Below are positions 1 through 64,000 of a stretch of 64,000 nucleotides of DNA, piece after piece. The translations under genes and the position numbers were made by a program. The notes under the pieces were generated by a model. The model was given only the letters and a program-made list of their open reading frames with translations. It made no database searches and was not told the DNA's origin. This DNA is from Rotaria sp. Silwood1 (lineage: Eukaryota > Rotifera > Eurotatoria > Philodinida > Philodinidae). Within the stretch, counting starts at the first letter, position 1; every line of letters begins with the position of its first letter. The stretch is taken from the NCBI GenBank assembly GCA_905250075.1, contig CAJNOP010000133.1, forward strand, positions 1 through 64,000, in the 5' to 3' direction.

Positions 1-3000
1 AGAAAACTTAATGTTCAATATTGATTGAATATTTAGGATTTTTTTTTTCACGAAATGTCAATACTAGCAAGAAAATTTCGTATCATAGAAATTACGACCC
101 GACGAAACGTTACATTGTGTTCATAGGGCAACATTAATGTTTCCTCATATGTGCACATAGTGTGTTGGATATTACCAGGAGGAGATTCTGATATGTTGTT
201 TTGATTTATTCATAAGAAATTTTGATTAGATATGCATGTAGTGTTGGGAATCTAGGGGATTTTGTCGTCGGAACATGTATTTGTTAAGATATTTTTATTA
301 TAGTTTTAACATAAATATTTTTCTTATAATGAACATAAAAAAAAAAGTTATGCGATTGAGTGATTGAACTTTTTGTTTTTCGGCTATTATTATGATTACG
401 TTAGTCTATCAGAGATAGATCTTCAAAAACAGAAAGAAAGAAAGTTTTTCTGATGCATTCATGTTTTGATTGTTATATTGAAATAATCGTCAAGTTGATG
501 AGCAACATATTTATTACGTTTGATTGTATCTCAACATCGATTTCCTAGTTTATATGTTTTTGGTGATAATTTTGTTGTGGTGCTTTCTTTGTTAAGTGAT
601 AATGTTCATTGTCGACAAGGAATCTCCAATTCTCCGTATCATCAAAATCTTCAGCTGATATTTTCGCCATGTTTCAATAAATATCGGAATCACATAAAGA
701 TCATAAACTGCGTGAATATAAAATAAAACTTCTTTTTTTTGTCACTTATTACTTTCAGAACATCAGAAATTTTTATTTAACTATTATTAATATTATCAGC
801 TCTTGTTTCGGTATTTTATCTTGTACAATATAAACTATTACAATACTTTTACATCTTTTATATCATGATTTGAAAAGCTTAAAATTATGTCATTTTTTTT
901 CAAGCTTTTAAATCATGTCATCGCTTTTATAAAAATCTATTAATATCATGCATTTTTTTAACATCCAATTTTTCACTTGATAAAAGTGTTTCGAAAGCAA
1001 GTCAATGTTTATCCAACAGATAAATTGTAAGATCAGATTTTCTTCTATAATTCAATCTAATTTTAGTGCATTAGTTTCTCCACTAAGAAAATATTCTTGT
1101 AGATTTTTGGACAATTTTTTTTAGTGCTAAAAACCGTGATTTAAAAAATACTTAATGAATAATAGTCAGTGATAAAATTTGAAGATATTTTTTCAACTTA
1201 TTTACATTGTGCATTGGTTGTAGTAAAAGCTAATATATCACCTTTTCATTTAAGAAAATTTGCAGGTTTTTTAAATGATGATTCTGATGAAGATATAATA
1301 GTTATATGAACACCTCTTGTTAAGCATTTATATATGCAACTTTTCTCGTGAATCTGTGAGGAACAACACCTATGTTATTCTCCCACATTGTATATGTTTT
1401 CGTTCTATGCACTTGACAATGTTTATACTAAAGACCATAGTGGAGATTGCAGTTTATCAAAATAGTTATCGCTTCTCGGTCTTCTCAACTGAAATCACAA
1501 TGTAGCAATGTTCTCTTCGGTTTCAAAACCATTGCTGGCTTAAAACACTAGACTCTTTCGAACAGATTGACTTGACACTGCAGTATCGTCGAGTTTAATC
1601 TACATTTATTTCTTGCAAGAAACGAGAATGATAATATCATTCAAAAAATAAAATGAAATTCTTTTACACTTGAAATTAAAACTCATACGAGCAAGAACCT
1701 AGAATTCTGGATCTGTTAGTAAGAAAAAAAATCTAAATAACAATTATATATAATCATTGATTGGTTTATTAACACTCTTGTTTTTTGTATCAAGCAAGTT
1801 TACAGATTAGTTTCAACTAAAGTCCTATCTTTCAAGTCAATCAATGAAATGCAAAAGAAAACAACAATTCTTTTGTCATGAAACAGATGAGCAGAACTCA
1901 AGTTTGGATCATTTAATATTTTTCACTTTCTAAATTCTTGAAGTCTTCAATATTTTTTTTATGTGTACGACGCAAACGAACCATAATTATCTGTATAAAA
2001 TAATACTGAACAATGACATATAAACATATTTGAACAATATATATTTATAAATCATGATAATTAGGAAAATAAATGAAAGCAATAGTGCCAACCTGAAGCA
2101 CTATCAAACAAGTGAGAATCAGTCTCGATAGTTATTCATAAGCTTTTATTATGATAGATTTACGGAATATGAAATGACAAAAATATGAGAAATATTTATT
2201 TTATAATCAATGAACTTTTGTCATTCTCAGATTTGTTCATATCACAAGAGTAATTATCAAAATCTCAACATAGCTTCCGCATCGTTGTTCACATCATTCA
2301 CATCTGTGCTATATTCTTAGAATTTTTTCTAGTGCATAACAAACAATATCACTTAATGAATTTATCCAACATTTTAGACAAACAAAATATCTTTTGTCTT
2401 TTTTACTACGAATTAAATTATTTGATGCCTATTTTATAACTTACTATGATGCAATTCTATATACTTTTATTCAATGAAGAATCAATAACATTAGTTCAAT
2501 TAGTCTCATTATTGTCTATAACGACTGTTATTTTGCTGAATGATGTCTTTTAAAAATTCTAGCTACTTTTCGATTTTCCACTATCGAACATTTTCTGTCG
2601 ATTGTAGAGATGGATCTTCAATGAGATCAATATATTTTTATACTTTATTAGGAGATATAAAATACTACAGAAATAAATGAAATATGTTCAAGAAAGTAAA
2701 ATGAAATAAAAACATATGATTATTTTTCATTTTTCAAGTTCTTTCTTCTCTTCTATCAAAAGAAAAATGTAGGATCATGAGAGAACTTCTTTTTCAAACA
2801 GTCGAAAGTTATTGTCATTGAGAGATATCGATTATCTTGTTATCAAAATGCCTATCTATCCTGAATGTATTATCATTTATTGTCTTCACAAATGTGCTGT
2901 AGGAATGTCATTTATTCCAACACTGTTGTCTTTTGATCAAGTTTAAACACGTATAGCATGCGACACCAATGTTAAAGTTCAAACTAGTCAAGTAAATAGC

Positions 3001-3992
3001 TTGAGTTGAAAATTTTTGACTATTTCATTAGATTCTATTTAGTTGAAATATTTATTATTTTGATTAAGTTGACATGTTTGATAAAACAAATAGAAAATAT
3101 ATATATTGTTTTACTCTTAAAACTTGGTATTTATAGACTATTTTCTAGCAATTTTTTGCCTGTATGCATCTGCATTTCACGTTTTCTAATATTGATATGT
3201 CAAGTGGATATGCACCTGTAACACAATATATTTTTTTTTGGTGTAGAACCAAGAATGATTTTAAAAATATGAGCAGCTAAGAGTTGTATTTAAAAATAGA
3301 AACTATTATATTCTATCTCTTATTCTCTAAACTGATAATCATTTTTAATATATGTTATGAGACAATTTAAATGACGATTCCTTTCACTTTAATCAAATAT
3401 ATCTTACTTAGACATGAAATAATTATATCAAGTTAATCTCAGTTGATTCTTGTATATTCATCACTAATTTTATCAGCACATAGATGTTTCTCATGTTATC
3501 GTTTTTTTTCATTATTATATTGACAAACGTCAGAAGAAAAGAGAAAACTATTGTTTATTGGCAAGTTAGAAATAAAGAGAAATGTTTCCTGCATTATTCA
3601 AAAGGATAAAACAAATGATGGTTCGTTGCTACCTGTTATGAACGTTAAGTATTTAAAGTATGAATATGACAAATAGTTTTAATAGGCTCAACCCATATAA
3701 AAAGACTATGATAACAATGGGACTCAATCCGTTGAGGACCCACTTTTTTTGTACAGAAACAAAACTAGATTTTCACTTACAAATCCATCTAGAGTTGAAA
3801 GTTATTAAACATAATTTTTTTCATTTAGATTTTATGCAAATATGAACGTTGTTTATTTTGAAATAAGAGAAACAAACCACACATTCAAACGATAATAAAT
3901 AAATTTAATAACATATGAGAAGAAACGTTAGCACGAAAAAAAACTTTACACAAATAGCGTGAACCACTAATGACGAAGTACACCAAGCTATC
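1..3992. other. AT-rich stretch, no gene seen
   Basis: Only short, low-complexity ORFs occur here, with no recognisable domain, no splice-linked exon series and no telomere-like block. Several poly-A and poly-T runs are present. I see nothing to annotate. Confidence 0.6.
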
Positions 3993-3994
3993 TA

Positions 3995-4802
3995 TCGGCA
4001 TGGCCGCGCGTTACGAAATTTCATTTTTTCATACTGTAACACTTATATCTCATCAATAATAAAAGCTAATCCCCTGAAATTTTTATCATATATAGAGACA
4101 GTTTAGATCTATTATCAATAAATATTTTGTCGATTTCTATGCAGGCAAGGCTGAGCTATTAAAAAAATTCTGACCGTTACGGAATTTCAAAAAATGGAAA
4201 TGTTTTTAAGGGTGAGTGGAGAGTTAAGGATTTTACTGCGCAATCAAGTCACATACAAGTAAACTCTCTGTATACATATTGTTCAATTTTCCACAAACTT
4301 TCAGAATATCGGTTCATTTCTGAACAGAGTACAATTACATCAAACAAAAACTTGTAAACACTGTCCGTTACGAAATTTCGTGTTTTTTTCGATTTTCTAA
4401 GGGAGAAAGTTTGATAGCTGGAAATTTCCAATTATCACGATATAAATTCATCTTTTCCCTAATCAAAGAGCAGTACACAGACAGTTCTACTGTTCGAGTA
4501 TGCCAGTTTCACTTACACAGCGAAATAACATTAAGAATTCTGTCTATGTTTCAGGAAAAAAAATAAAATGTAGTAGAACGCAATACTCAATTTTTTTGAT
4601 AAGATTAGTCAAAGAATTTCTTTTTGGACGGTTGTCGGATAAAAATAAAGGTTTATATTGCTGATCAACAAAGTATCTTGGAGCTTGCAACATGTTTCAT
4701 AAACTGTCAGTGGTGCACTTTTGATTTTAGACAGAGTTTCTTTTTATTTTTGGGAGTTTAAACCTTCCCCATGCGAGGGTGACCGATGCACGACCATGCC
4801 GA
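3995..4802. mobile_element. TIR element of about 0.8 kb, MITE-like
   Basis: The left end reads TCGGCATGGCCGCGC and the right end is its near reverse complement (…CGACCATGCCGA). Both are flanked by TA (3993-3994 and 4803-4804), as expected for Tc1/mariner-type insertions. No transposase is seen inside. The interior carries three spaced copies of CGTTACGRAATTTC (about 4012, 4172 and 4368). Non-autonomous Tc1/mariner is the best guess, but the matched end is short. Confidence 0.45.
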
Positions 4803-5511
4803 TATGTATATATTCTACTTAAACTATTTCCTAACCTCTGTATGTGTATCAGATATATTGGAATAAAAAGTTCATACTGAAAAAAACGTTTTAGTGCATT
4901 TAAGAGCTTTTTCCTTTAGTCGAAATTCATAGTCGTATATGTACAGCCATGGTCCACAAATGGTTAAACAGATTTTTAAATGATTTTTAGTCAAAAAATA
5001 ACCGAAAACATCAGAATTTGAGTGATTTGTCTGATTCATATTTATTATAACCGATCAAACATTGTAGAAATAACATTGATTTTAATTGGTGTTTTCTTTG
5101 TGATAAATCAAAAAGTCTCTATCCAAGTTACTTCTGATTTCATCAAGTTTTAATCGATGATACTAGAAATTAATGAAAATAATCAATGAAATTTGAATTT
5201 TCTGCTTCATCTTCATTATAATCAACTACAAAATAATTACAATACTGAAATTCGTATGGGTTAGTGACTAAAACTAAATTAGTTCTAAGTAAGGTTTGGC
5301 CATATAATTATGGCCAGAAGTTATAACTACAGTTAATGGTTATAACGTTCAACGAAAGTTATAACAATCTTAACATTCGACCGATTTACTCTATTATATT
5401 TCTCTGCTTGGTTCATAGATGTAGACATAGAAAAACAATCTTCATGTTACATAGGAAAAAATGCATCGTTTTGATTCACTAGCGAAGGATAATGCAAGAA
5501 AAGACAACTTG
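4803..5511. other. no gene seen
   Basis: AT-rich sequence without a supported ORF or repeat structure. Confidence 0.5.
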
Positions 5512-6214
5512 TATAATCCGTTTAAAAAGTCCGTGTGTGTGACTGTTTTTTGAATAACTCCAGAAAGCAAACAGCTAGAGATCTGCGATTTTCACCAATC
5601 GAAAGAGGAGGAGTTAGAACGTTTTTCTCTAATAATGTGTCAGACGAAATTCTTTTAAAACTGATCGTCTTTGAAAAATATAGAAAAGAATGCATGAAAG
5701 TGACATACAATACACATGAAGTTTCGATTATGACCTTTGATTTAGATAGAGGGACTTCAGATCTATAGTTCAAGATGCAACACAAATAGCTCTCTAATTG
5801 CGTTCTAATGTTGACCAAATGAAATCATGTATTTATATGCACAAATAATAGGGAATTTTGCTGATGTTTTACTACGTTTTTGCATTTTTTGTCAAAACAG
5901 CTGGATACTTCGATGAAAATGTAATGAAACATAAGAAATTGTATTATGTTTTGAACTATAGATCTTAAGTCTCTCTATCTAAATCAAAGGTCATTATCGA
6001 AACTTCATATGTATTGTATGTCACTTTCATGCATTCTTTTCTATATTTTTCAAAGATGATCAGTTTTAAAAGAATTTCGTCTGACACATTATTAGAGAAA
6101 AAGACGTCCTAACTCCTCCTCTTTCGATTGGTGAAAGCCGCAGATCTCTAGCTTTTTTCTTTCTCGAGTTATTCAAAAAACAGTCACACGCACGGACTTT
6201 TTAAACGGATTATA
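5512..6214. mobile_element. foldback/MITE-like inverted repeat
   Basis: Two arms of about 262 bp (5512-5773 and 5951-6214) are reverse complements at roughly 90% identity by eye, around a spacer of about 177 bp. Both ends read TATAATCCGTTTAAAAAG, compatible with a TA target duplication. The two overlapping ORFs in the arms are by-products of the palindrome. There is no transposase, so this is a non-autonomous foldback element. Confidence 0.7.
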
Positions 6215-7064
6215 GATGGATGTATGAAATAGTAGTCACTAATTATTCTACAAATATTCAGTTTCAAAAACTCAAAAACAAAGAGAAAATAATATATAAC
6301 TTAATTTACTTATTGTCAAACACGATAAGTGAATGAAAATAATTACTAATTCAAACAAAATGAATCTACTGAAAAATTCAACACGTTCTTCGAGCTAAAA
6401 TGTTTTTTTTTTGTTATTAAGCAGTTGAGGGAATCTGTACCCGATAGGGCCTACAAGTACAAAGAAAAGTTCACCTTGATACATCAGTATGTCAAAAAAG
6501 AAAAGAAACAAGGGAGGGTATAAAAAAAGAAGAAAAAGAGAGAAGGAACGAAGAGATGATAATAACGAGAAAAAAAGAAGCTAGAAGAAGCACAACAAGA
6601 AGTAAACGTAAACGAAAGAAACAATAGAAAAAGAAGTAGTATAAATTAAAAGAAGAACCACAGTACCTAAACCGACAACGACTAGAAAAACACGAGCAGA
6701 AGATGAATCAATCTGAGTGAGCAAAAAGACTAGATGCAGAACAACAACGACTTGTTTTAATCATAATTAGAGGATGAGTAATGAGGGAAAAGGGATATAC
6801 CCAGTCCGCCTGCAACTCCAAAAGGTTTCTGGGAATTCTTTTAATAGATCAATATCTTTTTGTGGAAATTTTATTATTATTTGTTAATGGATTCTGATCT
6901 ACCCATTCCCAGCATTTCTCGAGAACGGTTGTATTCTGGCCAAATCGTTTGGACCTCCTTAATCCTTTAACTCTATGTTTACCGCTTAACCACTCGAACC
7001 TTTGTATATTAAGGAGCAATTGTTCTATTAATAATTCCCCATCCTTCGTATCCGCTAGAGCTCT
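6215..7064. other. no gene; purine-rich tract 6480-6720
   Basis: A tract of about 240 bp is almost wholly A and G on the plus strand and would read as Lys/Arg/Glu-rich peptide broken by stops. The following 6780-7060 is open in places on the minus strand but matches nothing I recognise. Confidence 0.4.
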
Positions 7065-7159
7065 AGGATGTGGGTGTGGGTATCGGTGTGGTCTACACCT
7101 ACACCACATGCCCACACCTACATTCCCACACCCACATCCCACCCACACACTCACACCCT
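7065..7159. repeat. telomere-like G-to-C palindrome (T1)
   Basis: GGATGTGGGTGTGGG on the left and CCCACACCCACATCCC... on the right, with CACACCC at the right end. TA lies directly outside both ends (7064-7065 and 7159-7160), which could be a target duplication. Confidence 0.75.
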
Positions 7160-8180
7160 AACGGATTCATTGAAATTCTATTTTGTTAAAGTTGAAAAAA
7201 ACTAAATCATTTGCAATTCAATAGTATTTGTTAACATCCAAGCAATTTAAACATCGATGTGCATGATCAATATCAATACAACGTATTTGAATATGAACTT
7301 ATTTAGTTTTAAAGCTGTTAATCTATTCGTTCATTTTTTTTGCTTTGTACTTTGCTGCATATAAACATGTGATAATCATTCATAAAGTTGTTAAACTGAT
7401 TTTCTTCTATTTCAATGTTCTCACTATATTAGATATTATCCATTTGAATTCATTAGTTGAACTCAAATTTTATTTTTCCTTTTCTTTCGCTTTGGTATAT
7501 CTCGCTATGTTTCGTTATATTTGAGCTCATGTTGTTATTACATTTGAACTAGTATTGTTTAAAAAAAAAGTTTTTCATGTGTCATATGCGAATATTCGTT
7601 ATTTTTTTGCTATTACATTCTGACTTTGATGTTATTACTTGTTTCTATTCATTAGCTACACGTATTGATTTACAAACAATATTGATAGGACACATTTGTT
7701 CGTCCAATGAGGAGTTTATTATAGTGATAACGCATGTGTATATTTTCACTCGGTAGGTATCACTCTCCATGCTCTTTCATTTCTTTTTGATTTTAATGCA
7801 TAGTTTCTCTTTTTGTTCCTTTTATACATACATGTTTTATTTAATTGTTTTCATTCCTTCTGAAATAAAGATTGTGTGTGCATGTACATCAAGGCACGTA
7901 TATACATACACATATAAGGAAAGGTAAGAGAACACTAACGTATCATTTTGGCGTATGTGATAATTTCGTATCGTTTCATGGTTGATGAAGCACTGTTAAT
8001 AAAAACATCTATGTAAAGAAAAACAAATTTTAAAAGCCACTCATTTTAACGAAGCATACTTTTCGAAATCAAACGCTAACAATGTCATATAAGGTTCCTG
8101 CATTTCTTTTGGGAAACCTGTTGAACTTGTCTATCGCATTCTGAACCATCTGGATGAATTCACATTTTTGTGTTCAGTTC
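7160..8180. other. no gene seen
   Basis: AT-rich sequence with no supported ORF. Confidence 0.5.
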
Positions 8181-8265
8181 GGGTGTGGATTGAGTATGGG
8201 ATGTAGGTGGGGATGGGGGTCTTGCTTTATGTAAGGACACGATTTTAAATTCACACCCACACCCT
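8181..8265. repeat. telomere-like G-to-C palindrome (T2)
   Basis: Starts GGGTGTGG, has a degenerate G-rich left half, and ends CACACCCACACCCT, so the halves are inverted. Core of about 30 bp. Confidence 0.7.
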
Positions 8266-8440
8266 TTCGACAATATTATTTTCGCTATTTTCTTTCATTC
8301 GAGATTCCAACATCTGGACATTTTTATCCTTCGACACTTTCACTTGTCGGCACATTTATTTTTCGACATTTTCCCTTCTGCATTTTTTTCTACATCTTTA
8401 CTTTCGACATTCTTACGTTTCGCCATTAGTGGGGTGAACC

Positions 8441-8798
8441 GGGTGTGTGGATGTGCGTGTGAGTGTGGGGTACCAGTGTGATGTATCGGTGTTGGGTGCG
8501 CATCTAGGTGTGTGGGCGTGGGGTTTGGTGTCGTTGAACAGTAGATGCGCATTCGTACTCCAGATTTGGAACCAGCACTGGTTACTGTCCAGTCCGGCCC
8601 GGTGCGGAGTTCAGACCGGCCAGTCTATCAATAGCCGATCGGTCTTTACTAGTAGATTGGCCGGTAACTGGTAGACCGATTGGTCCGGTTTGATCTGATG
8701 TAGCCAGACCGGTACTGGCACTGGTTATCATAAATCTGGACCGGTTCCATTTCTGTCGCATCTACACCCACACCTATATGCACACGCATACCCACACA
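8441..8798. repeat. telomere-bracketed palindromic GC-rich block (T3)
   Basis: The left G-rich run (8441-8530) and right C-rich run (8763-8797) enclose a GC-rich island full of ACCGG/CCGGT units. The island is also inverted: GTAGATGCG, CCAGATTT and AACCAGYGC on the left recur as reverse complements on the right. It stands out from the AT-rich surroundings. Confidence 0.65.
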
Positions 8799-8949
8799 AA
8801 TAGCCACATAGAAACAGAATTATAGCGATTTTCATCCAACATCGAAACTAATCATGATTCATTCGACTCTTCTTCATCTATCGAACTAGTGTATACCAAG
8901 ATATCATTTTGAAATCTACCTACGAAGTGATCCATTGAAGACATGTTTA

Positions 8950-9190
8950 TAAGGTAACGATATATACACAGATGCCATATCTAACACACAACTCGAACAC
9001 TGCGAGTGCCATGAAATCTTCACACACACGTTAATAGGTATCCCAATACCTGAGAGTGCCACTGGTACTTGATATATACACGTCTAGTACTATCCCAAGC
9101 CGCTCTCACTAAGTGATGGTGAAGACACAATCTCAATAAACATGTAAAACGGCATCCCGACAACTGCAAGTGATGGCAAAAACTTATTTA
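8950..9190. repeat. degenerate tandem array of about 60 bp units
   Basis: About four diverged units share a GATATATACAC-like start, a CYATCCC-like middle and a GCRAGTGRTGGC / GAGAGTGCC-like end. The array lies between telomere-like block T3 and the hammerhead-like motifs. Similar short arrays are known around bdelloid telomeric Penelope-like elements, but that link is inference. Confidence 0.4.
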
Positions 9191-9530
9191 AGCACGATGA
9201 AAGCACATTTCAACAGGTAAGGGTGTAGACGAAACCTTAATACAGATTTGTATACTAGATAAGAATTATTACGATTGTTTTCTTTTTGTATAGCTCATAA
9301 CTTCTTCATTTTCAAATTTGAACGGTTTTAATCAATATATAAGATGTTGTGTAATAATAAATTCCAAACATGGCTGGTAGGTCTCTAAAGCAAGGATGAT
9401 AGCGTGTCGTGTGATTCTTTGGCTTTCTTGTGTTATCTTCTATATTCATATATTAAATATTCAAACGATCTTCTATATAAGAAGAAATCTCTTTGATATT
9501 TGAATATGAAAAAATTAATGCAGTGCTAAA

Positions 9531-9574
9531 ACTACCTGAGAAGTCCCTTGAGAAAGGACGAAACTAGTCGTAGT
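9531..9574 (+). ncRNA. hammerhead ribozyme-like motif, copy 1
   Basis: Stem I is ACTAC (9531-9535) with GTAGT (9570-9574). The core is CTGAGAA at 9536-9542. Stem II is GTCC (9543-9546) with GGAC (9556-9559). GAAAC follows, then a minimal stem III and GTC at 9567-9569 as the cleavage triplet, so this is a type I minimal form. The core departs from CUGANGA at the second-last base, so this copy is probably inactive. Penelope-like elements are known to carry such ribozymes. Confidence 0.55.
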
Positions 9575-9648
9575 AATTTCTTCACATAATACTCACCCTC
9601 ATCCTCGCTTCCATTCTCTTAATTAAATTGAAATAAAATATCTTAAGC

Positions 9649-9688
9649 CATCTGAGGAGATCCTTGAGCAAGGTCGAAACTGATCGTG
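9649..9688 (+). ncRNA. hammerhead ribozyme-like motif, copy 2
   Basis: Stem I is CAT (9649-9651) with GTG (9686-9688). The core CTGAGGA (9652-9658) matches CUGANGA exactly. Stem II is GATCCTT/AAGGTC with one bulge and a GAGC loop, followed by GAAAC (9676-9680) and a TC cleavage site after 9685. The pair closing the tiny stem III is C-A rather than C-G. It lies 116 bp after copy 1, core to core. Confidence 0.55.
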
Positions 9689-9719
9689 ATATACTTTTAT
9701 AAATCAACCTCACACTCGT

Positions 9720-10433
9720 TCGAAATATAAATCAAACGTTTACACAGATACTGGGAGAGAATTGCGTGAGCTTTCTTTTGAAGTTATGCTCAGAAGTAGA
9801 CAGCGAAAACTGAAAGAGAATATTGAGAAATACAAAATGGCTCATTTTTCTATGCCACCCGTTGTTGTGTCTCTGTCTGATTTCGAACAGTATCTAGGAG
9901 TTCTGCACTAGAATCCGCCATGACAATCTGGCGTCATGTTTTCTGGCTTGTCTTCTGCATCCTGCGTTATTCTCAAGTTTGAGTTGCAAGCTTTGCGCTA
10001 TTGTATATGTTACGGTTTCTTTCTTTCCTTTCTGTCCTAGATATATATATGTATGTATATATGATTTCACGTATGTCCTTGATGTACGTGGACAACTTTA
10101 TTAGATAATCAAAGAAACAATTCTGAATACATATACGATATAGATGATATATATATACGAAAAACGAGAAAACAAAAGAACCAATTAAAGAATCAAAGAG
10201 ATGAAAGAGAATAGAGGTTAACAATAAATAGTGAATATGTATACATGCGACATCACTGTAACAGTATATGATACGAAATAAATAAGTAAACAAAACTCAA
10301 AAGCGATGCAAATCAGTAATAGGTATGAAACACCGAAGTGTCTTGTTCGGTCTACAGTTATTTCTGCATAAAAAATTGTTCTGCATGAAGTTTTTACGTT
10401 TGCTAGTGATCGACGGTCCATCCAATCACACGT
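9720..10433. other. no gene seen
   Basis: AT-rich, with a short TATATG microsatellite near 10040-10070. Open frames here show no recognisable domain. Confidence 0.45.
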
Positions 10434-11638
10434 CTATTTTCTATACACCTGTTGGAAGAACAGTTGACTGAGGCGCTTTTCGTTTAAAACATGAACACGA
10501 ACACGAGCACAAACAACAACAACAGCAATACTTTGCGCACCAGTCTGGTTCATGAACACGTAAATAACGGATAGTATAACAGACGCGGTTCGAAAAATTT
10601 CGCGATCTACTAAAGAGATGACGGCATGGTTTGCGTAGTTTTTAACCTGCATTTTGCGAACGATCCTACATATGAAGCCGATAGTACACAGCCAGAGGAG
10701 AGCGTAAAGTGATATCGCATAATTTCTGAAACCGTTACTCGTAGTATCGGAGCAGCCTTGCCATCCTTGCAATTGGACTAGGCTCATTGTAGACTGATCG
10801 AAGCGAAAAAGTGAAATAGCAGTTACTATAAACCTCGAACTTACCGGCACGACTGCCCATATCAAGAGAGATGATGCAAGCGATATGGTAAGCTTGAACC
10901 AGAGCTGAAATATCCTGTCTTTCCCATTGTAAAGATACCTTACACGTAGAAGAACCTTGAAACAAATAGAGTGTCGAAAAGTGAGTGATTCAATACACCG
11001 TGAGAAAGTCACGTTTTCGGCTAACAAAGAACTCAAACTCTATTGCTGCAGAACACTTACGAGCACAATAAGAACGGCTGTGAGGAGAATGGCCATGGCA
11101 CCAAGCACGATGAGCCAGATGGGCATACTAATTGTGTAGTGTGGAGTTGGCATCGATGGCAAGGGTGGCATCGATGGCAAGGGTGGCATCGATGNNNNNN
11201 NNNNAAGGGTGGCATCGATGGCAAGGGTGGCATCGATGGCAAGGGTGGCATAGAGTCACTGGGGTGAAAAGTAACGTTTGGATGAAAAAAAGGTGGAATG
11301 ACAACAGATTCAGATTGAGGTAAAGAAAGCCATGGACTGAGGCCCTGAGAAAGTTCAAGCTTAGAGAGAGCTCTGCTTTTCCTCTGTGAAGTGCACGATG
11401 ACGGGCCTCGAAAATGTGCCATGATGCCAATCACAAGAGTGCTGCTAGCCAAAAGAAAAATGAATAAAAGACCAAGGACGATGATGGCCGCTCGACCAAA
11501 CGTTGATAAAACATTAGCGAAGGCGGGCACTGTATTTCCTACTCGATTGGCAGCATTCAGAAGAACTTGCGGTGGCTTTTTCATGCAGCATTTCGTTATT
11601 CCATCTTCTTTGTCAGGGTTAGTGATCCATAGCTTCAC
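10434..11638 (-). CDS. multipass membrane protein, unknown family, three visible exons
   Basis: Exons: 11061-11638, 10845-10955 and 10434-10793 (minus strand), joined by GTAAGT..AG introns of 105 and 51 bp. The second intron has no stop and keeps frame, so it may be retained. Membrane segments: AAIIVLGLLFIFLLASSTLV in exon 1; IWLIVLGAMAILLTAVLIVL at the exon 1 end; LTISLASSLLIWAVVP in exon 2; YAISLYALLWLCTIGFIC in exon 3; possibly two more. Between the first two lies a loop with NVT and a repeated MPPLPS motif, coded by an 18 bp minisatellite that contains an assembly gap of ten Ns; the gap shifts the apparent frame. The first codon here is GTG after an acceptor-like TTTTAG, so a start exon lies upstream and was not found. 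No family is recognised. Confidence 0.6.
11150..11255 (-). repeat. 18 bp coding minisatellite with assembly gap
   Basis: Tandem GGCATCGATGGCAAGGGT units, with N at 11195-11204. On the minus strand the unit codes MPPLPS. True copy number is unknown because ten Ns is a placeholder length. Confidence 0.85.
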
Positions 11639-11879
11639 CTAAAACAGACATTGGAGTTCTTATTTTCATCTCTACGACAAGGTCTCTCAGTGAAAAGTTT
11701 CTCCTGCCGTGGTTGTTTGTTAAAACAGGGCATCATGCTTTGAATGATGGAAAAGAGAGAATAAATTTGATCCCTTTCTAACATAAATTATACGAAATTT
11801 GATCATTTTGCCAAGCTTTAAGTTTCTCCTATGTATTCTGAAGCGCAAATATGTATAGGGTATCTTTGATTACGGGTGT

Positions 11880-12460
11880 CACATTTTGTTTTTCTCGAAA
11901 CAAAAGAGAATTGATTGCTTTCTTTTCGGAAAAAAACAAAATCGACTGTTCATGTACTCCGAAAAACTCGATTAGCCAGGCCCGTAAGTCACTTTTTGAG
12001 CACTTGTCTGATCATAGATAGCGGGTGACAATATACAGATCCAATGAGACACATTTTGTTCATCGTTTTGTCACTTTTTTCCGAAAACCGCACAAAAAAG
12101 AAATTTTTCTTTTTCTTTTTTCGAAACCGAAATGTTTCAGTATGAGAGTCATGGCTTCTTTGGAAAAGGAAAACAGTTGCTTTTGGTATTTATCGGAAAA
12201 AAATGTATCCTTTAGAAAATCCGTTTTTTCATCGAAAACGAAAACGACTTATTTTGTTTTTTTTTCAAAAACAAAACAAATTGATTTCGCTGTTTTTTGA
12301 AAACAAAATTTGTCGGTTTGAAAAATTTTTTTACTTTCGGAAACGAAAGTAATTAATTTTTCTTTTTTTGAAAAAGAAAAAGAATCCGTTTTCTTTCCAA
12401 AAACAACTTTCCGATTGAAAATTTTGTTCTTTGTTAATAAAAACGTTTTCGAAAAAGATG
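11880..12460. repeat. hairpin-rich TTTTC/GAAAA tract
   Basis: Dense short palindromes such as TTTTTTTGAAAAA, TTTCGGAAACGAAA and TTTTCGAAAACGAAAA are repeated irregularly about every 40-55 bp. Both strands are open over long stretches (12025-12300 plus, 12249-12479 minus) and give similar Phe/Lys/Ser-rich peptides, a mark of palindromic sequence and not of genes. Confidence 0.6.
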
Positions 12461-12479
12461 TGATACGCCTATCTTTCAT

Positions 12480-13387
12480 CCTCGCCGGAGTTGGCTGCTC
12501 GTTCAGCTCTTTAACTCCCTATTGTGTTGTCAAAATAGTTTAGAAAGGAAAACGTTTTTGAATTTTTGTGCAGGTTGAAAACAAAGTTGAATTTCTACAT
12601 CGTCTGGACTCGCATCTGGTTTCTCCTATACGCGTCTAACAGAGCTCCATCATGGGTAGAAATCGATGTGTTACATACCTTTTTAAATACTGATTCTCGG
12701 CACAACGTGATTTCATGTTTTCAGTTTAAGTCTAGGTTATATGACGGAATTCTGCAGGTCAGAAATGAACTAAAGTGACTATAGTCACGTCGAAAATTGT
12801 TCTCTTCACTTGTAGAACACCTTAACGAAGATTGCTTTGGTTTTACAGTTTAAAATATGTCAAAAAATGCAGTAGCTTCTTCCCATTCGATGAATGGTGC
12901 ATCTATCGACATTTGTCATAGGACAATTCACCTGTGTCCTATCTTCGTACGATACCTCTCGACTCCACAATAAAACTAGACAGAAGCATGTGGTTATTTT
13001 TTATATGTATTGGTAATATTATCAGAAAAATGTTTTTAAGGCCTCGCCTCACATCAAACCTGACCGAACGCATTTTTCGTACTGTGAAACCTATTACACA
13101 TTGAGCTACTCTGTGCCATTACTATATCCGTTTCGTACTAGCATTTCATCTCAAGAAAGTTGAGATTAAGGCAAATCATTTAAAGTGTCGAAGAGCGCGG
13201 AGCCTATCAGGTGCCTCCCACTACTTCACAGTGATTCGGTGTCTGAAAATCGATTTTCCCGTGTGTGCGAAGATACCAACCGGGATCCCAATAAGACTCT
13301 TTCTCTTCGATGACAATGATCACATACATGCCAGGTGTCATGAAGAAGAATGCATCTAAATACTACTAAAGTTCAATCAAACTCGTG
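12480..13387. other. no gene seen
   Basis: No supported ORF or repeat. One open frame at 12566-12778 has no recognisable domain. Confidence 0.45.
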
Positions 13388-14708
13388 CAACTGCGATCGT
13401 GGTCAAAATGATAAGACGACCTGTTCGAAAGTGATTCTTTGTTCGCTCTCGACTACTACACAGTTTTGAAAAAAGAAAAGTCAATGTGATTGCATACAAT
13501 CGACTATGCTCTTCTCAAAAAATGGAATCAGATTTCCTTAAAGCTACTGCCAACTTGGAGAAAATAAATCTTTATAAAAATTCTTTGATTTTTGCATGGT
13601 CAAAATTATAGGACCATCACTATTGCTATTTCGTTATTAATGAATCAGAGAGACGTTAGTTTTGCTGAAAAGTTACATATGCAGATAGAGAAGCTCCTTT
13701 TGTATATTTTGATAAAAAAGGGTTCAGAAATGATCTATGTTTGAGTTTAAAACGAAATTCTCTTAAACAAGCCAAATGGCTTGAAAACGTTGTCTGAGAT
13801 CAGTATCATGGCTAAGAAATTTTCAATTGACGTAAGAGTGATATTTTGATAACAGATTCGAATAGAAAATTTTCGCTGTTTGAAAATGAGATGTTCCCAA
13901 GCTCTGTACACTGTCTTGTTAGGGGCGTAGATATGGTGACAAAAACTAGCAGCGATTTCGTTCAAGAGTTTAAAAGTCATTCTTCTGCTGTATTGTGCCT
14001 AGACATGTATCATCTTATTCAACAATTTTATAAAATCCATGCGTTTGACAGCAGCAGATCAAGCGCATGTAAACATGTCCGAAAACATGTTGGTGTGTGC
14101 CCATTTGCATAATAAATAAAAAATATGTGCAAATGCGATTTCACAAATACAGAGGATTTTTTGTCACCATATCTACGCCCCTAACAAGACAGTGTACAGA
14201 GCTTGGGAACATCTCATTTTGAAACAACGAAAGTTTTCTATTCGAATCTGTTATCAAAATATCACTCTTACGTCAATTGAAAATTTCTTAGTCATGATAC
14301 TGATCTCAGACAACGTTTTCAAGCCATTTGGCTTGTTTAAGAGAATTTCGTTTTAAACTCAAACATAGATCATTTCTGAACCCTTTTTTATCAAAATATA
14401 CAAAAGGAGCTTCTCTATCTGCATATGTAACTTTTCAGCAAAACTAACGTCTCTCTGATTCATTAATAACGAAATAGCAATAGTGATGGTCCTATAATTT
14501 TGACCATGCAAAAATCAAAGAATTTTTATAAAGATTTATTTTCTCCAAGTTGGCAGTAGCTTTAAGGAAATCTGATTCCATTTTTTGAGAAGAGCATAGT
14601 CGATTGTATGCAATCACATTGACTTTTCTTTTCTCAAAACTGTATAATAGTCGAGAGCGAGCAAAGAATCACTTTCGAACAGGTGGTCTTATCATTTTGG
14701 CCCGACTG
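13388..14708. mobile_element. Tc1/mariner-type foldback element, 1.3 kb
   Basis: Arms of about 550 bp (about 13394-13946 and 14157-14706) are near-perfect reverse complements around a spacer of about 210 bp. The right end reads, outward to inward, TA-CAGTCGGGCCAAAATGATAAG, a typical Tc1/mariner-like terminus with a TA target (14709-14710). The left end is slightly diverged. A second GGTCAAAATTATAGGACC motif lies inside each arm (about 13600 and its mirror). No transposase is seen, and the paired ORFs across the arms are palindrome artefacts. Confidence 0.7.
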
Positions 14709-14710
14709 TA

Positions 14711-15239
14711 TTGTCGTAAACAAACCAAAAATTAAATATCAAGCTGAAAAAAACGAAAAGATCTATACGCTAATCTATTAGCACTCACCATGTTGCCTTG
14801 TTACTTGATTAGATTGAAAATCGAATGACGCATGACGACGAACTGCGCACTGATTTTTATTGTTGGATTTTTTATCTCTTTCTTCACTTCCTTTAGGTAA
14901 CACACGCGATCTTATTGTATACATTTGTATATTTTAATGAGTCATCTCGACGTCAGTGAGGTATACAGCACATTTTTCTCTCGCGTTCTCCGCTGTGTTT
15001 CATGAGAAATTACCCATCGAATATGGCGGACAACATAAGAGAAAAAGCTGTCAGCGTAATCCCTGCGAGATTAAAATGTGAAACACAATCTAGATATTGT
15101 GTGTAATCCCCTGAAAACTGATCTTTTTTTTGTCTATCGTGGGGCATAATTCTCCATCAATGCTTACTTCAGTGTATAGAACTTTAAAATGAAAATACTC
15201 CAGATATATTCCAATTAGATGTTAGTTATATGTGATCTT
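14711..15239. other. no gene seen
   Basis: No supported ORF, RNA gene or repeat. Confidence 0.45.
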
Positions 15240-15430
15240 CGATAGCTCTTTGAAGCCGTCTATCACGGTCTGTGATGTGTGTAGAGCCTGTCTGTATCGG
15301 TCTGTGATGATGGCTTCATTAATTATATAATAATTAGTTAATTAGTTAATTAAACTGTGTGTCATGGTCTCTGATGGTCAATTAATTAATTATATAATTA
15401 ATTAAAATGTCTGTCACGGTCTGTGAGCGA
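15240..15430. repeat. degenerate repeat of a TGTCACGGTCTGTGA motif
   Basis: Four spaced variants of TNTCACGGTCTGTGATG (about 15261, 15293, 15360 and 15412) alternate with AATTAATTA-rich stretches. Function unknown. Confidence 0.45.
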
Positions 15431-15567
15431 GGGAGCTGGAGAAGTGGGTTCAAATTCTACCCTATATACTTCAACATTTCTTTTAGATCGTGTTTCACAA
15501 AATATTCTGAATACGTCACTGGTTCAGGTAACAAGATAGACAACGAAACGTCCCAAAGCTCGAATCA

Positions 15568-16143
15568 ATGATGGGCAGTACATCGTCTGCCGCAATCCGT
15601 ATAAACTCGTCTTCCTCGTTTCTCGATGCTTGTTGCCGAGGAGATATTGAACAAGTTCGTCACTTATTGCCTTCAGTGACAGGCGAGGAAAAGGATGAGT
15701 ACCATAATAATGCTCTGCATCTCGCATGTTTATCAGACAAAACGGAGATCGTTCAATGTCTTCTGGAGTCTGATTTGTACCTGAGAACGAGTGTGAATCG
15801 AGCGGGATTAATTCCATATGAAATGGCACACTCTCACAACGTTCGTGCACTCTTTGCACGTCATTCAAGAGATCGGTTCGTCGACACCGCTCAGATGCCG
15901 TCACGGTTTCAAATTAAATCACTGTATGAGCTGAACATTGCCGACGATGGACTCGTCAAACAAAGACGTCCAGAAAGGAGAAAGGATGCACAAGCACTTC
16001 AGCGGACACAAATGAGGTTCTACTTTCTCTCGTGTATTGATCTACTCGGTTTTCAACCTTGTGCCTGCAATCACATAAATACTTTATGTAGTCCGGCAAT
16101 CCTTTTCGGAAACTGCTCTTTTTTGGAAAAACATGAGCAATAA
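15568..16143 (+). CDS. ankyrin-repeat protein, probably only the first exon(s)
   Basis: The frame opens MMGSTSSAAI. Starting at the second Met gives MGSTSS, a possible N-myristoylation signal. Ankyrin-like repeats cover about residues 17-95: FLDACCRGDIEQVRHLL, then NNALHLACLSDKTEIVQCLL, then a partial NRAGLIPYEMAHSHNVRALF. The segment after residue 95 has charged, helical character and matches nothing I know. The last 40 residues look like translated intron or decayed sequence, so the true 3' end is uncertain. No partner gene is adjacent. Ankyrin folds bind proteins; no specific role can be assigned. Confidence 0.5.
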   Translation: MMGSTSSAAIRINSSSSFLDACCRGDIEQVRHLLPSVTGEEKDEYHNNALHLACLSDKTEIVQCLLESDLYLRTSVNRAGLIPYEMAHSHNVRALFARHSRDRFVDTAQMPSRFQIKSLYELNIADDGLVKQRRPERRKDAQALQRTQMRFYFLSCIDLLGFQPCACNHINTLCSPAILFGNCSFLEKHEQ

Positions 16144-16552
16144 TCATTTGAACAATAATATTCAATATCGAAAAAATGGTCAAAAATTCAGTAGAAAGGG
16201 CATAACTCGACTCCCAAGGCCCATGGGGAAGAACCCTTTTAAGCTTTTGCTAGTCTCACTGAGCTCTACAAAATGGCATATGTCCGATTCAAAACGGAGC
16301 GTGGCACCTGGGGACCTTCCCTCGTTAGATAAGAAATAAGCAATAGACTAATGTTAGCAACGCGTTTCGAATGTTTCTTTGTCAGGCTAGATACAGGCTA
16401 GATACAGATCAATGAGGGGTGTAATTGACAAGAACGACATAAATATCGAGAAGAAAAATTATACAAACACTTTGACAGAAGGGTAAAAAAAGTTGAAAAG
16501 AAACGACGCAAAGAATTAAGAAGGAAAAGCTAGAGCAATACAAAAGTAAAAG

Positions 16553-16790
16553 AAATTAATAGATAATGTATATAAGATAATCGTATTGATTTAATTGATT
16601 TAGCAAGTCAACATCCATATATTTGAAGAAGTTAAGGAAAATAATATATAATGTATATTGTATTGATTTAACAAGTCAGCATCGATATTTTTCAAAAGAT
16701 GCCAGAAAATAATAAATAATGTCTATAAGATAGTTGTATTGTATTGATTCAAGAAGTCAACAACGATATTTCTCAAAAGGTGAAACAGTC
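16553..16790. repeat. three tandem units of about 75-80 bp
   Basis: Each unit reads roughly AAATAATAWATAATGT...TTGTATTGATT...AGAAGTCAACAYCGATAT...TCAAAAG. The units are diverged. Confidence 0.6.
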
Positions 16791-17157
16791 TTTTTTGCAT
16801 CTTCAAGGTTTTTCCAATAGATATTTATTTCATACAAATAAAACGCTAGGTCTTTCGACTTACTAAATGATGTTGTGTTATTGTACGATGAGATTTTGGT
16901 ATTCAATATAAAAATTTTTTTTTCAAACATGCATCTATTTATGATATGTTTGGGGTTCGTTTGAGGATCATTATAATATGAAACAATAAGAGTTATAAAA
17001 GTCATAATACGTGAAAGGAATAAATGATGATGTGATTTACGATAGTACATGATTTTTATCGTGATATGACAGCATTGAATAGAATTGAGACGAATTGAGG
17101 TGAGTTGTACTGTAATATGAAAGGTGTGGCATGAGTAATTAACAATAATGAGTATAT
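16791..17157. other. no gene seen
   Basis: AT-rich; the open frame on the minus strand has no recognisable domain. Confidence 0.4.
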
Positions 17158-17790
17158 TAGAGAATGTTAAAGAATGTCATAGGTAATTATCTTATAGCAG
17201 AAAGCAAAAATATATAGAAAATCAGAAATTAAGAAGCATTCTTTTTTCACAACATAGCTGTCTAGAATCAGATGGTAAAGAAGAAAAGGTAGAGTAGAGT
17301 GAAGGTATATTGGTAGTTAACCATAAAAAATCAACAAGCATGAAAAAAATGTTTAACAAATGTTTAGAAAGAAAATAAAAAAGAAAATCTATATAGAAAA
17401 AGCCTGAGGGTGTTAGAGTTAATTATTTTATAGCAAAAAACAAAACATTATCGAGATTAGAGATACTCTTTTTTTACATAAAGTAGATGTCAAGAGTCAG
17501 ATGGTAGCGAAAAATAGAGCTATATTCGTGATCGACAATATGTATACATAAAGAATCAACAACACATGAATAATATTTTTAATGAGTATTTAGAAAAGAA
17601 TGTACTTTTTTAAAGAAAAAAAATATATATACAAGAAATATATTTTTATATAATATAAATGATAGGAGTTAGATGGTAGAAACAGGCGGGGATATATTTT
17701 TAGCTAACAACTTGTGTGCGTGATAAAAAAAATGAATAAATATTCTTTCGACAATGTTTCGAATAACAAATATATATATATATAAAGAGA
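17158..17790. repeat. three degenerate tandem units of about 200 bp
   Basis: Each unit has a TAATTATYTTATAGCARAAARC-like start (units 1 and 2), an AGTYAGATGGTAG motif, a TAGYTAAC / GACAATATG segment and an ATGAAWAAAATGTTT-like end. They sit just beyond the 3' side of the Penelope-like coding remains and may be its 3' region. Confidence 0.5.
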
Positions 17791-18009
17791 AGAAAGTATC
17801 TACTGTTTATTTTTTCTATTTCATATTCCTGTTATTATTAACGACATGGGAATTCGCTGAAGTTTTTCCGATTGTATTGATTCGTTGATTCATCCTAGTA
17901 AAATACTCTTTTTTAGAATGTTTATGAATTTTTTCATTCCTTCTATTTTTTCCATTATCTTTTATCCTTATTCTATTAATTTTTCTTATTGTAGTAAAGG
18001 TTAATAACA

Positions 18010-19691
18010 CTGTTTGGTGGTTTTTTTGTGTATGAGAATTTTGCTCAAATTATCTGTAAGGCGATGTGCATATGTTACCGAGATGTCTTCTAAAAGTAGC
18101 CGCTTCGAAAATTGCATGCCATATTTGATGAAATTTTGCCCCAAATTGAGCTAGTGATGAACTATATGTAAAGTGAACTAGAACGTCTCTGTTGAAATCT
18201 ATTCCTTTTTTTGGTTTTTTATTCCATTGTGCGTCTAGAACTTTATCACGAAATGCTTTGTGTTGATCACTTAGTAGTAATTCAGGTCCAGTTTTTCCTG
18301 TGAGAGTTTCATAGAAACGATTTATATGTTTATCTATAAACTTCTGTGGATATTTGTTTAGTAACAAGATGATTCGGATTTTTTGGATTTTTTCTATTAA
18401 ATCTTCAATATGCGAACATATGCGAGTTGCTCTGAGTACTGCTGAGAGTGGAATATTTTTAAAAATATTTAACGGATGTGATGAATGAAATGGAAGTATG
18501 TATGGTTGTGCACCAATTTTTCGATAGACTTCTGTTCAAAAATTGTGTATCTCGACACTTATTCTGATATCTAGATAATCAATCGATTGGCCTGTTTTAA
18601 ATGTTATCTGTATATTAGGATCTTTTTTTCTAAATCGATGAGTATATTGTTCATTTCTTCGATTGTCTTTTGAGCTGTTAAGAATACGTCATCTCGAAAT
18701 CTACGATATAGTTCTTTTTCTTTGTCTTGTTGTTCAACAAGAGGCTTTTCCCATTTTTTTTATATACACGTCAGCTAGAACTTGGGTACATGCTGACCCC
18801 ATTGCCCCATCTCTCGTTTGTTGAAAGAATCTTGGTGGTTGTCCTGGTAATTGAAGTGTGAAGTAAGAATTATTCAAAACATGTTTCAGTAGAATACGGA
18901 TAGTATTGATCGGAATCTCATCGTTCACTTTTCGGATGTTATACTGTCCTAACATTTCACAAACGGCCATGATTGCCTCATGTTGTGGTATCGATGTATA
19001 GAGGTCAGTTATATCAAAAGTATACAATTTTGTTTTCCCTTTATTTGGATTTTTTTAGTTCATTCAAAAGATCGATTGGGTTAGTTAAACTATATGGTGT
19101 TACTCTATCGAAGATAGGTCTTAATATTCGATCCAGGAAAGATGAAATTTTTGAAATAGGAGATTTTATTCCAGCTACAATTGGACGTAGTGGTTCTCCG
19201 ATTTTATGATCTTTGGGGTTATAGTAGAGATGTAGAAGTTCTGAATCAGTTCGAGATGGTCTTAATTTTTCTAGATATTTGGATGGTAAAAGTTTTCTTT
19301 ATATTAAATCAATTAAAAGTTCTTCGGTGCTCTTGATCATGTCTTCTTGCGGTGATTGATCGATCTCCTTATAAGCATTTATATTCGACATGTATTGTGC
19401 TGATTTTTCTATATATATGTCGGGTTTTCCTAGATGAAAAACTTTAGATTTATCAATTTGTCGAAAAATGACTGTTTGTTCTTTTTGGGCTTTCTTCAAA
19501 TTTCCTAAAATCTTCAACATTTTTGGATCTGTTATCTTTTCTTTTGACACTATTCCTCCAATTTCTTCGTCAATACGTTCGCTAAAACAATTGACTATTC
19601 CTAGATGTCGACATACTGTCTTTGTTTCTCGTCGCCATGATGGTGTGGGTGTGAGTGTGGTTGTGATTGTCGAGGATTGAAACATCCACAC
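18010..19691 (-). mobile_element. Penelope-like retroelement, Athena-like, decayed
   Basis: Minus-strand pieces of a Penelope-like reverse transcriptase. Upstream (19299-19600) lies a thumb-preceding segment with VIFRQIDKSKVFHLGKPDIY. Next (about 19040-19240) is the region with NPKDHKIGEPLRPIVAG. Next (18734-19027) are MYTFDITDLYTSIPQHEAIM and GAMGSACTQVLADVYIKK, the catalytic palm region. A C-terminal piece (18050-18367) has KYPQKFIDKHINRFYETLTG. No GIY-YIG endonuclease is seen after the RT, as in telomere-associated Athena elements of bdelloids. The element is broken in several places and looks like an old fossil. A telomere-like miniature palindrome (T4) lies at its 5' side. Confidence 0.75.
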
Positions 19692-19698
19692 ACACCCT
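19642..19698. repeat. telomere-like G-to-C palindrome (T4) flanked by CATGAT
   Basis: Starts GGTGTGGGTGTGAGTG and ends CATCCACACACACCCT, 57 bp. Direct repeats CATGAT flank it at 19636-19641 and 19699-19704, the clearest target-duplication candidate among these blocks. It sits at the 5' side of the Penelope-like remains. Confidence 0.7.
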
Positions 19699-19704
19699 CA
19701 TGAT

Positions 19705-20175
19705 ATAGAAAAATAGTTGATAGGTAAAAGGATTGATTTAGAACAATATAGTCAAGTGATCAAAACAGCAGAAACTAATAACATTCGTATCAAATACTAA
19801 CAGATGATTTAATAAATATTGAATGTAAATTGGTGTTGTAATTTAAGTACACTGACGATTTAGCTTAAGAGAAGTAAGTTCGTCAACAATTGACCCAATT
19901 CCAACAAAGCTGTTTATTAGTTTTGTTGAAATATAGATCTCCTTTTATCAGGATAGAAGAAGTCATCAGTAATTGTAAATGATCATTATAGCAAATATAT
20001 TGAATGAGAATAAGAGAGAGAAATATTATCATTCTTTCATCGGTTTATTCATTGTCGAGTCAGACTATATAAAAATTATATCATTATTTTCTTCAACAAC
20101 ATGGGTTAAATAGAACAAGTGAGTAAATATATAAACAGTTTCAAGCTAAAAAAGAATAGACAACTGAAGAAAGAC
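19705..20175. other. no gene seen
   Basis: AT-rich spacer between the Penelope-like remains and the F-box pseudogene. Confidence 0.4.
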
Positions 20176-22621
20176 ATGGAATATCTATGTCGTCAATTGA
20201 CTGATTTATCCGATGCAATTCTTTTGATTATTTTCAAAAAGTGAACAATGTTGCACTACTTTATTCCTTGTTCGGTGTTAATAAACGATTAAATAATATT
20301 TTAAATGATCTGATTTTCACAAATCATTTGAGTTTAATGAACCATTACTTGAATGATTATATTTATCGATTACCTGATCCAATACTTAATCAATTCTGTT
20401 CACATATTTTATCTAAAATTCATCATAAAATTAAATGGCTTATTCTTGAATCATTATCAATGGCACGTATTCTTCTTTCTACAAATTATCCTAATTTAAA
20501 TGGACTTGGTTTATATTATTTTGAAATAGGAAAGGCAACACATTTCTTTACTGGTAATATATTTTACTTTGATTACAGGGTGTCTCATAAGTTGTGGCAG
20601 ATTTTTTTAAATCTAATTTTTGATGATAATGAATACAAATCAAACTCAAACTTACACGTATCATACAACTTAACATGTACTTTTATTTCATATATTTTAT
20701 TTGAATTTAATCATTGGATATACAAAAAAATAAAGAAATTGGTACATGTGCAAAATAAGCACACCATCAATGTGTTACAATATATATACCCCGACAAAAG
20801 TTTCACTCTGTATTTCTCATATATTGTCACTATAAAAATAAGTTATTTTAAAACTAATTACATATTCTGAAAGCTCGCGGAGTTTTCTATCATTCTGTAG
20901 AATTAGGTTTTAGTTTTGACCTTTTCATTACCAAAATAAATTGAAGACAACGAAGGCACCCTCATGTCCAGATTCCCAGACTTGATCTTTCCTTCGTCAT
21001 CAAAACTAGTTTTAAAAATTTTTCATCCGTATAGAATGATCTGTATGAAAAAGTAACTATAGATTCTGATAGAGCTTAAAATTCTCTATCACCCTGTCTA
21101 TTTACTTATTTTCTTGCGTTTATAGATTGAAATAAAATTGAATACAATGAATATACTCCGAATCGACTAGCCCAAAAAATTTGCATTTTTTTTCGCTACT
21201 TAAATTTAAGACACTGTATTAATACATAATATCATAGAGCATTTCAAGTGCTATCAGAATGTGTGATTTCTTTTGTAAAAACTTACTCCCATAGGAATAG
21301 TAATTGGAGAAAAAACTAACAAAGTAGCGAAAAAATGCAGACTTTTGATATTTGTCAATGGAGGGTATGTTCATTGAATTTGTTTATTTTCTTGTATATT
21401 CAATGATCTAATCCAAATAAAATATATGAAATAAAAGTACATGCTAAGCCGTGTCATATGTATAAGTTTGAGTTTAATTTGTATTCATTATCATCAAAAA
21501 TTAGATTTAAAAAAATCTGCCACAACTTATGAGACACCCTGTATCATTAATTCTAAAACAAATAAGAAGTATATTAAAATCAGTAACACTGTGCATCGTT
21601 GGATACTCTAATTGATTGATAAATTATGAATATTTATTTATATCCGAAATAAAATATTTTAAATAATATCAGAATGTAAAGAAATGATCAATTTGCACAT
21701 CTGAGTTACAAAGACATCGTTGATGATACTGAATAAATGTCGAAAAGAGATAAAAGTTAAGAATCGATGCTAGATCAGAATCAATATTAAAAATGATTCA
21801 TTTTTTTCTCGATATTTTTATATTAGAATTGCATGTCAGTTTGGAGAATTTCACTGACTGCATTTATTTACTTGATGGACTTTTCAATCAACTTTGTAGA
21901 CTTCATGTGAATATTTCTACAATTAGTTCACATTTAAAAATCGATAATAAAGTAGATTGTTTTATTTAATATCTAATTGAAACGAGTCAATAATATTATC
22001 TTTTAGAAAAATCTCCGTAATTAAAGATGCTTTGTGCTATACTGTGATCTGGTTCTAAACGCATATGATGGAATAGTTGTACCACTTCTACATCGAATGT
22101 AGAATTTAGAAGAACTCACTTCGAATTTTGCAATCGACCGCAAAAAAATTTCTATTGATGGAATCCATTTGAAGGATATTATCAATCATATGGAACGATT
22201 AAAGAAATTTACATTTAATATTCATTCAAGGATTCATCTTGATGTTCAAATTGATTTGTCATCAAATGAAAATATACAAAACACATTCAGAAATTTTAAA
22301 TCTAATCAAATTATTTCTTGTGTTGATTACTTTTCAGAGGTAGCAAAAGGTTAATGTCTTATTTATTTATATCCATATACATTGAAAGAGTGCAATAAGA
22401 TAACAAATAATTTTTCAAGTGGATTATTTGAATGTGTTCGTGAAATATCATTATTTGATGAACGATCTTTTGAACATGAATTTTTTCTTCATATTGCTCA
22501 ATCATTTCCATTGATCAAACAATTAACTTTAATTAATCAAAAACCAAAAAAGAATAAACCCTCAAGGTCTTTATCAGCATTAAGTCGATCAGCAAAAACA
22601 CTAAAATTAAAGATAAGATAA
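20176..22621 (+). pseudogene. F-box protein pseudogene, bdelloid type
   Basis: Starts MEYLCRQLTDLSDAILLIIF, the F-box, then continues one frame over with NVALLYSLFGVNKRLNNIL (single-base loss near 20243) and DPILNQFCSHILSKIHHKIK. It is interrupted at 20576 by a 966 bp MITE. Family-typical sequence resumes near 21835 (VSLENFTDCIYLLDGLFNQL) and again from about 22085 to the stop at 22621 (ISIDGIHLKDIINHMERLKK; LFECVREISLFDERSFEHEF; FPLIKQLTLINQKPKKNKPS). F-box proteins recruit substrates to SCF ubiquitin ligases; the second half is the variable recognition part. Stops and frame changes separate the blocks, and 21544-21830 is AT-rich filler, so the gene is dead. Confidence 0.8.
20576..21541. mobile_element. 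mariner-type MITE inside the F-box pseudogene
   Basis: Terminal inverted repeats of about 165 bp start CAGGGTGTCTCATAAGTTGT at the left and mirror this at the right. TA flanks both ends (20574-20575 and 21542-21543). 966 bp, no transposase. The 209-residue ORF at 20241-20870 is an F-box fragment running into this element and is not a real protein. Confidence 0.85.
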
Positions 22622-22706
22622 ATTTTCCTCAATAAAATTCTTATCCAAAGCATTCATGAATCCATAAATGAATCATTGTTTGTTTCGATGTAATCATTTT
22701 TCTATC

Positions 22707-22777
22707 AGGGTGTGTGGGTATAGGTATAGTTGTCATTGTTCGAATCATCTCTGCACCCACAGCCATATCCACAACCT
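22707..22777. repeat. telomere-like G-to-C palindrome (T5)
   Basis: AGGGTGTGTGGGTATAGG on the left and CACCCACAGCCATATCCACA on the right, ending ACCT. Lies 85 bp after the F-box pseudogene stop. Confidence 0.65.
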
Positions 22778-25648
22778 CTGATGAACAGAGAACTGCAATC
22801 TCTATCGTTACTGTAGATGTAATCATTGTTGTTAATTTATCTTTTTGAAAATTCTGGTGACCTAGCCGATGATACCTCTGGCTTCGTCAGTAGTTGCATT
22901 GCTGACGAAAGACAATCAAGAAGTGGGTGCGAAACGTTGATTATCATTGTTTGTCGATGAAGATCCCTTATCTTGGCTAAGGAGGACACTAAGTCAATAT
23001 TTCAAGCCATATTTATTTAAATAAAGAGAAGGACGAGTGAGAAAAGAAAGACAAAGATGAAAGTCTAGTTTATCTACATCTTGCAAAAACTACAAAGAGT
23101 GACAACTGAAGGTGAGTGTTTATTGATGAGAATGAGCTCGTCGATTGATGCATCTTCGATGAACATATTAAACTTTGTGTTAGTAGAGTGTGCGGTCCTA
23201 ATTTTGCTGTAAGAAAATTTGACTTCTCAGTATTTAATCTATTACTCGACTAGATGACAACGCACAAAGACTACTTGTAATTCCCGGTATAGAGGAAACA
23301 TTTCTGCATCAATTGATAGGCATCTAATCATAAATGAATGAGTATCTGTTTCATGAGAATTTCGACAATACAAGCAGATGCCATTTCTATTATGTTCCTA
23401 ATTTGCCCATTTCCACAAAAAACGGCATGTCTCTCAGAAAGAAATCCGATTTGATAGAACAGAGTGTCTCTGTTTAATTGAGAAGAAATCATTCAAGTCA
23501 TTTTGTCACGGTGTATCAATGCCTTTTTTCTCAAAGCAAATCAAGTTCGTCTTCTCCACAGTCTTGTTCATGTAATACAGCTTTTCTTCTAGGAGACATG
23601 CCATTTTACGTGGGAATGGCAAATGAGAAGACAATAATTCAAAGCGTAAAAACATTAGAAACACAACAGAAAGTGTAAAAAATTGCGCCTGTTCATATTG
23701 ATACGATTCTCACGGAAGAGAGATTCATTCTTTTATGATCAAATACATATGAACTGACGTAGAAAAGTTTGTTCTATTCTGAAAACTATACAAATAGTCT
23801 GTGTACAATGTCAGATAGTCAAATTATAGATCAAACACAGCAAAGACAAACTTTTGTAGCAGAATTAGTACCACTCACTCTAAATAGTGTCTTAGTTGAG
23901 AGTTGATTCAGCTGAGACAATGAGAAACATTCGTTTGAAGGTTCCCGAAGTACAAAGCGTTATTCAGCAGATATGAGCGAGACATAGTAATCATTTCTGA
24001 GTTCATATTCGCTTATAGTCCAAAGAGTATCAAAAGTGAAGGAGTTATTGACCGCCGAAGATTTCGTTGGAGCCACAAGCGAACACTAAGGTCAATTCAG
24101 ATTTTCCACCACTAGTTTCAACAGCCATTACTGTCAGTTTGAGATGTTCAAAAAGCCTGATTTGTAAGTCGAGAGACAAATAACAGATACTTATGAACAT
24201 AGGTACACGTCAGCTAGTCAATGATCTCCAATGCATTTTTACAGTTTGACAAACTGAATATGCTTTTGTTGAACTAGAAAAAAAGAAATCAATTCGATCC
24301 AACTATGTTAAAATCTAGTATATTGATATCGGTTGTGTTTTTCAGGTACTAGAGTCGATACAATTGAAGTCACAGTGAATAAAACAAAAGGTGTTACTGG
24401 TATTAGGACAAACGAAGCGAAAATTCAAAATGAACGAAACTGGAAAATCAGATAAGAACACAGGTATGTTCCATGTGATAGTCGGTCAAGACATTGTTTA
24501 TCTTTTTCTCTCGACAGGGATTTGAATCGTTTTCTTAACAGTAGTGTACAAGTCGAAAACTAGACTCAGCTGAAAAAATGACTTTTCAAGTTTTAAATTT
24601 TTGTTCTCGTTCCGCAGGTTCGTGTACCACATCCTTTCGGTGCGCTCATCAATTAGCTTTTTGTGTTGACTTGATGTCTGAATAAACAGTATTTTCTTTT
24701 TCGCACCTACTCTGCAAACCTCAACGGCCCTGATGGTGCCCCACGGCAAAATATGTTTTGAGTTTTGTTCACAAATTTTATTTGAGAATATTTTTAGCTA
24801 CATCGAATATATCGAATTCTTCCTGTATAATTTACTTAAATGGCATCCCCGCAAAGATCACGAATGCAAATTTAATGTCTGTAGTTCATGAAATACAGAC
24901 GGCCAACATTTCATCGAAAATCCAGAGAGAGAAGCAAACTTGAATATAATGTTTTCAAACTTCGAAACTCGTCTGTTCGATAGATCCAACTTTTCGAGTG
25001 CTACACTTATGAAGCGCACTAAAACTACAATTTTTTGAAAAATTTTGAAATAGAGGATAGAAAACAATTACCAGTCCCTCGAAAAAGATGCGCGCATCAG
25101 AATACGGTAAGTCGCAGAAAATAAATTGCACTGAATGTTTATCACTAAATGTGTGTGTTTCTGGACAAAAAAACCTACAAAGTAATACAAAGTAACGATG
25201 AAAAGTGGCCTTAATCTTCAAAAACCAATCTTTTTTCAGAAAGTAAAAAAAAATCACTTTAGTCTCGTCCAGACAGAACCAACAGTGGCTGAAGTATTGA
25301 GAAAGTTTCGAGAATCATAGAAATACTGTCACACAAGTTTCGTTCAGATCGGTCGATTAAGATAAGCTCATGTTCTTCTTATCCAAAAACACTCAGAAGC
25401 GACGACAACCGTACAAGTGGATCTGTAAATGTTTTACTTATAACCAAAAAGAAATCTGACGTTTTGATATCGCTAAAATAGGAGATATGAAGGCAAGAGG
25501 CATCATTGGAAGGACATCAAAGTGACTCGTCGTTGTTTTCACGATAACAGAACGTGTGACATTTGTTTGTGATCGCCCAAGGAGATCACCAAAATCTTCT
25601 GATCAAGAATAGTCTACTACGATAAGATCTACTTCTGTTTTATTGTAG
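22778..25648. other. no gene recognised
   Basis: Several open frames (23478-23678 plus, 24498-24749 minus, 24858-25257 minus) have no recognisable domain. At about 22905-22945 there is CTGACGA...GCGAAACGTTG, which resembles the 3' signature of Penelope-like elements but lacks a stem. Confidence 0.4.
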
Positions 25649-26565
25649 CTCTCCCAAACATTTCTCCCAACGCCAGATGGACACAAAACGGCATCATTGT
25701 CGCTGGTGGTCACGGAAAAGGCAATGCACTCAATCAACTTCACCACCCTTGCGGTCTCTATGTGGATGATGATCAAAGTATTTTAATCGCTGATCATTAT
25801 AATCATCGAATTGTGGAATGGAAGTGTGGTGCAACGAATGGTCAAGTAATAGCCGGTGGAAACGGACCAGGAAATCGGAATGATCAGTTGTATTGTCCAT
25901 CAGATATAATTGTTGATAAAGAGACAAATAGTCTTATCATCTGCGATCGATACAACCGACGAGTGATGCGATGGCCTCGTCAAAGTGGCACTAGTGGAGC
26001 AGTGATAATCGAGGATATCTCTTGTTTTGGACTGGCAATGGATGACCAGCGATTTCTCTATGTCTCTGATTATCAAAATCATCAAGTAAGGCGATATCGA
26101 CTAGGCGAGACGAATGGAACAGTAGTGGCGGGCAGCAATGAACAAGATAAACGTCTCGATCAACTCTCTCATCCTCACGATATCTTTGTCGATCGAGATC
26201 ACTCGGTCTATGTGTCGGACAACAACAATCATCGTGTGATGAAGTGGATGAAGAATGCGAAAGAAGGAATTGTCGTTGCTGGTGGTCGAGGCCAAGGAAA
26301 TGATCTCACGGAATTGTCCTGTCCTGCAGGGGTGCTCGTCGATTCCTTAGGCACCGTCTATGTTGCAGATTGTAGCAATCATCGAGTGATGCGTTGGTGC
26401 AAAGGAGCCACACAGGGAGATGTGATTGTGGGCGGAAAAGATCAAGAGCAACACGCATATCTATTGAATTGTCCTACGGGTTTGTCATTCGATCGATATG
26501 GTAATCTCTATGTCGCCGATTGGGCAAACCATCAAGTAAAACAATTCTTCATCGAAACAAATTGA
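25649..26565 (+). CDS. NHL-repeat beta-propeller protein (last exon)
   Basis: A single large exon begins after an acceptor-like TTTATTGTAG at 25648 and reads ALPNISPNARWTQNGIIVAGG before the first in-frame Met at 25762. Six NHL repeats follow, each with a G/D-h-x-V-D...h-h-Y-V-S/A-D...N-H/R-R/Q-V-x-R/K-W pattern: for example LIADHYNHRIVEW, LIICDRYNRRVMRW, LYVSDYQNHQVRRY, VYVSDNNNHRVMKW, VYVADCSNHRVMRW, LYVADWANHQVKQF. The linkers carry the VVAGGxGxGNxxxQLxxP motif typical of the very large bdelloid NHL family. The propeller is complete at six blades and the stop follows the last. The upstream exon was not identified. Probable role is protein or ligand binding, possibly secreted; this is inference. 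Confidence 0.85.
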
Positions 26566-27072
26566 CTATGTTTGTTTTTGAGAATGATTTATAGTGAATA
26601 AAAGGATACCCGCGTCCTTGATCATGGCTGCTTCAGTCTCCTAACCACTCATACACGAACAGTAAAAATCCATATGCACGACGGACATACATAGCATATG
26701 TGTGCGGACTCGAGGAACCTGTCGTGTTGCTCCCACTACCAGTTAGATTAAGGAGGATAGTCGCGATGCCGGAATCTTCGGCATCTTCTCCGTATTGTAG
26801 AGAATGGCACGAAGAGTTGTTCAACTGTTAAATTACGAACTAGTTTGGGTTCTATGATATTTTATGTCGAAGAAAAGCAGCAGAAGTTATAGAATTTATC
26901 CTCTACAAACTGTATTCGGTGTTATTTAACATTGTAGAACAGAAGGCTTTTATAAAGCATTCTGTGATTCAATCAACAGACTTTGCTTCCTACAAATTTG
27001 TTTTGCTTTTTCCATCGCTTTCTCCAAGTTATAAACAAGTACCTAAGATACTTTTTTGTCTTAATTCGATTG
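26566..27072. other. no gene recognised
   Basis: A 63-residue minus-strand frame (26633-26824) is relatively GC-rich and contains LLNLTGSGSNTTGSSSPHTY. I do not recognise it. Confidence 0.35.
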
Positions 27073-27155
27073 AGTGTGTGGGTGTGGGTGTGCGGGGTGT
27101 GAGCTTGAGATGTGGGTGTTAGCGTCGATCTTCTTATGACCCACACCCATACCCT
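27073..27155. repeat. telomere-like G-to-C palindrome (T6)
   Basis: GTGTGTGGGTGTGGGTGTG on the left and ACCCACACCCATACCCT on the right. Confidence 0.75.
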
Positions 27156-27201
27156 GCATGTTCACTGTGTCTTTGATTAAATGAAATATTTTTGCAGCAT
27201 C

Positions 27202-27253
27202 GTGTGGGTGTGAATCTTGTTTGCACTGGCATTGAGACCCACACTCACACCCT
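27202..27253. repeat. telomere-like G-to-C palindrome (T7)
   Basis: GTGTGGGTGTGAATC on the left and GACCCACACTCACACCCT on the right, only about 50 bp after T6. Confidence 0.75.
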
Positions 27254-27769
27254 TTATGAACTGAATAATTTTGTTCAAATACTTTCAGATTCAATTATTT
27301 ATTTGTATCATTTCTATCATCTTTTTCTTAATGTTAGTCGAAAAGAACATATGTTGCATTTCATGTCTGATTGAAGATTATTTTTCATTACTGCTGTCTG
27401 ATTCTAATCTCTTCATCATTTGATATTTTCATGTCTTCATTCAGGTAAACACATGTTAATATTTTTAATAATAAATTAGTGTAATTATAATTTAATTTCA
27501 TAATTTTTTTAATGAATACCGACTCATGTCTTGCATATAGCTATTTCTAATTTTTGCAATTGGTTATTGAAGAAAAAAAACAATTCTATTTCTAATTATA
27601 TCATTTTTCATTTATAATAAATTCAGTAGACTCGAGTTCGTTTTTTATCATACTTTCGCATAGTATATATGAAACAAAAGAACGAGCATATTTCTCTGTT
27701 GCTCGTTGTGTTTATTACTTGTAGATGATTGTGCAATTTCAAGAAGAAATTGCAAACATGAAACATACC

Positions 27770-27838
27770 AGTGAGTAATTTTGATCCACTGACCTTTGAA
27801 TTATGAGCTGTACGCGCTACTTCTGCGCCACGCTGCAT
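27770..27838 (-). pseudogene. tRNA-Met (CAU) pseudogene
   Basis: The minus strand reads GCAGCGTGGCGCAGAAGTAG..., a box A-like start with a D stem GCGC/GCGC, then the anticodon loop CTCATAA and a T arm AGTGG-ATCAAAA-TTACT, resembling eukaryotic Met tRNA. The anticodon stem is poorly paired and the 3' acceptor strand does not match, so it is a decayed copy or tRNA-derived fragment. Confidence 0.5.
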
Positions 27839-28312
27839 ATACTTGCTCTCTAGTGAATAATACAAGGTTATTTTATCTTTCGTTACGAAATATTTATCGA
27901 CCAAAATAAGCAAGTCAGCATAGTAGATTTGCCAAAGAACAAAATAGCGGTTATTTTCTTGGAGATTTCATATTTATACACTTATTTATTCAATATTAAT
28001 AATATTTAGTGGTGATAAGTATTAGATTGAAAAGTCTATAACTATTTGTTATGTTTCCCTTCATTGGTCACCATATGATACAATCGCAGGAATCTTTCAA
28101 CAACTTATCTGAATTCTTTCTTGTATTTCTTAAAGATGAACACAAATAACATAGAAATGCTTGCTACATCCGTCACTCCATCTTTTGTTGTTTGCCTGAT
28201 TTGGATCTTAATTATTTCAGTTTTAACTGTGACATACTACTATTAATTTATATATTCTCGATTGAATATATTTTCTACTATTAATTATAAATTATAACAT
28301 AGATATTTATAT
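27839..28312. other. AT-rich spacer with one micro-ORF
   Basis: No larger gene. A small ORF is listed separately at 28136-28246. Confidence 0.4.
28136..28246 (+). CDS. possible 36-residue single-pass membrane peptide
   Basis: Reads MNTNNIEMLATSVT then a hydrophobic stretch VVCLIWILIISVLTVTYYY to the stop. The context gives no promoter or intron support, and chance cannot be excluded in AT-rich DNA. Confidence 0.2.
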   Translation: MNTNNIEMLATSVTPSFVVCLIWILIISVLTVTYYY

Positions 28313-29422
28313 TTATTGACTTGTAGATATCAGTTGAAAATAATCTTCAACAGCATGTAGATAAAATAATAATTGCCAAGAGAATGAACATCTTGTAATA
28401 TCAACTTTTATTTCTCGCGTATTTTTCGTTTGTTGATTGACATAGATGATTTTTTCATTGTCACAATCAAGTAAAAGTTCAATTTCAAACATAGTTTGAC
28501 ATCTCATATCCAGACAGTCTTTATTAGTTGATCAATCAGCGTGAAGATGGATTGTTTCGTCATCAGTACGCCAACCATATGTTGATATCTTCATGTCAGT
28601 TTCATTCTGTGGGATTGATTTGGCTTTCGATATAATAACCAAAGAAGCAATAGTATGTGGTTGTTTTTTTCTTTACAAACAATCGAATTTTATGTTTACC
28701 CGATGAATATTCACATATTTCACGTACAAATGTATCACTTCTCCTTGGATCGATATGTATAGCCATACAACCATTCTCTTCAATACGAACAATACCAATT
28801 GATTCTCCAAAGTTGTCATTCTGTTTTATATGTGACTTTGTTTCAGAGATACATCTTTAAGTGACAAGGATTTTTGTTGGATCTTCATAAATATTAATCA
28901 AGGAAGAAATAGTATTTAGATCAAGTTGATTTTTTCTAACAAAGTTGTCCATGCGCAAAGATCATTTTCAACATGGTCATTATCAATATGAGCTTTTCGT
29001 AATTGTTCAGAAAGACCATACAACTCTTTCAATACTTTTCCTTAACATACGCATTATTATTATTGACAAATAAATTCACCATTTCAATTCTATTTACCTG
29101 TATGTGAACAAATCAATTTTTTGATCTGTTGTCGTGTTTCTTCTACTGCTTGTTGAATTTTTATAATCGGATCTTGTTCCCATTTGTTGATTTGCGTAAG
29201 AAGAAAATGATGATTCTTCGCGTGATTGCTGTGATCAGTAATTGTTTGTTCTAGAACATCATGTTCAAGAACAATTATATCTAATTGATCACTAAGCATG
29301 TCTCGATGTTCATTAGCATGATTTCCACAAAATATTTCTGAACATCCTTCACATTTGAAAATATCCACACCTTTATTATCGCACGTGACACATGGAGTTT
29401 TTGTCGACGTTGAAGACGCCAT
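28313..29422 (-). pseudogene. B-box-type protein gene, decayed
   Basis: The first exon starts at 29422, MASSTSTKTPCVTCDNKGVD, followed by a zinc-binding B-box-like block with IFKCEGCSEIFCGNHANEHR and a coiled-coil segment ending KLICSHTG before a GTAAATAG donor near 29097. Next comes VLKELYGLSEQLRKAHIDND (about 28960-29045), then the C-terminal sandwich domain: NGCMAIHIDPRRSDTFVREI, SSGKHKIRLFVKKKT, ISTYGWRTDDETIHLHAD, and finally FEIELLLDCDNEKIIYVNQQ, ending at 28313. The order matches a common bdelloid B-box plus SPRY-like family. Frame changes and a stop between blocks show that it is broken. The 5' extension to 29545 is unlikely to be coding. Confidence 0.7.
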
Positions 29423-29950
29423 GAAAAAGAATTCTCTTCTATTGTAAATGATGAAAACAAAACAAGACTCGTTCTCTATTATGTTTTGCATTCGAACGGC
29501 AAAAGGTAAAGAAAAGAAAGAGAATTTTATGTTGAATGCAAGCATGTGATATTGTTATTACGATCTTTCAGCTTAACACACTTTCTTGATAACTTATTTT
29601 GTTGTGTATACTTGTCGAAGAATAATATAACATCATAGTGGTCAATTCAATTGAAGCTCGTCAACCAATTTTCAGATAGATGAGAGACTAATTTGTTCTG
29701 AAAATGACTCTTTTAATGTCAATAAATACCTCATGCGTTTATTTCTTTGACATATTGTAATAAAAAAATGAACAACGAACCTTGTTTTCTCTGGGTAAGT
29801 GTCCATCGAACAATGAATTTCAGCATTATGTTGAATCAAAAAACGCAATTATTAATCTTCTTTCACTGATATATCCTATGTTATTGTAGTAATAGAAAAA
29901 ATTCTATTTTGATTTGAGACAATTTATAACAAATGCTATTTCGATTGTGA
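29423..29950. other. no gene seen
   Basis: AT-rich spacer. Confidence 0.4.
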
Positions 29951-30012
29951 GATGTGGGTATGGGGGTTATTTTACTGCATTCAAACACACACCCACGCCT
30001 ACATCCGACCCT
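29951..30012. repeat. telomere-like G-to-C palindrome (T8)
   Basis: GATGTGGGTATGGGGG on the left and ACACACACCCACGCCTACAT on the right. The core TTATTTTACTGCATTCAA is shared, inverted, with T9. Confidence 0.75.
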
Positions 30013-30092
30013 TTCTAGGAAAATGATGCGTACTTTTTTCCACAGGATATTAGCGAGTAGAATCGCGTAAAAAATCAAAAACTTTTTGTCTT

Positions 30093-30148
30093 GTGGGGTG
30101 TAGGTGTGTGTTTGAATGCAGTAAAATAACCTCCGCCCCCAACACCCT
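30093..30148. repeat. telomere-like G-to-C palindrome (T9), inverted copy of T8 core
   Basis: GTGGGGTGTAGGTGTGTG on the left, core TTTGAATGCAGTAAAATAAC, CGCCCCCAACACCCT on the right. The core is the reverse complement of that in T8. Confidence 0.75.
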
Positions 30149-30837
30149 TTTATTTTTTCATTTTATGTTACATATTTGTCGATTTACTTTCATTCAAGAG
30201 CATATGGTAAAATTTTCAGCCCAATCAGATAAAAATTCGGATAGGTCGTAATGTACTCAAGTGAAAACGGAGTCTTGTGTATAACTCTCGCAAACTCATC
30301 GAAATCGAAAAATTCCAAAAACGACCAGAGGCATAGAGACGACGAGTATATGATAAAAATTCTAGATCTCTACGACCCTGATAAGTGGATGAACCAGAAT
30401 CGTCGAAAAAGAGGTATAGTCTAACTTTAAAATAAAAGCTTATTCATGAAACATAACTGTCATTCTTCTTGTTCACCGTAAGCAATCTGATTGTGTCACT
30501 ATCTGTTCCATTTTCAATGCGAAGAAAGAGTGAGAAAAACATTTTTAATGAGAGTATGCTGTTCTGTTGTCGTTTTCCTGTTTCTCAAGAGAAAGAACCG
30601 AATAGAAAGGAAAAACAAAAGAAGAAAGCAAACATCTTATTTGCACATTCAAGTAAAGGCACACGAGCACAAAAAATACCATTTACATTTGCTATTGCTT
30701 TTATTTTTCTTTGAAAAATAGGAACAGAGCAGCAATAACAACGAACAGAAGGAAAGTAGAAAATAAAAAAATTCCTTTGTGCCAGTTTTTTTTTTACAAA
30801 GTGAAAATCAAGAGTGAACGAAAGTACCGATCATATA
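30149..30837. other. no gene seen
   Basis: Overlapping Lys-rich open frames at 30469-30899 are low complexity and give no domain. Confidence 0.4.
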
Positions 30838-31738
30838 ATGAACACTGCCTCTTCTTCTTTTTTTCCTCCTCGTGCTCCTGTTCTCCTTCGCCTACGTAAG
30901 TTCCAGTGGTACTGGAACTCTGCTGCTGACCCGTGGTCTTCTAACGCAGAAGAATGGAGTAAGTTCACGGACGTCGCAAACGAGATCATCGAGGATGCAC
31001 TCAACGCCAAGAAACGTCAGGTAGAGATCGACGACAGCTACGTCATCAACTTGAAAGACCGAGTGCAGTACAGGAAGGACGACACACAGAAACAGTGTCC
31101 GATCGAGAGAGTCCAACTCCACACTGACAGGAGCAACGTGCACATCCGAGAAGACAGATTCTCATTGCCTGTCGCTGTTGCCTCTACTTCGACTTTCACA
31201 TCAACTGAAGACACACTCTCTGTTATTGACGGAGATTTTCGCTATACATACTGGATAGTGGAGCTGAAGAACAAGCACAGGACTCTTGGCTTCGTGGTTC
31301 AAGTAGCTGCAAAATGAATTCTTGTGGAAGATACCGCCCTCGGCAAGGCCAAGGAGGTGAAATGGCTGGCTGAGCAACTGCTGACAGTCAAGTACCATGG
31401 AGACAACGAGGAAGCGGATGGTGATCATGTAGCTATTCCCAATGTAATCGGCGAGACTTGTGTGTATCTGTACTCGAAGGATTGTTTCTAGTACAAGGAG
31501 CTGAATCGAGCGATGCGAGAACCGAATAAGATCACTCGTGAGCAGATGATGACACTGGGACCGTTCGCCTTCCTGCTAGATCAGCATTTGGTTCACAAAT
31601 CGAGAGGCACTTGTCAAACTATTTACCACGGTCTCACGCTCACAGATGAATAGCGGAAAGCGTTTATGAGAAACATGAAGTTCACTTCCGTTACTTCGAC
31701 TAGCAGAAGTTTATATAAGAGAGTATTCACAACTACAG
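30838..31738 (+). pseudogene. WWE domain / arginine ADP-ribosyltransferase-like gene, broken
   Basis: The N-terminal part carries a WWE domain: FQWYWNSAADPWSSNAEEWS, then DVANEIIEDAL and VEIDDSYVINLKDRVQY, ending KQCPIERVQ. After a linker comes the start of an ART fold like the mono-ADP-ribosyltransferases abundant in bdelloids: ALGKAKEVKWLAEQLL, ETCVYLYSKDCF, YKELNRAMREPNKI, MTLGPFAFLLDQHL, with FTSVTST near the end. The last third of the ART domain is absent; sequence similarity stops at a telomere-like C-rich block (T10). The frame is broken in a few places. Base composition is near 50% GC, far above the surroundings, suggesting recent arrival or a different origin. WWE domains bind ADP-ribose-type ligands. 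Confidence 0.75.
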
Positions 31739-31757
31739 CCACCCACATCCACACCCG
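31739..31757. repeat. telomere-like C-rich half (T10)
   Basis: CCACCCACATCCACACCC, with no G-rich partner nearby. It marks the breakpoint of the WWE-ART gene. Confidence 0.55.
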
Positions 31758-32951
31758 ATGTTAGAAAAATTATCATTAAAGATTTTCTTGTTGTTTTCAG
31801 CATAGGCAAAAATGAAGAATTATAATAGACAAGAATACTGGGAGATGCTGAAATTATCAGAATATTTCTTTAGAAACCGTCGACTTTTTTTATATCAAAA
31901 CTTTAGCTGAAAAATGTTTGAGATGAAACTTTATTTTTCTGTTACTCTTGCATTGCATTTCATACTAAGTCATCATGAAAACTTCTGTATCCAATAAAAT
32001 TCATCTGAATTTATGAATTCAGCAATAAATCCTAATAGCTTTTATGGAACTGCAGTAAAGAATAGATATTGAACCATGAACCCATTTTTTAGTTCCAAGT
32101 TGTAATTGATTGAACATTGAATTTATTGCTTGAGTATAGTAAATATTCTACAAAAACAATTCCGCATATTTCTCTTCTATTTACTACGATTTCATTATAA
32201 CCTTTTATGCATTATCGATCTTTTCGGTTTTAGTAACTTAGAAAAATGAGTATCCAAATGGCAATTGAGATGTTCAAACACTTAATCTTTACGAATCGAA
32301 ACCGATTAGTCCAGATGCTATATATCATGAAAAATGATCTACTCGATTGTTTCTTTGTCTATTGCTTATGTTCTTCATTACTATTCTTATTTATGCTTTT
32401 TTTTTTCATCGCGTACAATAAATATTACGATACGAAATTCCACTAAGAATAAATTCAAAAAGTTTTTTATTTTCCATAAAGTTTGCCGAAGTAAATTTGT
32501 CTCTCAAGAATAGATCGATGAAATTTATACTACAATTGTTTCATTTCTCTCAGGGATGCACACAATCAATTCAAGTCATTTAATTTAGTGAGTCTTTCAG
32601 CAGAGTCTCAAAATCATTTTTAAGAAAGAAATGTTGTCAAAAAGTGGAAAGCATTTTCTAGCGTTCCATGTTGAAAAAATGTTCATTTTCTAGAGCTCAT
32701 CGTTTACCGTTGGTTTTCGAAACATTTTCCACTGAGTATTATTTGCTCTCCATCGAAAAAAGTCAGTGATTGTTCTAGTACAAGAAATACATACAAAAAA
32801 GACAAAAGAATCCGAAGAACAGTTTCATAAAAAGAAAATTCGTTGGTAATGTATTAAAATCTTATTTGTTAAATTGTGCGTATCGTTTGTAATTTGTTAG
32901 TTTGTTTTATGTTTATAAAGAGTAAATAAAATGATAAAACATTGGCACAGC
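31758..32951. other. no gene recognised
   Basis: AT-rich. A 66-residue frame at 32246-32446 has a hydrophobic C-terminal half (VYCLCSSLLFLFMLFFFIAY), but nothing else supports it. Confidence 0.4.
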
Positions 32952-33480
32952 TTAGAAATAACAGCAACATCCCCCGTATCCTCCGTAGCCGTATGTTCCG
33001 TATCCTGCAATACCTATAATGCAAGCGAAAAAGTTTTTGTCGATTAAAAAAATATTCAAAAATCGATGGTGATCTTATTACCGAAATTAGCGCAGGGGCA
33101 TGCTACTGGTGTTGCAACAGCCATTGGTAAAGCGCTATTAAGTAAGAGACGAAGAATTCGTTTAAAGTTTTATTTCACGACATCACATAAATGATCTTAC
33201 CACATCCCAACAGGAGAAGCTTGAGGTATAAAGATGGCACGGATTTTAGGAGGAAGTGGCTTTTGTCGATATCGGCGTCGTCGACGAATAGTTGTAGAAG
33301 TAAAATTATCTAAGTAATAAGAAATCAAAAGAGTGTAAAATATCTATATTGGTATGTGAAATATGTAGAAAACAATAAAAGTTATCCATGATTACCTGTT
33401 GGAAATGGCTCATTAAAAACCGGAGGAGGAATATCAGGAGGAGGCACAGGAGGAGCACGTTTGCTTCGTCTGTTTCCCAT
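32952..33480 (-). CDS. small four-exon gene, Pro/Arg-rich start and Gly-Tyr-Cys tail
   Basis: Exons 33396-33480, 33201-33309, 33082-33134 and 32952-33013 join through GT-AG introns of 86, 66 and 67-68 bp with phases that fit, giving 102 residues. It starts MGNRRSKRAPPVPPPDIPPP; Gly2 with following basic residues suggests N-myristoylation. The middle has TTIRRRRRYRQKPLPPK, then SPVGMWCALPMAVATPVACP, and the tail is GYGTYGYGGYGGCCCYF. The Cys cluster could be palmitoylated. A small acylated, membrane-attached or structural protein is plausible, but I recognise no family. All four splice junctions keep frame and no stop interrupts, so I consider it a real gene. Confidence 0.7.
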
Positions 33481-33630
33481 GTTTCTTTGTCGTTAAATAG
33501 CTATTATGATGCCTAGAATTAATGTAGAGAGATTGAGAGTCAGAGAACCTTATTCTGCCGAACATAAGTAATGTACAGAACTGGATTTTAGTTTTCGAAA
33601 CAGAGCAAACTTTTCTCTATCGATTGATGT

Positions 33631-36027
33631 ATATTAAAAATAACAATTCTAGTTAAAAATAACATGAAAGCATGAGAGAAACAAAAGAAAAATATTTTTG
33701 ATACTTTTCTTTTCAACAAATCAATCAAATTATGTATTGAGTTGGCTTTATTTTTTTCATATTATATTAACTAAATTTTTACAAGTTTTAATTAGAATAG
33801 ATGATGCGATCGATTCATGACAGTTGACTAGCGTTTACTATTAGGAAATGTCTGCTTAGTTTACTTGTAAGGTGACAAAAATGAAAAATTCAAGTAAATT
33901 TCTCTCGTTTATTTGTAGATAGTTTGAGAAAGCTCGAAAAATCGGTCATAAATAGAAACTTTTTATTTCGATTGCATCACTCTTTGGTTGCAAAAAATGT
34001 TTCAAAAACTGAAATGAATGACAAAGTATCATTTTGACCTTGAATTTACTTCTTCTATAGATATTGCCAAATTTCAAGTTCAGTTAGTTTGGGAACTTTT
34101 TTTGCAAATATGATATTCTGAATATTCTAAATGTAAACTTTGTGATGTTCAAACGTATGATTTTTCATGCTTTAATATGTAGATAAATATTAAAATCTAT
34201 TCACAATTAAATATTTCTCTTACGTGCAAAAAATAAAGATTTCTCCTTGATTTGATTAAGTATTGACAAAAATTGATTGAAGGCTTTCGTTTAACAAATT
34301 CATTTTTTTATAACTATTCTATTAATACTGCTTCAATGTGGTTTAAATTTTTGTTGATCAATTATGAATAAAATATTTTTCTAAGCTAGTGCAAACATTT
34401 AATTATGTATGGTACCGTTTTCCTTAGATATGTTAATGAGTTTTTACGTTTTTTTTTGTTTAATATTTTAAACCTGTTTCTCCACGTTTGATTGTGGTAT
34501 TAAGCACATTCTACAGATAAAATAGACAATTTAAGATATGATGACTCGTTGAGTGCTACGTAAGACTATTTGAAGGCGCACTTATTTCAATATCCTTACA
34601 CGTATGCTACTGCTCTGAAAGTCTTATATTTCGTGCCCTTGCATATAGGCTTTGACTCTTGCGCCGTTATAGCTATTGCCTTAACTCGATTCCGTAATTC
34701 ATATGTGCTTATCCTTGTACCCTTATATCTGTATGCTTAACTGCATATGGTTACACTGGCAGTTTTCATGAGTTAAGAAATTGAACCTAAGAATGTATGT
34801 TAAAAGAAAAAAAAAGAAAACAATAAAAACCAATAGCTACAATTATGGTCTTTATTACTTGTGAATCATGCTTAAAGAACACGTAAGAAGCTGTAAGTGA
34901 TAAAATGTATTATTTATTGAATGAATTTTAGAAAAAAACCAAGTCGAATATTATGAAGACAATAAAAAAAAAACACTAACCAATTATCTAAGAGTTAAAT
35001 TCTATTTAATAACCGAGCTATACTGAGCATATATTGAACGCAGTAAATCAGTACCAAAAACAGAAGTAATTCGAATTACTTAAAACATGTTATTGTCTTT
35101 AAATCTATATAGATCTGTGAACGCTATGCAAGTTTTGAAAAAATTACGTATTTTTGTAACTTGTCTAAAATTTCGTAATAACGCCGCTTTATCTATAGTA
35201 CTTCGTTTGAATGGCATAATCGCCAAACCTTAACTAGTATACACAAGTTTATTACATATTTGGTCTACCTGTACATTTTTCTTTTATTTCTTTCCTCTCT
35301 GACTGTTTCTCTTTTCTGTCATATAAGTTAAAACTATTACTAAATGATCATTCGTCACTGCATGATACTGATTGATTGATATGTGGATGTTACCTTGATC
35401 AAAAGAGCTTATTTAATATAAATAAAAATTCAGGTAATAGCTTTTTTTTAAATAAATCATTGGATAATAGAGAGGAATCAAAGCTCGAATTCAAGAGATA
35501 AAAGTGAGGAAGACAACCGTAATTCTATAAAAAAAAGAAAAAAAACTATACTAGTTTGTATTTATAGCTGTTTATTGTTGAAAAAACATGTTTTTAGATA
35601 TTCGTTATGACTCCTCATATAGTAGATACTGATATATCGAGACGTTTTAACGACCATGTCAGATGATAAACGCTTTGCAACATGAGTGAAGCATGAAAAC
35701 GAAAAAAAAATGTGATGACTACAGTTTTTTTGCCGTAAATTATATAGAAATAAGCGAGAAAATTTCAATCGAAATTTATATTTCGGGTGCCTTGTAAATA
35801 GACTAAGAGGTTGCTTACTAATTCATGGCGCTAGTCAACTGTTATTAATTGATTGAACCACTTATTCAAACTAAAACTTGTTAAAATTTAGTTCATTTAC
35901 TATGAAAAAAGTAAAAAAACACCTCAATCAATAACTTGGTCGATTTGTTGAAAAGAAAAGTATCAAAAATATTTTTGTTTCTTTCATGCTATCATGTTAC
36001 TCTTAGCTAGAATTTTTATTTTGATAT
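33631..36027. mobile_element. possible 2.4 kb element with inverted repeats of about 200 bp
   Basis: 33631-33843 and 35829-36027 are diverged reverse complements (roughly 80% by eye), with outer ends TATATYAAAAATAA... and inner ends CAGTTGACTAGCG. The interior of about 2 kb is AT-rich with no coding signal. It could be a non-autonomous DNA transposon or an inverted duplication. Confidence 0.45.
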
Positions 36028-37474
36028 AAGAATGATAGTGAAATTATACATTTCAATTCCAGTTATTCATCTTTTTAAAGAATTTTCGTTCATTCTTGTC
36101 GATAAAAAAAATCGAGATAGACAAACTTGAATAAAGGAATCGAACAATATCTATTTTATTTTCATCTGAAGATCATTTTCATGAAGAAATTTAGTTTTTT
36201 TTCTAAAATTTACCACAATCATAAGTGTAAAGGACAAAGTTAGGAAAAAAAATTATAATGACTCGCGAAACAAAAAAAGCAAAGCAAAGCTGGATATAGA
36301 GAAAAGTTTTGTCTACTTCAAAATCTAAAATCCAGCTTTGTATGTCACTGAGAATTTGAGTTATTGATAATTTCCGGAAAGCAGCATTGATATTATATTA
36401 GTAAAAAAGCAAACTACGACCCTTGATTTAAGTTTTACAGAATCAACTCACGTTTATTGGATTGATTGCAACGATGGTCGTTCTCAGATGATTGACTTGA
36501 AACGAATGTTGGTGGTTTTATAGGTGAATCGTGTCGCCTAGGTATCTTACAAAATATAAGAGAAAGAGAGAAAAAAAAGGAAGAAAGCGAGGTTATTTTT
36601 GTTAGAAAGCAGGATGCTGACGTTTATCACTTATTATAAGGACTACGCTCATATAGTAGAATTGGCTAATTATGTTTGTCTCTAAGCTATTCGTATATCT
36701 ATCAATGATGTGTCAATACAAGGATTTTACTATAGTTGTACTATAGACAAGAGTAGAAACACATCGTTATTTATCAAACAGACTTGTTATGTCGTTTACA
36801 ATGTAAAAGAAAGAGGAAAAAAAAACACTCTATTTATTCGGTGTAAATTCATGGCCAAGCCATTATATATCAATTATTCAAACATCACGATCATTAACCA
36901 AAAAAATTGATAACTATAATCAAATTGCATCTACACCTTCGTACTCGAAAATAGAAAAGAAAAAATAAATACAGATTGTTAGATAGTAAAATGTAATATT
37001 TTATCAATTATGTGATCAATGTCGAACTAACAATGATAACCTTGAAGCTGTTAATATTCATTACGATTAAAATGAAGAGTTGTCAAATAAATTGTTTTGA
37101 TATACACTTAAGAGAAGGATATGTCAGAAAGAGTCTTTTTCAAATTCTATGATTATTGGCCGTAATTTTTGTCGTTTTATCAGGCATCTACCTGTAATTA
37201 TTTAGTATTATTTCAAGGCTAAATTAATACTGTCTGAAAAAACAGCACGTATGACAAATACAGATAACATGTTAGTTATGTAAAATTACAGCAGATTTTG
37301 TTTGTTCACTGAACAATACATCTTTTTTAAAATTATGTTAGTGTATGTAACACTCGAAGTGCTTGCATGATGAAAAAAAGAAATGGATACGTTGAAGCAA
37401 AACACTGTATGACTAAACCTAAGCGTTACACTATATGCCACCGATTGTAATATTGAATGCCGATTCGTGATTGT
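36028..37474. other. mostly no gene; one orphan exon candidate
   Basis: On the minus strand 36452-36545 is bounded by TTTTGTAAG and GTGAGT and reads IPRRHDSPIKPPTFVSSQSS in the fitting frame. No partner exon was found, so it may be chance. The rest is AT-rich. Confidence 0.25.
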
Positions 37475-37552
37475 AGGGATGGGTGTGGGTGTGGGTGTGG
37501 GTTGGTGTGGGTGGGTACTCGTGAAGAGATATTAACACCCACACCCACACTC
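37475..37552. repeat. telomere-like G-to-C palindrome (T11)
   Basis: AGGGATGGGTGTGGGTGTG on the left, one of the most regular TGTGGG runs in the window; AACACCCACACCCACACTC on the right. Confidence 0.8.
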
Positions 37553-38388
37553 AGTTTGTGAAAGTACAAATCTTCTCAAACCTCACTCTCAATCTTACAC
37601 CCGCAGATCACTCTCATTCTTGTTTTCGACATTTTTTCTATCTACCAAAGTTGAGTTTAATCTGGATGTGGATGAATATGTGATTTGAAAAACTGATTAT
37701 ACCATTGAGCTTTCACTTTGAACTGAAAATTTTGTTCATTTATTTTCAACACTAATTCATTGAAACAGGACGATTGCGCTTCTGTAGACTTAGCTGCTAG
37801 CACAAATACTTGGAAAACCAAATATTTGATTGACTTATCCTGTAAGGTCTTATCTGCAAAAAAATCATTATTTTTAGACTCTCTTAGCATAAATAACAGA
37901 ATAATCGTTCTATTGGTCGACGCATTCAAAAAGCGGACGCAGAGTAATTATCTTTTAGTTACTTAGCTTTTGAAATTGCAGTCTGTTAATTTGCATGAAG
38001 TATTCTGCTGTATATGCTATCAAAGCACAAGGAGAAAAGATAAGAAGCTGAAATGACTAGTTATTGTTTTGATGAATCCAACAATCAATAACAGATATCT
38101 TATCAATGAGACAAACCACGTTGCTTTATATTGAAGTGAAAAATTTTTTGCGCAATAGAATGTAATTTCTCTGTCGGTGCGATCGAAAGTAGGAAATAGA
38201 AGAAGATGAATAGGTGGTATGTGCCATTTCTAGATGGAAACATCTGCGAACGAAGTCGAATCCCATGTCGTAGACAAACGGATGAATTCTATCAGCGAAG
38301 TGACCATCAAATGTGAATCATCCTATAGTACAACGTTAAAAAGTTCTGCAAAAATGAAACGCCAATCATTGCATCCATCTCTGATGAT
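37553..38388. other. no gene recognised
   Basis: Open frames at 37657-37966 on both strands show no domain. Confidence 0.35.
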
Positions 38389-38788
38389 GTGTCCACTCAT
38401 GATACAGTAGCATTAACTCATGACGAAACTGGAAATTCGAAAAGTGTTAATACGTCAGAGTATCAAACGGCCGAATTCACTGTTGCTGTTCATGATTTAA
38501 ACAGTAAGATTTCAGGGGCTGAACGAACAACAATAAGGGATTATTTCAAGGATAAATTTGTGCTCAGAGGTATCGTGACGCCCAATGTCATACAATCCTT
38601 TCTGTCGATCCTACCGAAAAAGATCAGATTTGATATTGAAGTAATGCCAAAAATCAGTGTTTCCTATAGAAAAAATAGTCGAACACGATCTGGATTTCAT
38701 TGGGCTCTTTAATGGCATATTATGCAGGAAAAGATCCGTTCGCTTCCTGTTGGTTCCAATTATCGAAATCGCTCAATTTTTTCTCTTG
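38389..38788 (+). pseudogene. fragment of an unrecognised protein gene
   Basis: The first frame carries AVHDLNSKISGAERTTIRDY and VTPNVIQSFLSILPKKIRFD, ending near ISVSYRKN. From 38660 the neighbouring frame looks like the continuation: IEKIVEHDLDFIGLFNGILC, then RSVRFLLVPIIEIAQFF. Similarity ends directly at telomere-like block T12, as the WWE-ART gene ends at T10. The composition looks coding, but I do not recognise the family. It appears to be a broken, truncated gene. Confidence 0.35.
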
Positions 38789-38789
38789 G

Positions 38790-38901
38790 AGGGTGTGGAT
38801 GTAGCGTGTGGGTGTCGGTGTGGGCTTATTGAAGTGACTACTGACCCACACCCACACATCCCCATTCACACCCATACCCACCTCCACCACACACCCACCC
38901 A
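38790..38901. repeat. telomere-like G-to-C palindrome (T12)
   Basis: GGGTGTGGATGTAGCGTGTG on the left and a long C-rich right half with GACCCACACCCACACATCCC and CCACACACCCACCC. Confidence 0.8.
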
Positions 38902-39762
38902 GACCATCCATCTTTGTGTTATAACAATGTGTAGGGTATGTTAGTAGTCTAGAAAATGTCTGATCTGTGCGGCTTAAACCCTGGAACAAGTCAGAGAATT
39001 TGATCAGATTTAAGCCTAAAATTTGTTGAGTCAATGTGCAAGAAATCATACCCAACTTTACCTCTGGCTGCATGCAGGATTTCAAGTCATGATAGAGTAA
39101 ATATAGATGCATTCAGTGAGATCGATTGATTTTTTTGAATAATTAGTCGTCTCATTAACGAGTCAACAGACCTTTTTGTGACGTTTAATTACTAGTATTG
39201 TCACTGTCTTAGTGATCTTTCTTTCATCTATTCAATAAAAAAGGAAAGAAGAGAATGCCAAGTTATTGTATTACTTTTTTATTCGTTGCAAACAATAAAA
39301 ATCTGGATTGTTATCTGAATCATGCTGCTGACGAATACTCAAGACATCTTTAAAGAGCTTAGTCACCTTTTGAAAAAAGGATTTTAGTTACACGATGTGG
39401 ATACCATGAAAAAATTAACGAAAAATTAGGGGCGTGGGTATGGTTGCGACTAGAGAGATCCCACAACGACATCCTGTAAGAATAAGTTGAACAGATAACC
39501 TACACTTCCAGCTATCGTTCATTCTCTTGCAAAAAAATAACTTATGAAAAGACGACGAGTTTTTTATGCGGTTAATGAGAATCGGTGTTTCAAAGGTGAG
39601 AAAAAATGACACTTATATAGCGCACAGTTAATAACTTGTGTAAACATACTCATTCACAAGCATTTATTTTATACATGCATAACGTTCCAGCGCGAATATA
39701 ATATTAGGCAGATACGTGAATGTTTTTTATTATGCAAAACTGTGTTTATTCTCTGGTAGTTC
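38902..39762. other. no gene; degenerate telomere-like block near 39429-39476
   Basis: GGGGCGTGGGTATGG then GATCCCACAACG is a weak G-to-C block (T13). No supported ORF. Confidence 0.35.
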
Positions 39763-42161
39763 TCACGATGGTGATACTTGATTATTCTTAGCATTCTTTT
39801 CTTTTTCTTCAGTTGTTTGCCATCGATACTCGGCCAATGCATAACCACTGATTCCTACTGAAAGAGATACAAGGAGAATAATAAGAGTGATTCGAGTACG
39901 TATACGAGGAAGAAGGATATAGAAGAAAGCAAAACCAGCCGACTCCCAAAGACGATAATTTGAAAATGCCGCTTCGTTATTGTCAGTAAATAAGACGCCG
40001 TACAAAGCACTAGTCTGTGATTGCCAAACGGCATCGGCCACTCCCCAAAAGCCAGCTATGATAAAAAGAACGACTATTTGATCAGCCAAAGGTCGCCAAA
40101 CAAGCATGGTGATTATCATTGCATAACTGATCAGTGTAGCAATTGCAAAGCATGGCCAACGTCCAACTATTTTAACTAGTTGACCAAAAACGAAACTACC
40201 AATAGAATCACATACTCCAAAGGCAATCATGATAAGGCCGACGTATTTAGCATTGATCGCGCACGAAACAAAAGCCTAATCATAAAATTGGACAAATCAT
40301 TTACCATTTGTAGTAAGAAAAATACGAGCACTCACTTGAGTAAATTGAGCAAAAAGAAATGTTAGTTCAAGACCTGCCCATATAGTCATTGGAATGAGAA
40401 GAAGTTGATTGATATGACGCATATGTTTGATAGTTGAGATGAGTAATTTCACAGAGTTACGAAGCATAACCGAAATTTGATCTATAAGATATCAATGAAA
40501 ATTTTAGAAAACACATAGAAGTATATCCTACCACGAGATGCTATACGTCGTTGATCAAGTAAAAAGACTAAAGTAAGTATTGAACAAATACCTATGCAAA
40601 CGTAAATTATGCAAAGAATATCAATCTAAAGCAAGGTTCTTTTTAAAGACATCGAATCAAATATTTAAGTCATACTGTTCTTCGATCAATCTTGTTAACA
40701 ACTTCTGAACTCTGGTATTCTTGTTCACTGAAATCAGCTCCACACTTGTCATACGTTTTGAATAGTAACAGCGTGTTGTTTTTTGTTCCATTGATAGTAG
40801 AAGGTGCTTTGTTTTCTGGTTTAAGTACTAAATATGATATCATATTGCCCCAAATCTGACCTGTGTAGTGATATGAAGACAAAACAAAACAAAAATATCG
40901 TGTGTATGTAAAAGACAAGAATAACAGACATGATTGAAAGAACGTGAAGAAGATCCCAAAAAATCGATTGATAATTGCATTCTTGTCGAGATTCTTTTCA
41001 GAAGCATAAACAGAACCTGAATCGGTTAGATAACTACCTTTTGATGTCCATAAAGGAGCAGCAGAAAGGCCGACAAGTGCAGCAGCTGTAAATGAAAGAA
41101 TCAGTGATCAAAGTAATTAAAGAATTTCTTACTTGGATACATTAAATACGCTTTCGGATAGTAATTGGCAGCTATAAAAAGAACATAGCTAAAAAAAGAG
41201 AGTTTATATATAGTCACTAAAGACAACAGGTTTCTCTTTTCACCCTCTTCTCTAAAAAAAATCAATAATCGCGATTGTTCTTTTATTGTTATATATCATT
41301 CGTACAATGTGCACATCAGTCTTTTTTCTGGTCTCACGTCATTCCTGTTGTTATGTAAATTATTTATCAATGTCTTCTATTCGATAGAATAGAGAACGTG
41401 CTACATAACTGACTATTTTCTATTCAAAGCTGATACTGAAAATATGTCAAAAAATAGATCTTTATACGGGACAATATGATGTATTAGTTTAATCGTACAT
41501 GAGAATTCCTACGATGTTATTTACCGCGTTTGTTTCGCTGTAAACTTCAATACTCATTAACACTCGTGTTTCACAAAAACAGATTTTTCTTCGGAAAAAA
41601 ACCGAGAAGACAATCGAAATCATGGATTTTCACAGGGAATAAAGTATACAAAAAAGAAAATTTTAATCTTGTGTTTCTACTGTGAAAATGGTGAGACATG
41701 GAAAGACAGATAGTTGTTCCAATAGTTATTTTAGTAGCTGCATGTATGTACCATAAAAAATTGAATGATGGAACTGAAAATTGAATTTTGAAGCAACTAG
41801 AAATATGTATTAATACTTACGGTACTTGAGAAATCACTAAAGTCCATTTAAGACCAAAGATCGACATCAATGGATGTGGTAAAAATATGGATGAAATGAT
41901 AAGAAAAACATATATGATCGATGATGAATTGACACCAATATTGGCTTCTGTATTGAGTGAACTTTGAAGATTTTGCATACCATTGAATGCAGTAAATTGA
42001 AGTAGAAATGCAACGCTGATCACCAATAAATTTTTGTATGTTCGAAAACATAATCGTTGTTGTTCTTCTGGTGAAGTTGATTCATTATTAGTAACAACAT
42101 CATCATTGATGAGCGTTCGACCTGTTTGTATTTCCAACTCAACATTTGAAACCACTGACAT
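39763..42161 (-). CDS. UNC-93-like major facilitator protein, eight exons
   Basis: Exons 41821-42161, 41133-41188, 41038-41085, 40930-41016, 40676-40860, 40532-40625, 40336-40481 and 39763-40275 join in frame through GT-AG introns (the first is 632 bp, the rest 46-69 bp) into 489 residues, the usual size for UNC-93A-like proteins. The N-terminus is cytosolic and acidic; then NLLVISVAFLLQFTAFNGMQ, the family hallmark; SIIYVFLIISSIFLPHPLMS; GLSAAPLWTSK; NRFFGIFFTFFQS; QIWGNMISYLVL; an extracellular loop with NGT and paired Cys; and a C-terminal set of helices including KYVGLIMIAFGVCDSIGSFV and GFWGVADAVWQSQTSALYG. Start chosen at MSVVSNVELE; a Met 24 codons upstream is possible. UNC-93 proteins act at membranes, as ion-channel regulators or transporters; the substrate here is unknown. 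No break is seen. Confidence 0.92.
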
Positions 42162-43152
42162 GTTGCAATTATACAAGTAATGTGCACAGAAAGAGCCGAT
42201 GATGATCGTTTGGAACCAGATAAAATCACACACTTGCTCGTCGTGTAAGAGAAAAGAAAAGATTTACTTATTATGACAAATATACAGTCGTTTCCCTCGA
42301 CTACATATGCGTCTACATGAAGTAACCTTTGATAGAACAGATAAGACTGGTTGTTCGATGTGCCATTATGGTTGTGAAAAAAGAATGAGCTCGTGAAAAT
42401 GTCTTTCGTAGATGAGCTATGTCCCTGGAAGGTCACGATTGTGTGAGGATGAATATATGCACCTTTCATTGTAAAGAAAACAGCGCAGAATAAGACACCT
42501 TTAAAAAGAAGTGTATTGGAACTTCTTCTTTTTCTTACCATTGCTACAGTCATTGATATTAGTGTTTCTTTGTCATTTGTTTCGATTCATACTTCAATCA
42601 ATACATCAAGTTTGCAATGAAAAATAATCATTTCTATTGAGTAGACTTGTTTTTATACTAACTGATACAGGAATAATTTTACATGATTGTGCGATCACAT
42701 ATTTTTATCTCTGTCATCGAAAAATAACGAACAGAATAGAATAGAAAAAATTCTGTAAGATAAAAGAGTGTTAAGAAAAAAAAAATGAGAAAAGATAATT
42801 AACATATAAAAGTCTCCTTAGTTCTTAAAAATTTAATGGTTCTTCATATAAATAAAATCAATGCATGAGATTTGTTCATATCGTTATGATTGTGTCTTTA
42901 CAATTTGTAATACAAGAATATGTTGTATTTATTTTTATTTGGCATTAATCAACATGAAAAAGAAAATAGAATGTTGACAATCGTTATCTCCACCATAGGT
43001 AAAATTTGTTATTAACCACTTTTATTGAACAGTCTTCAAGAAGCTTTTTTGATGTAATTAAAGATTTGAGTTTTTCAATTCACATCGTATTAACTCCAAA
43101 AAATACATAACGAAGATAAACGACAACTAGTTTGATTAGTTTTCGATGATAA
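42162..43152. other. upstream region of the UNC-93-like gene
   Basis: A long minus-strand frame (42020-42553) overlaps the gene start in another frame. Its first part (SNTLLFKGVLFCAVFFTMKG) is hydrophobic, but no gene model is supported. It may be 5' untranslated sequence. Confidence 0.35.
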
Positions 43153-43212
43153 GATGGTGTGGATGTGTATATGAATCTTTTCTACATTTACATCCTGACC
43201 CACACCCATACT
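43153..43212. repeat. telomere-like G-to-C palindrome (T14)
   Basis: GATGGTGTGGATGTG on the left and TGACCCACACCCATACTC on the right. Confidence 0.7.
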
Positions 43213-44452
43213 CAACATTGCATGTGAAATCAAATACTATTTTGCATGATAGTGACTTATGTTTAAAAGATTCGTATTTTTTCCAACACCAAAAACTTCC
43301 ACAATTTCACTTACTAATTGCGTAACACCAAAGCATTCACAATAAAGAAAAAAAACCTGAATAAGAAAATCTAAAGCAGTCAAGAAGTTATAATCTATGG
43401 AAAATATGCCAATGTCATTCAAACCTATCTTATGAATAATGAGTAGTGGAGGATTTTTGACTGCGAATGTAGGCGGCTGTGTATGCTAGGTTTGTTTTCA
43501 CACTTGTCGTAATATACAGCCATAATCATACACATCTTCAAGTTAATGTTTTCTATTCGAGGTTCAAAACTATCGACCGAAGCAAGTAAAGAGAGAAGGT
43601 GATATTTTTGCCGTACAATGCAATATTTGCCCAATCACAAGTTTTATAGTTGTTGAGAAAAAAACTAAATAGAGGAGTAGAGAACTTGTCTATCTTATTA
43701 TTATCATATATATTGTTACATTCAGTGTAAATTTTTTAAAGTAAAGCTCAAATTTAGTATGATTAAATCGCGGAATCTGATACGATGCATCATTAAGTAT
43801 TGATTATGAACAAAAGTTTTCTTGAAAACCTCGATGAATGCTGAATTATTTTAAAAAAAAAGCTTATCATTTGAAAAGCTATCTTTGTCTCCAAACATAA
43901 TTGGAAAAAGTCCATATATTTCTCACTGTTTCAGAACGTTTCGAAAAATGATCAGAATAACTAAATAGAGAAGGGTTTCCAAAAACGCCGAAACAAGTTT
44001 CTCTCATCACGAAAGTTGTATGAAAACTTGCAACAAGTTTTCTTTGGAAAATAAAACGTCAGAATATTCAGAAAAGAATTATTGCATGTTTTCCAGTGGC
44101 AAAAGTTTCCTTCTATTTGAATCTTCAAGCATGAAAGCGAACAAATGGAAACAACAATTAAAATGTTTCAACACCGTTTGCTAAATTCTTGTCTGCTTGA
44201 GTACTAGTTCTTGTAAAATAAAAGGTTTTACTTTCGAAACAATATTTCTGTTATTAGACAAAGAAAACGCTGTAGCATATACGTAAGATTGATAAACTTT
44301 GCATGAATACTAAAAAATGGAAGAAGGTTTAAGTAGCATCTAGTTTATAGGATAAGCTGTAAAAATTTTACAACTTCAGAACAACAGTTTGTGATTATTG
44401 ATTTCATTCTTAGTCTAGTTGGAGCGGTAGATTATTCTGTATGCATCTGCAG
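43213..44452. other. no gene recognised
   Basis: Minus-strand frames at 43237-43422 and 43425-43634 show no domain. Confidence 0.4.
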
Positions 44453-46350
44453 TTATTCATTAGACTGCTGTTGAGCTCTTCGGTCTTCTTCTTGCTTGAT
44501 CATCATTTGTTGAATATGAGTTGGTAGAGCAGGATTGAGACTGAAAGCGTACGGCATCAATCCATCGGGTGTATTTACAAAATCAACCATAATTTTGATG
44601 AACATTGTGTCGTCTTGTACATAATGATTTCCATCCTGTTGAATTATTTTTAATGAAAAAAATTCTGGTATACCTCTGTTTATGTTCATGTCCAATTCAG
44701 ATCCTTGAAAACTACTTGATCTAATATATGGTAGAAATGAATGGATAATATGTCGTTTTGCAGACGTTTGATCGTACAAACAAAAGGTAACTTTATAATT
44801 GAATGGAAATTTGAGATTAGCATCGTTTAAACTTTGCATGAGCTCAAAAAAAATAGACATATGTGTACCACGAGCATTTCCATCACCATTTAAATACAAA
44901 CGAGCTCTCATTTTATAACCTGTTGGAGATGAAAAAAATGGAGGCGAATAAATTGATGTTTGTCTTTCAGACTGTGCATTTTCTAGAAATTAAGCAAAAC
45001 AAAATACGTGAAGAAGAAATAAAGCAAGATTAAAGAAAATTAACACATTGATAACGTTGAAGATTGATTTCATCAATACATCGATAAATTAATCATATAT
45101 TGTACTCCAGAATGGTTAGATTTCATCTTGAATATAATATTCGACTAAATATATATTATTTGTCGATGTTTTTAGAAACCAAATAACATTTTATTATTTG
45201 ATAGATTTTAATGATTGAGTATAAGAATGATTGTTCAACTTACTCATTTTCTCTTGAAAACTTGTGATTTTCCATACCAATGCTCCATCATATGAAACAT
45301 TTTGCGATTCATTGATTATTTCCTGTAGTGATGCAAAAACTCGATTGAGAATGCTTTGATTTTGTTCAATCTCGTCCAGAAAAACATTTGAGGTTTCAAC
45401 CGATAATTTAAGTTTTGATAATTCTTTTGTCAATGTTGGAAGCGCGTTTTGAATTCCAAATGATTCATTACTTAGACGTTGTAAGTCATTGTTCAATGTT
45501 TCAATGCCACCTGAAAAAATACTAAGCATTTCATAAAGCCCTTGTAAGTGAGTTGTGATTGGATTAGAATCTCCTGCAACTGTTGCTCGAAAAAGATCTT
45601 TATGTGCTTGTATATCGTTTAACTGTGATAAAATTTCACGAACAACTATGACAGTGACATATTGATGTTGTTCAGTTAAATAATGCTCTTTCATTTTGTT
45701 AAGAGTAATCTAAAGAACAAACATTTTCAGACGTTATATTTAGAGAATATCCATACTGGCTCATTACAACCATAATCTTTGAATATACAATCAACCATCA
45801 AATTTTGACATCCAGAGACTTTATGTTCATTGATGTTGTCAACTGAGTTGAATTCTTCATCACAATATTCACATTTCAAATTTGAATGACACTCATCAAG
45901 ATGTTCCTTTTGAAAGAAAAATAATAGAAAGATTCAGAAATAAAGTTAATATAAATAAAGGACTTGATAGTTATGTAAGACACCAGTCCATTGGCAAAAA
46001 GAACAATCAATAGATAGTGATTTCATATCATTTTTGAATCCTTGATCAGGCATGATCTACATAAGTCAAATCCTTTCTTCTCTTTAATTATAATGAGATA
46101 TATTACCTCAATTCGTGATGTTTCTGATTGACACATTGGACAGTGAATTGTCATTCTTAAAAAATTAATAATAAAGAATCATGTAATAAATTAATAATAA
46201 AACTTGCTCATGGTGAGCATCGAAACATGATTGACACTGTCGATGACCACACTTTATGAATTGTACAGGATCTCGTAGTATCAATGAACACACAGGACAA
46301 ATATATTCTGTATCAAGAATATGTTTATTTTTTGCATCTAGACCTACCAT
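44453..46350 (-). CDS. RING-TRAF-MATH protein (TRAF-type E3 ligase), six exons
   Basis: Exons 46208-46350, 46107-46155, 45964-46056, 45757-45906, 45244-45709 and 44453-44982 give 476 residues. The RING finger is split by intron 1: YICPVCSLILRDPVQFIKCG, then CQSCFDAHHE, then MTIHCPMCQSET. TRAF zinc fingers follow: IDCSFCQWTGVLHNY, HLDECHSNLKCEYCDEEFNS, HKVSGCQNLMVDCIFKDYGC. Then a coiled coil over exon 5 and the MATH domain (VWKITSFQEKM; SIYSPPFFSSPTGYKMRARL; YKVTFCLYDQTSAKRHII; DDTMFIKIMVDF). The 3' tail is RRAQQQSNE. Only a GC-AG intron 1 (GA|GCAAGT) keeps the frame; the GT two bases further would break it. The protein probably ubiquitinates partners of membrane or stress signalling, as in the large bdelloid TRAF family. 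Confidence 0.92.
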
Positions 46351-47127
46351 GATTTCAATTTAAGTACTAGACGTATGTGAAGAATAGTGAATCTACAGTC
46401 CAAAAAGCAGTATTAAAATACAACAAGGCTTTGAGATTTTCAAAATGAAAAAAATAAAGAGTTTGAAATAGATCTATTTACTGATATTCTATGACAATGA
46501 TTTATGGTTTGATTTGTTTTATCATCAAATTAGTCAGTTGGAAATTTTTTCATATTGTTTTTCAGTCTATAATCGGATTTTTTGTTTATTTTGGTATTGG
46601 TTCATCTTACTGCATTAATTGTATTTATCATATGCAACTTCAGATACATCTAATTGTCTACAAATAAAAAGAAATCAAAGACGTACTTCTCTGTCAGATG
46701 ATCATCAAAAATAATTATGTCATTCTTATAAAGAATAACTATGAAACTTCTCAAGTTTATAAGGATATATCGATGATTCATATGCATGAGTCAATGTCAT
46801 CGGAAGTAGTATATGAAGGTGTAAGGGACAATAAAGGATTATTCCAAGCAGACTCTTGACAGATCCTTTATCATTAGAAATTAATTTCCAACAATTGACT
46901 AACATTATTTTTTTTTCATTTATTTTTGTATATTCAAATTAAAGAAAGTATTTTCGTAAGTATAGAGAAATATTCATAATTTCGATGAATCATGAAATAA
47001 AAAAGGATCGAATATGTTTTTCATTTTCTAGTCGGAAAAGAAGTTATGGTTTGGGAATCTAATGCTGAATAAACATTTCCAATTGAAATACTTAATCTCA
47101 GTTTCGCTATAATTTTTCTGGTAACAC
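46351..47127. other. no gene seen
   Basis: AT-rich upstream region of the TRAF gene. Confidence 0.4.
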
Positions 47128-48193
47128 GAATGATGCTCCCCGGACACTTGCTCCCGCGACACTTGCTCCCCGGACAATTGCTCTCCAACGACAATTGCTC
47201 CCGCGACATTTGCTCTCGTGACATTTGCTCCCCAATGACAGTTGCTCCCCGGACATTTGCTCTCCTATGGCAATTGCTCCCTGGATACTTGCTCCCTGAT
47301 GACATTTGCTCTCCTATGACATTTGCTCCCCGAACACATGCTTTCCAATCACATTTGCTACCCGGACACATGCTGTCCAATCACATTTGCTCCCCCACTT
47401 CACTTGGCCTTAAGCTACGGCTTTTTTGTTGACAAATTCAACATAATGGGCGTGGATGTGGGTGTGGCTAGGGCGTAGGTGTGGGTGTGGCTAGGGCGTG
47501 GGTGTGGGTGTGGCTAGGGCGTGGGATGTGGATATGGGTATGAGGTGGGTGTGAGCGTAGGTTAGAGCCCTTCGGGTCCAAGATTTTTGGACCCGGACTC
47601 GGACCCGTTTACCATTTGCTACACCTGCACCCGGAACCGGACGCGCTTGTTTAAAAAATGTTGAACCCGGGCCCAACCCGGAGGGTGTGGGTGTGGATGT
47701 GAATAAAGGAAAGATCCATATTTACACCTACCCACACCCTTTTCCTATTTTATTTGTTCTATGTTCTTCATATATTCATAGATCAATACTACCACCTTTC
47801 GAAATTCTGATAAAACTGCAGTAAAATTAGCTATATATTTAAAATTAATTGGTGAATTTTCAGGAATCTTAAATTCTGCACGAATTTCTAATCATCTCAT
47901 TCTTTTCATAATTTTACCAATTTTTAAGTCTTTAAAAATTATATTGAATTTGTCAACAAAAAAATCGTAGCTTAAGGCCAAGTGAAATTGGGGAGCAAAT
48001 GTCATCAGGGAGCAAGTATCCAGGGAGCAATTGCCATAGGAGAGCAAGTGTCCGGGGAGCAATTGTCCTTGGGGAGCAACTTTCCTTGGGGAGCAAATGT
48101 CATGAGAGCAAATGTCGCGGGAGCAATTGTCGCTGGAGAGCAATTGTCCGGGGAGCAATTGTCGCGGGAGCAAGTGTCCGGGGAGCATCATTC
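47128..48193. mobile_element. foldback element with minisatellite arms
   Basis: The left arm 47128-47447 and right arm 47939-48193 are inverted copies. Both start GAATGATGCTCCCCGGACAC and are mostly tandem units of about 20 bp of the form GGGGAGCAAKTGTCC (about 16 left, 13 right). The inner ends share GCTTAAGGCC..., then TTGAATTTGTCAA. The loop is 491 bp and starts exactly with telomere-like block T15. No transposase is present. The ORFs over both arms are artefacts. This is like foldback elements whose long TIRs contain internal repeats. Confidence 0.7.
47448..47740. repeat. telomere-like block with GC-rich core (T15)
   Basis: A G-rich run with TGTGGGTGTGGCTAGGGCG units (47448-47560), then a GC-rich core with GGACCCGGAC units, then a complete small palindrome at 47682-47740 (AGGGTGTGGGTGTGGATGTG ... 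CTACCCACACCCT). The core segment GTGTGGATGTGAATAAAG recurs in T21. Nested in the loop of the foldback element. Confidence 0.7.
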
Positions 48194-48889
48194 ATGGATT
48201 CAATTTTTCTATACATTTCATAATGAAATAATCCAGAAGTTTCTTCTATTTAAGTCATTTTTGCAAAAATATATTTGTTACTAGTAGAGATGCAATGCCA
48301 AGCTTTTTCTGAATGACGATATTTGGATATTTTTTTACAACAATCCTCAATAAAGCGAACGTACAACAGTCAACGAGATCTTCGTTTATTTTGTACCTTC
48401 TCCGATCAAAAGCCTCAATTTGAAAAGCTAATGTTTTTCATTTATAAAAAGAAACCAAAGTGACGAATTCAGACAAAACTGAGCGAAGTTATTAGTAAAT
48501 TATGAGCATGAACATGATCTATACAACCTTACTCAATAATTATTAGATCCGAAAGAGCTCTAAATTTTGATCATAAGGATGTGGATGTGGGTGTAAGTGA
48601 ACAGAATATCATATCTACACCTACTCACAACGTAATATTTTTTCTTTTCTCTAACTTTGAGAAGGAAAAAATAATGACACATACTTTAGGATGAAAGATT
48701 TTTTTACCAACTTCATCTCCGAACATAGAAATTTATTTAAAAAAGTCTTAACACTATTAGATACTTCCTAGAAGTCCATAATGAATATTAGAATAATATA
48801 TTAATCAAAATTCGTCATTGATTCATTATAATCGAAATAAATCGTATCTACAGAAATATTCTTTAAATGAATTACAATCAATACAACAA
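48194..48889. other. no gene; contains telomere-like block T16
   Basis: AT-rich apart from T16 at 48576-48631. Confidence 0.4.
48576..48631. repeat. telomere-like G-to-C palindrome (T16)
   Basis: AGGATGTGGATGTGGGTGTA on the left and CTACACCTACTCACAAC on the right. Confidence 0.65.
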
Positions 48890-49695
48890 GTTCGAATAAA
48901 TAGTCTTATTCAGTGATCATATTTTACGGCAAGTTATGAATTTATAGCATATGCTGGTTGATTTCCATGTAATGTGAATGATCGAGTTATATGTATGTGT
49001 TATAATAGAATTTATCATGAATGGACAATGACTGATGAAGTAATTGAGAATACACTTGATAAAGATGTTGAACCATCTCATCCTGAAATCTCTCGTCGAG
49101 AAACAACAGTTTCTAATACTACTTGGAAAGAAAATTCACCAACTATTGAAAATTTGGTTCGCGTAGGATTCTTTAATGTTAGCATTGATAATTCAGTGAC
49201 ATGTTTTTATTGTAATGGTTCATTACATGAATGAAGTCCAAATGGCAATCCTCTAAGTGAACATGCTCCATGGTTTCCTCACTGTACTTGTGCTAAATAT
49301 CTATGTGGCAAACAATTGTATGGAAAAATTCAAATAGCAAAAAACCGACTTTTCTTCGTTTACAATATTTATTAGCAGTTATTAAACGTTGTTTTGAAGA
49401 TCAATTCAAAATTAAAAATGATAAATTTAAATCAGATACTGATTTATCAATTAGTTTGTCGTATCGATCGAAAACAAATTGATATTATTCAAGGTTCTCC
49501 AGAAAATTTTGTTATTCCCTCTCAATCACGAAAAGAATCATTTGGTGAATGTTTCATGTCTTAACTACAGTAAAAGAATACGCATGTGCCTTGTGGACAC
49601 ATATATACTTGTGTATCTTGTGGAGATGCAATTCGATCATGTTCCATATGTAGGAAAAAAAATTCAAAGTTTTATAAGAATTAATTCTTAAACTT
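48890..49695 (+). pseudogene. inhibitor-of-apoptosis-like gene (BIR-BIR-RING), decayed
   Basis: The first BIR is seen as FIAYAG, a stop, then FPCNVNDRVICMCYNRIYHE W. The second BIR is NLVRVGFFNVSIDNSVTCFY, CNGSLHE, a stop, then SPNGNPLSEHAPWFPHCTCA. A linker follows, then in another frame a RING-type tail with TTVKEYACA and CVSCGDAIRSCSICRKK. In both BIRs the stop is TGA at a conserved Trp position. IAP proteins bind caspases through BIR domains and act as ubiquitin ligases through the RING. Frame changes between the BIR and RING parts, plus the stops, show a pseudogene. Confidence 0.75.
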
Positions 49696-50060
49696 GTCAA
49701 TTTATTATTTAAAAAATGTGAAGATGAGTGTAAAGAAATATTTATAATTGTACACTTGTTAAGATGACTATTTCATGATATAGATCAGTTTTTAAACAGT
49801 GAACATCAAGAGTTGTATGTTTAATTAGTTGTTTTAAAGTTAGAAATACTTGAAACCAATCATGTTGAGTATAATAATTATTCGAATTTATAAGTATATG
49901 TAGTCATAACTCGAAAAATTCTCACCATTATGACGCAAAATATGAATTTTTCTTATCATTTTTTCTTGTTCTAAATGTGTTCTTATTTCTTAGATGAAAA
50001 AAAAATTAAACTTTAAGTTTTGAATTTAAATACTAAGAAAACGATTAATAAAAAACAGCT

Positions 50061-50109
50061 AGGGTGTAGACGTGAGTGTCAATATTCTTTCTTTAATACC
50101 CACATCCTC
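50061..50109. repeat. telomere-like G-to-C palindrome (T17)
   Basis: AGGGTGTAGACGTGAGTGT on the left and ATACCCACATCCT on the right; the shortest block. Confidence 0.6.
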
Positions 50110-50761
50110 ATGATCTACTGCTTTCATGTTCGGCACAATTATATAAACAGTAACTGTGTGTTTATAGCGAAAAACCAATTAGCAATGATTCCATTTTGAA
50201 CTATTGGCGAATTATTTAATTATGAAATTTGATCTCAACCACATGATGCTAAATTTACAGATGTATCGCTCATTGAACATCAATTAGGAATATTCAATGC
50301 AAAGTACGTAAAATACAGTGTACTTAACAAAGAATAAAAGTCGAAAACTTGCAATGATGGATAAAATTTCTACTAGATTTAGCGAATCAACACAAAGTGT
50401 TAAACAACAAATATGTGTTGGTTAAATAAGATTGTTGTAATACTCATATAAAAATCTTTCGCTCTGAAATTATTCTCTGTCTGCATTGCAATTCATTTTG
50501 TTGCGTCTGAAGACTTATGACACACTATTGTTTTTTTACTTTGACGGTGAATGATAACAAGAACATGCAAATAAAAACACTACAAAAAGAACCTAGACAA
50601 TTCGTTTCATCTTCATTAAAGTTTGATGCGGCAAGGTCTTGAATACAGTCGCAGTGAGCGCGCTAATATTCAATAGAATTACTAAGCTCTGATTCGTAGT
50701 ATTCTTTCACGCAAACGGGCTTGTACAAAAACTGTTATGAGTAGATTTGGATTTGAAAAAA

Positions 50762-50838
50762 AGGATGTGGGTATAAGTGGGGTTCTGGTATTCATCCTCA
50801 TCTACACCACTTCTCGACTACATTCACACCTCACACCG
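50762..50838. repeat. telomere-like G-to-C palindrome (T18)
   Basis: AGGATGTGGGTATAAGTGGG on the left and CACACCTCACACC on the right. Confidence 0.6.
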
Positions 50839-50989
50839 TAAATCAAAATTTTTTTCGTAGGTTTCAAATTTTCTTGAAGACGCGTATAAATTCAAGAAAA
50901 GTTTTGACAAAGTTCGATTAAAATAAATTCAAGTTCAGAGCTTTTGCGACTTGACAATTATCGCATTTTCGAAAATGATTTTTCGGAAT

Positions 50990-52240
50990 ACAGATAGTAA
51001 AGTTTCTCTGATAGTTTGTTGTATTTCATGTTGATGAAAATATGTTTGTGCTTGAACAATGAATATTGAAAACAATCAGTGCTAATCTATTCAACGACTT
51101 TATTTTATTCTTTTTCGATATCAAATGTAATACATTGGAATAAATTATTGGATGCTGCAATAATTCGAATCCTTCAGATAACGTCAATGTCTGAAGATGT
51201 CTTGTCGGAAGAAACGAAATCATATTAATATCAGTTGTTTTCAAATGACGAATTCGACAAAATGTCATATAATCATCACGAGAGAAATTGCATTCGAGCA
51301 GAACGTTGAGTGTATGAATATTTGGAAAATGTTGTGATAAATATATGTATATGATACATCAATAATATATCAAGTTGTTCAAATGCTTATGGAATCATGT
51401 ACAAATATTGATATAAACCATTCGATTTCGATTTGCATGCTAAAGGCCAACATTTGCTTAGTGCTGCAAAAATCTGAATAAATATTCATGGATTATCTGA
51501 ATAAAACAATGAAATTGACGAAGTCGAGGTATTAATTTGGAAAATAATATTTCAATTCGATCGTCTTTTACAAATTGTTTATTGCTACTAATCCACTGTT
51601 TTACATCGAGGATAAATCTTTCGAGTTGAATGAGAGGCATAACCGTTCCACGTCAATGATCAAATGTAGTTGCTACTTGTTCTTCGGTCGTTATTCGGAA
51701 TTCAACCAAATGCATCATCAATTGACTTGTCCAAAGTCATGGTACCAGTGATCGTTTACATACGTTAGATTCGCGTACAGTAACATTAAGCAAGATTAAA
51801 TTAGGGATCAAACCATCAATTGTTTTAGATGTTGTTTCGAACATAGTTGTTTATAGAGAACGATACTCTCTTTTACTGTGAGTGAATTCAAATTATTATT
51901 GAATAATAAATTACGAAGTCTTTCGATTTTCAAGTAGTTAGTTGACGACTCTTTCTCAATCGATACAGATACAGCGATATGTAATGATTGTAATAAGCTA
52001 AATTGAAGATGTTGCTCCTTATGCATTCTAGTAATGACAAACGGAGAATGTAATTAGAACAAGACTTTATTGATGAATGAAACACATAAAAAAACAGTTC
52101 AATTTGTATGGGTATATTAATATTGCACATTATTAACGTCGATGATTGAAGACGTTTATTAACGAATAAATAGAGATAAACTTGAAAATCCGTATAAGAA
52201 CATTTGGTCAAATTGATTGATTGACAATATTCACATATGC
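50990..52240 (-). pseudogene. F-box/LRR-like protein pseudogene, bdelloid type
   Basis: From high to low coordinates: YTDFQVYLYLFVNKRLQSST and QIELFFYVFHSSIKSCSNYI (52211 to about 52040); then LQFSLLQSLHIAVSVSIEKE and FNNNLNSLTVKESIVLYKQL (about 52010-51810); PLIQLERFILDVKQWISSNK (51640-51460); and RHLKTTDINMISFLPTRHLQ with LTLSEGFELLQHP (51270-51026). These resemble, in order, the post-F-box and leucine-rich parts of the second common bdelloid F-box family. Blocks lie in different frames with stops between them, so the gene is dead. The F-box itself is only weakly visible near 52240. Confidence 0.6.
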
Positions 52241-52333
52241 AAGAAAGCTAGGATTCTCTAGTCTTAATTTAAACTATGTTAATAGAATACTTGATTTATT
52301 ATTCATATACTTACATTTATCTTTGTCATTCCT

Positions 52334-52379
52334 AGGCTGTGGGGTGTAGGTCTCCTTTTCATCTATGCCCACAGACCCA
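52334..52379. repeat. telomere-like G-to-C palindrome (T19)
   Basis: AGGCTGTGGGGTGTAGG on the left and ATGCCCACAGACCC on the right. Confidence 0.6.
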
Positions 52380-53330
52380 ACGTGAGCATCTATCCAGAGG
52401 TTTTCAACTGATCAATCGCTTCTTTATCGGATGCCAGTGAGTTTTAAGTTATCGACCATGTTGATTTCGAACATAATCATGAGAAACTCACTTAAACTTT
52501 TATATGCTGGTTCTCCCGGCTAACAAACTTTCGCCAAAATCATGTGTGACCTACTCAGATTATAGAGTTTATCGAATTGTTTCTCAGACAACAATCTTTT
52601 CTGTTTTCCGAGCATGAATCTTAAGTAAAATAATATCATCTTGAAAATTTTCACATTGAAGCTTTGCCATACATCGGTTGGATGAAATAAAATGGTTGTA
52701 TTTTCTGTAAAAGAAACTGATTAGAAACAGAGAAATTTACTGTTTGTGGCAAAAAGCTTGTTAGCTTGGAAACTAGCGCATGAAGACCTAAGAGAATTTC
52801 TGATTGTTATAGTCGGAATCAGTTTGGTTCATAACTTGCGATGTACTAACTTCCAATGGAAGCATGATTAGTTAATTGAAAATGTTCTCTCGTCAGAATT
52901 TTTAGGACTGCCTTATTTAATGTCAATTCAATTGTCTATTCACCCTAGAATGTATTCCCAGATAACTCAATTCTTGGGAAAAAAAAGAGCGACTTCAACG
53001 GACAACAACATCTCGAGATACATCAATTCAACCAAAGCTTATTTTATTCTTATCTATTGTTTATCTTTTGATTCTATCCGCATACAATTAAAGTAAAAAG
53101 CAAAAATAGTCAAACTCGAAAGAATGAATTTAATATCTTATTTTTTTATCTCACATAGAAGGATTTGCTTCTCGAACACATACATGAATGATTTTTCTCA
53201 TATTTACGGAACAAATAAGATCTAAAAAAAAAAGATTTTCTATTTGAACTAAGTAGAAAATAAAACGAACATCATGTAACGTAGAATTGCCATAAGAAAA
53301 GAAAAATAGCAAATATACATCTTTGAAATT
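52380..53330. other. no gene seen
   Basis: No supported ORF; the downstream flank of the Rap-like gene. Confidence 0.45.
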
Positions 53331-54796
53331 TTATAAAAGTATACAACAGTCTCGATTATTTGAAACAGTTGTTTTATTTTGTGAATTTGTTTGTGAAATA
53401 TCAACACCATTTGTTTCATCTGGAGCTGAGGGATTTGGATTACTAGCTTGACCAGAGTTTTTCCTTTTTGCTTTTTTATCTTTATTTACTGCTGCTCGTT
53501 TATTTATTTGACGAACAAGATCAAAAAATATCTAAATAATATTACAATTAATTATTTTGTTTTTTATAAAGTATATTAAAAAAAATTCGAACCTCATTAA
53601 CATTTATTCTTTGTTTTGCAGATGTTTCCAGAAATGTTGAATTCCAATGACATGCTAATGTTTGACCAAGCTCTTTTCCAACTACACGTTCATTTTCAAG
53701 ATCACATTTATTTCCTACTAATACCATTGGTATCTATATTAATTATTACAAAATATGTATAGATAAAAATTATACATGAAAAACAAAATTTTTCTTACAT
53801 CAGCTGTATCTTTTACTTTAAGAATCGTATCACGTAAATCAATAAGATCATTATATGTCGATTGAGCAGTTATTGAATACACAAGTACAAATCCTTGACC
53901 ATTTTTCATATACAAATCTCGCATAGCTGTAAATTGTTCCTGAAAAAATATTTAAGATATATTATATTGTATGAATATCAAAAACTATCATATATTGCAG
54001 TTGGCGACTGCAAAAGGAGAAAAAGATCTCTTCAAGATGTTTTCTTCTAATGATTTAATGATAGACTTCGCCGTTGCGCTATGTGTGATTTATTACATTC
54101 TATTGATCAAAAAAAATTTTTCACGTAAGATCTACAAGGATTTATGATTATCGGCATTCTAGCTTTTGATATTTAGCATCTTTACCTTTCATAATTATTA
54201 TTATCAAAAACAAGTAATAATAAATTGAATATTCTACTATGACTATAATTGTGGAAATCTATTTTTAATATGATCGATGCAAAGATCGAAACTATTACAT
54301 ATCTACAATCAATATGTGTTTAAATGTCAGATTAGATAAAATAAAAACAATCAAAATAGTTCGCAACTAGATTATATTTTTTTTTATTGATCAATAAGCG
54401 TAATACCTCTAGATTATTCTAAAAAAAAGTCATAGAAAGATCTCAAACTACTTCACATGTTTTTATAAACGAATAAGAGAATGAAATTTTCAAATGGCTT
54501 ACTGTTCCAGCAGTATCCAAAATTTCACTAAAATAAAATCGAAATAAAAATACTGTTTTTTTTCTTTCAAGAATTCAAACTTACAGCATACATTGTTGTC
54601 CATCGACTTCTACCTGTTTTCGATAACTATCTTCAATCTATTGAGAATAAAAATTATATATTTAAGAATTCCTCTTATGAATTCAATTAACCGTTGGATC
54701 ATATTTTTCAACAAATAATCCTTGAACAAATTGCACAGTCAATGCTGATTTACCAACACCACCACTACCAAGTATGACTATTTTATATTCATGCAT
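53331..54796 (-). CDS. Rap1-like small GTPase, six exons
   Basis: Exons 54692-54796, 54585-54637, 54503-54527, 53799-53939, 53593-53733 and 53331-53531 join in frame via GT-AG introns into 221 residues. It starts [20 protein letters not shown] (P-loop). Switch I is [17 protein letters not shown]. Switch II is [14 protein letters not shown], with the Thr that separates Rap from Ras (Gln). NKCD gives guanine specificity and ETSAK is the G5 motif. The tail is longer than in typical Rap1: a Lys-rich stretch, a Ser/Asn/Gln-rich linker, then RDCCILL, where CILL is a CAAX box predicted to be geranylgeranylated. The membrane-bound switch would act in adhesion and polarity signalling as known for Rap1. 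The third intron is 563 bp, the rest 47-66 bp. No break is seen. Confidence 0.93.
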
Positions 54797-57700
54797 TCTC
54801 TTAATAATTTTTTTTAAATAAAAGAAATCTGAAAAATATCAATTGATGAATTCTTTCTTGAAGAAAAATTTCAAAATAGTTTTAATTCAACTATGATTCA
54901 AGAATTGATGCCGTGAATAATAACGATCATTAGAAAAATAAACAAGTTATATGACTTACTGTATTCGACAAAACACTTATTTCAATCGTTGATAAGTAAT
55001 ATTAAAAAAACAAGTAGTACTCACAAAAACAATTATATATTCTAATCAAATCGTACATTCAAGAAATAATGATCGACTTTTTTTTACCATATAACATTAA
55101 AGTATTTAAGATCACGATGATATATAAGTTCTTTATTTATTAGTAGAAAGAGAGAACAATCAACGAACGTAAATAGATCTATACTGTAAATGTTTCAATT
55201 GTTTTTTCATTGTTATGAGTGAATGCCACGATTGACATATATGTTCTTTTTTTATTATCGATGCGTGTTTTTTTTTCATACCTACTCAAAACTTAAACTT
55301 ATTCTTTTCTATAATCTAATAGTCATTTAAGCGTAAGCATTTTTCCTGTCTATACCAGGCACAAACTATTTAGATTGGATGTTATAAGTATTTGTGCTTG
55401 TCATATTGAGATATATTCATCAAGAAAATCAAAATACTCATGTATGCTTTAAATATATTATCATATGGCATCATTTATTTCCCTTATAAAAATAATATTA
55501 TAATCGACAGGTTCGTATACGCTAAAGATAATTATTTCTACAATGAAATAAAATATATTTATAGTAAGTGTGCACCTACACATGACCATTTAAATATATT
55601 CTCATCGAATCTTTACATGTGAAAATAGAAATGTAATCATTGAGCATTAGATGATTCGTTTTTTTGGAGAAATAAGAAAATATAGCTGATAGATAATTAT
55701 ATATTTTCAATTTTGTATTAAACGGATTTTATCAAGTCAATCATGATATATGTAAATAAAATTCTTTTGTTTTTAAATATATTTAAATTTGAATATTTAA
55801 ATAACAGCACCATAATATTGTCATTCTTTGTATAAGATACATTAGTTATTAATTATATGATGCAATCAAGTTAATTTGTATCCAAACTTTAATTACAAAT
55901 AATTCATCAATTTACTCTTAATCTTATAAAAAATTATTTTCAAAAGTTCATACTGTAATAAACATTGCAAATCATTTTCTTCTTTCAAAGATTTACAATG
56001 TGCATTAAGAAAAGTCAAATACTTTTGATATACTATTTCAAGTTATAAGTCATCTGATGAAAAGTAAATTTTATATTAATGAATTGCATAACGATTGTTC
56101 GGTTAGTGTTTTGTTCATAATAGCTATCATGCTCACCGATTTCTTTTTCTTATTTAATTGATTTAAAAATAGTCATTCATTTATGAAAAAAATAAGAACT
56201 TTCCATCTCAAATGAATGTTGAGATGCACGTCGATCAAGACCAAAAAACAGCTGTTTTGGGTTTCATATAGAGAAAGAATCATTCTTTCTTCTCTCATTT
56301 ATATAAACTTGTTTTAAACGATTTTTAGAGATTTTAGTAGCTTGAAAAAAAACAGCCTTTCAGAGTACCTACTTTGACTTGAAAATAAAATCAGATTTGG
56401 ATCTAATGCTATCAAAAATGTCCGTTTCAATACTTTTTTATGCAAATTCTGTCCACCGAGATTAGCACTAAGTTTATATACTAATGACGATTTCTAAAAA
56501 CATTGTTTTAGAACTTTTTCTTCATTCTGGTTTTTTGAACAAAATGTCCACTAAGATTTTTTTGTTTGTATTTCAACTAAAATAACTGTAGATTTAAACT
56601 CATTATGTATCATACGATTCGCTTCTAATCATAAACATTTTGTGAAGTCTCTAGTCAATCTCTATGCAATAGGTTATTTTTCCTCTTGGCACTAGCGATT
56701 TTTTTTTGCCAAACCGCACAATGGCTATGCAAGTCACTCGTTTATATATATGAAAAATTACGATTTGTAGAAACTCAGTAATCATACCTTGATTCTATGA
56801 TAATTTATTTTTCTGTATCGATTAAAACGACTAAATCTTTGTTGTAAGATTAACCTATGATATTACTCTGCGTGATAAATATAAATGAAAATAACATTTG
56901 CATATCAAGCTAGGGCAAGTTTAAAAATTAAAAAAAAGAAAAGAAATGTTTTATTCACATAATAATGAAAAGCTTTCAATGAAATTAAAAAAGAAAACAT
57001 GATGATTATTGTTTATGAGAAGGTTGAACAAATGAACTAATACATCATATTATGAAAAAGAAGAACTAGTATTTATAAGGATCATTTGTACTGCGTGCTC
57101 ACCGTTTTCTTTTAGTATATACTTTAATAAACACTATACATCTCAATAACTGATCCTAAAATATTTGAAAAAAAAACAATTAGACAAACGTTAAACACTA
57201 GTTAATAGAAAAATAGTACAAAGATAATAATAAATAAACAAACCTATTACCAGGTAATTCTTTTAATATAATAGTATAAACATAAATACAGTGAATTGTT
57301 TACTGTAATCTTTATTCAATTATTAGTTTATTGATTGTATCTAAAGTAAATTTGATTAATTTTATTTAATTTGCTTTCTGCTGGTGAGATCCAACAAATT
57401 TGACTCTTGTTTTATTCTCAGACTGTTTACAGCTGTATCCAGTGAAATACAACGATAGACATCGCTTAGTATTACAATCGTATATATCCGCATCATATAC
57501 AGAGAACAGCTCTTTTAAGAGTTCGTAAATGGAAGACATATGCAATCGTTCACAAGTGTATGTAAACTACATATTCATCGATCTGGGTTAATCCATTTGA
57601 AAACTTCACATACAGATATCTCTTCGATTGATGGTCATATCTTTAATTTGAGGTTTCAATTAAGTTCTAGTGTTGGAGGATATCGAGTTCAGATATCAAA

Positions 57701-58910
57701 ATGGAGAAAACCAATATTTTGTTTGATATAGTGGAAGCATGAATGAGTTCAATCAATCCCAAGTCTTACTTATTAAATGCGAGTATACTCTTGGTGAAAG
57801 ATGTGCCAATTATTTTATGTTTCTCATATGCAACATAGAGAGAAACATGTTTTCTTAATAACAGAAAAAAAAATACTTGGAAGGCAGAATTGAGAGAAAA
57901 AACAGAAAAATGTTCGCATTACGGAAACAAGCTAATATAGATATAGTAAGATGATAAGAAATGGGGCTTTAACCTTGAGTTTTTAAAAGTTAAAGTTTAA
58001 AGTACACTTATGTTAGCTTTAAATTTAACTTTAAAGTAAAGCAAAAATGCCAGCCCTAGTACAGATAGCTCGACTAAACGATGAATATCACCTCTTTGGA
58101 GCTAGTCTGTAACGAAAATAAAATTAGATAATCTGAATAGAAATGTCTACCGTGACCAAAAATGGTTTTCTATCGTTATGTCAAAATCTAGCAATGATAG
58201 AATGATATTCAAAAATTATCATGTTGAACTACAACAAACATATGAAAATGGAAGCCAAGTATAGATTTGTACATACAAATCGCATACCTCTTCACTCACC
58301 ATACCAAAAGGTTTTATAGTAGAAACATAGCCTATTAAATCGAACTGAAGTCATGAATTCAAAAAATCAAGCAAAGGCATAAATGATTGTTTCAAATCCA
58401 TAAGAGGTACATTACAGAGAAGCCGCAGCATGATACATCAGAAAAGTTAGCAGCAAATTCAAGGCTTTTCTGCTGACATTTGTTCCCGAATCTATACTGA
58501 CTTTCTGATCAATTGTCCTGTGTGCATAACTGAATTCTCTATCTATTGATGTCAATTTTAAAGAAAATCATCGACCAAAAAGTGGGACTTTGGGCCAAAA
58601 ACCAGGTATTTTATCCTATTCTCTTAGTAATTCTTGCTGATACTTGCTCATGAATATCAGCTAGCCTTCTAGCCATTTGTGCTGGGTGCAAAACAAAGAC
58701 TGAATCGAGTAAGAAAATATGGATTCGATTCCATTCATACCGACAACAACATAGAATTCCTTCATTCTCATTAATAAAATTCATCTATATTACGTATAAA
58801 ATTTTACTCATGTTTTAGTGTGTCTGTAAACTAAATTTCTCCATTTAGAGAAATTTGAAAGTCAGCCAGAGAAACTATAGTATACACATTAGGAATTGGG
58901 CTTCACAGGA
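54797..58910. other. long AT-rich stretch, no gene seen
   Basis: Only short frames such as 55440-55622 and 57540-57731, without domains or splice support. No telomere-like block and no clear inverted repeat. Confidence 0.5.
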
Positions 58911-59508
58911 GTGGGCTGTGGATGTGGGTGCCAAGTGTTCTCACACCTACCTCAATAACAGAACATTTTTGTTCTGTTTGGGGGAAAAATCAAGAGGAAA
59001 AGCGTAGTTCTTTCGTACTTCACAACCCAAGCAGACAAGAATTTGGAAAAACGCGTTTAAACCCTACAATCGAGAACCACGATTGTGACCCATTCACGCT
59101 CAAAAGCAGAACGCCGTTTTTCGCGTTTTTTGCGTTTTTTTGCGTTTAATTTTCACTTTTAGAGCGTGAAAACGGCGAAAAACTCCAGTTTTTAGTGTTA
59201 AAACGTGCCTTTATTTCTCAAATTTTCTCAAATTTAAAAACAATGCGTTTTAACGCTCATTTTTAAAATTTTTCACCGTTTTCACGCTCTGAAAGTGAAA
59301 ATTAAACGCAAAAAACGCGAAAAACGGCGTTTTGTTTTTGAGCGTGAATGGGTCACAATCGCGGTTCCCGATTGTAGGGTTTAAACGCGTTTTTCCAAAT
59401 TCTTGTCTGCTTGGGAAGTACAGACGTACGCTTTTCCTCCCTTGCAATCAAGCGAAGACTCGTACTCACACCTATACCTACGAAGACACATTCACATTCA
59501 CATCCCTT
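58911..59508. repeat. telomere-bracketed long palindrome (T20)
   Basis: A G-rich telomere-like block (58911-58953, GTGGGCTGTGGATGTGGGTG) lies on the left and a C-rich one (59463-59508) on the right. Between them is a hairpin with arms 58992-59185 and 59262-59447 that mirror each other, from CAAGCAGACAAGAATTTGG through AACGCGAAAAACGGCG. The CG-rich arms contrast with the AT-rich background. Confidence 0.75.
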
Positions 59509-60050
59509 AACAATGAAACAAAGAGAATATTTTGCTTTGATCGTTGGCATATATATAATTGACTGAAACTGAAATGAGTGAGCGCGATGTTAATGTTTGA
59601 AAAAAGTACCCTAAATGTTTGTCAATATTATTGCCAACATACTTCTTTTTATTTTGCAGCGCCACATATTTTTGTGTTTGTTTTTCTCTTCTTGGAAGTT
59701 TCAAAGTCACAAAATGTAAGCAATGCCATCATGCTGAGCAATAATGATGCATTTTCTTTGGCCAGATGGAGAAAAAAATGAATGAGCGACAAATAAATGG
59801 TGAATTTTCAAAAACAAACTTACTGAATCATTATATATATATATATTAAAGCATGCGAATAGTTGTTGTCCTATAACCATTCAGTTAATAGGCGTTCGTT
59901 GTCGACAGTAACATTGTATTACAAATCATATTGTATTCGGTTAAAAATACAATCGAGCTGTTGTATTTTACTGGACGATAGTTCATGATAGGTCATATCG
60001 TCAATGTGATCTCAATATAGTTCATTTGAACATTTTGAAAAGCGATTTGA
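59509..60050. other. no gene seen
   Basis: AT-rich; frames here are shadows without domains. Confidence 0.35.
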
Positions 60051-60543
60051 ATGTGCGAATATCTTCAGTACTATGTATGTAGCGGAAGAGATGAATGTAG
60101 TATCTTGTTTTCGCCGCATTCGAGTACAACTCAACGAATGCGATCTCAAGAAGATGGATACTTCAACGTGTGCATAGTAATTAATTTTTATCAATATAAA
60201 ATCACCTTTCGTCATCAATTTATTCGTGATACTTTATTTAGATATTTGTGAACTCAGCGGGTATTACAACTCGTAATTTGACGTTGTCGTACGAATGTCA
60301 CAGCTCAGCAAATCAGTACTGTTGTAAAGAAGACTGGTGCAATTCTTTACTTGGACCACCACTACCTGTACTGACCTATCTCACATGTAAAATTGATTGT
60401 TGCTTCTCGAACAACGACATTTGTAACGGCATTTCCTATGCCACTATTCGCAGTAGTGATACTGAATCTTCTACAGTAGGTGAAAGAGATAGCTATTTCA
60501 TGACAGCATTTGATAAGATGAAAATGATACAAAAGTTTCCTTG
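60051..60543 (+). CDS. cysteine-rich Ly6-like protein, two exons visible
   Basis: Exon 60051-60174 (MCEYLQYYVCSGRDECSILF... to FNVCI) joins at GTAATT to the exon after TTTATTTAG at 60240 (IFVNSAGITTRNLTLSYECH...). The stretch SYECHSSANQYCCKEDWCNS has the CC-x4-C-N signature that ends Ly6/uPAR three-finger domains. A second Cys cluster CKIDCCFSNNDICNG follows, and the stop is at 60542-60544. A signal peptide is expected for the family but is not seen; the start may lie in an unseen exon, or the gene may be decayed. An in-frame TGA precedes the first Met. Extracellular binding would be the expected role. Confidence 0.45.
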
Positions 60544-62411
60544 AAAAAAGGAGGCGTTGTATTCTTTTTAAAAATACGTATAAAAAGTATGTGAATAATT
60601 ATAACCTGGATATTGTAATGTTGTCTAAGTATCGAGTGCTATCACTTTCGATGATCATTGCTTCACAAACATTCTTGACAATGATATTATTCAAATAGTT
60701 AGATGGGATATGGATGTAATATGTCAATTGATAAGGAAAACTTCACAGCTATTCATTCCTTTTTAGTCATAACTGTGTACATTATGAAGATCTTAATAAG
60801 CTACGAATACATTGAAAACGCTCAAATCGTTAGTTTAATACAATCACAATGCTGCATTTTTTACGACTTTCTAGGCACAATGCCGTAGTGTTTCATTTAG
60901 GCACACCAGCAAAACTTACATGAGTTGCGAGTTATAACTTGATATTTTGAATCGAAAAAGTATCAATGATAATAGTTTACTTTGAAAATTTCAAATCTTT
61001 TGGTTGTTTCTAGCTCTTAATATATTTCTATGATATCAACATAATTTTTATATCATTCATTTACATCAACAAGGCCCAATATTCTTATTATTCCCGAAGA
61101 GAAGCAACCTAAAGATTTGAATTTTACACAATAAAATATTCTCATTGAAGCCTCTTCTGTGAAAAGTATGAAAGTCAAATTTGAAATTCAGTTTTGCTGG
61201 TTTCCTTGGTGGTATGTTACGACATTGTGCTCAAACATATGGATACCGACATCTTGAGTATTAACTAGATAGAAGTTAGGCTTTCAGGTAGAATAACCAT
61301 AAAATTATCAGTTGAAGTGAATATTTTAGCTCTGTGGATTGCGAGTTTTTTCAGCAGTGTACAATATTTGAGTGACAACACAAATCTTCTTAACACAACA
61401 TATAATGAATGAGTAGAGTAAAGCTAGAAATTGTTTAACCATAACACATTACGGGTGAATCAATGCAATAAATTGTAGAATCTAAGAGTTACTGTCTTCT
61501 TCCCTTGCATATATGAAACTCTTAACTAATTGTTGAAAACTAATTGAAAAATCTTGAAGAATCCATAATTGGATGATATGATTGTCATCCTCGTGTACTA
61601 TGTTGATAATTGATAAAACTAAACTCTACCAAGAGATTCTCTTAAAGTATTTGACGAATAAAAAAGACGTTTTTTTTAGTGCCGAAGGATAATGCTATGA
61701 AGCCATAAAGACGCTACATTGATTATCACATTTAATGGTCATATGACGAGCGGATCAATTAAACATTAATTCTCGATTGTGCCAGCTGACGAATGCGTTT
61801 GAAAAAGTTCGGCAAAGTCTCGATAAGACAAGATCTACTATTATCTTTATGTCGGCACTTCAATCATAACTAACGGTTAGCTACAGCATATTATATTGAT
61901 CAAAACCAGCTTTGTCGTACTAGTTCGTTTGTGATAGTCTACAATTCTATGTTGCTTTGTTCCATAATAAAAATCCTGTTCATAACATATATATGTATTC
62001 GTATCCGATCAAACACTTTCAAGTGTCATACTAGAATTTAACCAGATTTCTCAAATTTAGGGATATAGAATTATCATTTAGAGCATGCCAATCAATGATT
62101 CGAATTAGAAATGAAGTATGACTGAAGTATGATACTCACCATATTTTACTCATACTTCGAAGTTCAGTAATCGAACTTTTATTTTTGTTTTTGATATTAT
62201 AATATCGTTCAGAGAGATGAAGAAATATTAGTTCAAAGTTATCAATCTGAAACTTTTCGATATTTTCTAAAAGATAGGCATTACAGATTGTCAATCTAGT
62301 GAAAATTGTTATTCTTGAAATAGACAGAAACGAATAGCTTCGCAGGGAACATGAGAAACATTAGACAAAACGCTACAACAGTCATACAAGAAGCATTGTC
62401 TCCCTAGTTAC
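60544..62411. other. no gene recognised
   Basis: AT-rich; only short frames, including 60703-60888, without domains. Confidence 0.4.
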
Positions 62412-62630
62412 AATGCCGCAGTCACAGATGGATATTCAATATTAGAAGAATATTTTTGTTGCAACTCTCCCAAGTGCAATCAACATCCCATACATCCAAA
62501 GTTGGCTACTGAATGTTAAACATGCGACTCACATATACCCAGATGTAGCATATTAAATACATCGAGTCCATACGTTTATGAATCTGGTTCGTCGGACCCT
62601 TTCGAAGCATGTGCTAGAAGCATTTAAAAA
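62412..62630 (+). pseudogene. second Ly6-like cysteine-rich fragment
   Basis: After an acceptor-like CTCCCTAG at 62409 the frame reads YNAAVTDGYSILEEYFCCNS, then PKCNQHPIHPKLATEC, a stop, then TCDSHIPRCSILNTSSPYVY. CCN-x3-CN again resembles the end of a Ly6 domain and ECxTCDS the start of another. The stop between them and the lack of flanking exons suggest a decayed relative of the gene at 60.0-60.5 kb. Confidence 0.4.
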
Positions 62631-62684
62631 GAACAAAAAAACATGATATTCTAATATCTAAAATCATACTATTTTAAGACAATA

Positions 62685-62769
62685 AGGTTGTGAGTGTGGG
62701 TGTGGGGTGTGGATGTGAATAAAGAACATAGGCACACCCTGATCCATACACACACACCCCCACACCCAA
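62685..62769. repeat. telomere-like G-to-C palindrome (T21)
   Basis: GTTGTGAGTGTGGGTGTGGG on the left and ACACACCCCCACACCCAAC on the right. Contains GTGTGGATGTGAATAAAG, also present in T15. Confidence 0.75.
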
Positions 62770-63059
62770 CGACAAACCACACATGCAATATATGTTGTTC
62801 CTTACGGATTTTCACAAAATTTGACGTGTTTTGGATAGCCAGATGATTTTCTAGAGGTAAATGGAGTTTTAGAAAATGAAATTTATGATGAAAGCAGAAA
62901 TACATAAACAAGGTTTCTCTCTCATTGTGGGGGCCGTGAAAAGCATTCTGCCTAGTAAGTCTATTATGATCATAAAAAATCTCGTCTAAGTTGCTAGGCC
63001 AAGAATAAAATTTTTATTTAAAGTAATAGTAATTATCAAATGACAAGTTCATATACATC

Positions 63060-63184
63060 CTCAGACGCTCACCCACTACAATACCTCCAACCACATATCC
63101 TATCGTCATTTTCACCCTCACGCAGACATATATCTACACGCATATCCTCGCACAACCCTAGCAATGAGCTCTCTCACACCCTTA
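63060..63184. repeat. degenerate C-rich telomere-like stretch (T22)
   Basis: CGCTCACCCACTACAATACC..., CATATCCTCGCACAACCCTA, CTCTCACACCCTT. No G-rich left half is visible. Confidence 0.4.
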
Positions 63185-63483
63185 ACTGATAATCTCACAC
63201 AATGCATCGTTTCACAAGAAACGCCATTTTGTTGTTGTTGAATATTTGCCTCCAGCATTGTTAGAAGGCCAGTTTCTATTAACTCACTAAGAAATATAGC
63301 TAGTTACGACTTTTTCTGTTCTGTTTCTTCACAGGCTCGTAAATTTTTTTTTTTGTCGTTGTCATATAATAAAAATTACGCTAATACAGAACGCAAGAGG
63401 AAAAAAAGCATTTGCTCCTGAGAATAAATATGTGTGACACCGGAGTCATTCTATCGGTAGTTTTGCGCAGCACGCACCCATGA

Positions 63484-63555
63484 GAGTGTGGGTATGGGGT
63501 GTGGGTGTGAGTGTAAATGAAGACAAGGCGATACCCACACTCACACTCCACCCTT
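63484..63555. repeat. telomere-like G-to-C palindrome (T23)
   Basis: AGTGTGGGTATGGGGTGTGG on the left and ACCCACACTCACACTCCACC on the right. Confidence 0.75.
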
Positions 63556-64000
63556 TCCGATTACCCTTCATGCTTTAGTACTTTTATTTTTAAACCTAAA
63601 GCACATACATTTTTTATGATTCGGCACACTCTGAAGATTTTAGCCATGCAACAAAAGGAATTTGTCTCAAAAAAAACTATTCCATTAAGTTTTCGAAGTA
63701 AACAGAAAAGTAAACTTAATATTTAAAGAAATTGGTGATATTTCAAAGCAGAATTTAATGTTTTATTTATGAATATGAAGTGTGAAAATTGCTTTATTCG
63801 TTTGAAAAAATCAATCAATATTGTTAAATTCTAGCAGAGATATTTGCTTTTGTTTTGTGTTAACGAAGTTACTTTTTTTTACGCATCTTGTCTGTTCTAA
63901 GAAAAGTTTTTAGTGTGGATCATTCAATAATTTCAATGATAATTTAGTAAATCGAAAAAACAAAACATCAAAGTTAATTGAACATTTGTGCAACCATGAG
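63556..64000. other. no gene seen
   Basis: AT-rich; the frame at 63517-63726 has no recognisable domain. Confidence 0.4.

Follow-up and report, generated by a model that had tools for sequence, protein, structure and literature searches.

Paired G-rich and C-rich telomere-like tracts in a rotifer genomic window as candidate scars of break repair

Short telomere-like tracts recur throughout this locus, and they raise the question of why a G-rich tract is almost always followed by a C-rich one, and of what process could have placed such units at so many sites. The sample was one 64-kb window, the whole stretch of DNA analysed, in which tracts were found by cyclic local alignment to TGTGGG, the telomere repeat of A. 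vaga (PMC7943196), or to CCCACA, with a score of at least 16.

Order and pairing of the tracts

The alignment revealed 22 G tracts and 20 C tracts in the 64-kb window, compared with about 1.3 and 1.2, respectively, in Markov-1 shuffles. At this score, 15 adjacent pairs ran from G to C, and the two C-to-G adjacencies (27154-27202 and 30006-30092) each lay between neighbouring units. When weaker partners were allowed (gap of at most 45 nt, summed score of at least 28), 20 G-to-C pairs were obtained against about 0.1 in shuffles, and each of the three C-to-G pairs called consisted of one strong tract and a weak match nearby that is due to chance. No genuine C-to-G pair was present in the window, the called ones being chance or inter-unit cases, and the order of G-to-C versus C-to-G was 20:0 (sign test, p = 1.9e-6). 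The control hexamers TGGTGG, TTGGGG, and GTTGGG, of the same or similar composition, yielded 1-3 pairs versus 16 for TGTGGG at matched score. The two-sided arrangement was the rule here (20 pairs), not a single tract in one orientation, and a C partner was present for almost all strong G tracts. The density was about one unit per 3 kb, and the spacing of units along the window did not depart from random, giving no indication of clustering. Certain arm boundaries were adjusted manually, and edges are fuzzy by a few bases, such that the spacer lengths below vary slightly.

7066-7158: G-spacer-C unit; arms 7066-7091 and 7095-7158, spacer 3 nt
8181-8264: G-spacer-C unit; arms 8181-8220 and 8252-8264, spacer 31 nt
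8440-8808: long-spacer variant; G tract 8440-8531, C tract 8764-8808, core 232 nt and CCGG-rich
19642-19698: G-spacer-C unit; spacer 16 nt, abuts the 5' end of a Penelope-like reverse-transcriptase remnant, CATGAT on both sides
22709-22778: G-spacer-C unit; spacer 14-20 nt
27073-27155: G-spacer-C unit; spacer 18-19 nt
27202-27253: G-spacer-C unit; spacer 24 nt
29946-30006: G-spacer-C unit; spacer TATTTTACTGCATT, inverted copy at 30092-30147
30092-30147: inverted copy of unit 29946-30006; outer flanks differ
31740-31756, minus strand: unpaired C tract
37472-37553: G-spacer-C unit; spacer 19-21 nt, G arm with three uninterrupted TGTGGG repeats
38791-38898: G-spacer-C unit; spacer 17-19 nt
39430-39474: G-spacer-C unit; spacer 12-13 nt
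43156-43214: G-spacer-C unit; spacer 22 nt
47447-47562, plus strand: G tract without C partner; has a 23-nt higher-order unit and lies in a foldback-element loop
47683-47739: G-spacer-C unit; spacer 20-28 nt, in the loop of foldback element 47125-48196
48577-48628: G-spacer-C unit; spacer 13-22 nt
50062-50110: G-spacer-C unit; spacer 15-18 nt
50763-50837: G-spacer-C unit; spacer 20-41 nt, varying with the limits set for the weak C tract
52335-52385: G-spacer-C unit; C arm weak, spacer 11-16 nt
58908-58952: G-spacer-C unit; spacer 11 nt, immediately left of palindrome 58994-59439
about 59464-59508: C tract without G partner
62686-62782: G-spacer-C unit; spacer 15 nt
63062-63158: weak C tract without G partner
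63486-63553: G-spacer-C unit; spacer 16-18 nt

The initial annotation had described about 20 telomere-like blocks, always G-rich then C-rich. The pair counts and strand-order statistics bear this out, equal numbers of C-to-G blocks were not found, and the extent it gave agrees with the spans from 7066 to about 63553. Its inventory was right as to the paired order, but a few tracts have no partner, and the spacer, typically 11-31 nt, had gone undescribed.

The G-to-C order is also what telomere fusion yields, and the units could accordingly be read as true chromosome-end fusions or as captured telomere-capped fragments. However, about 20 such sites in 64 kb are far too dense for fusions, whose tracts would be joined directly and not separated by a spacer, and captured fragments would yield the C-to-G order that is absent here; this reading is regarded as extremely improbable.

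In addition, viral and bacterial collections were scanned by pattern and by protein, with no rotifer relatives detected. The viral contigs contained 54 G-to-C versus 36 C-to-G pattern matches, mostly GC-rich chance, and none of them carried the repeated pattern of the rotifer window.

Arms and spacers

The arms were 11 to 92 nt long and about 80% identical to the telomere repeat. For the register test, which uses the same arms as the pair count, all 42 arms were re-aligned with 8 nt of context, and the null was simulated with the same alignment. The outer edge lay at the A|GGGTGT register in 21 of the 42 arms versus 5.7 expected (p = 1.6e-9), equally on both sides (11 G arms and 10 C arms), and A preceded GGG in 18 of these 21 (p about 0.001-0.003). 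The inner arm edges were in random register (p = 0.63). A polymerase with a set template start that can stop anywhere would produce both the fixed outer and the random inner register; a constant outer edge would equally be expected of a transposon tip.

The two arms of a unit appeared to be independent of each other. Their similarity was no higher than that between arms of different units (p = 0.42), their lengths were uncorrelated (rho 0.28, p = 0.23), and their identities to the telomere repeat showed no significant within-unit correlation (rho 0.24, p = 0.31), such that an equal age of both arms is unsupported. A fold-back origin, with one arm serving as the template of the other, was rejected, the arms being unequal and not alike, and a whole-genome-amplification artefact was considered unlikely because the arms are not inverted copies. 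Among the substitutions from TGTGGG, G>A made up 96 of 172, distributed as 24, 21, 21, and 30 over the four G positions, and this even decay fits the expectation of neutral decay in an AT-rich genome, not of a conserved core.

The spacer was 3-31 nt long (mean 16.4, SD 5.9) when the long 232-nt case at 8440-8808 was left out, and its coefficient of variation of 0.36 was narrower than anything produced by an exponential null of equal mean in 20,000 trials. Its base composition was genomic (about 32% GC), no k-mers were common to the spacers of different units beyond chance, and an AAT motif at the inner edge was weak (p = 0.05). A search for templated filler within 300 nt detected none, the longest matches summing to 121 bases versus 119.9 expected.

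These properties bear on whether the units are functional elements, namely paired inverted sites recognised either by a telomere-binding protein or by a CACCC-box (KLF/Sp-like) one, or else a boundary or origin based on a G-quadruplex, with spacing under selection. Such an element would suit the narrow spacer, the fixed order, the partnering of almost every G tract, and the density of about one per 3 kb, and GGGTGTGG presumably resembles a CACCC box. However, binding sites at a set distance should fix the inner edges, so the random register there argues against paired binding sites, the fixed register being found at the outer edge and not next to the spacer. The 11 to 92 nt range of arm lengths, the even decay of the G positions, and the inconsistent position of units relative to genes also speak against function, which is judged unlikely; if functional, the units would represent a frequent motif of regulatory or structural role, composed of telomere sequence.

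Another candidate is a very short non-autonomous DNA transposon with terminal inverted repeats mimicking the telomere, for which the inverted arms and the constant outer tip (A-GGGTGT) could be cited. Moreover, one unit is present twice: the spacer and inner arms of 29946-30006 and 30092-30147 match in inverted orientation at 35 of 38 bases, with the spacer kept and the outer flanks unrelated. The duplication of this unit together with its spacer could be the behaviour of a mobile element and counts against the scar reading developed below. Nevertheless, this pair is the sole exception to the absence of common interiors, and with arms still about 80% identical to the telomere repeat, the interior of a master copy should remain recognisable between copies, which is not the case. 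No target-site duplications were found beyond chance in either a loose or an anchored test (p = 0.21), and BLAST of the 300-nt flanks returned no family, leaving neither a flank nor a core in common. The single flush 6-bp direct repeat, CATGAT at both sides of unit 19642-19698, may be chance. Furthermore, the arms are of unequal length and are not mutual copies, and the matching inverted termini that characterise MITEs and TIR elements were not seen, only the outer tip being constant. A transposon is therefore thought quite improbable, and the family of miniature hairpin elements proposed in the initial annotation does not survive these comparisons of interiors, flanks, target sites, and arms.

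Genomic surroundings of the units

The following genes and remnant were recognised in the window, which also contains ankyrin, BIR-like, and LRR-like coding fragments. Gene names derive in part from Pfam, and the BIR-like, LRR-like, and B-box-like designations from a reading of the translations.

18053-19670, minus strand: Penelope-like reverse-transcriptase remnant, broken; RVT_1 at E = 0.019, 5' end abuts unit 19642-19698
25.6-26.6 kb, plus strand: NHL protein gene
30.8 kb, plus strand: WWE protein gene
39.8-42.3 kb, minus strand: UNC-93-like transporter gene
44.5-45.7 kb, minus strand: TRAF/MATH protein gene

Units were found in the gaps of divergent, convergent, and tandem gene pairs alike, outside every recognised exon; placement at promoters or terminators was rejected, all kinds of gap being occupied. 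The BIR-like fragment at 48962-49300 (plus strand) has an in-frame stop and is probably a pseudogene. No Rfam family at its gathering threshold and no tRNA was detected in the window, the weak Rfam matches being to palindromes and chance. A weak match to U2 spliceosomal RNA at 1468-1608 (plus strand) scored 32.1 bits, below the 46-bit gathering score.

Several other repeats were also observed. A near-perfect palindrome at 13401-14702 has 545-nt arms, 98% complementary and 212 nt apart, and other inverted repeats lie at 5512-6214, 20574-21543, 33567-36349, and 58994-59439. The foldback-type element at 47125-48196 has inverted arms made of degenerate arrays of the 15-bp unit TGCTCCCCGGACATT. Both a telomere-like G array and a single G-spacer-C unit are found in the loop of this element. 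CCGG-rich degenerate segments at 8548-8760 and 47563-47682 both lie between telomere-like tracts, in AT-rich surroundings.

The unit beside the 5' end of the reverse-transcriptase remnant (18053-19670) raises the possibility that the units are remnants of telomere-associated Penelope-like elements (Athena/Terminon). In A. vaga, truncated 5' ends of these elements receive telomere repeats and their 3' ends carry (ACACCC)n (PMC6431247). However, such elements carry G tracts (or C tracts) at both ends, never G then C, the spacers of 3-31 nt contain no element sequence, no hammerhead ribozyme was found, and a Penelope-like element stands beside telomere repeats at unit 19642-19698 only. An origin from these elements is considered very unlikely.

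Two-sided break repair and comparable systems

The explanation put forward here, which we hold at not quite an even chance, is that the units may be decayed scars of breaks that received a few telomere repeats at each end before being rejoined. Two 3' ends would be exposed by a break in the chromosome or by two opposed nicks, and telomerase or a telomerase-like reverse transcriptase would start on each of them at its default template position; a few repeats would be added per side, after which the sides would be rejoined and the chromosome restored. The fixed G-to-C order would arise because telomerase synthesises the G strand only, extending it outward from the 3' end on either side. Favouring break scars are this order, the near-total coupling of the arms, the fixed outer and random inner register, and the independence of the arms, together with the lack of common spacers or flanks, the lack of target duplication, and the G>A decay. 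The sparing of exons and the occurrence of units in 5'-5', 3'-3', and tandem gaps also favour break scars, and the unit capping the 5' end of the Penelope-like remnant is counted for them. The A before GGG might represent bases copied from beside the template, by analogy with vertebrate telomerase insertions.

Plain end joining accounts poorly for the spacer, and plain telomere fusion leaves it unexplained. The scars of end-to-end telomere joining suggested in the initial annotation agree with the G-to-C order and with the outer register being fixed, but not with a non-telomeric spacer of 3-31 nt between the tracts. Under break repair, the spacer could be non-templated or captured filler from end joining, and the narrow spacer lengths count against random filler. 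Alternatively, it could be original DNA: a staggered break would leave 5' overhangs of about 10-30 nt that re-annealed after 3' extension. The product would be flank-G-spacer-C-flank, the target would not be duplicated, and the narrow range of spacer lengths would follow naturally.

Telomerase of vertebrates is known to add a few repeats at breaks before the chromosome is made whole again; random sequence is sometimes added as well, and a few nucleotides can be copied from the bases adjoining the template (PMC2246262, PMC8537989). In A. vaga, NHEJ genes are up-regulated after rehydration and radiation (PMC10809525). A bolder and more doubtful proposal is that the animal routinely telomere-protects both broken ends before rejoining them, probably in recovery from desiccation, in which case tens of thousands of scars would be expected genome-wide and the narrow spacer would reflect overhang length. 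If the units are scars, each would record a break repaired in the past and would have a direction, a register, and an age that can be measured. Break repair in desiccation-tolerant asexual animals would then be readable from sequence, and telomerase would be shown to act habitually, and not just rarely, on the two sides of internal breaks.

Among known systems, the Athena/Terminon elements presumably share both the host group and the repeat, and telomere repeats are added to their truncated ends by priming on exposed 3' ends; unlike the units, which have no element between the arms, they carry the same strand at both element ends (PMC6431247, PMC3846280). The human 2q13 fusion site shows the same head-to-head, G-then-C order, whereas the units have a 3-31 nt spacer in place of a direct junction and are far too many. 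The TBE elements of Oxytricha likewise have telomere-like sequence at the ends of a mobile element, but their ends are C-rich first, and they carry a transposase gene and are accompanied by duplications, features that are not seen in the units. Vertebrate short ITS and TERC-ITS (PMC2246262, PMC7215372, PMC8537989) resemble the units as short internal tracts at unrelated loci, without a transposon signature and often with extra junction sequence, and telomerase is implicated in vertebrates. They differ in that a single tract in one orientation is usual, only 3 of 41 TERC-ITS loci being two-sided, and in density, which reaches about one per 3 kb in the rotifer. Two-sided telomere scars would be a new twist on a known oddity of repair.
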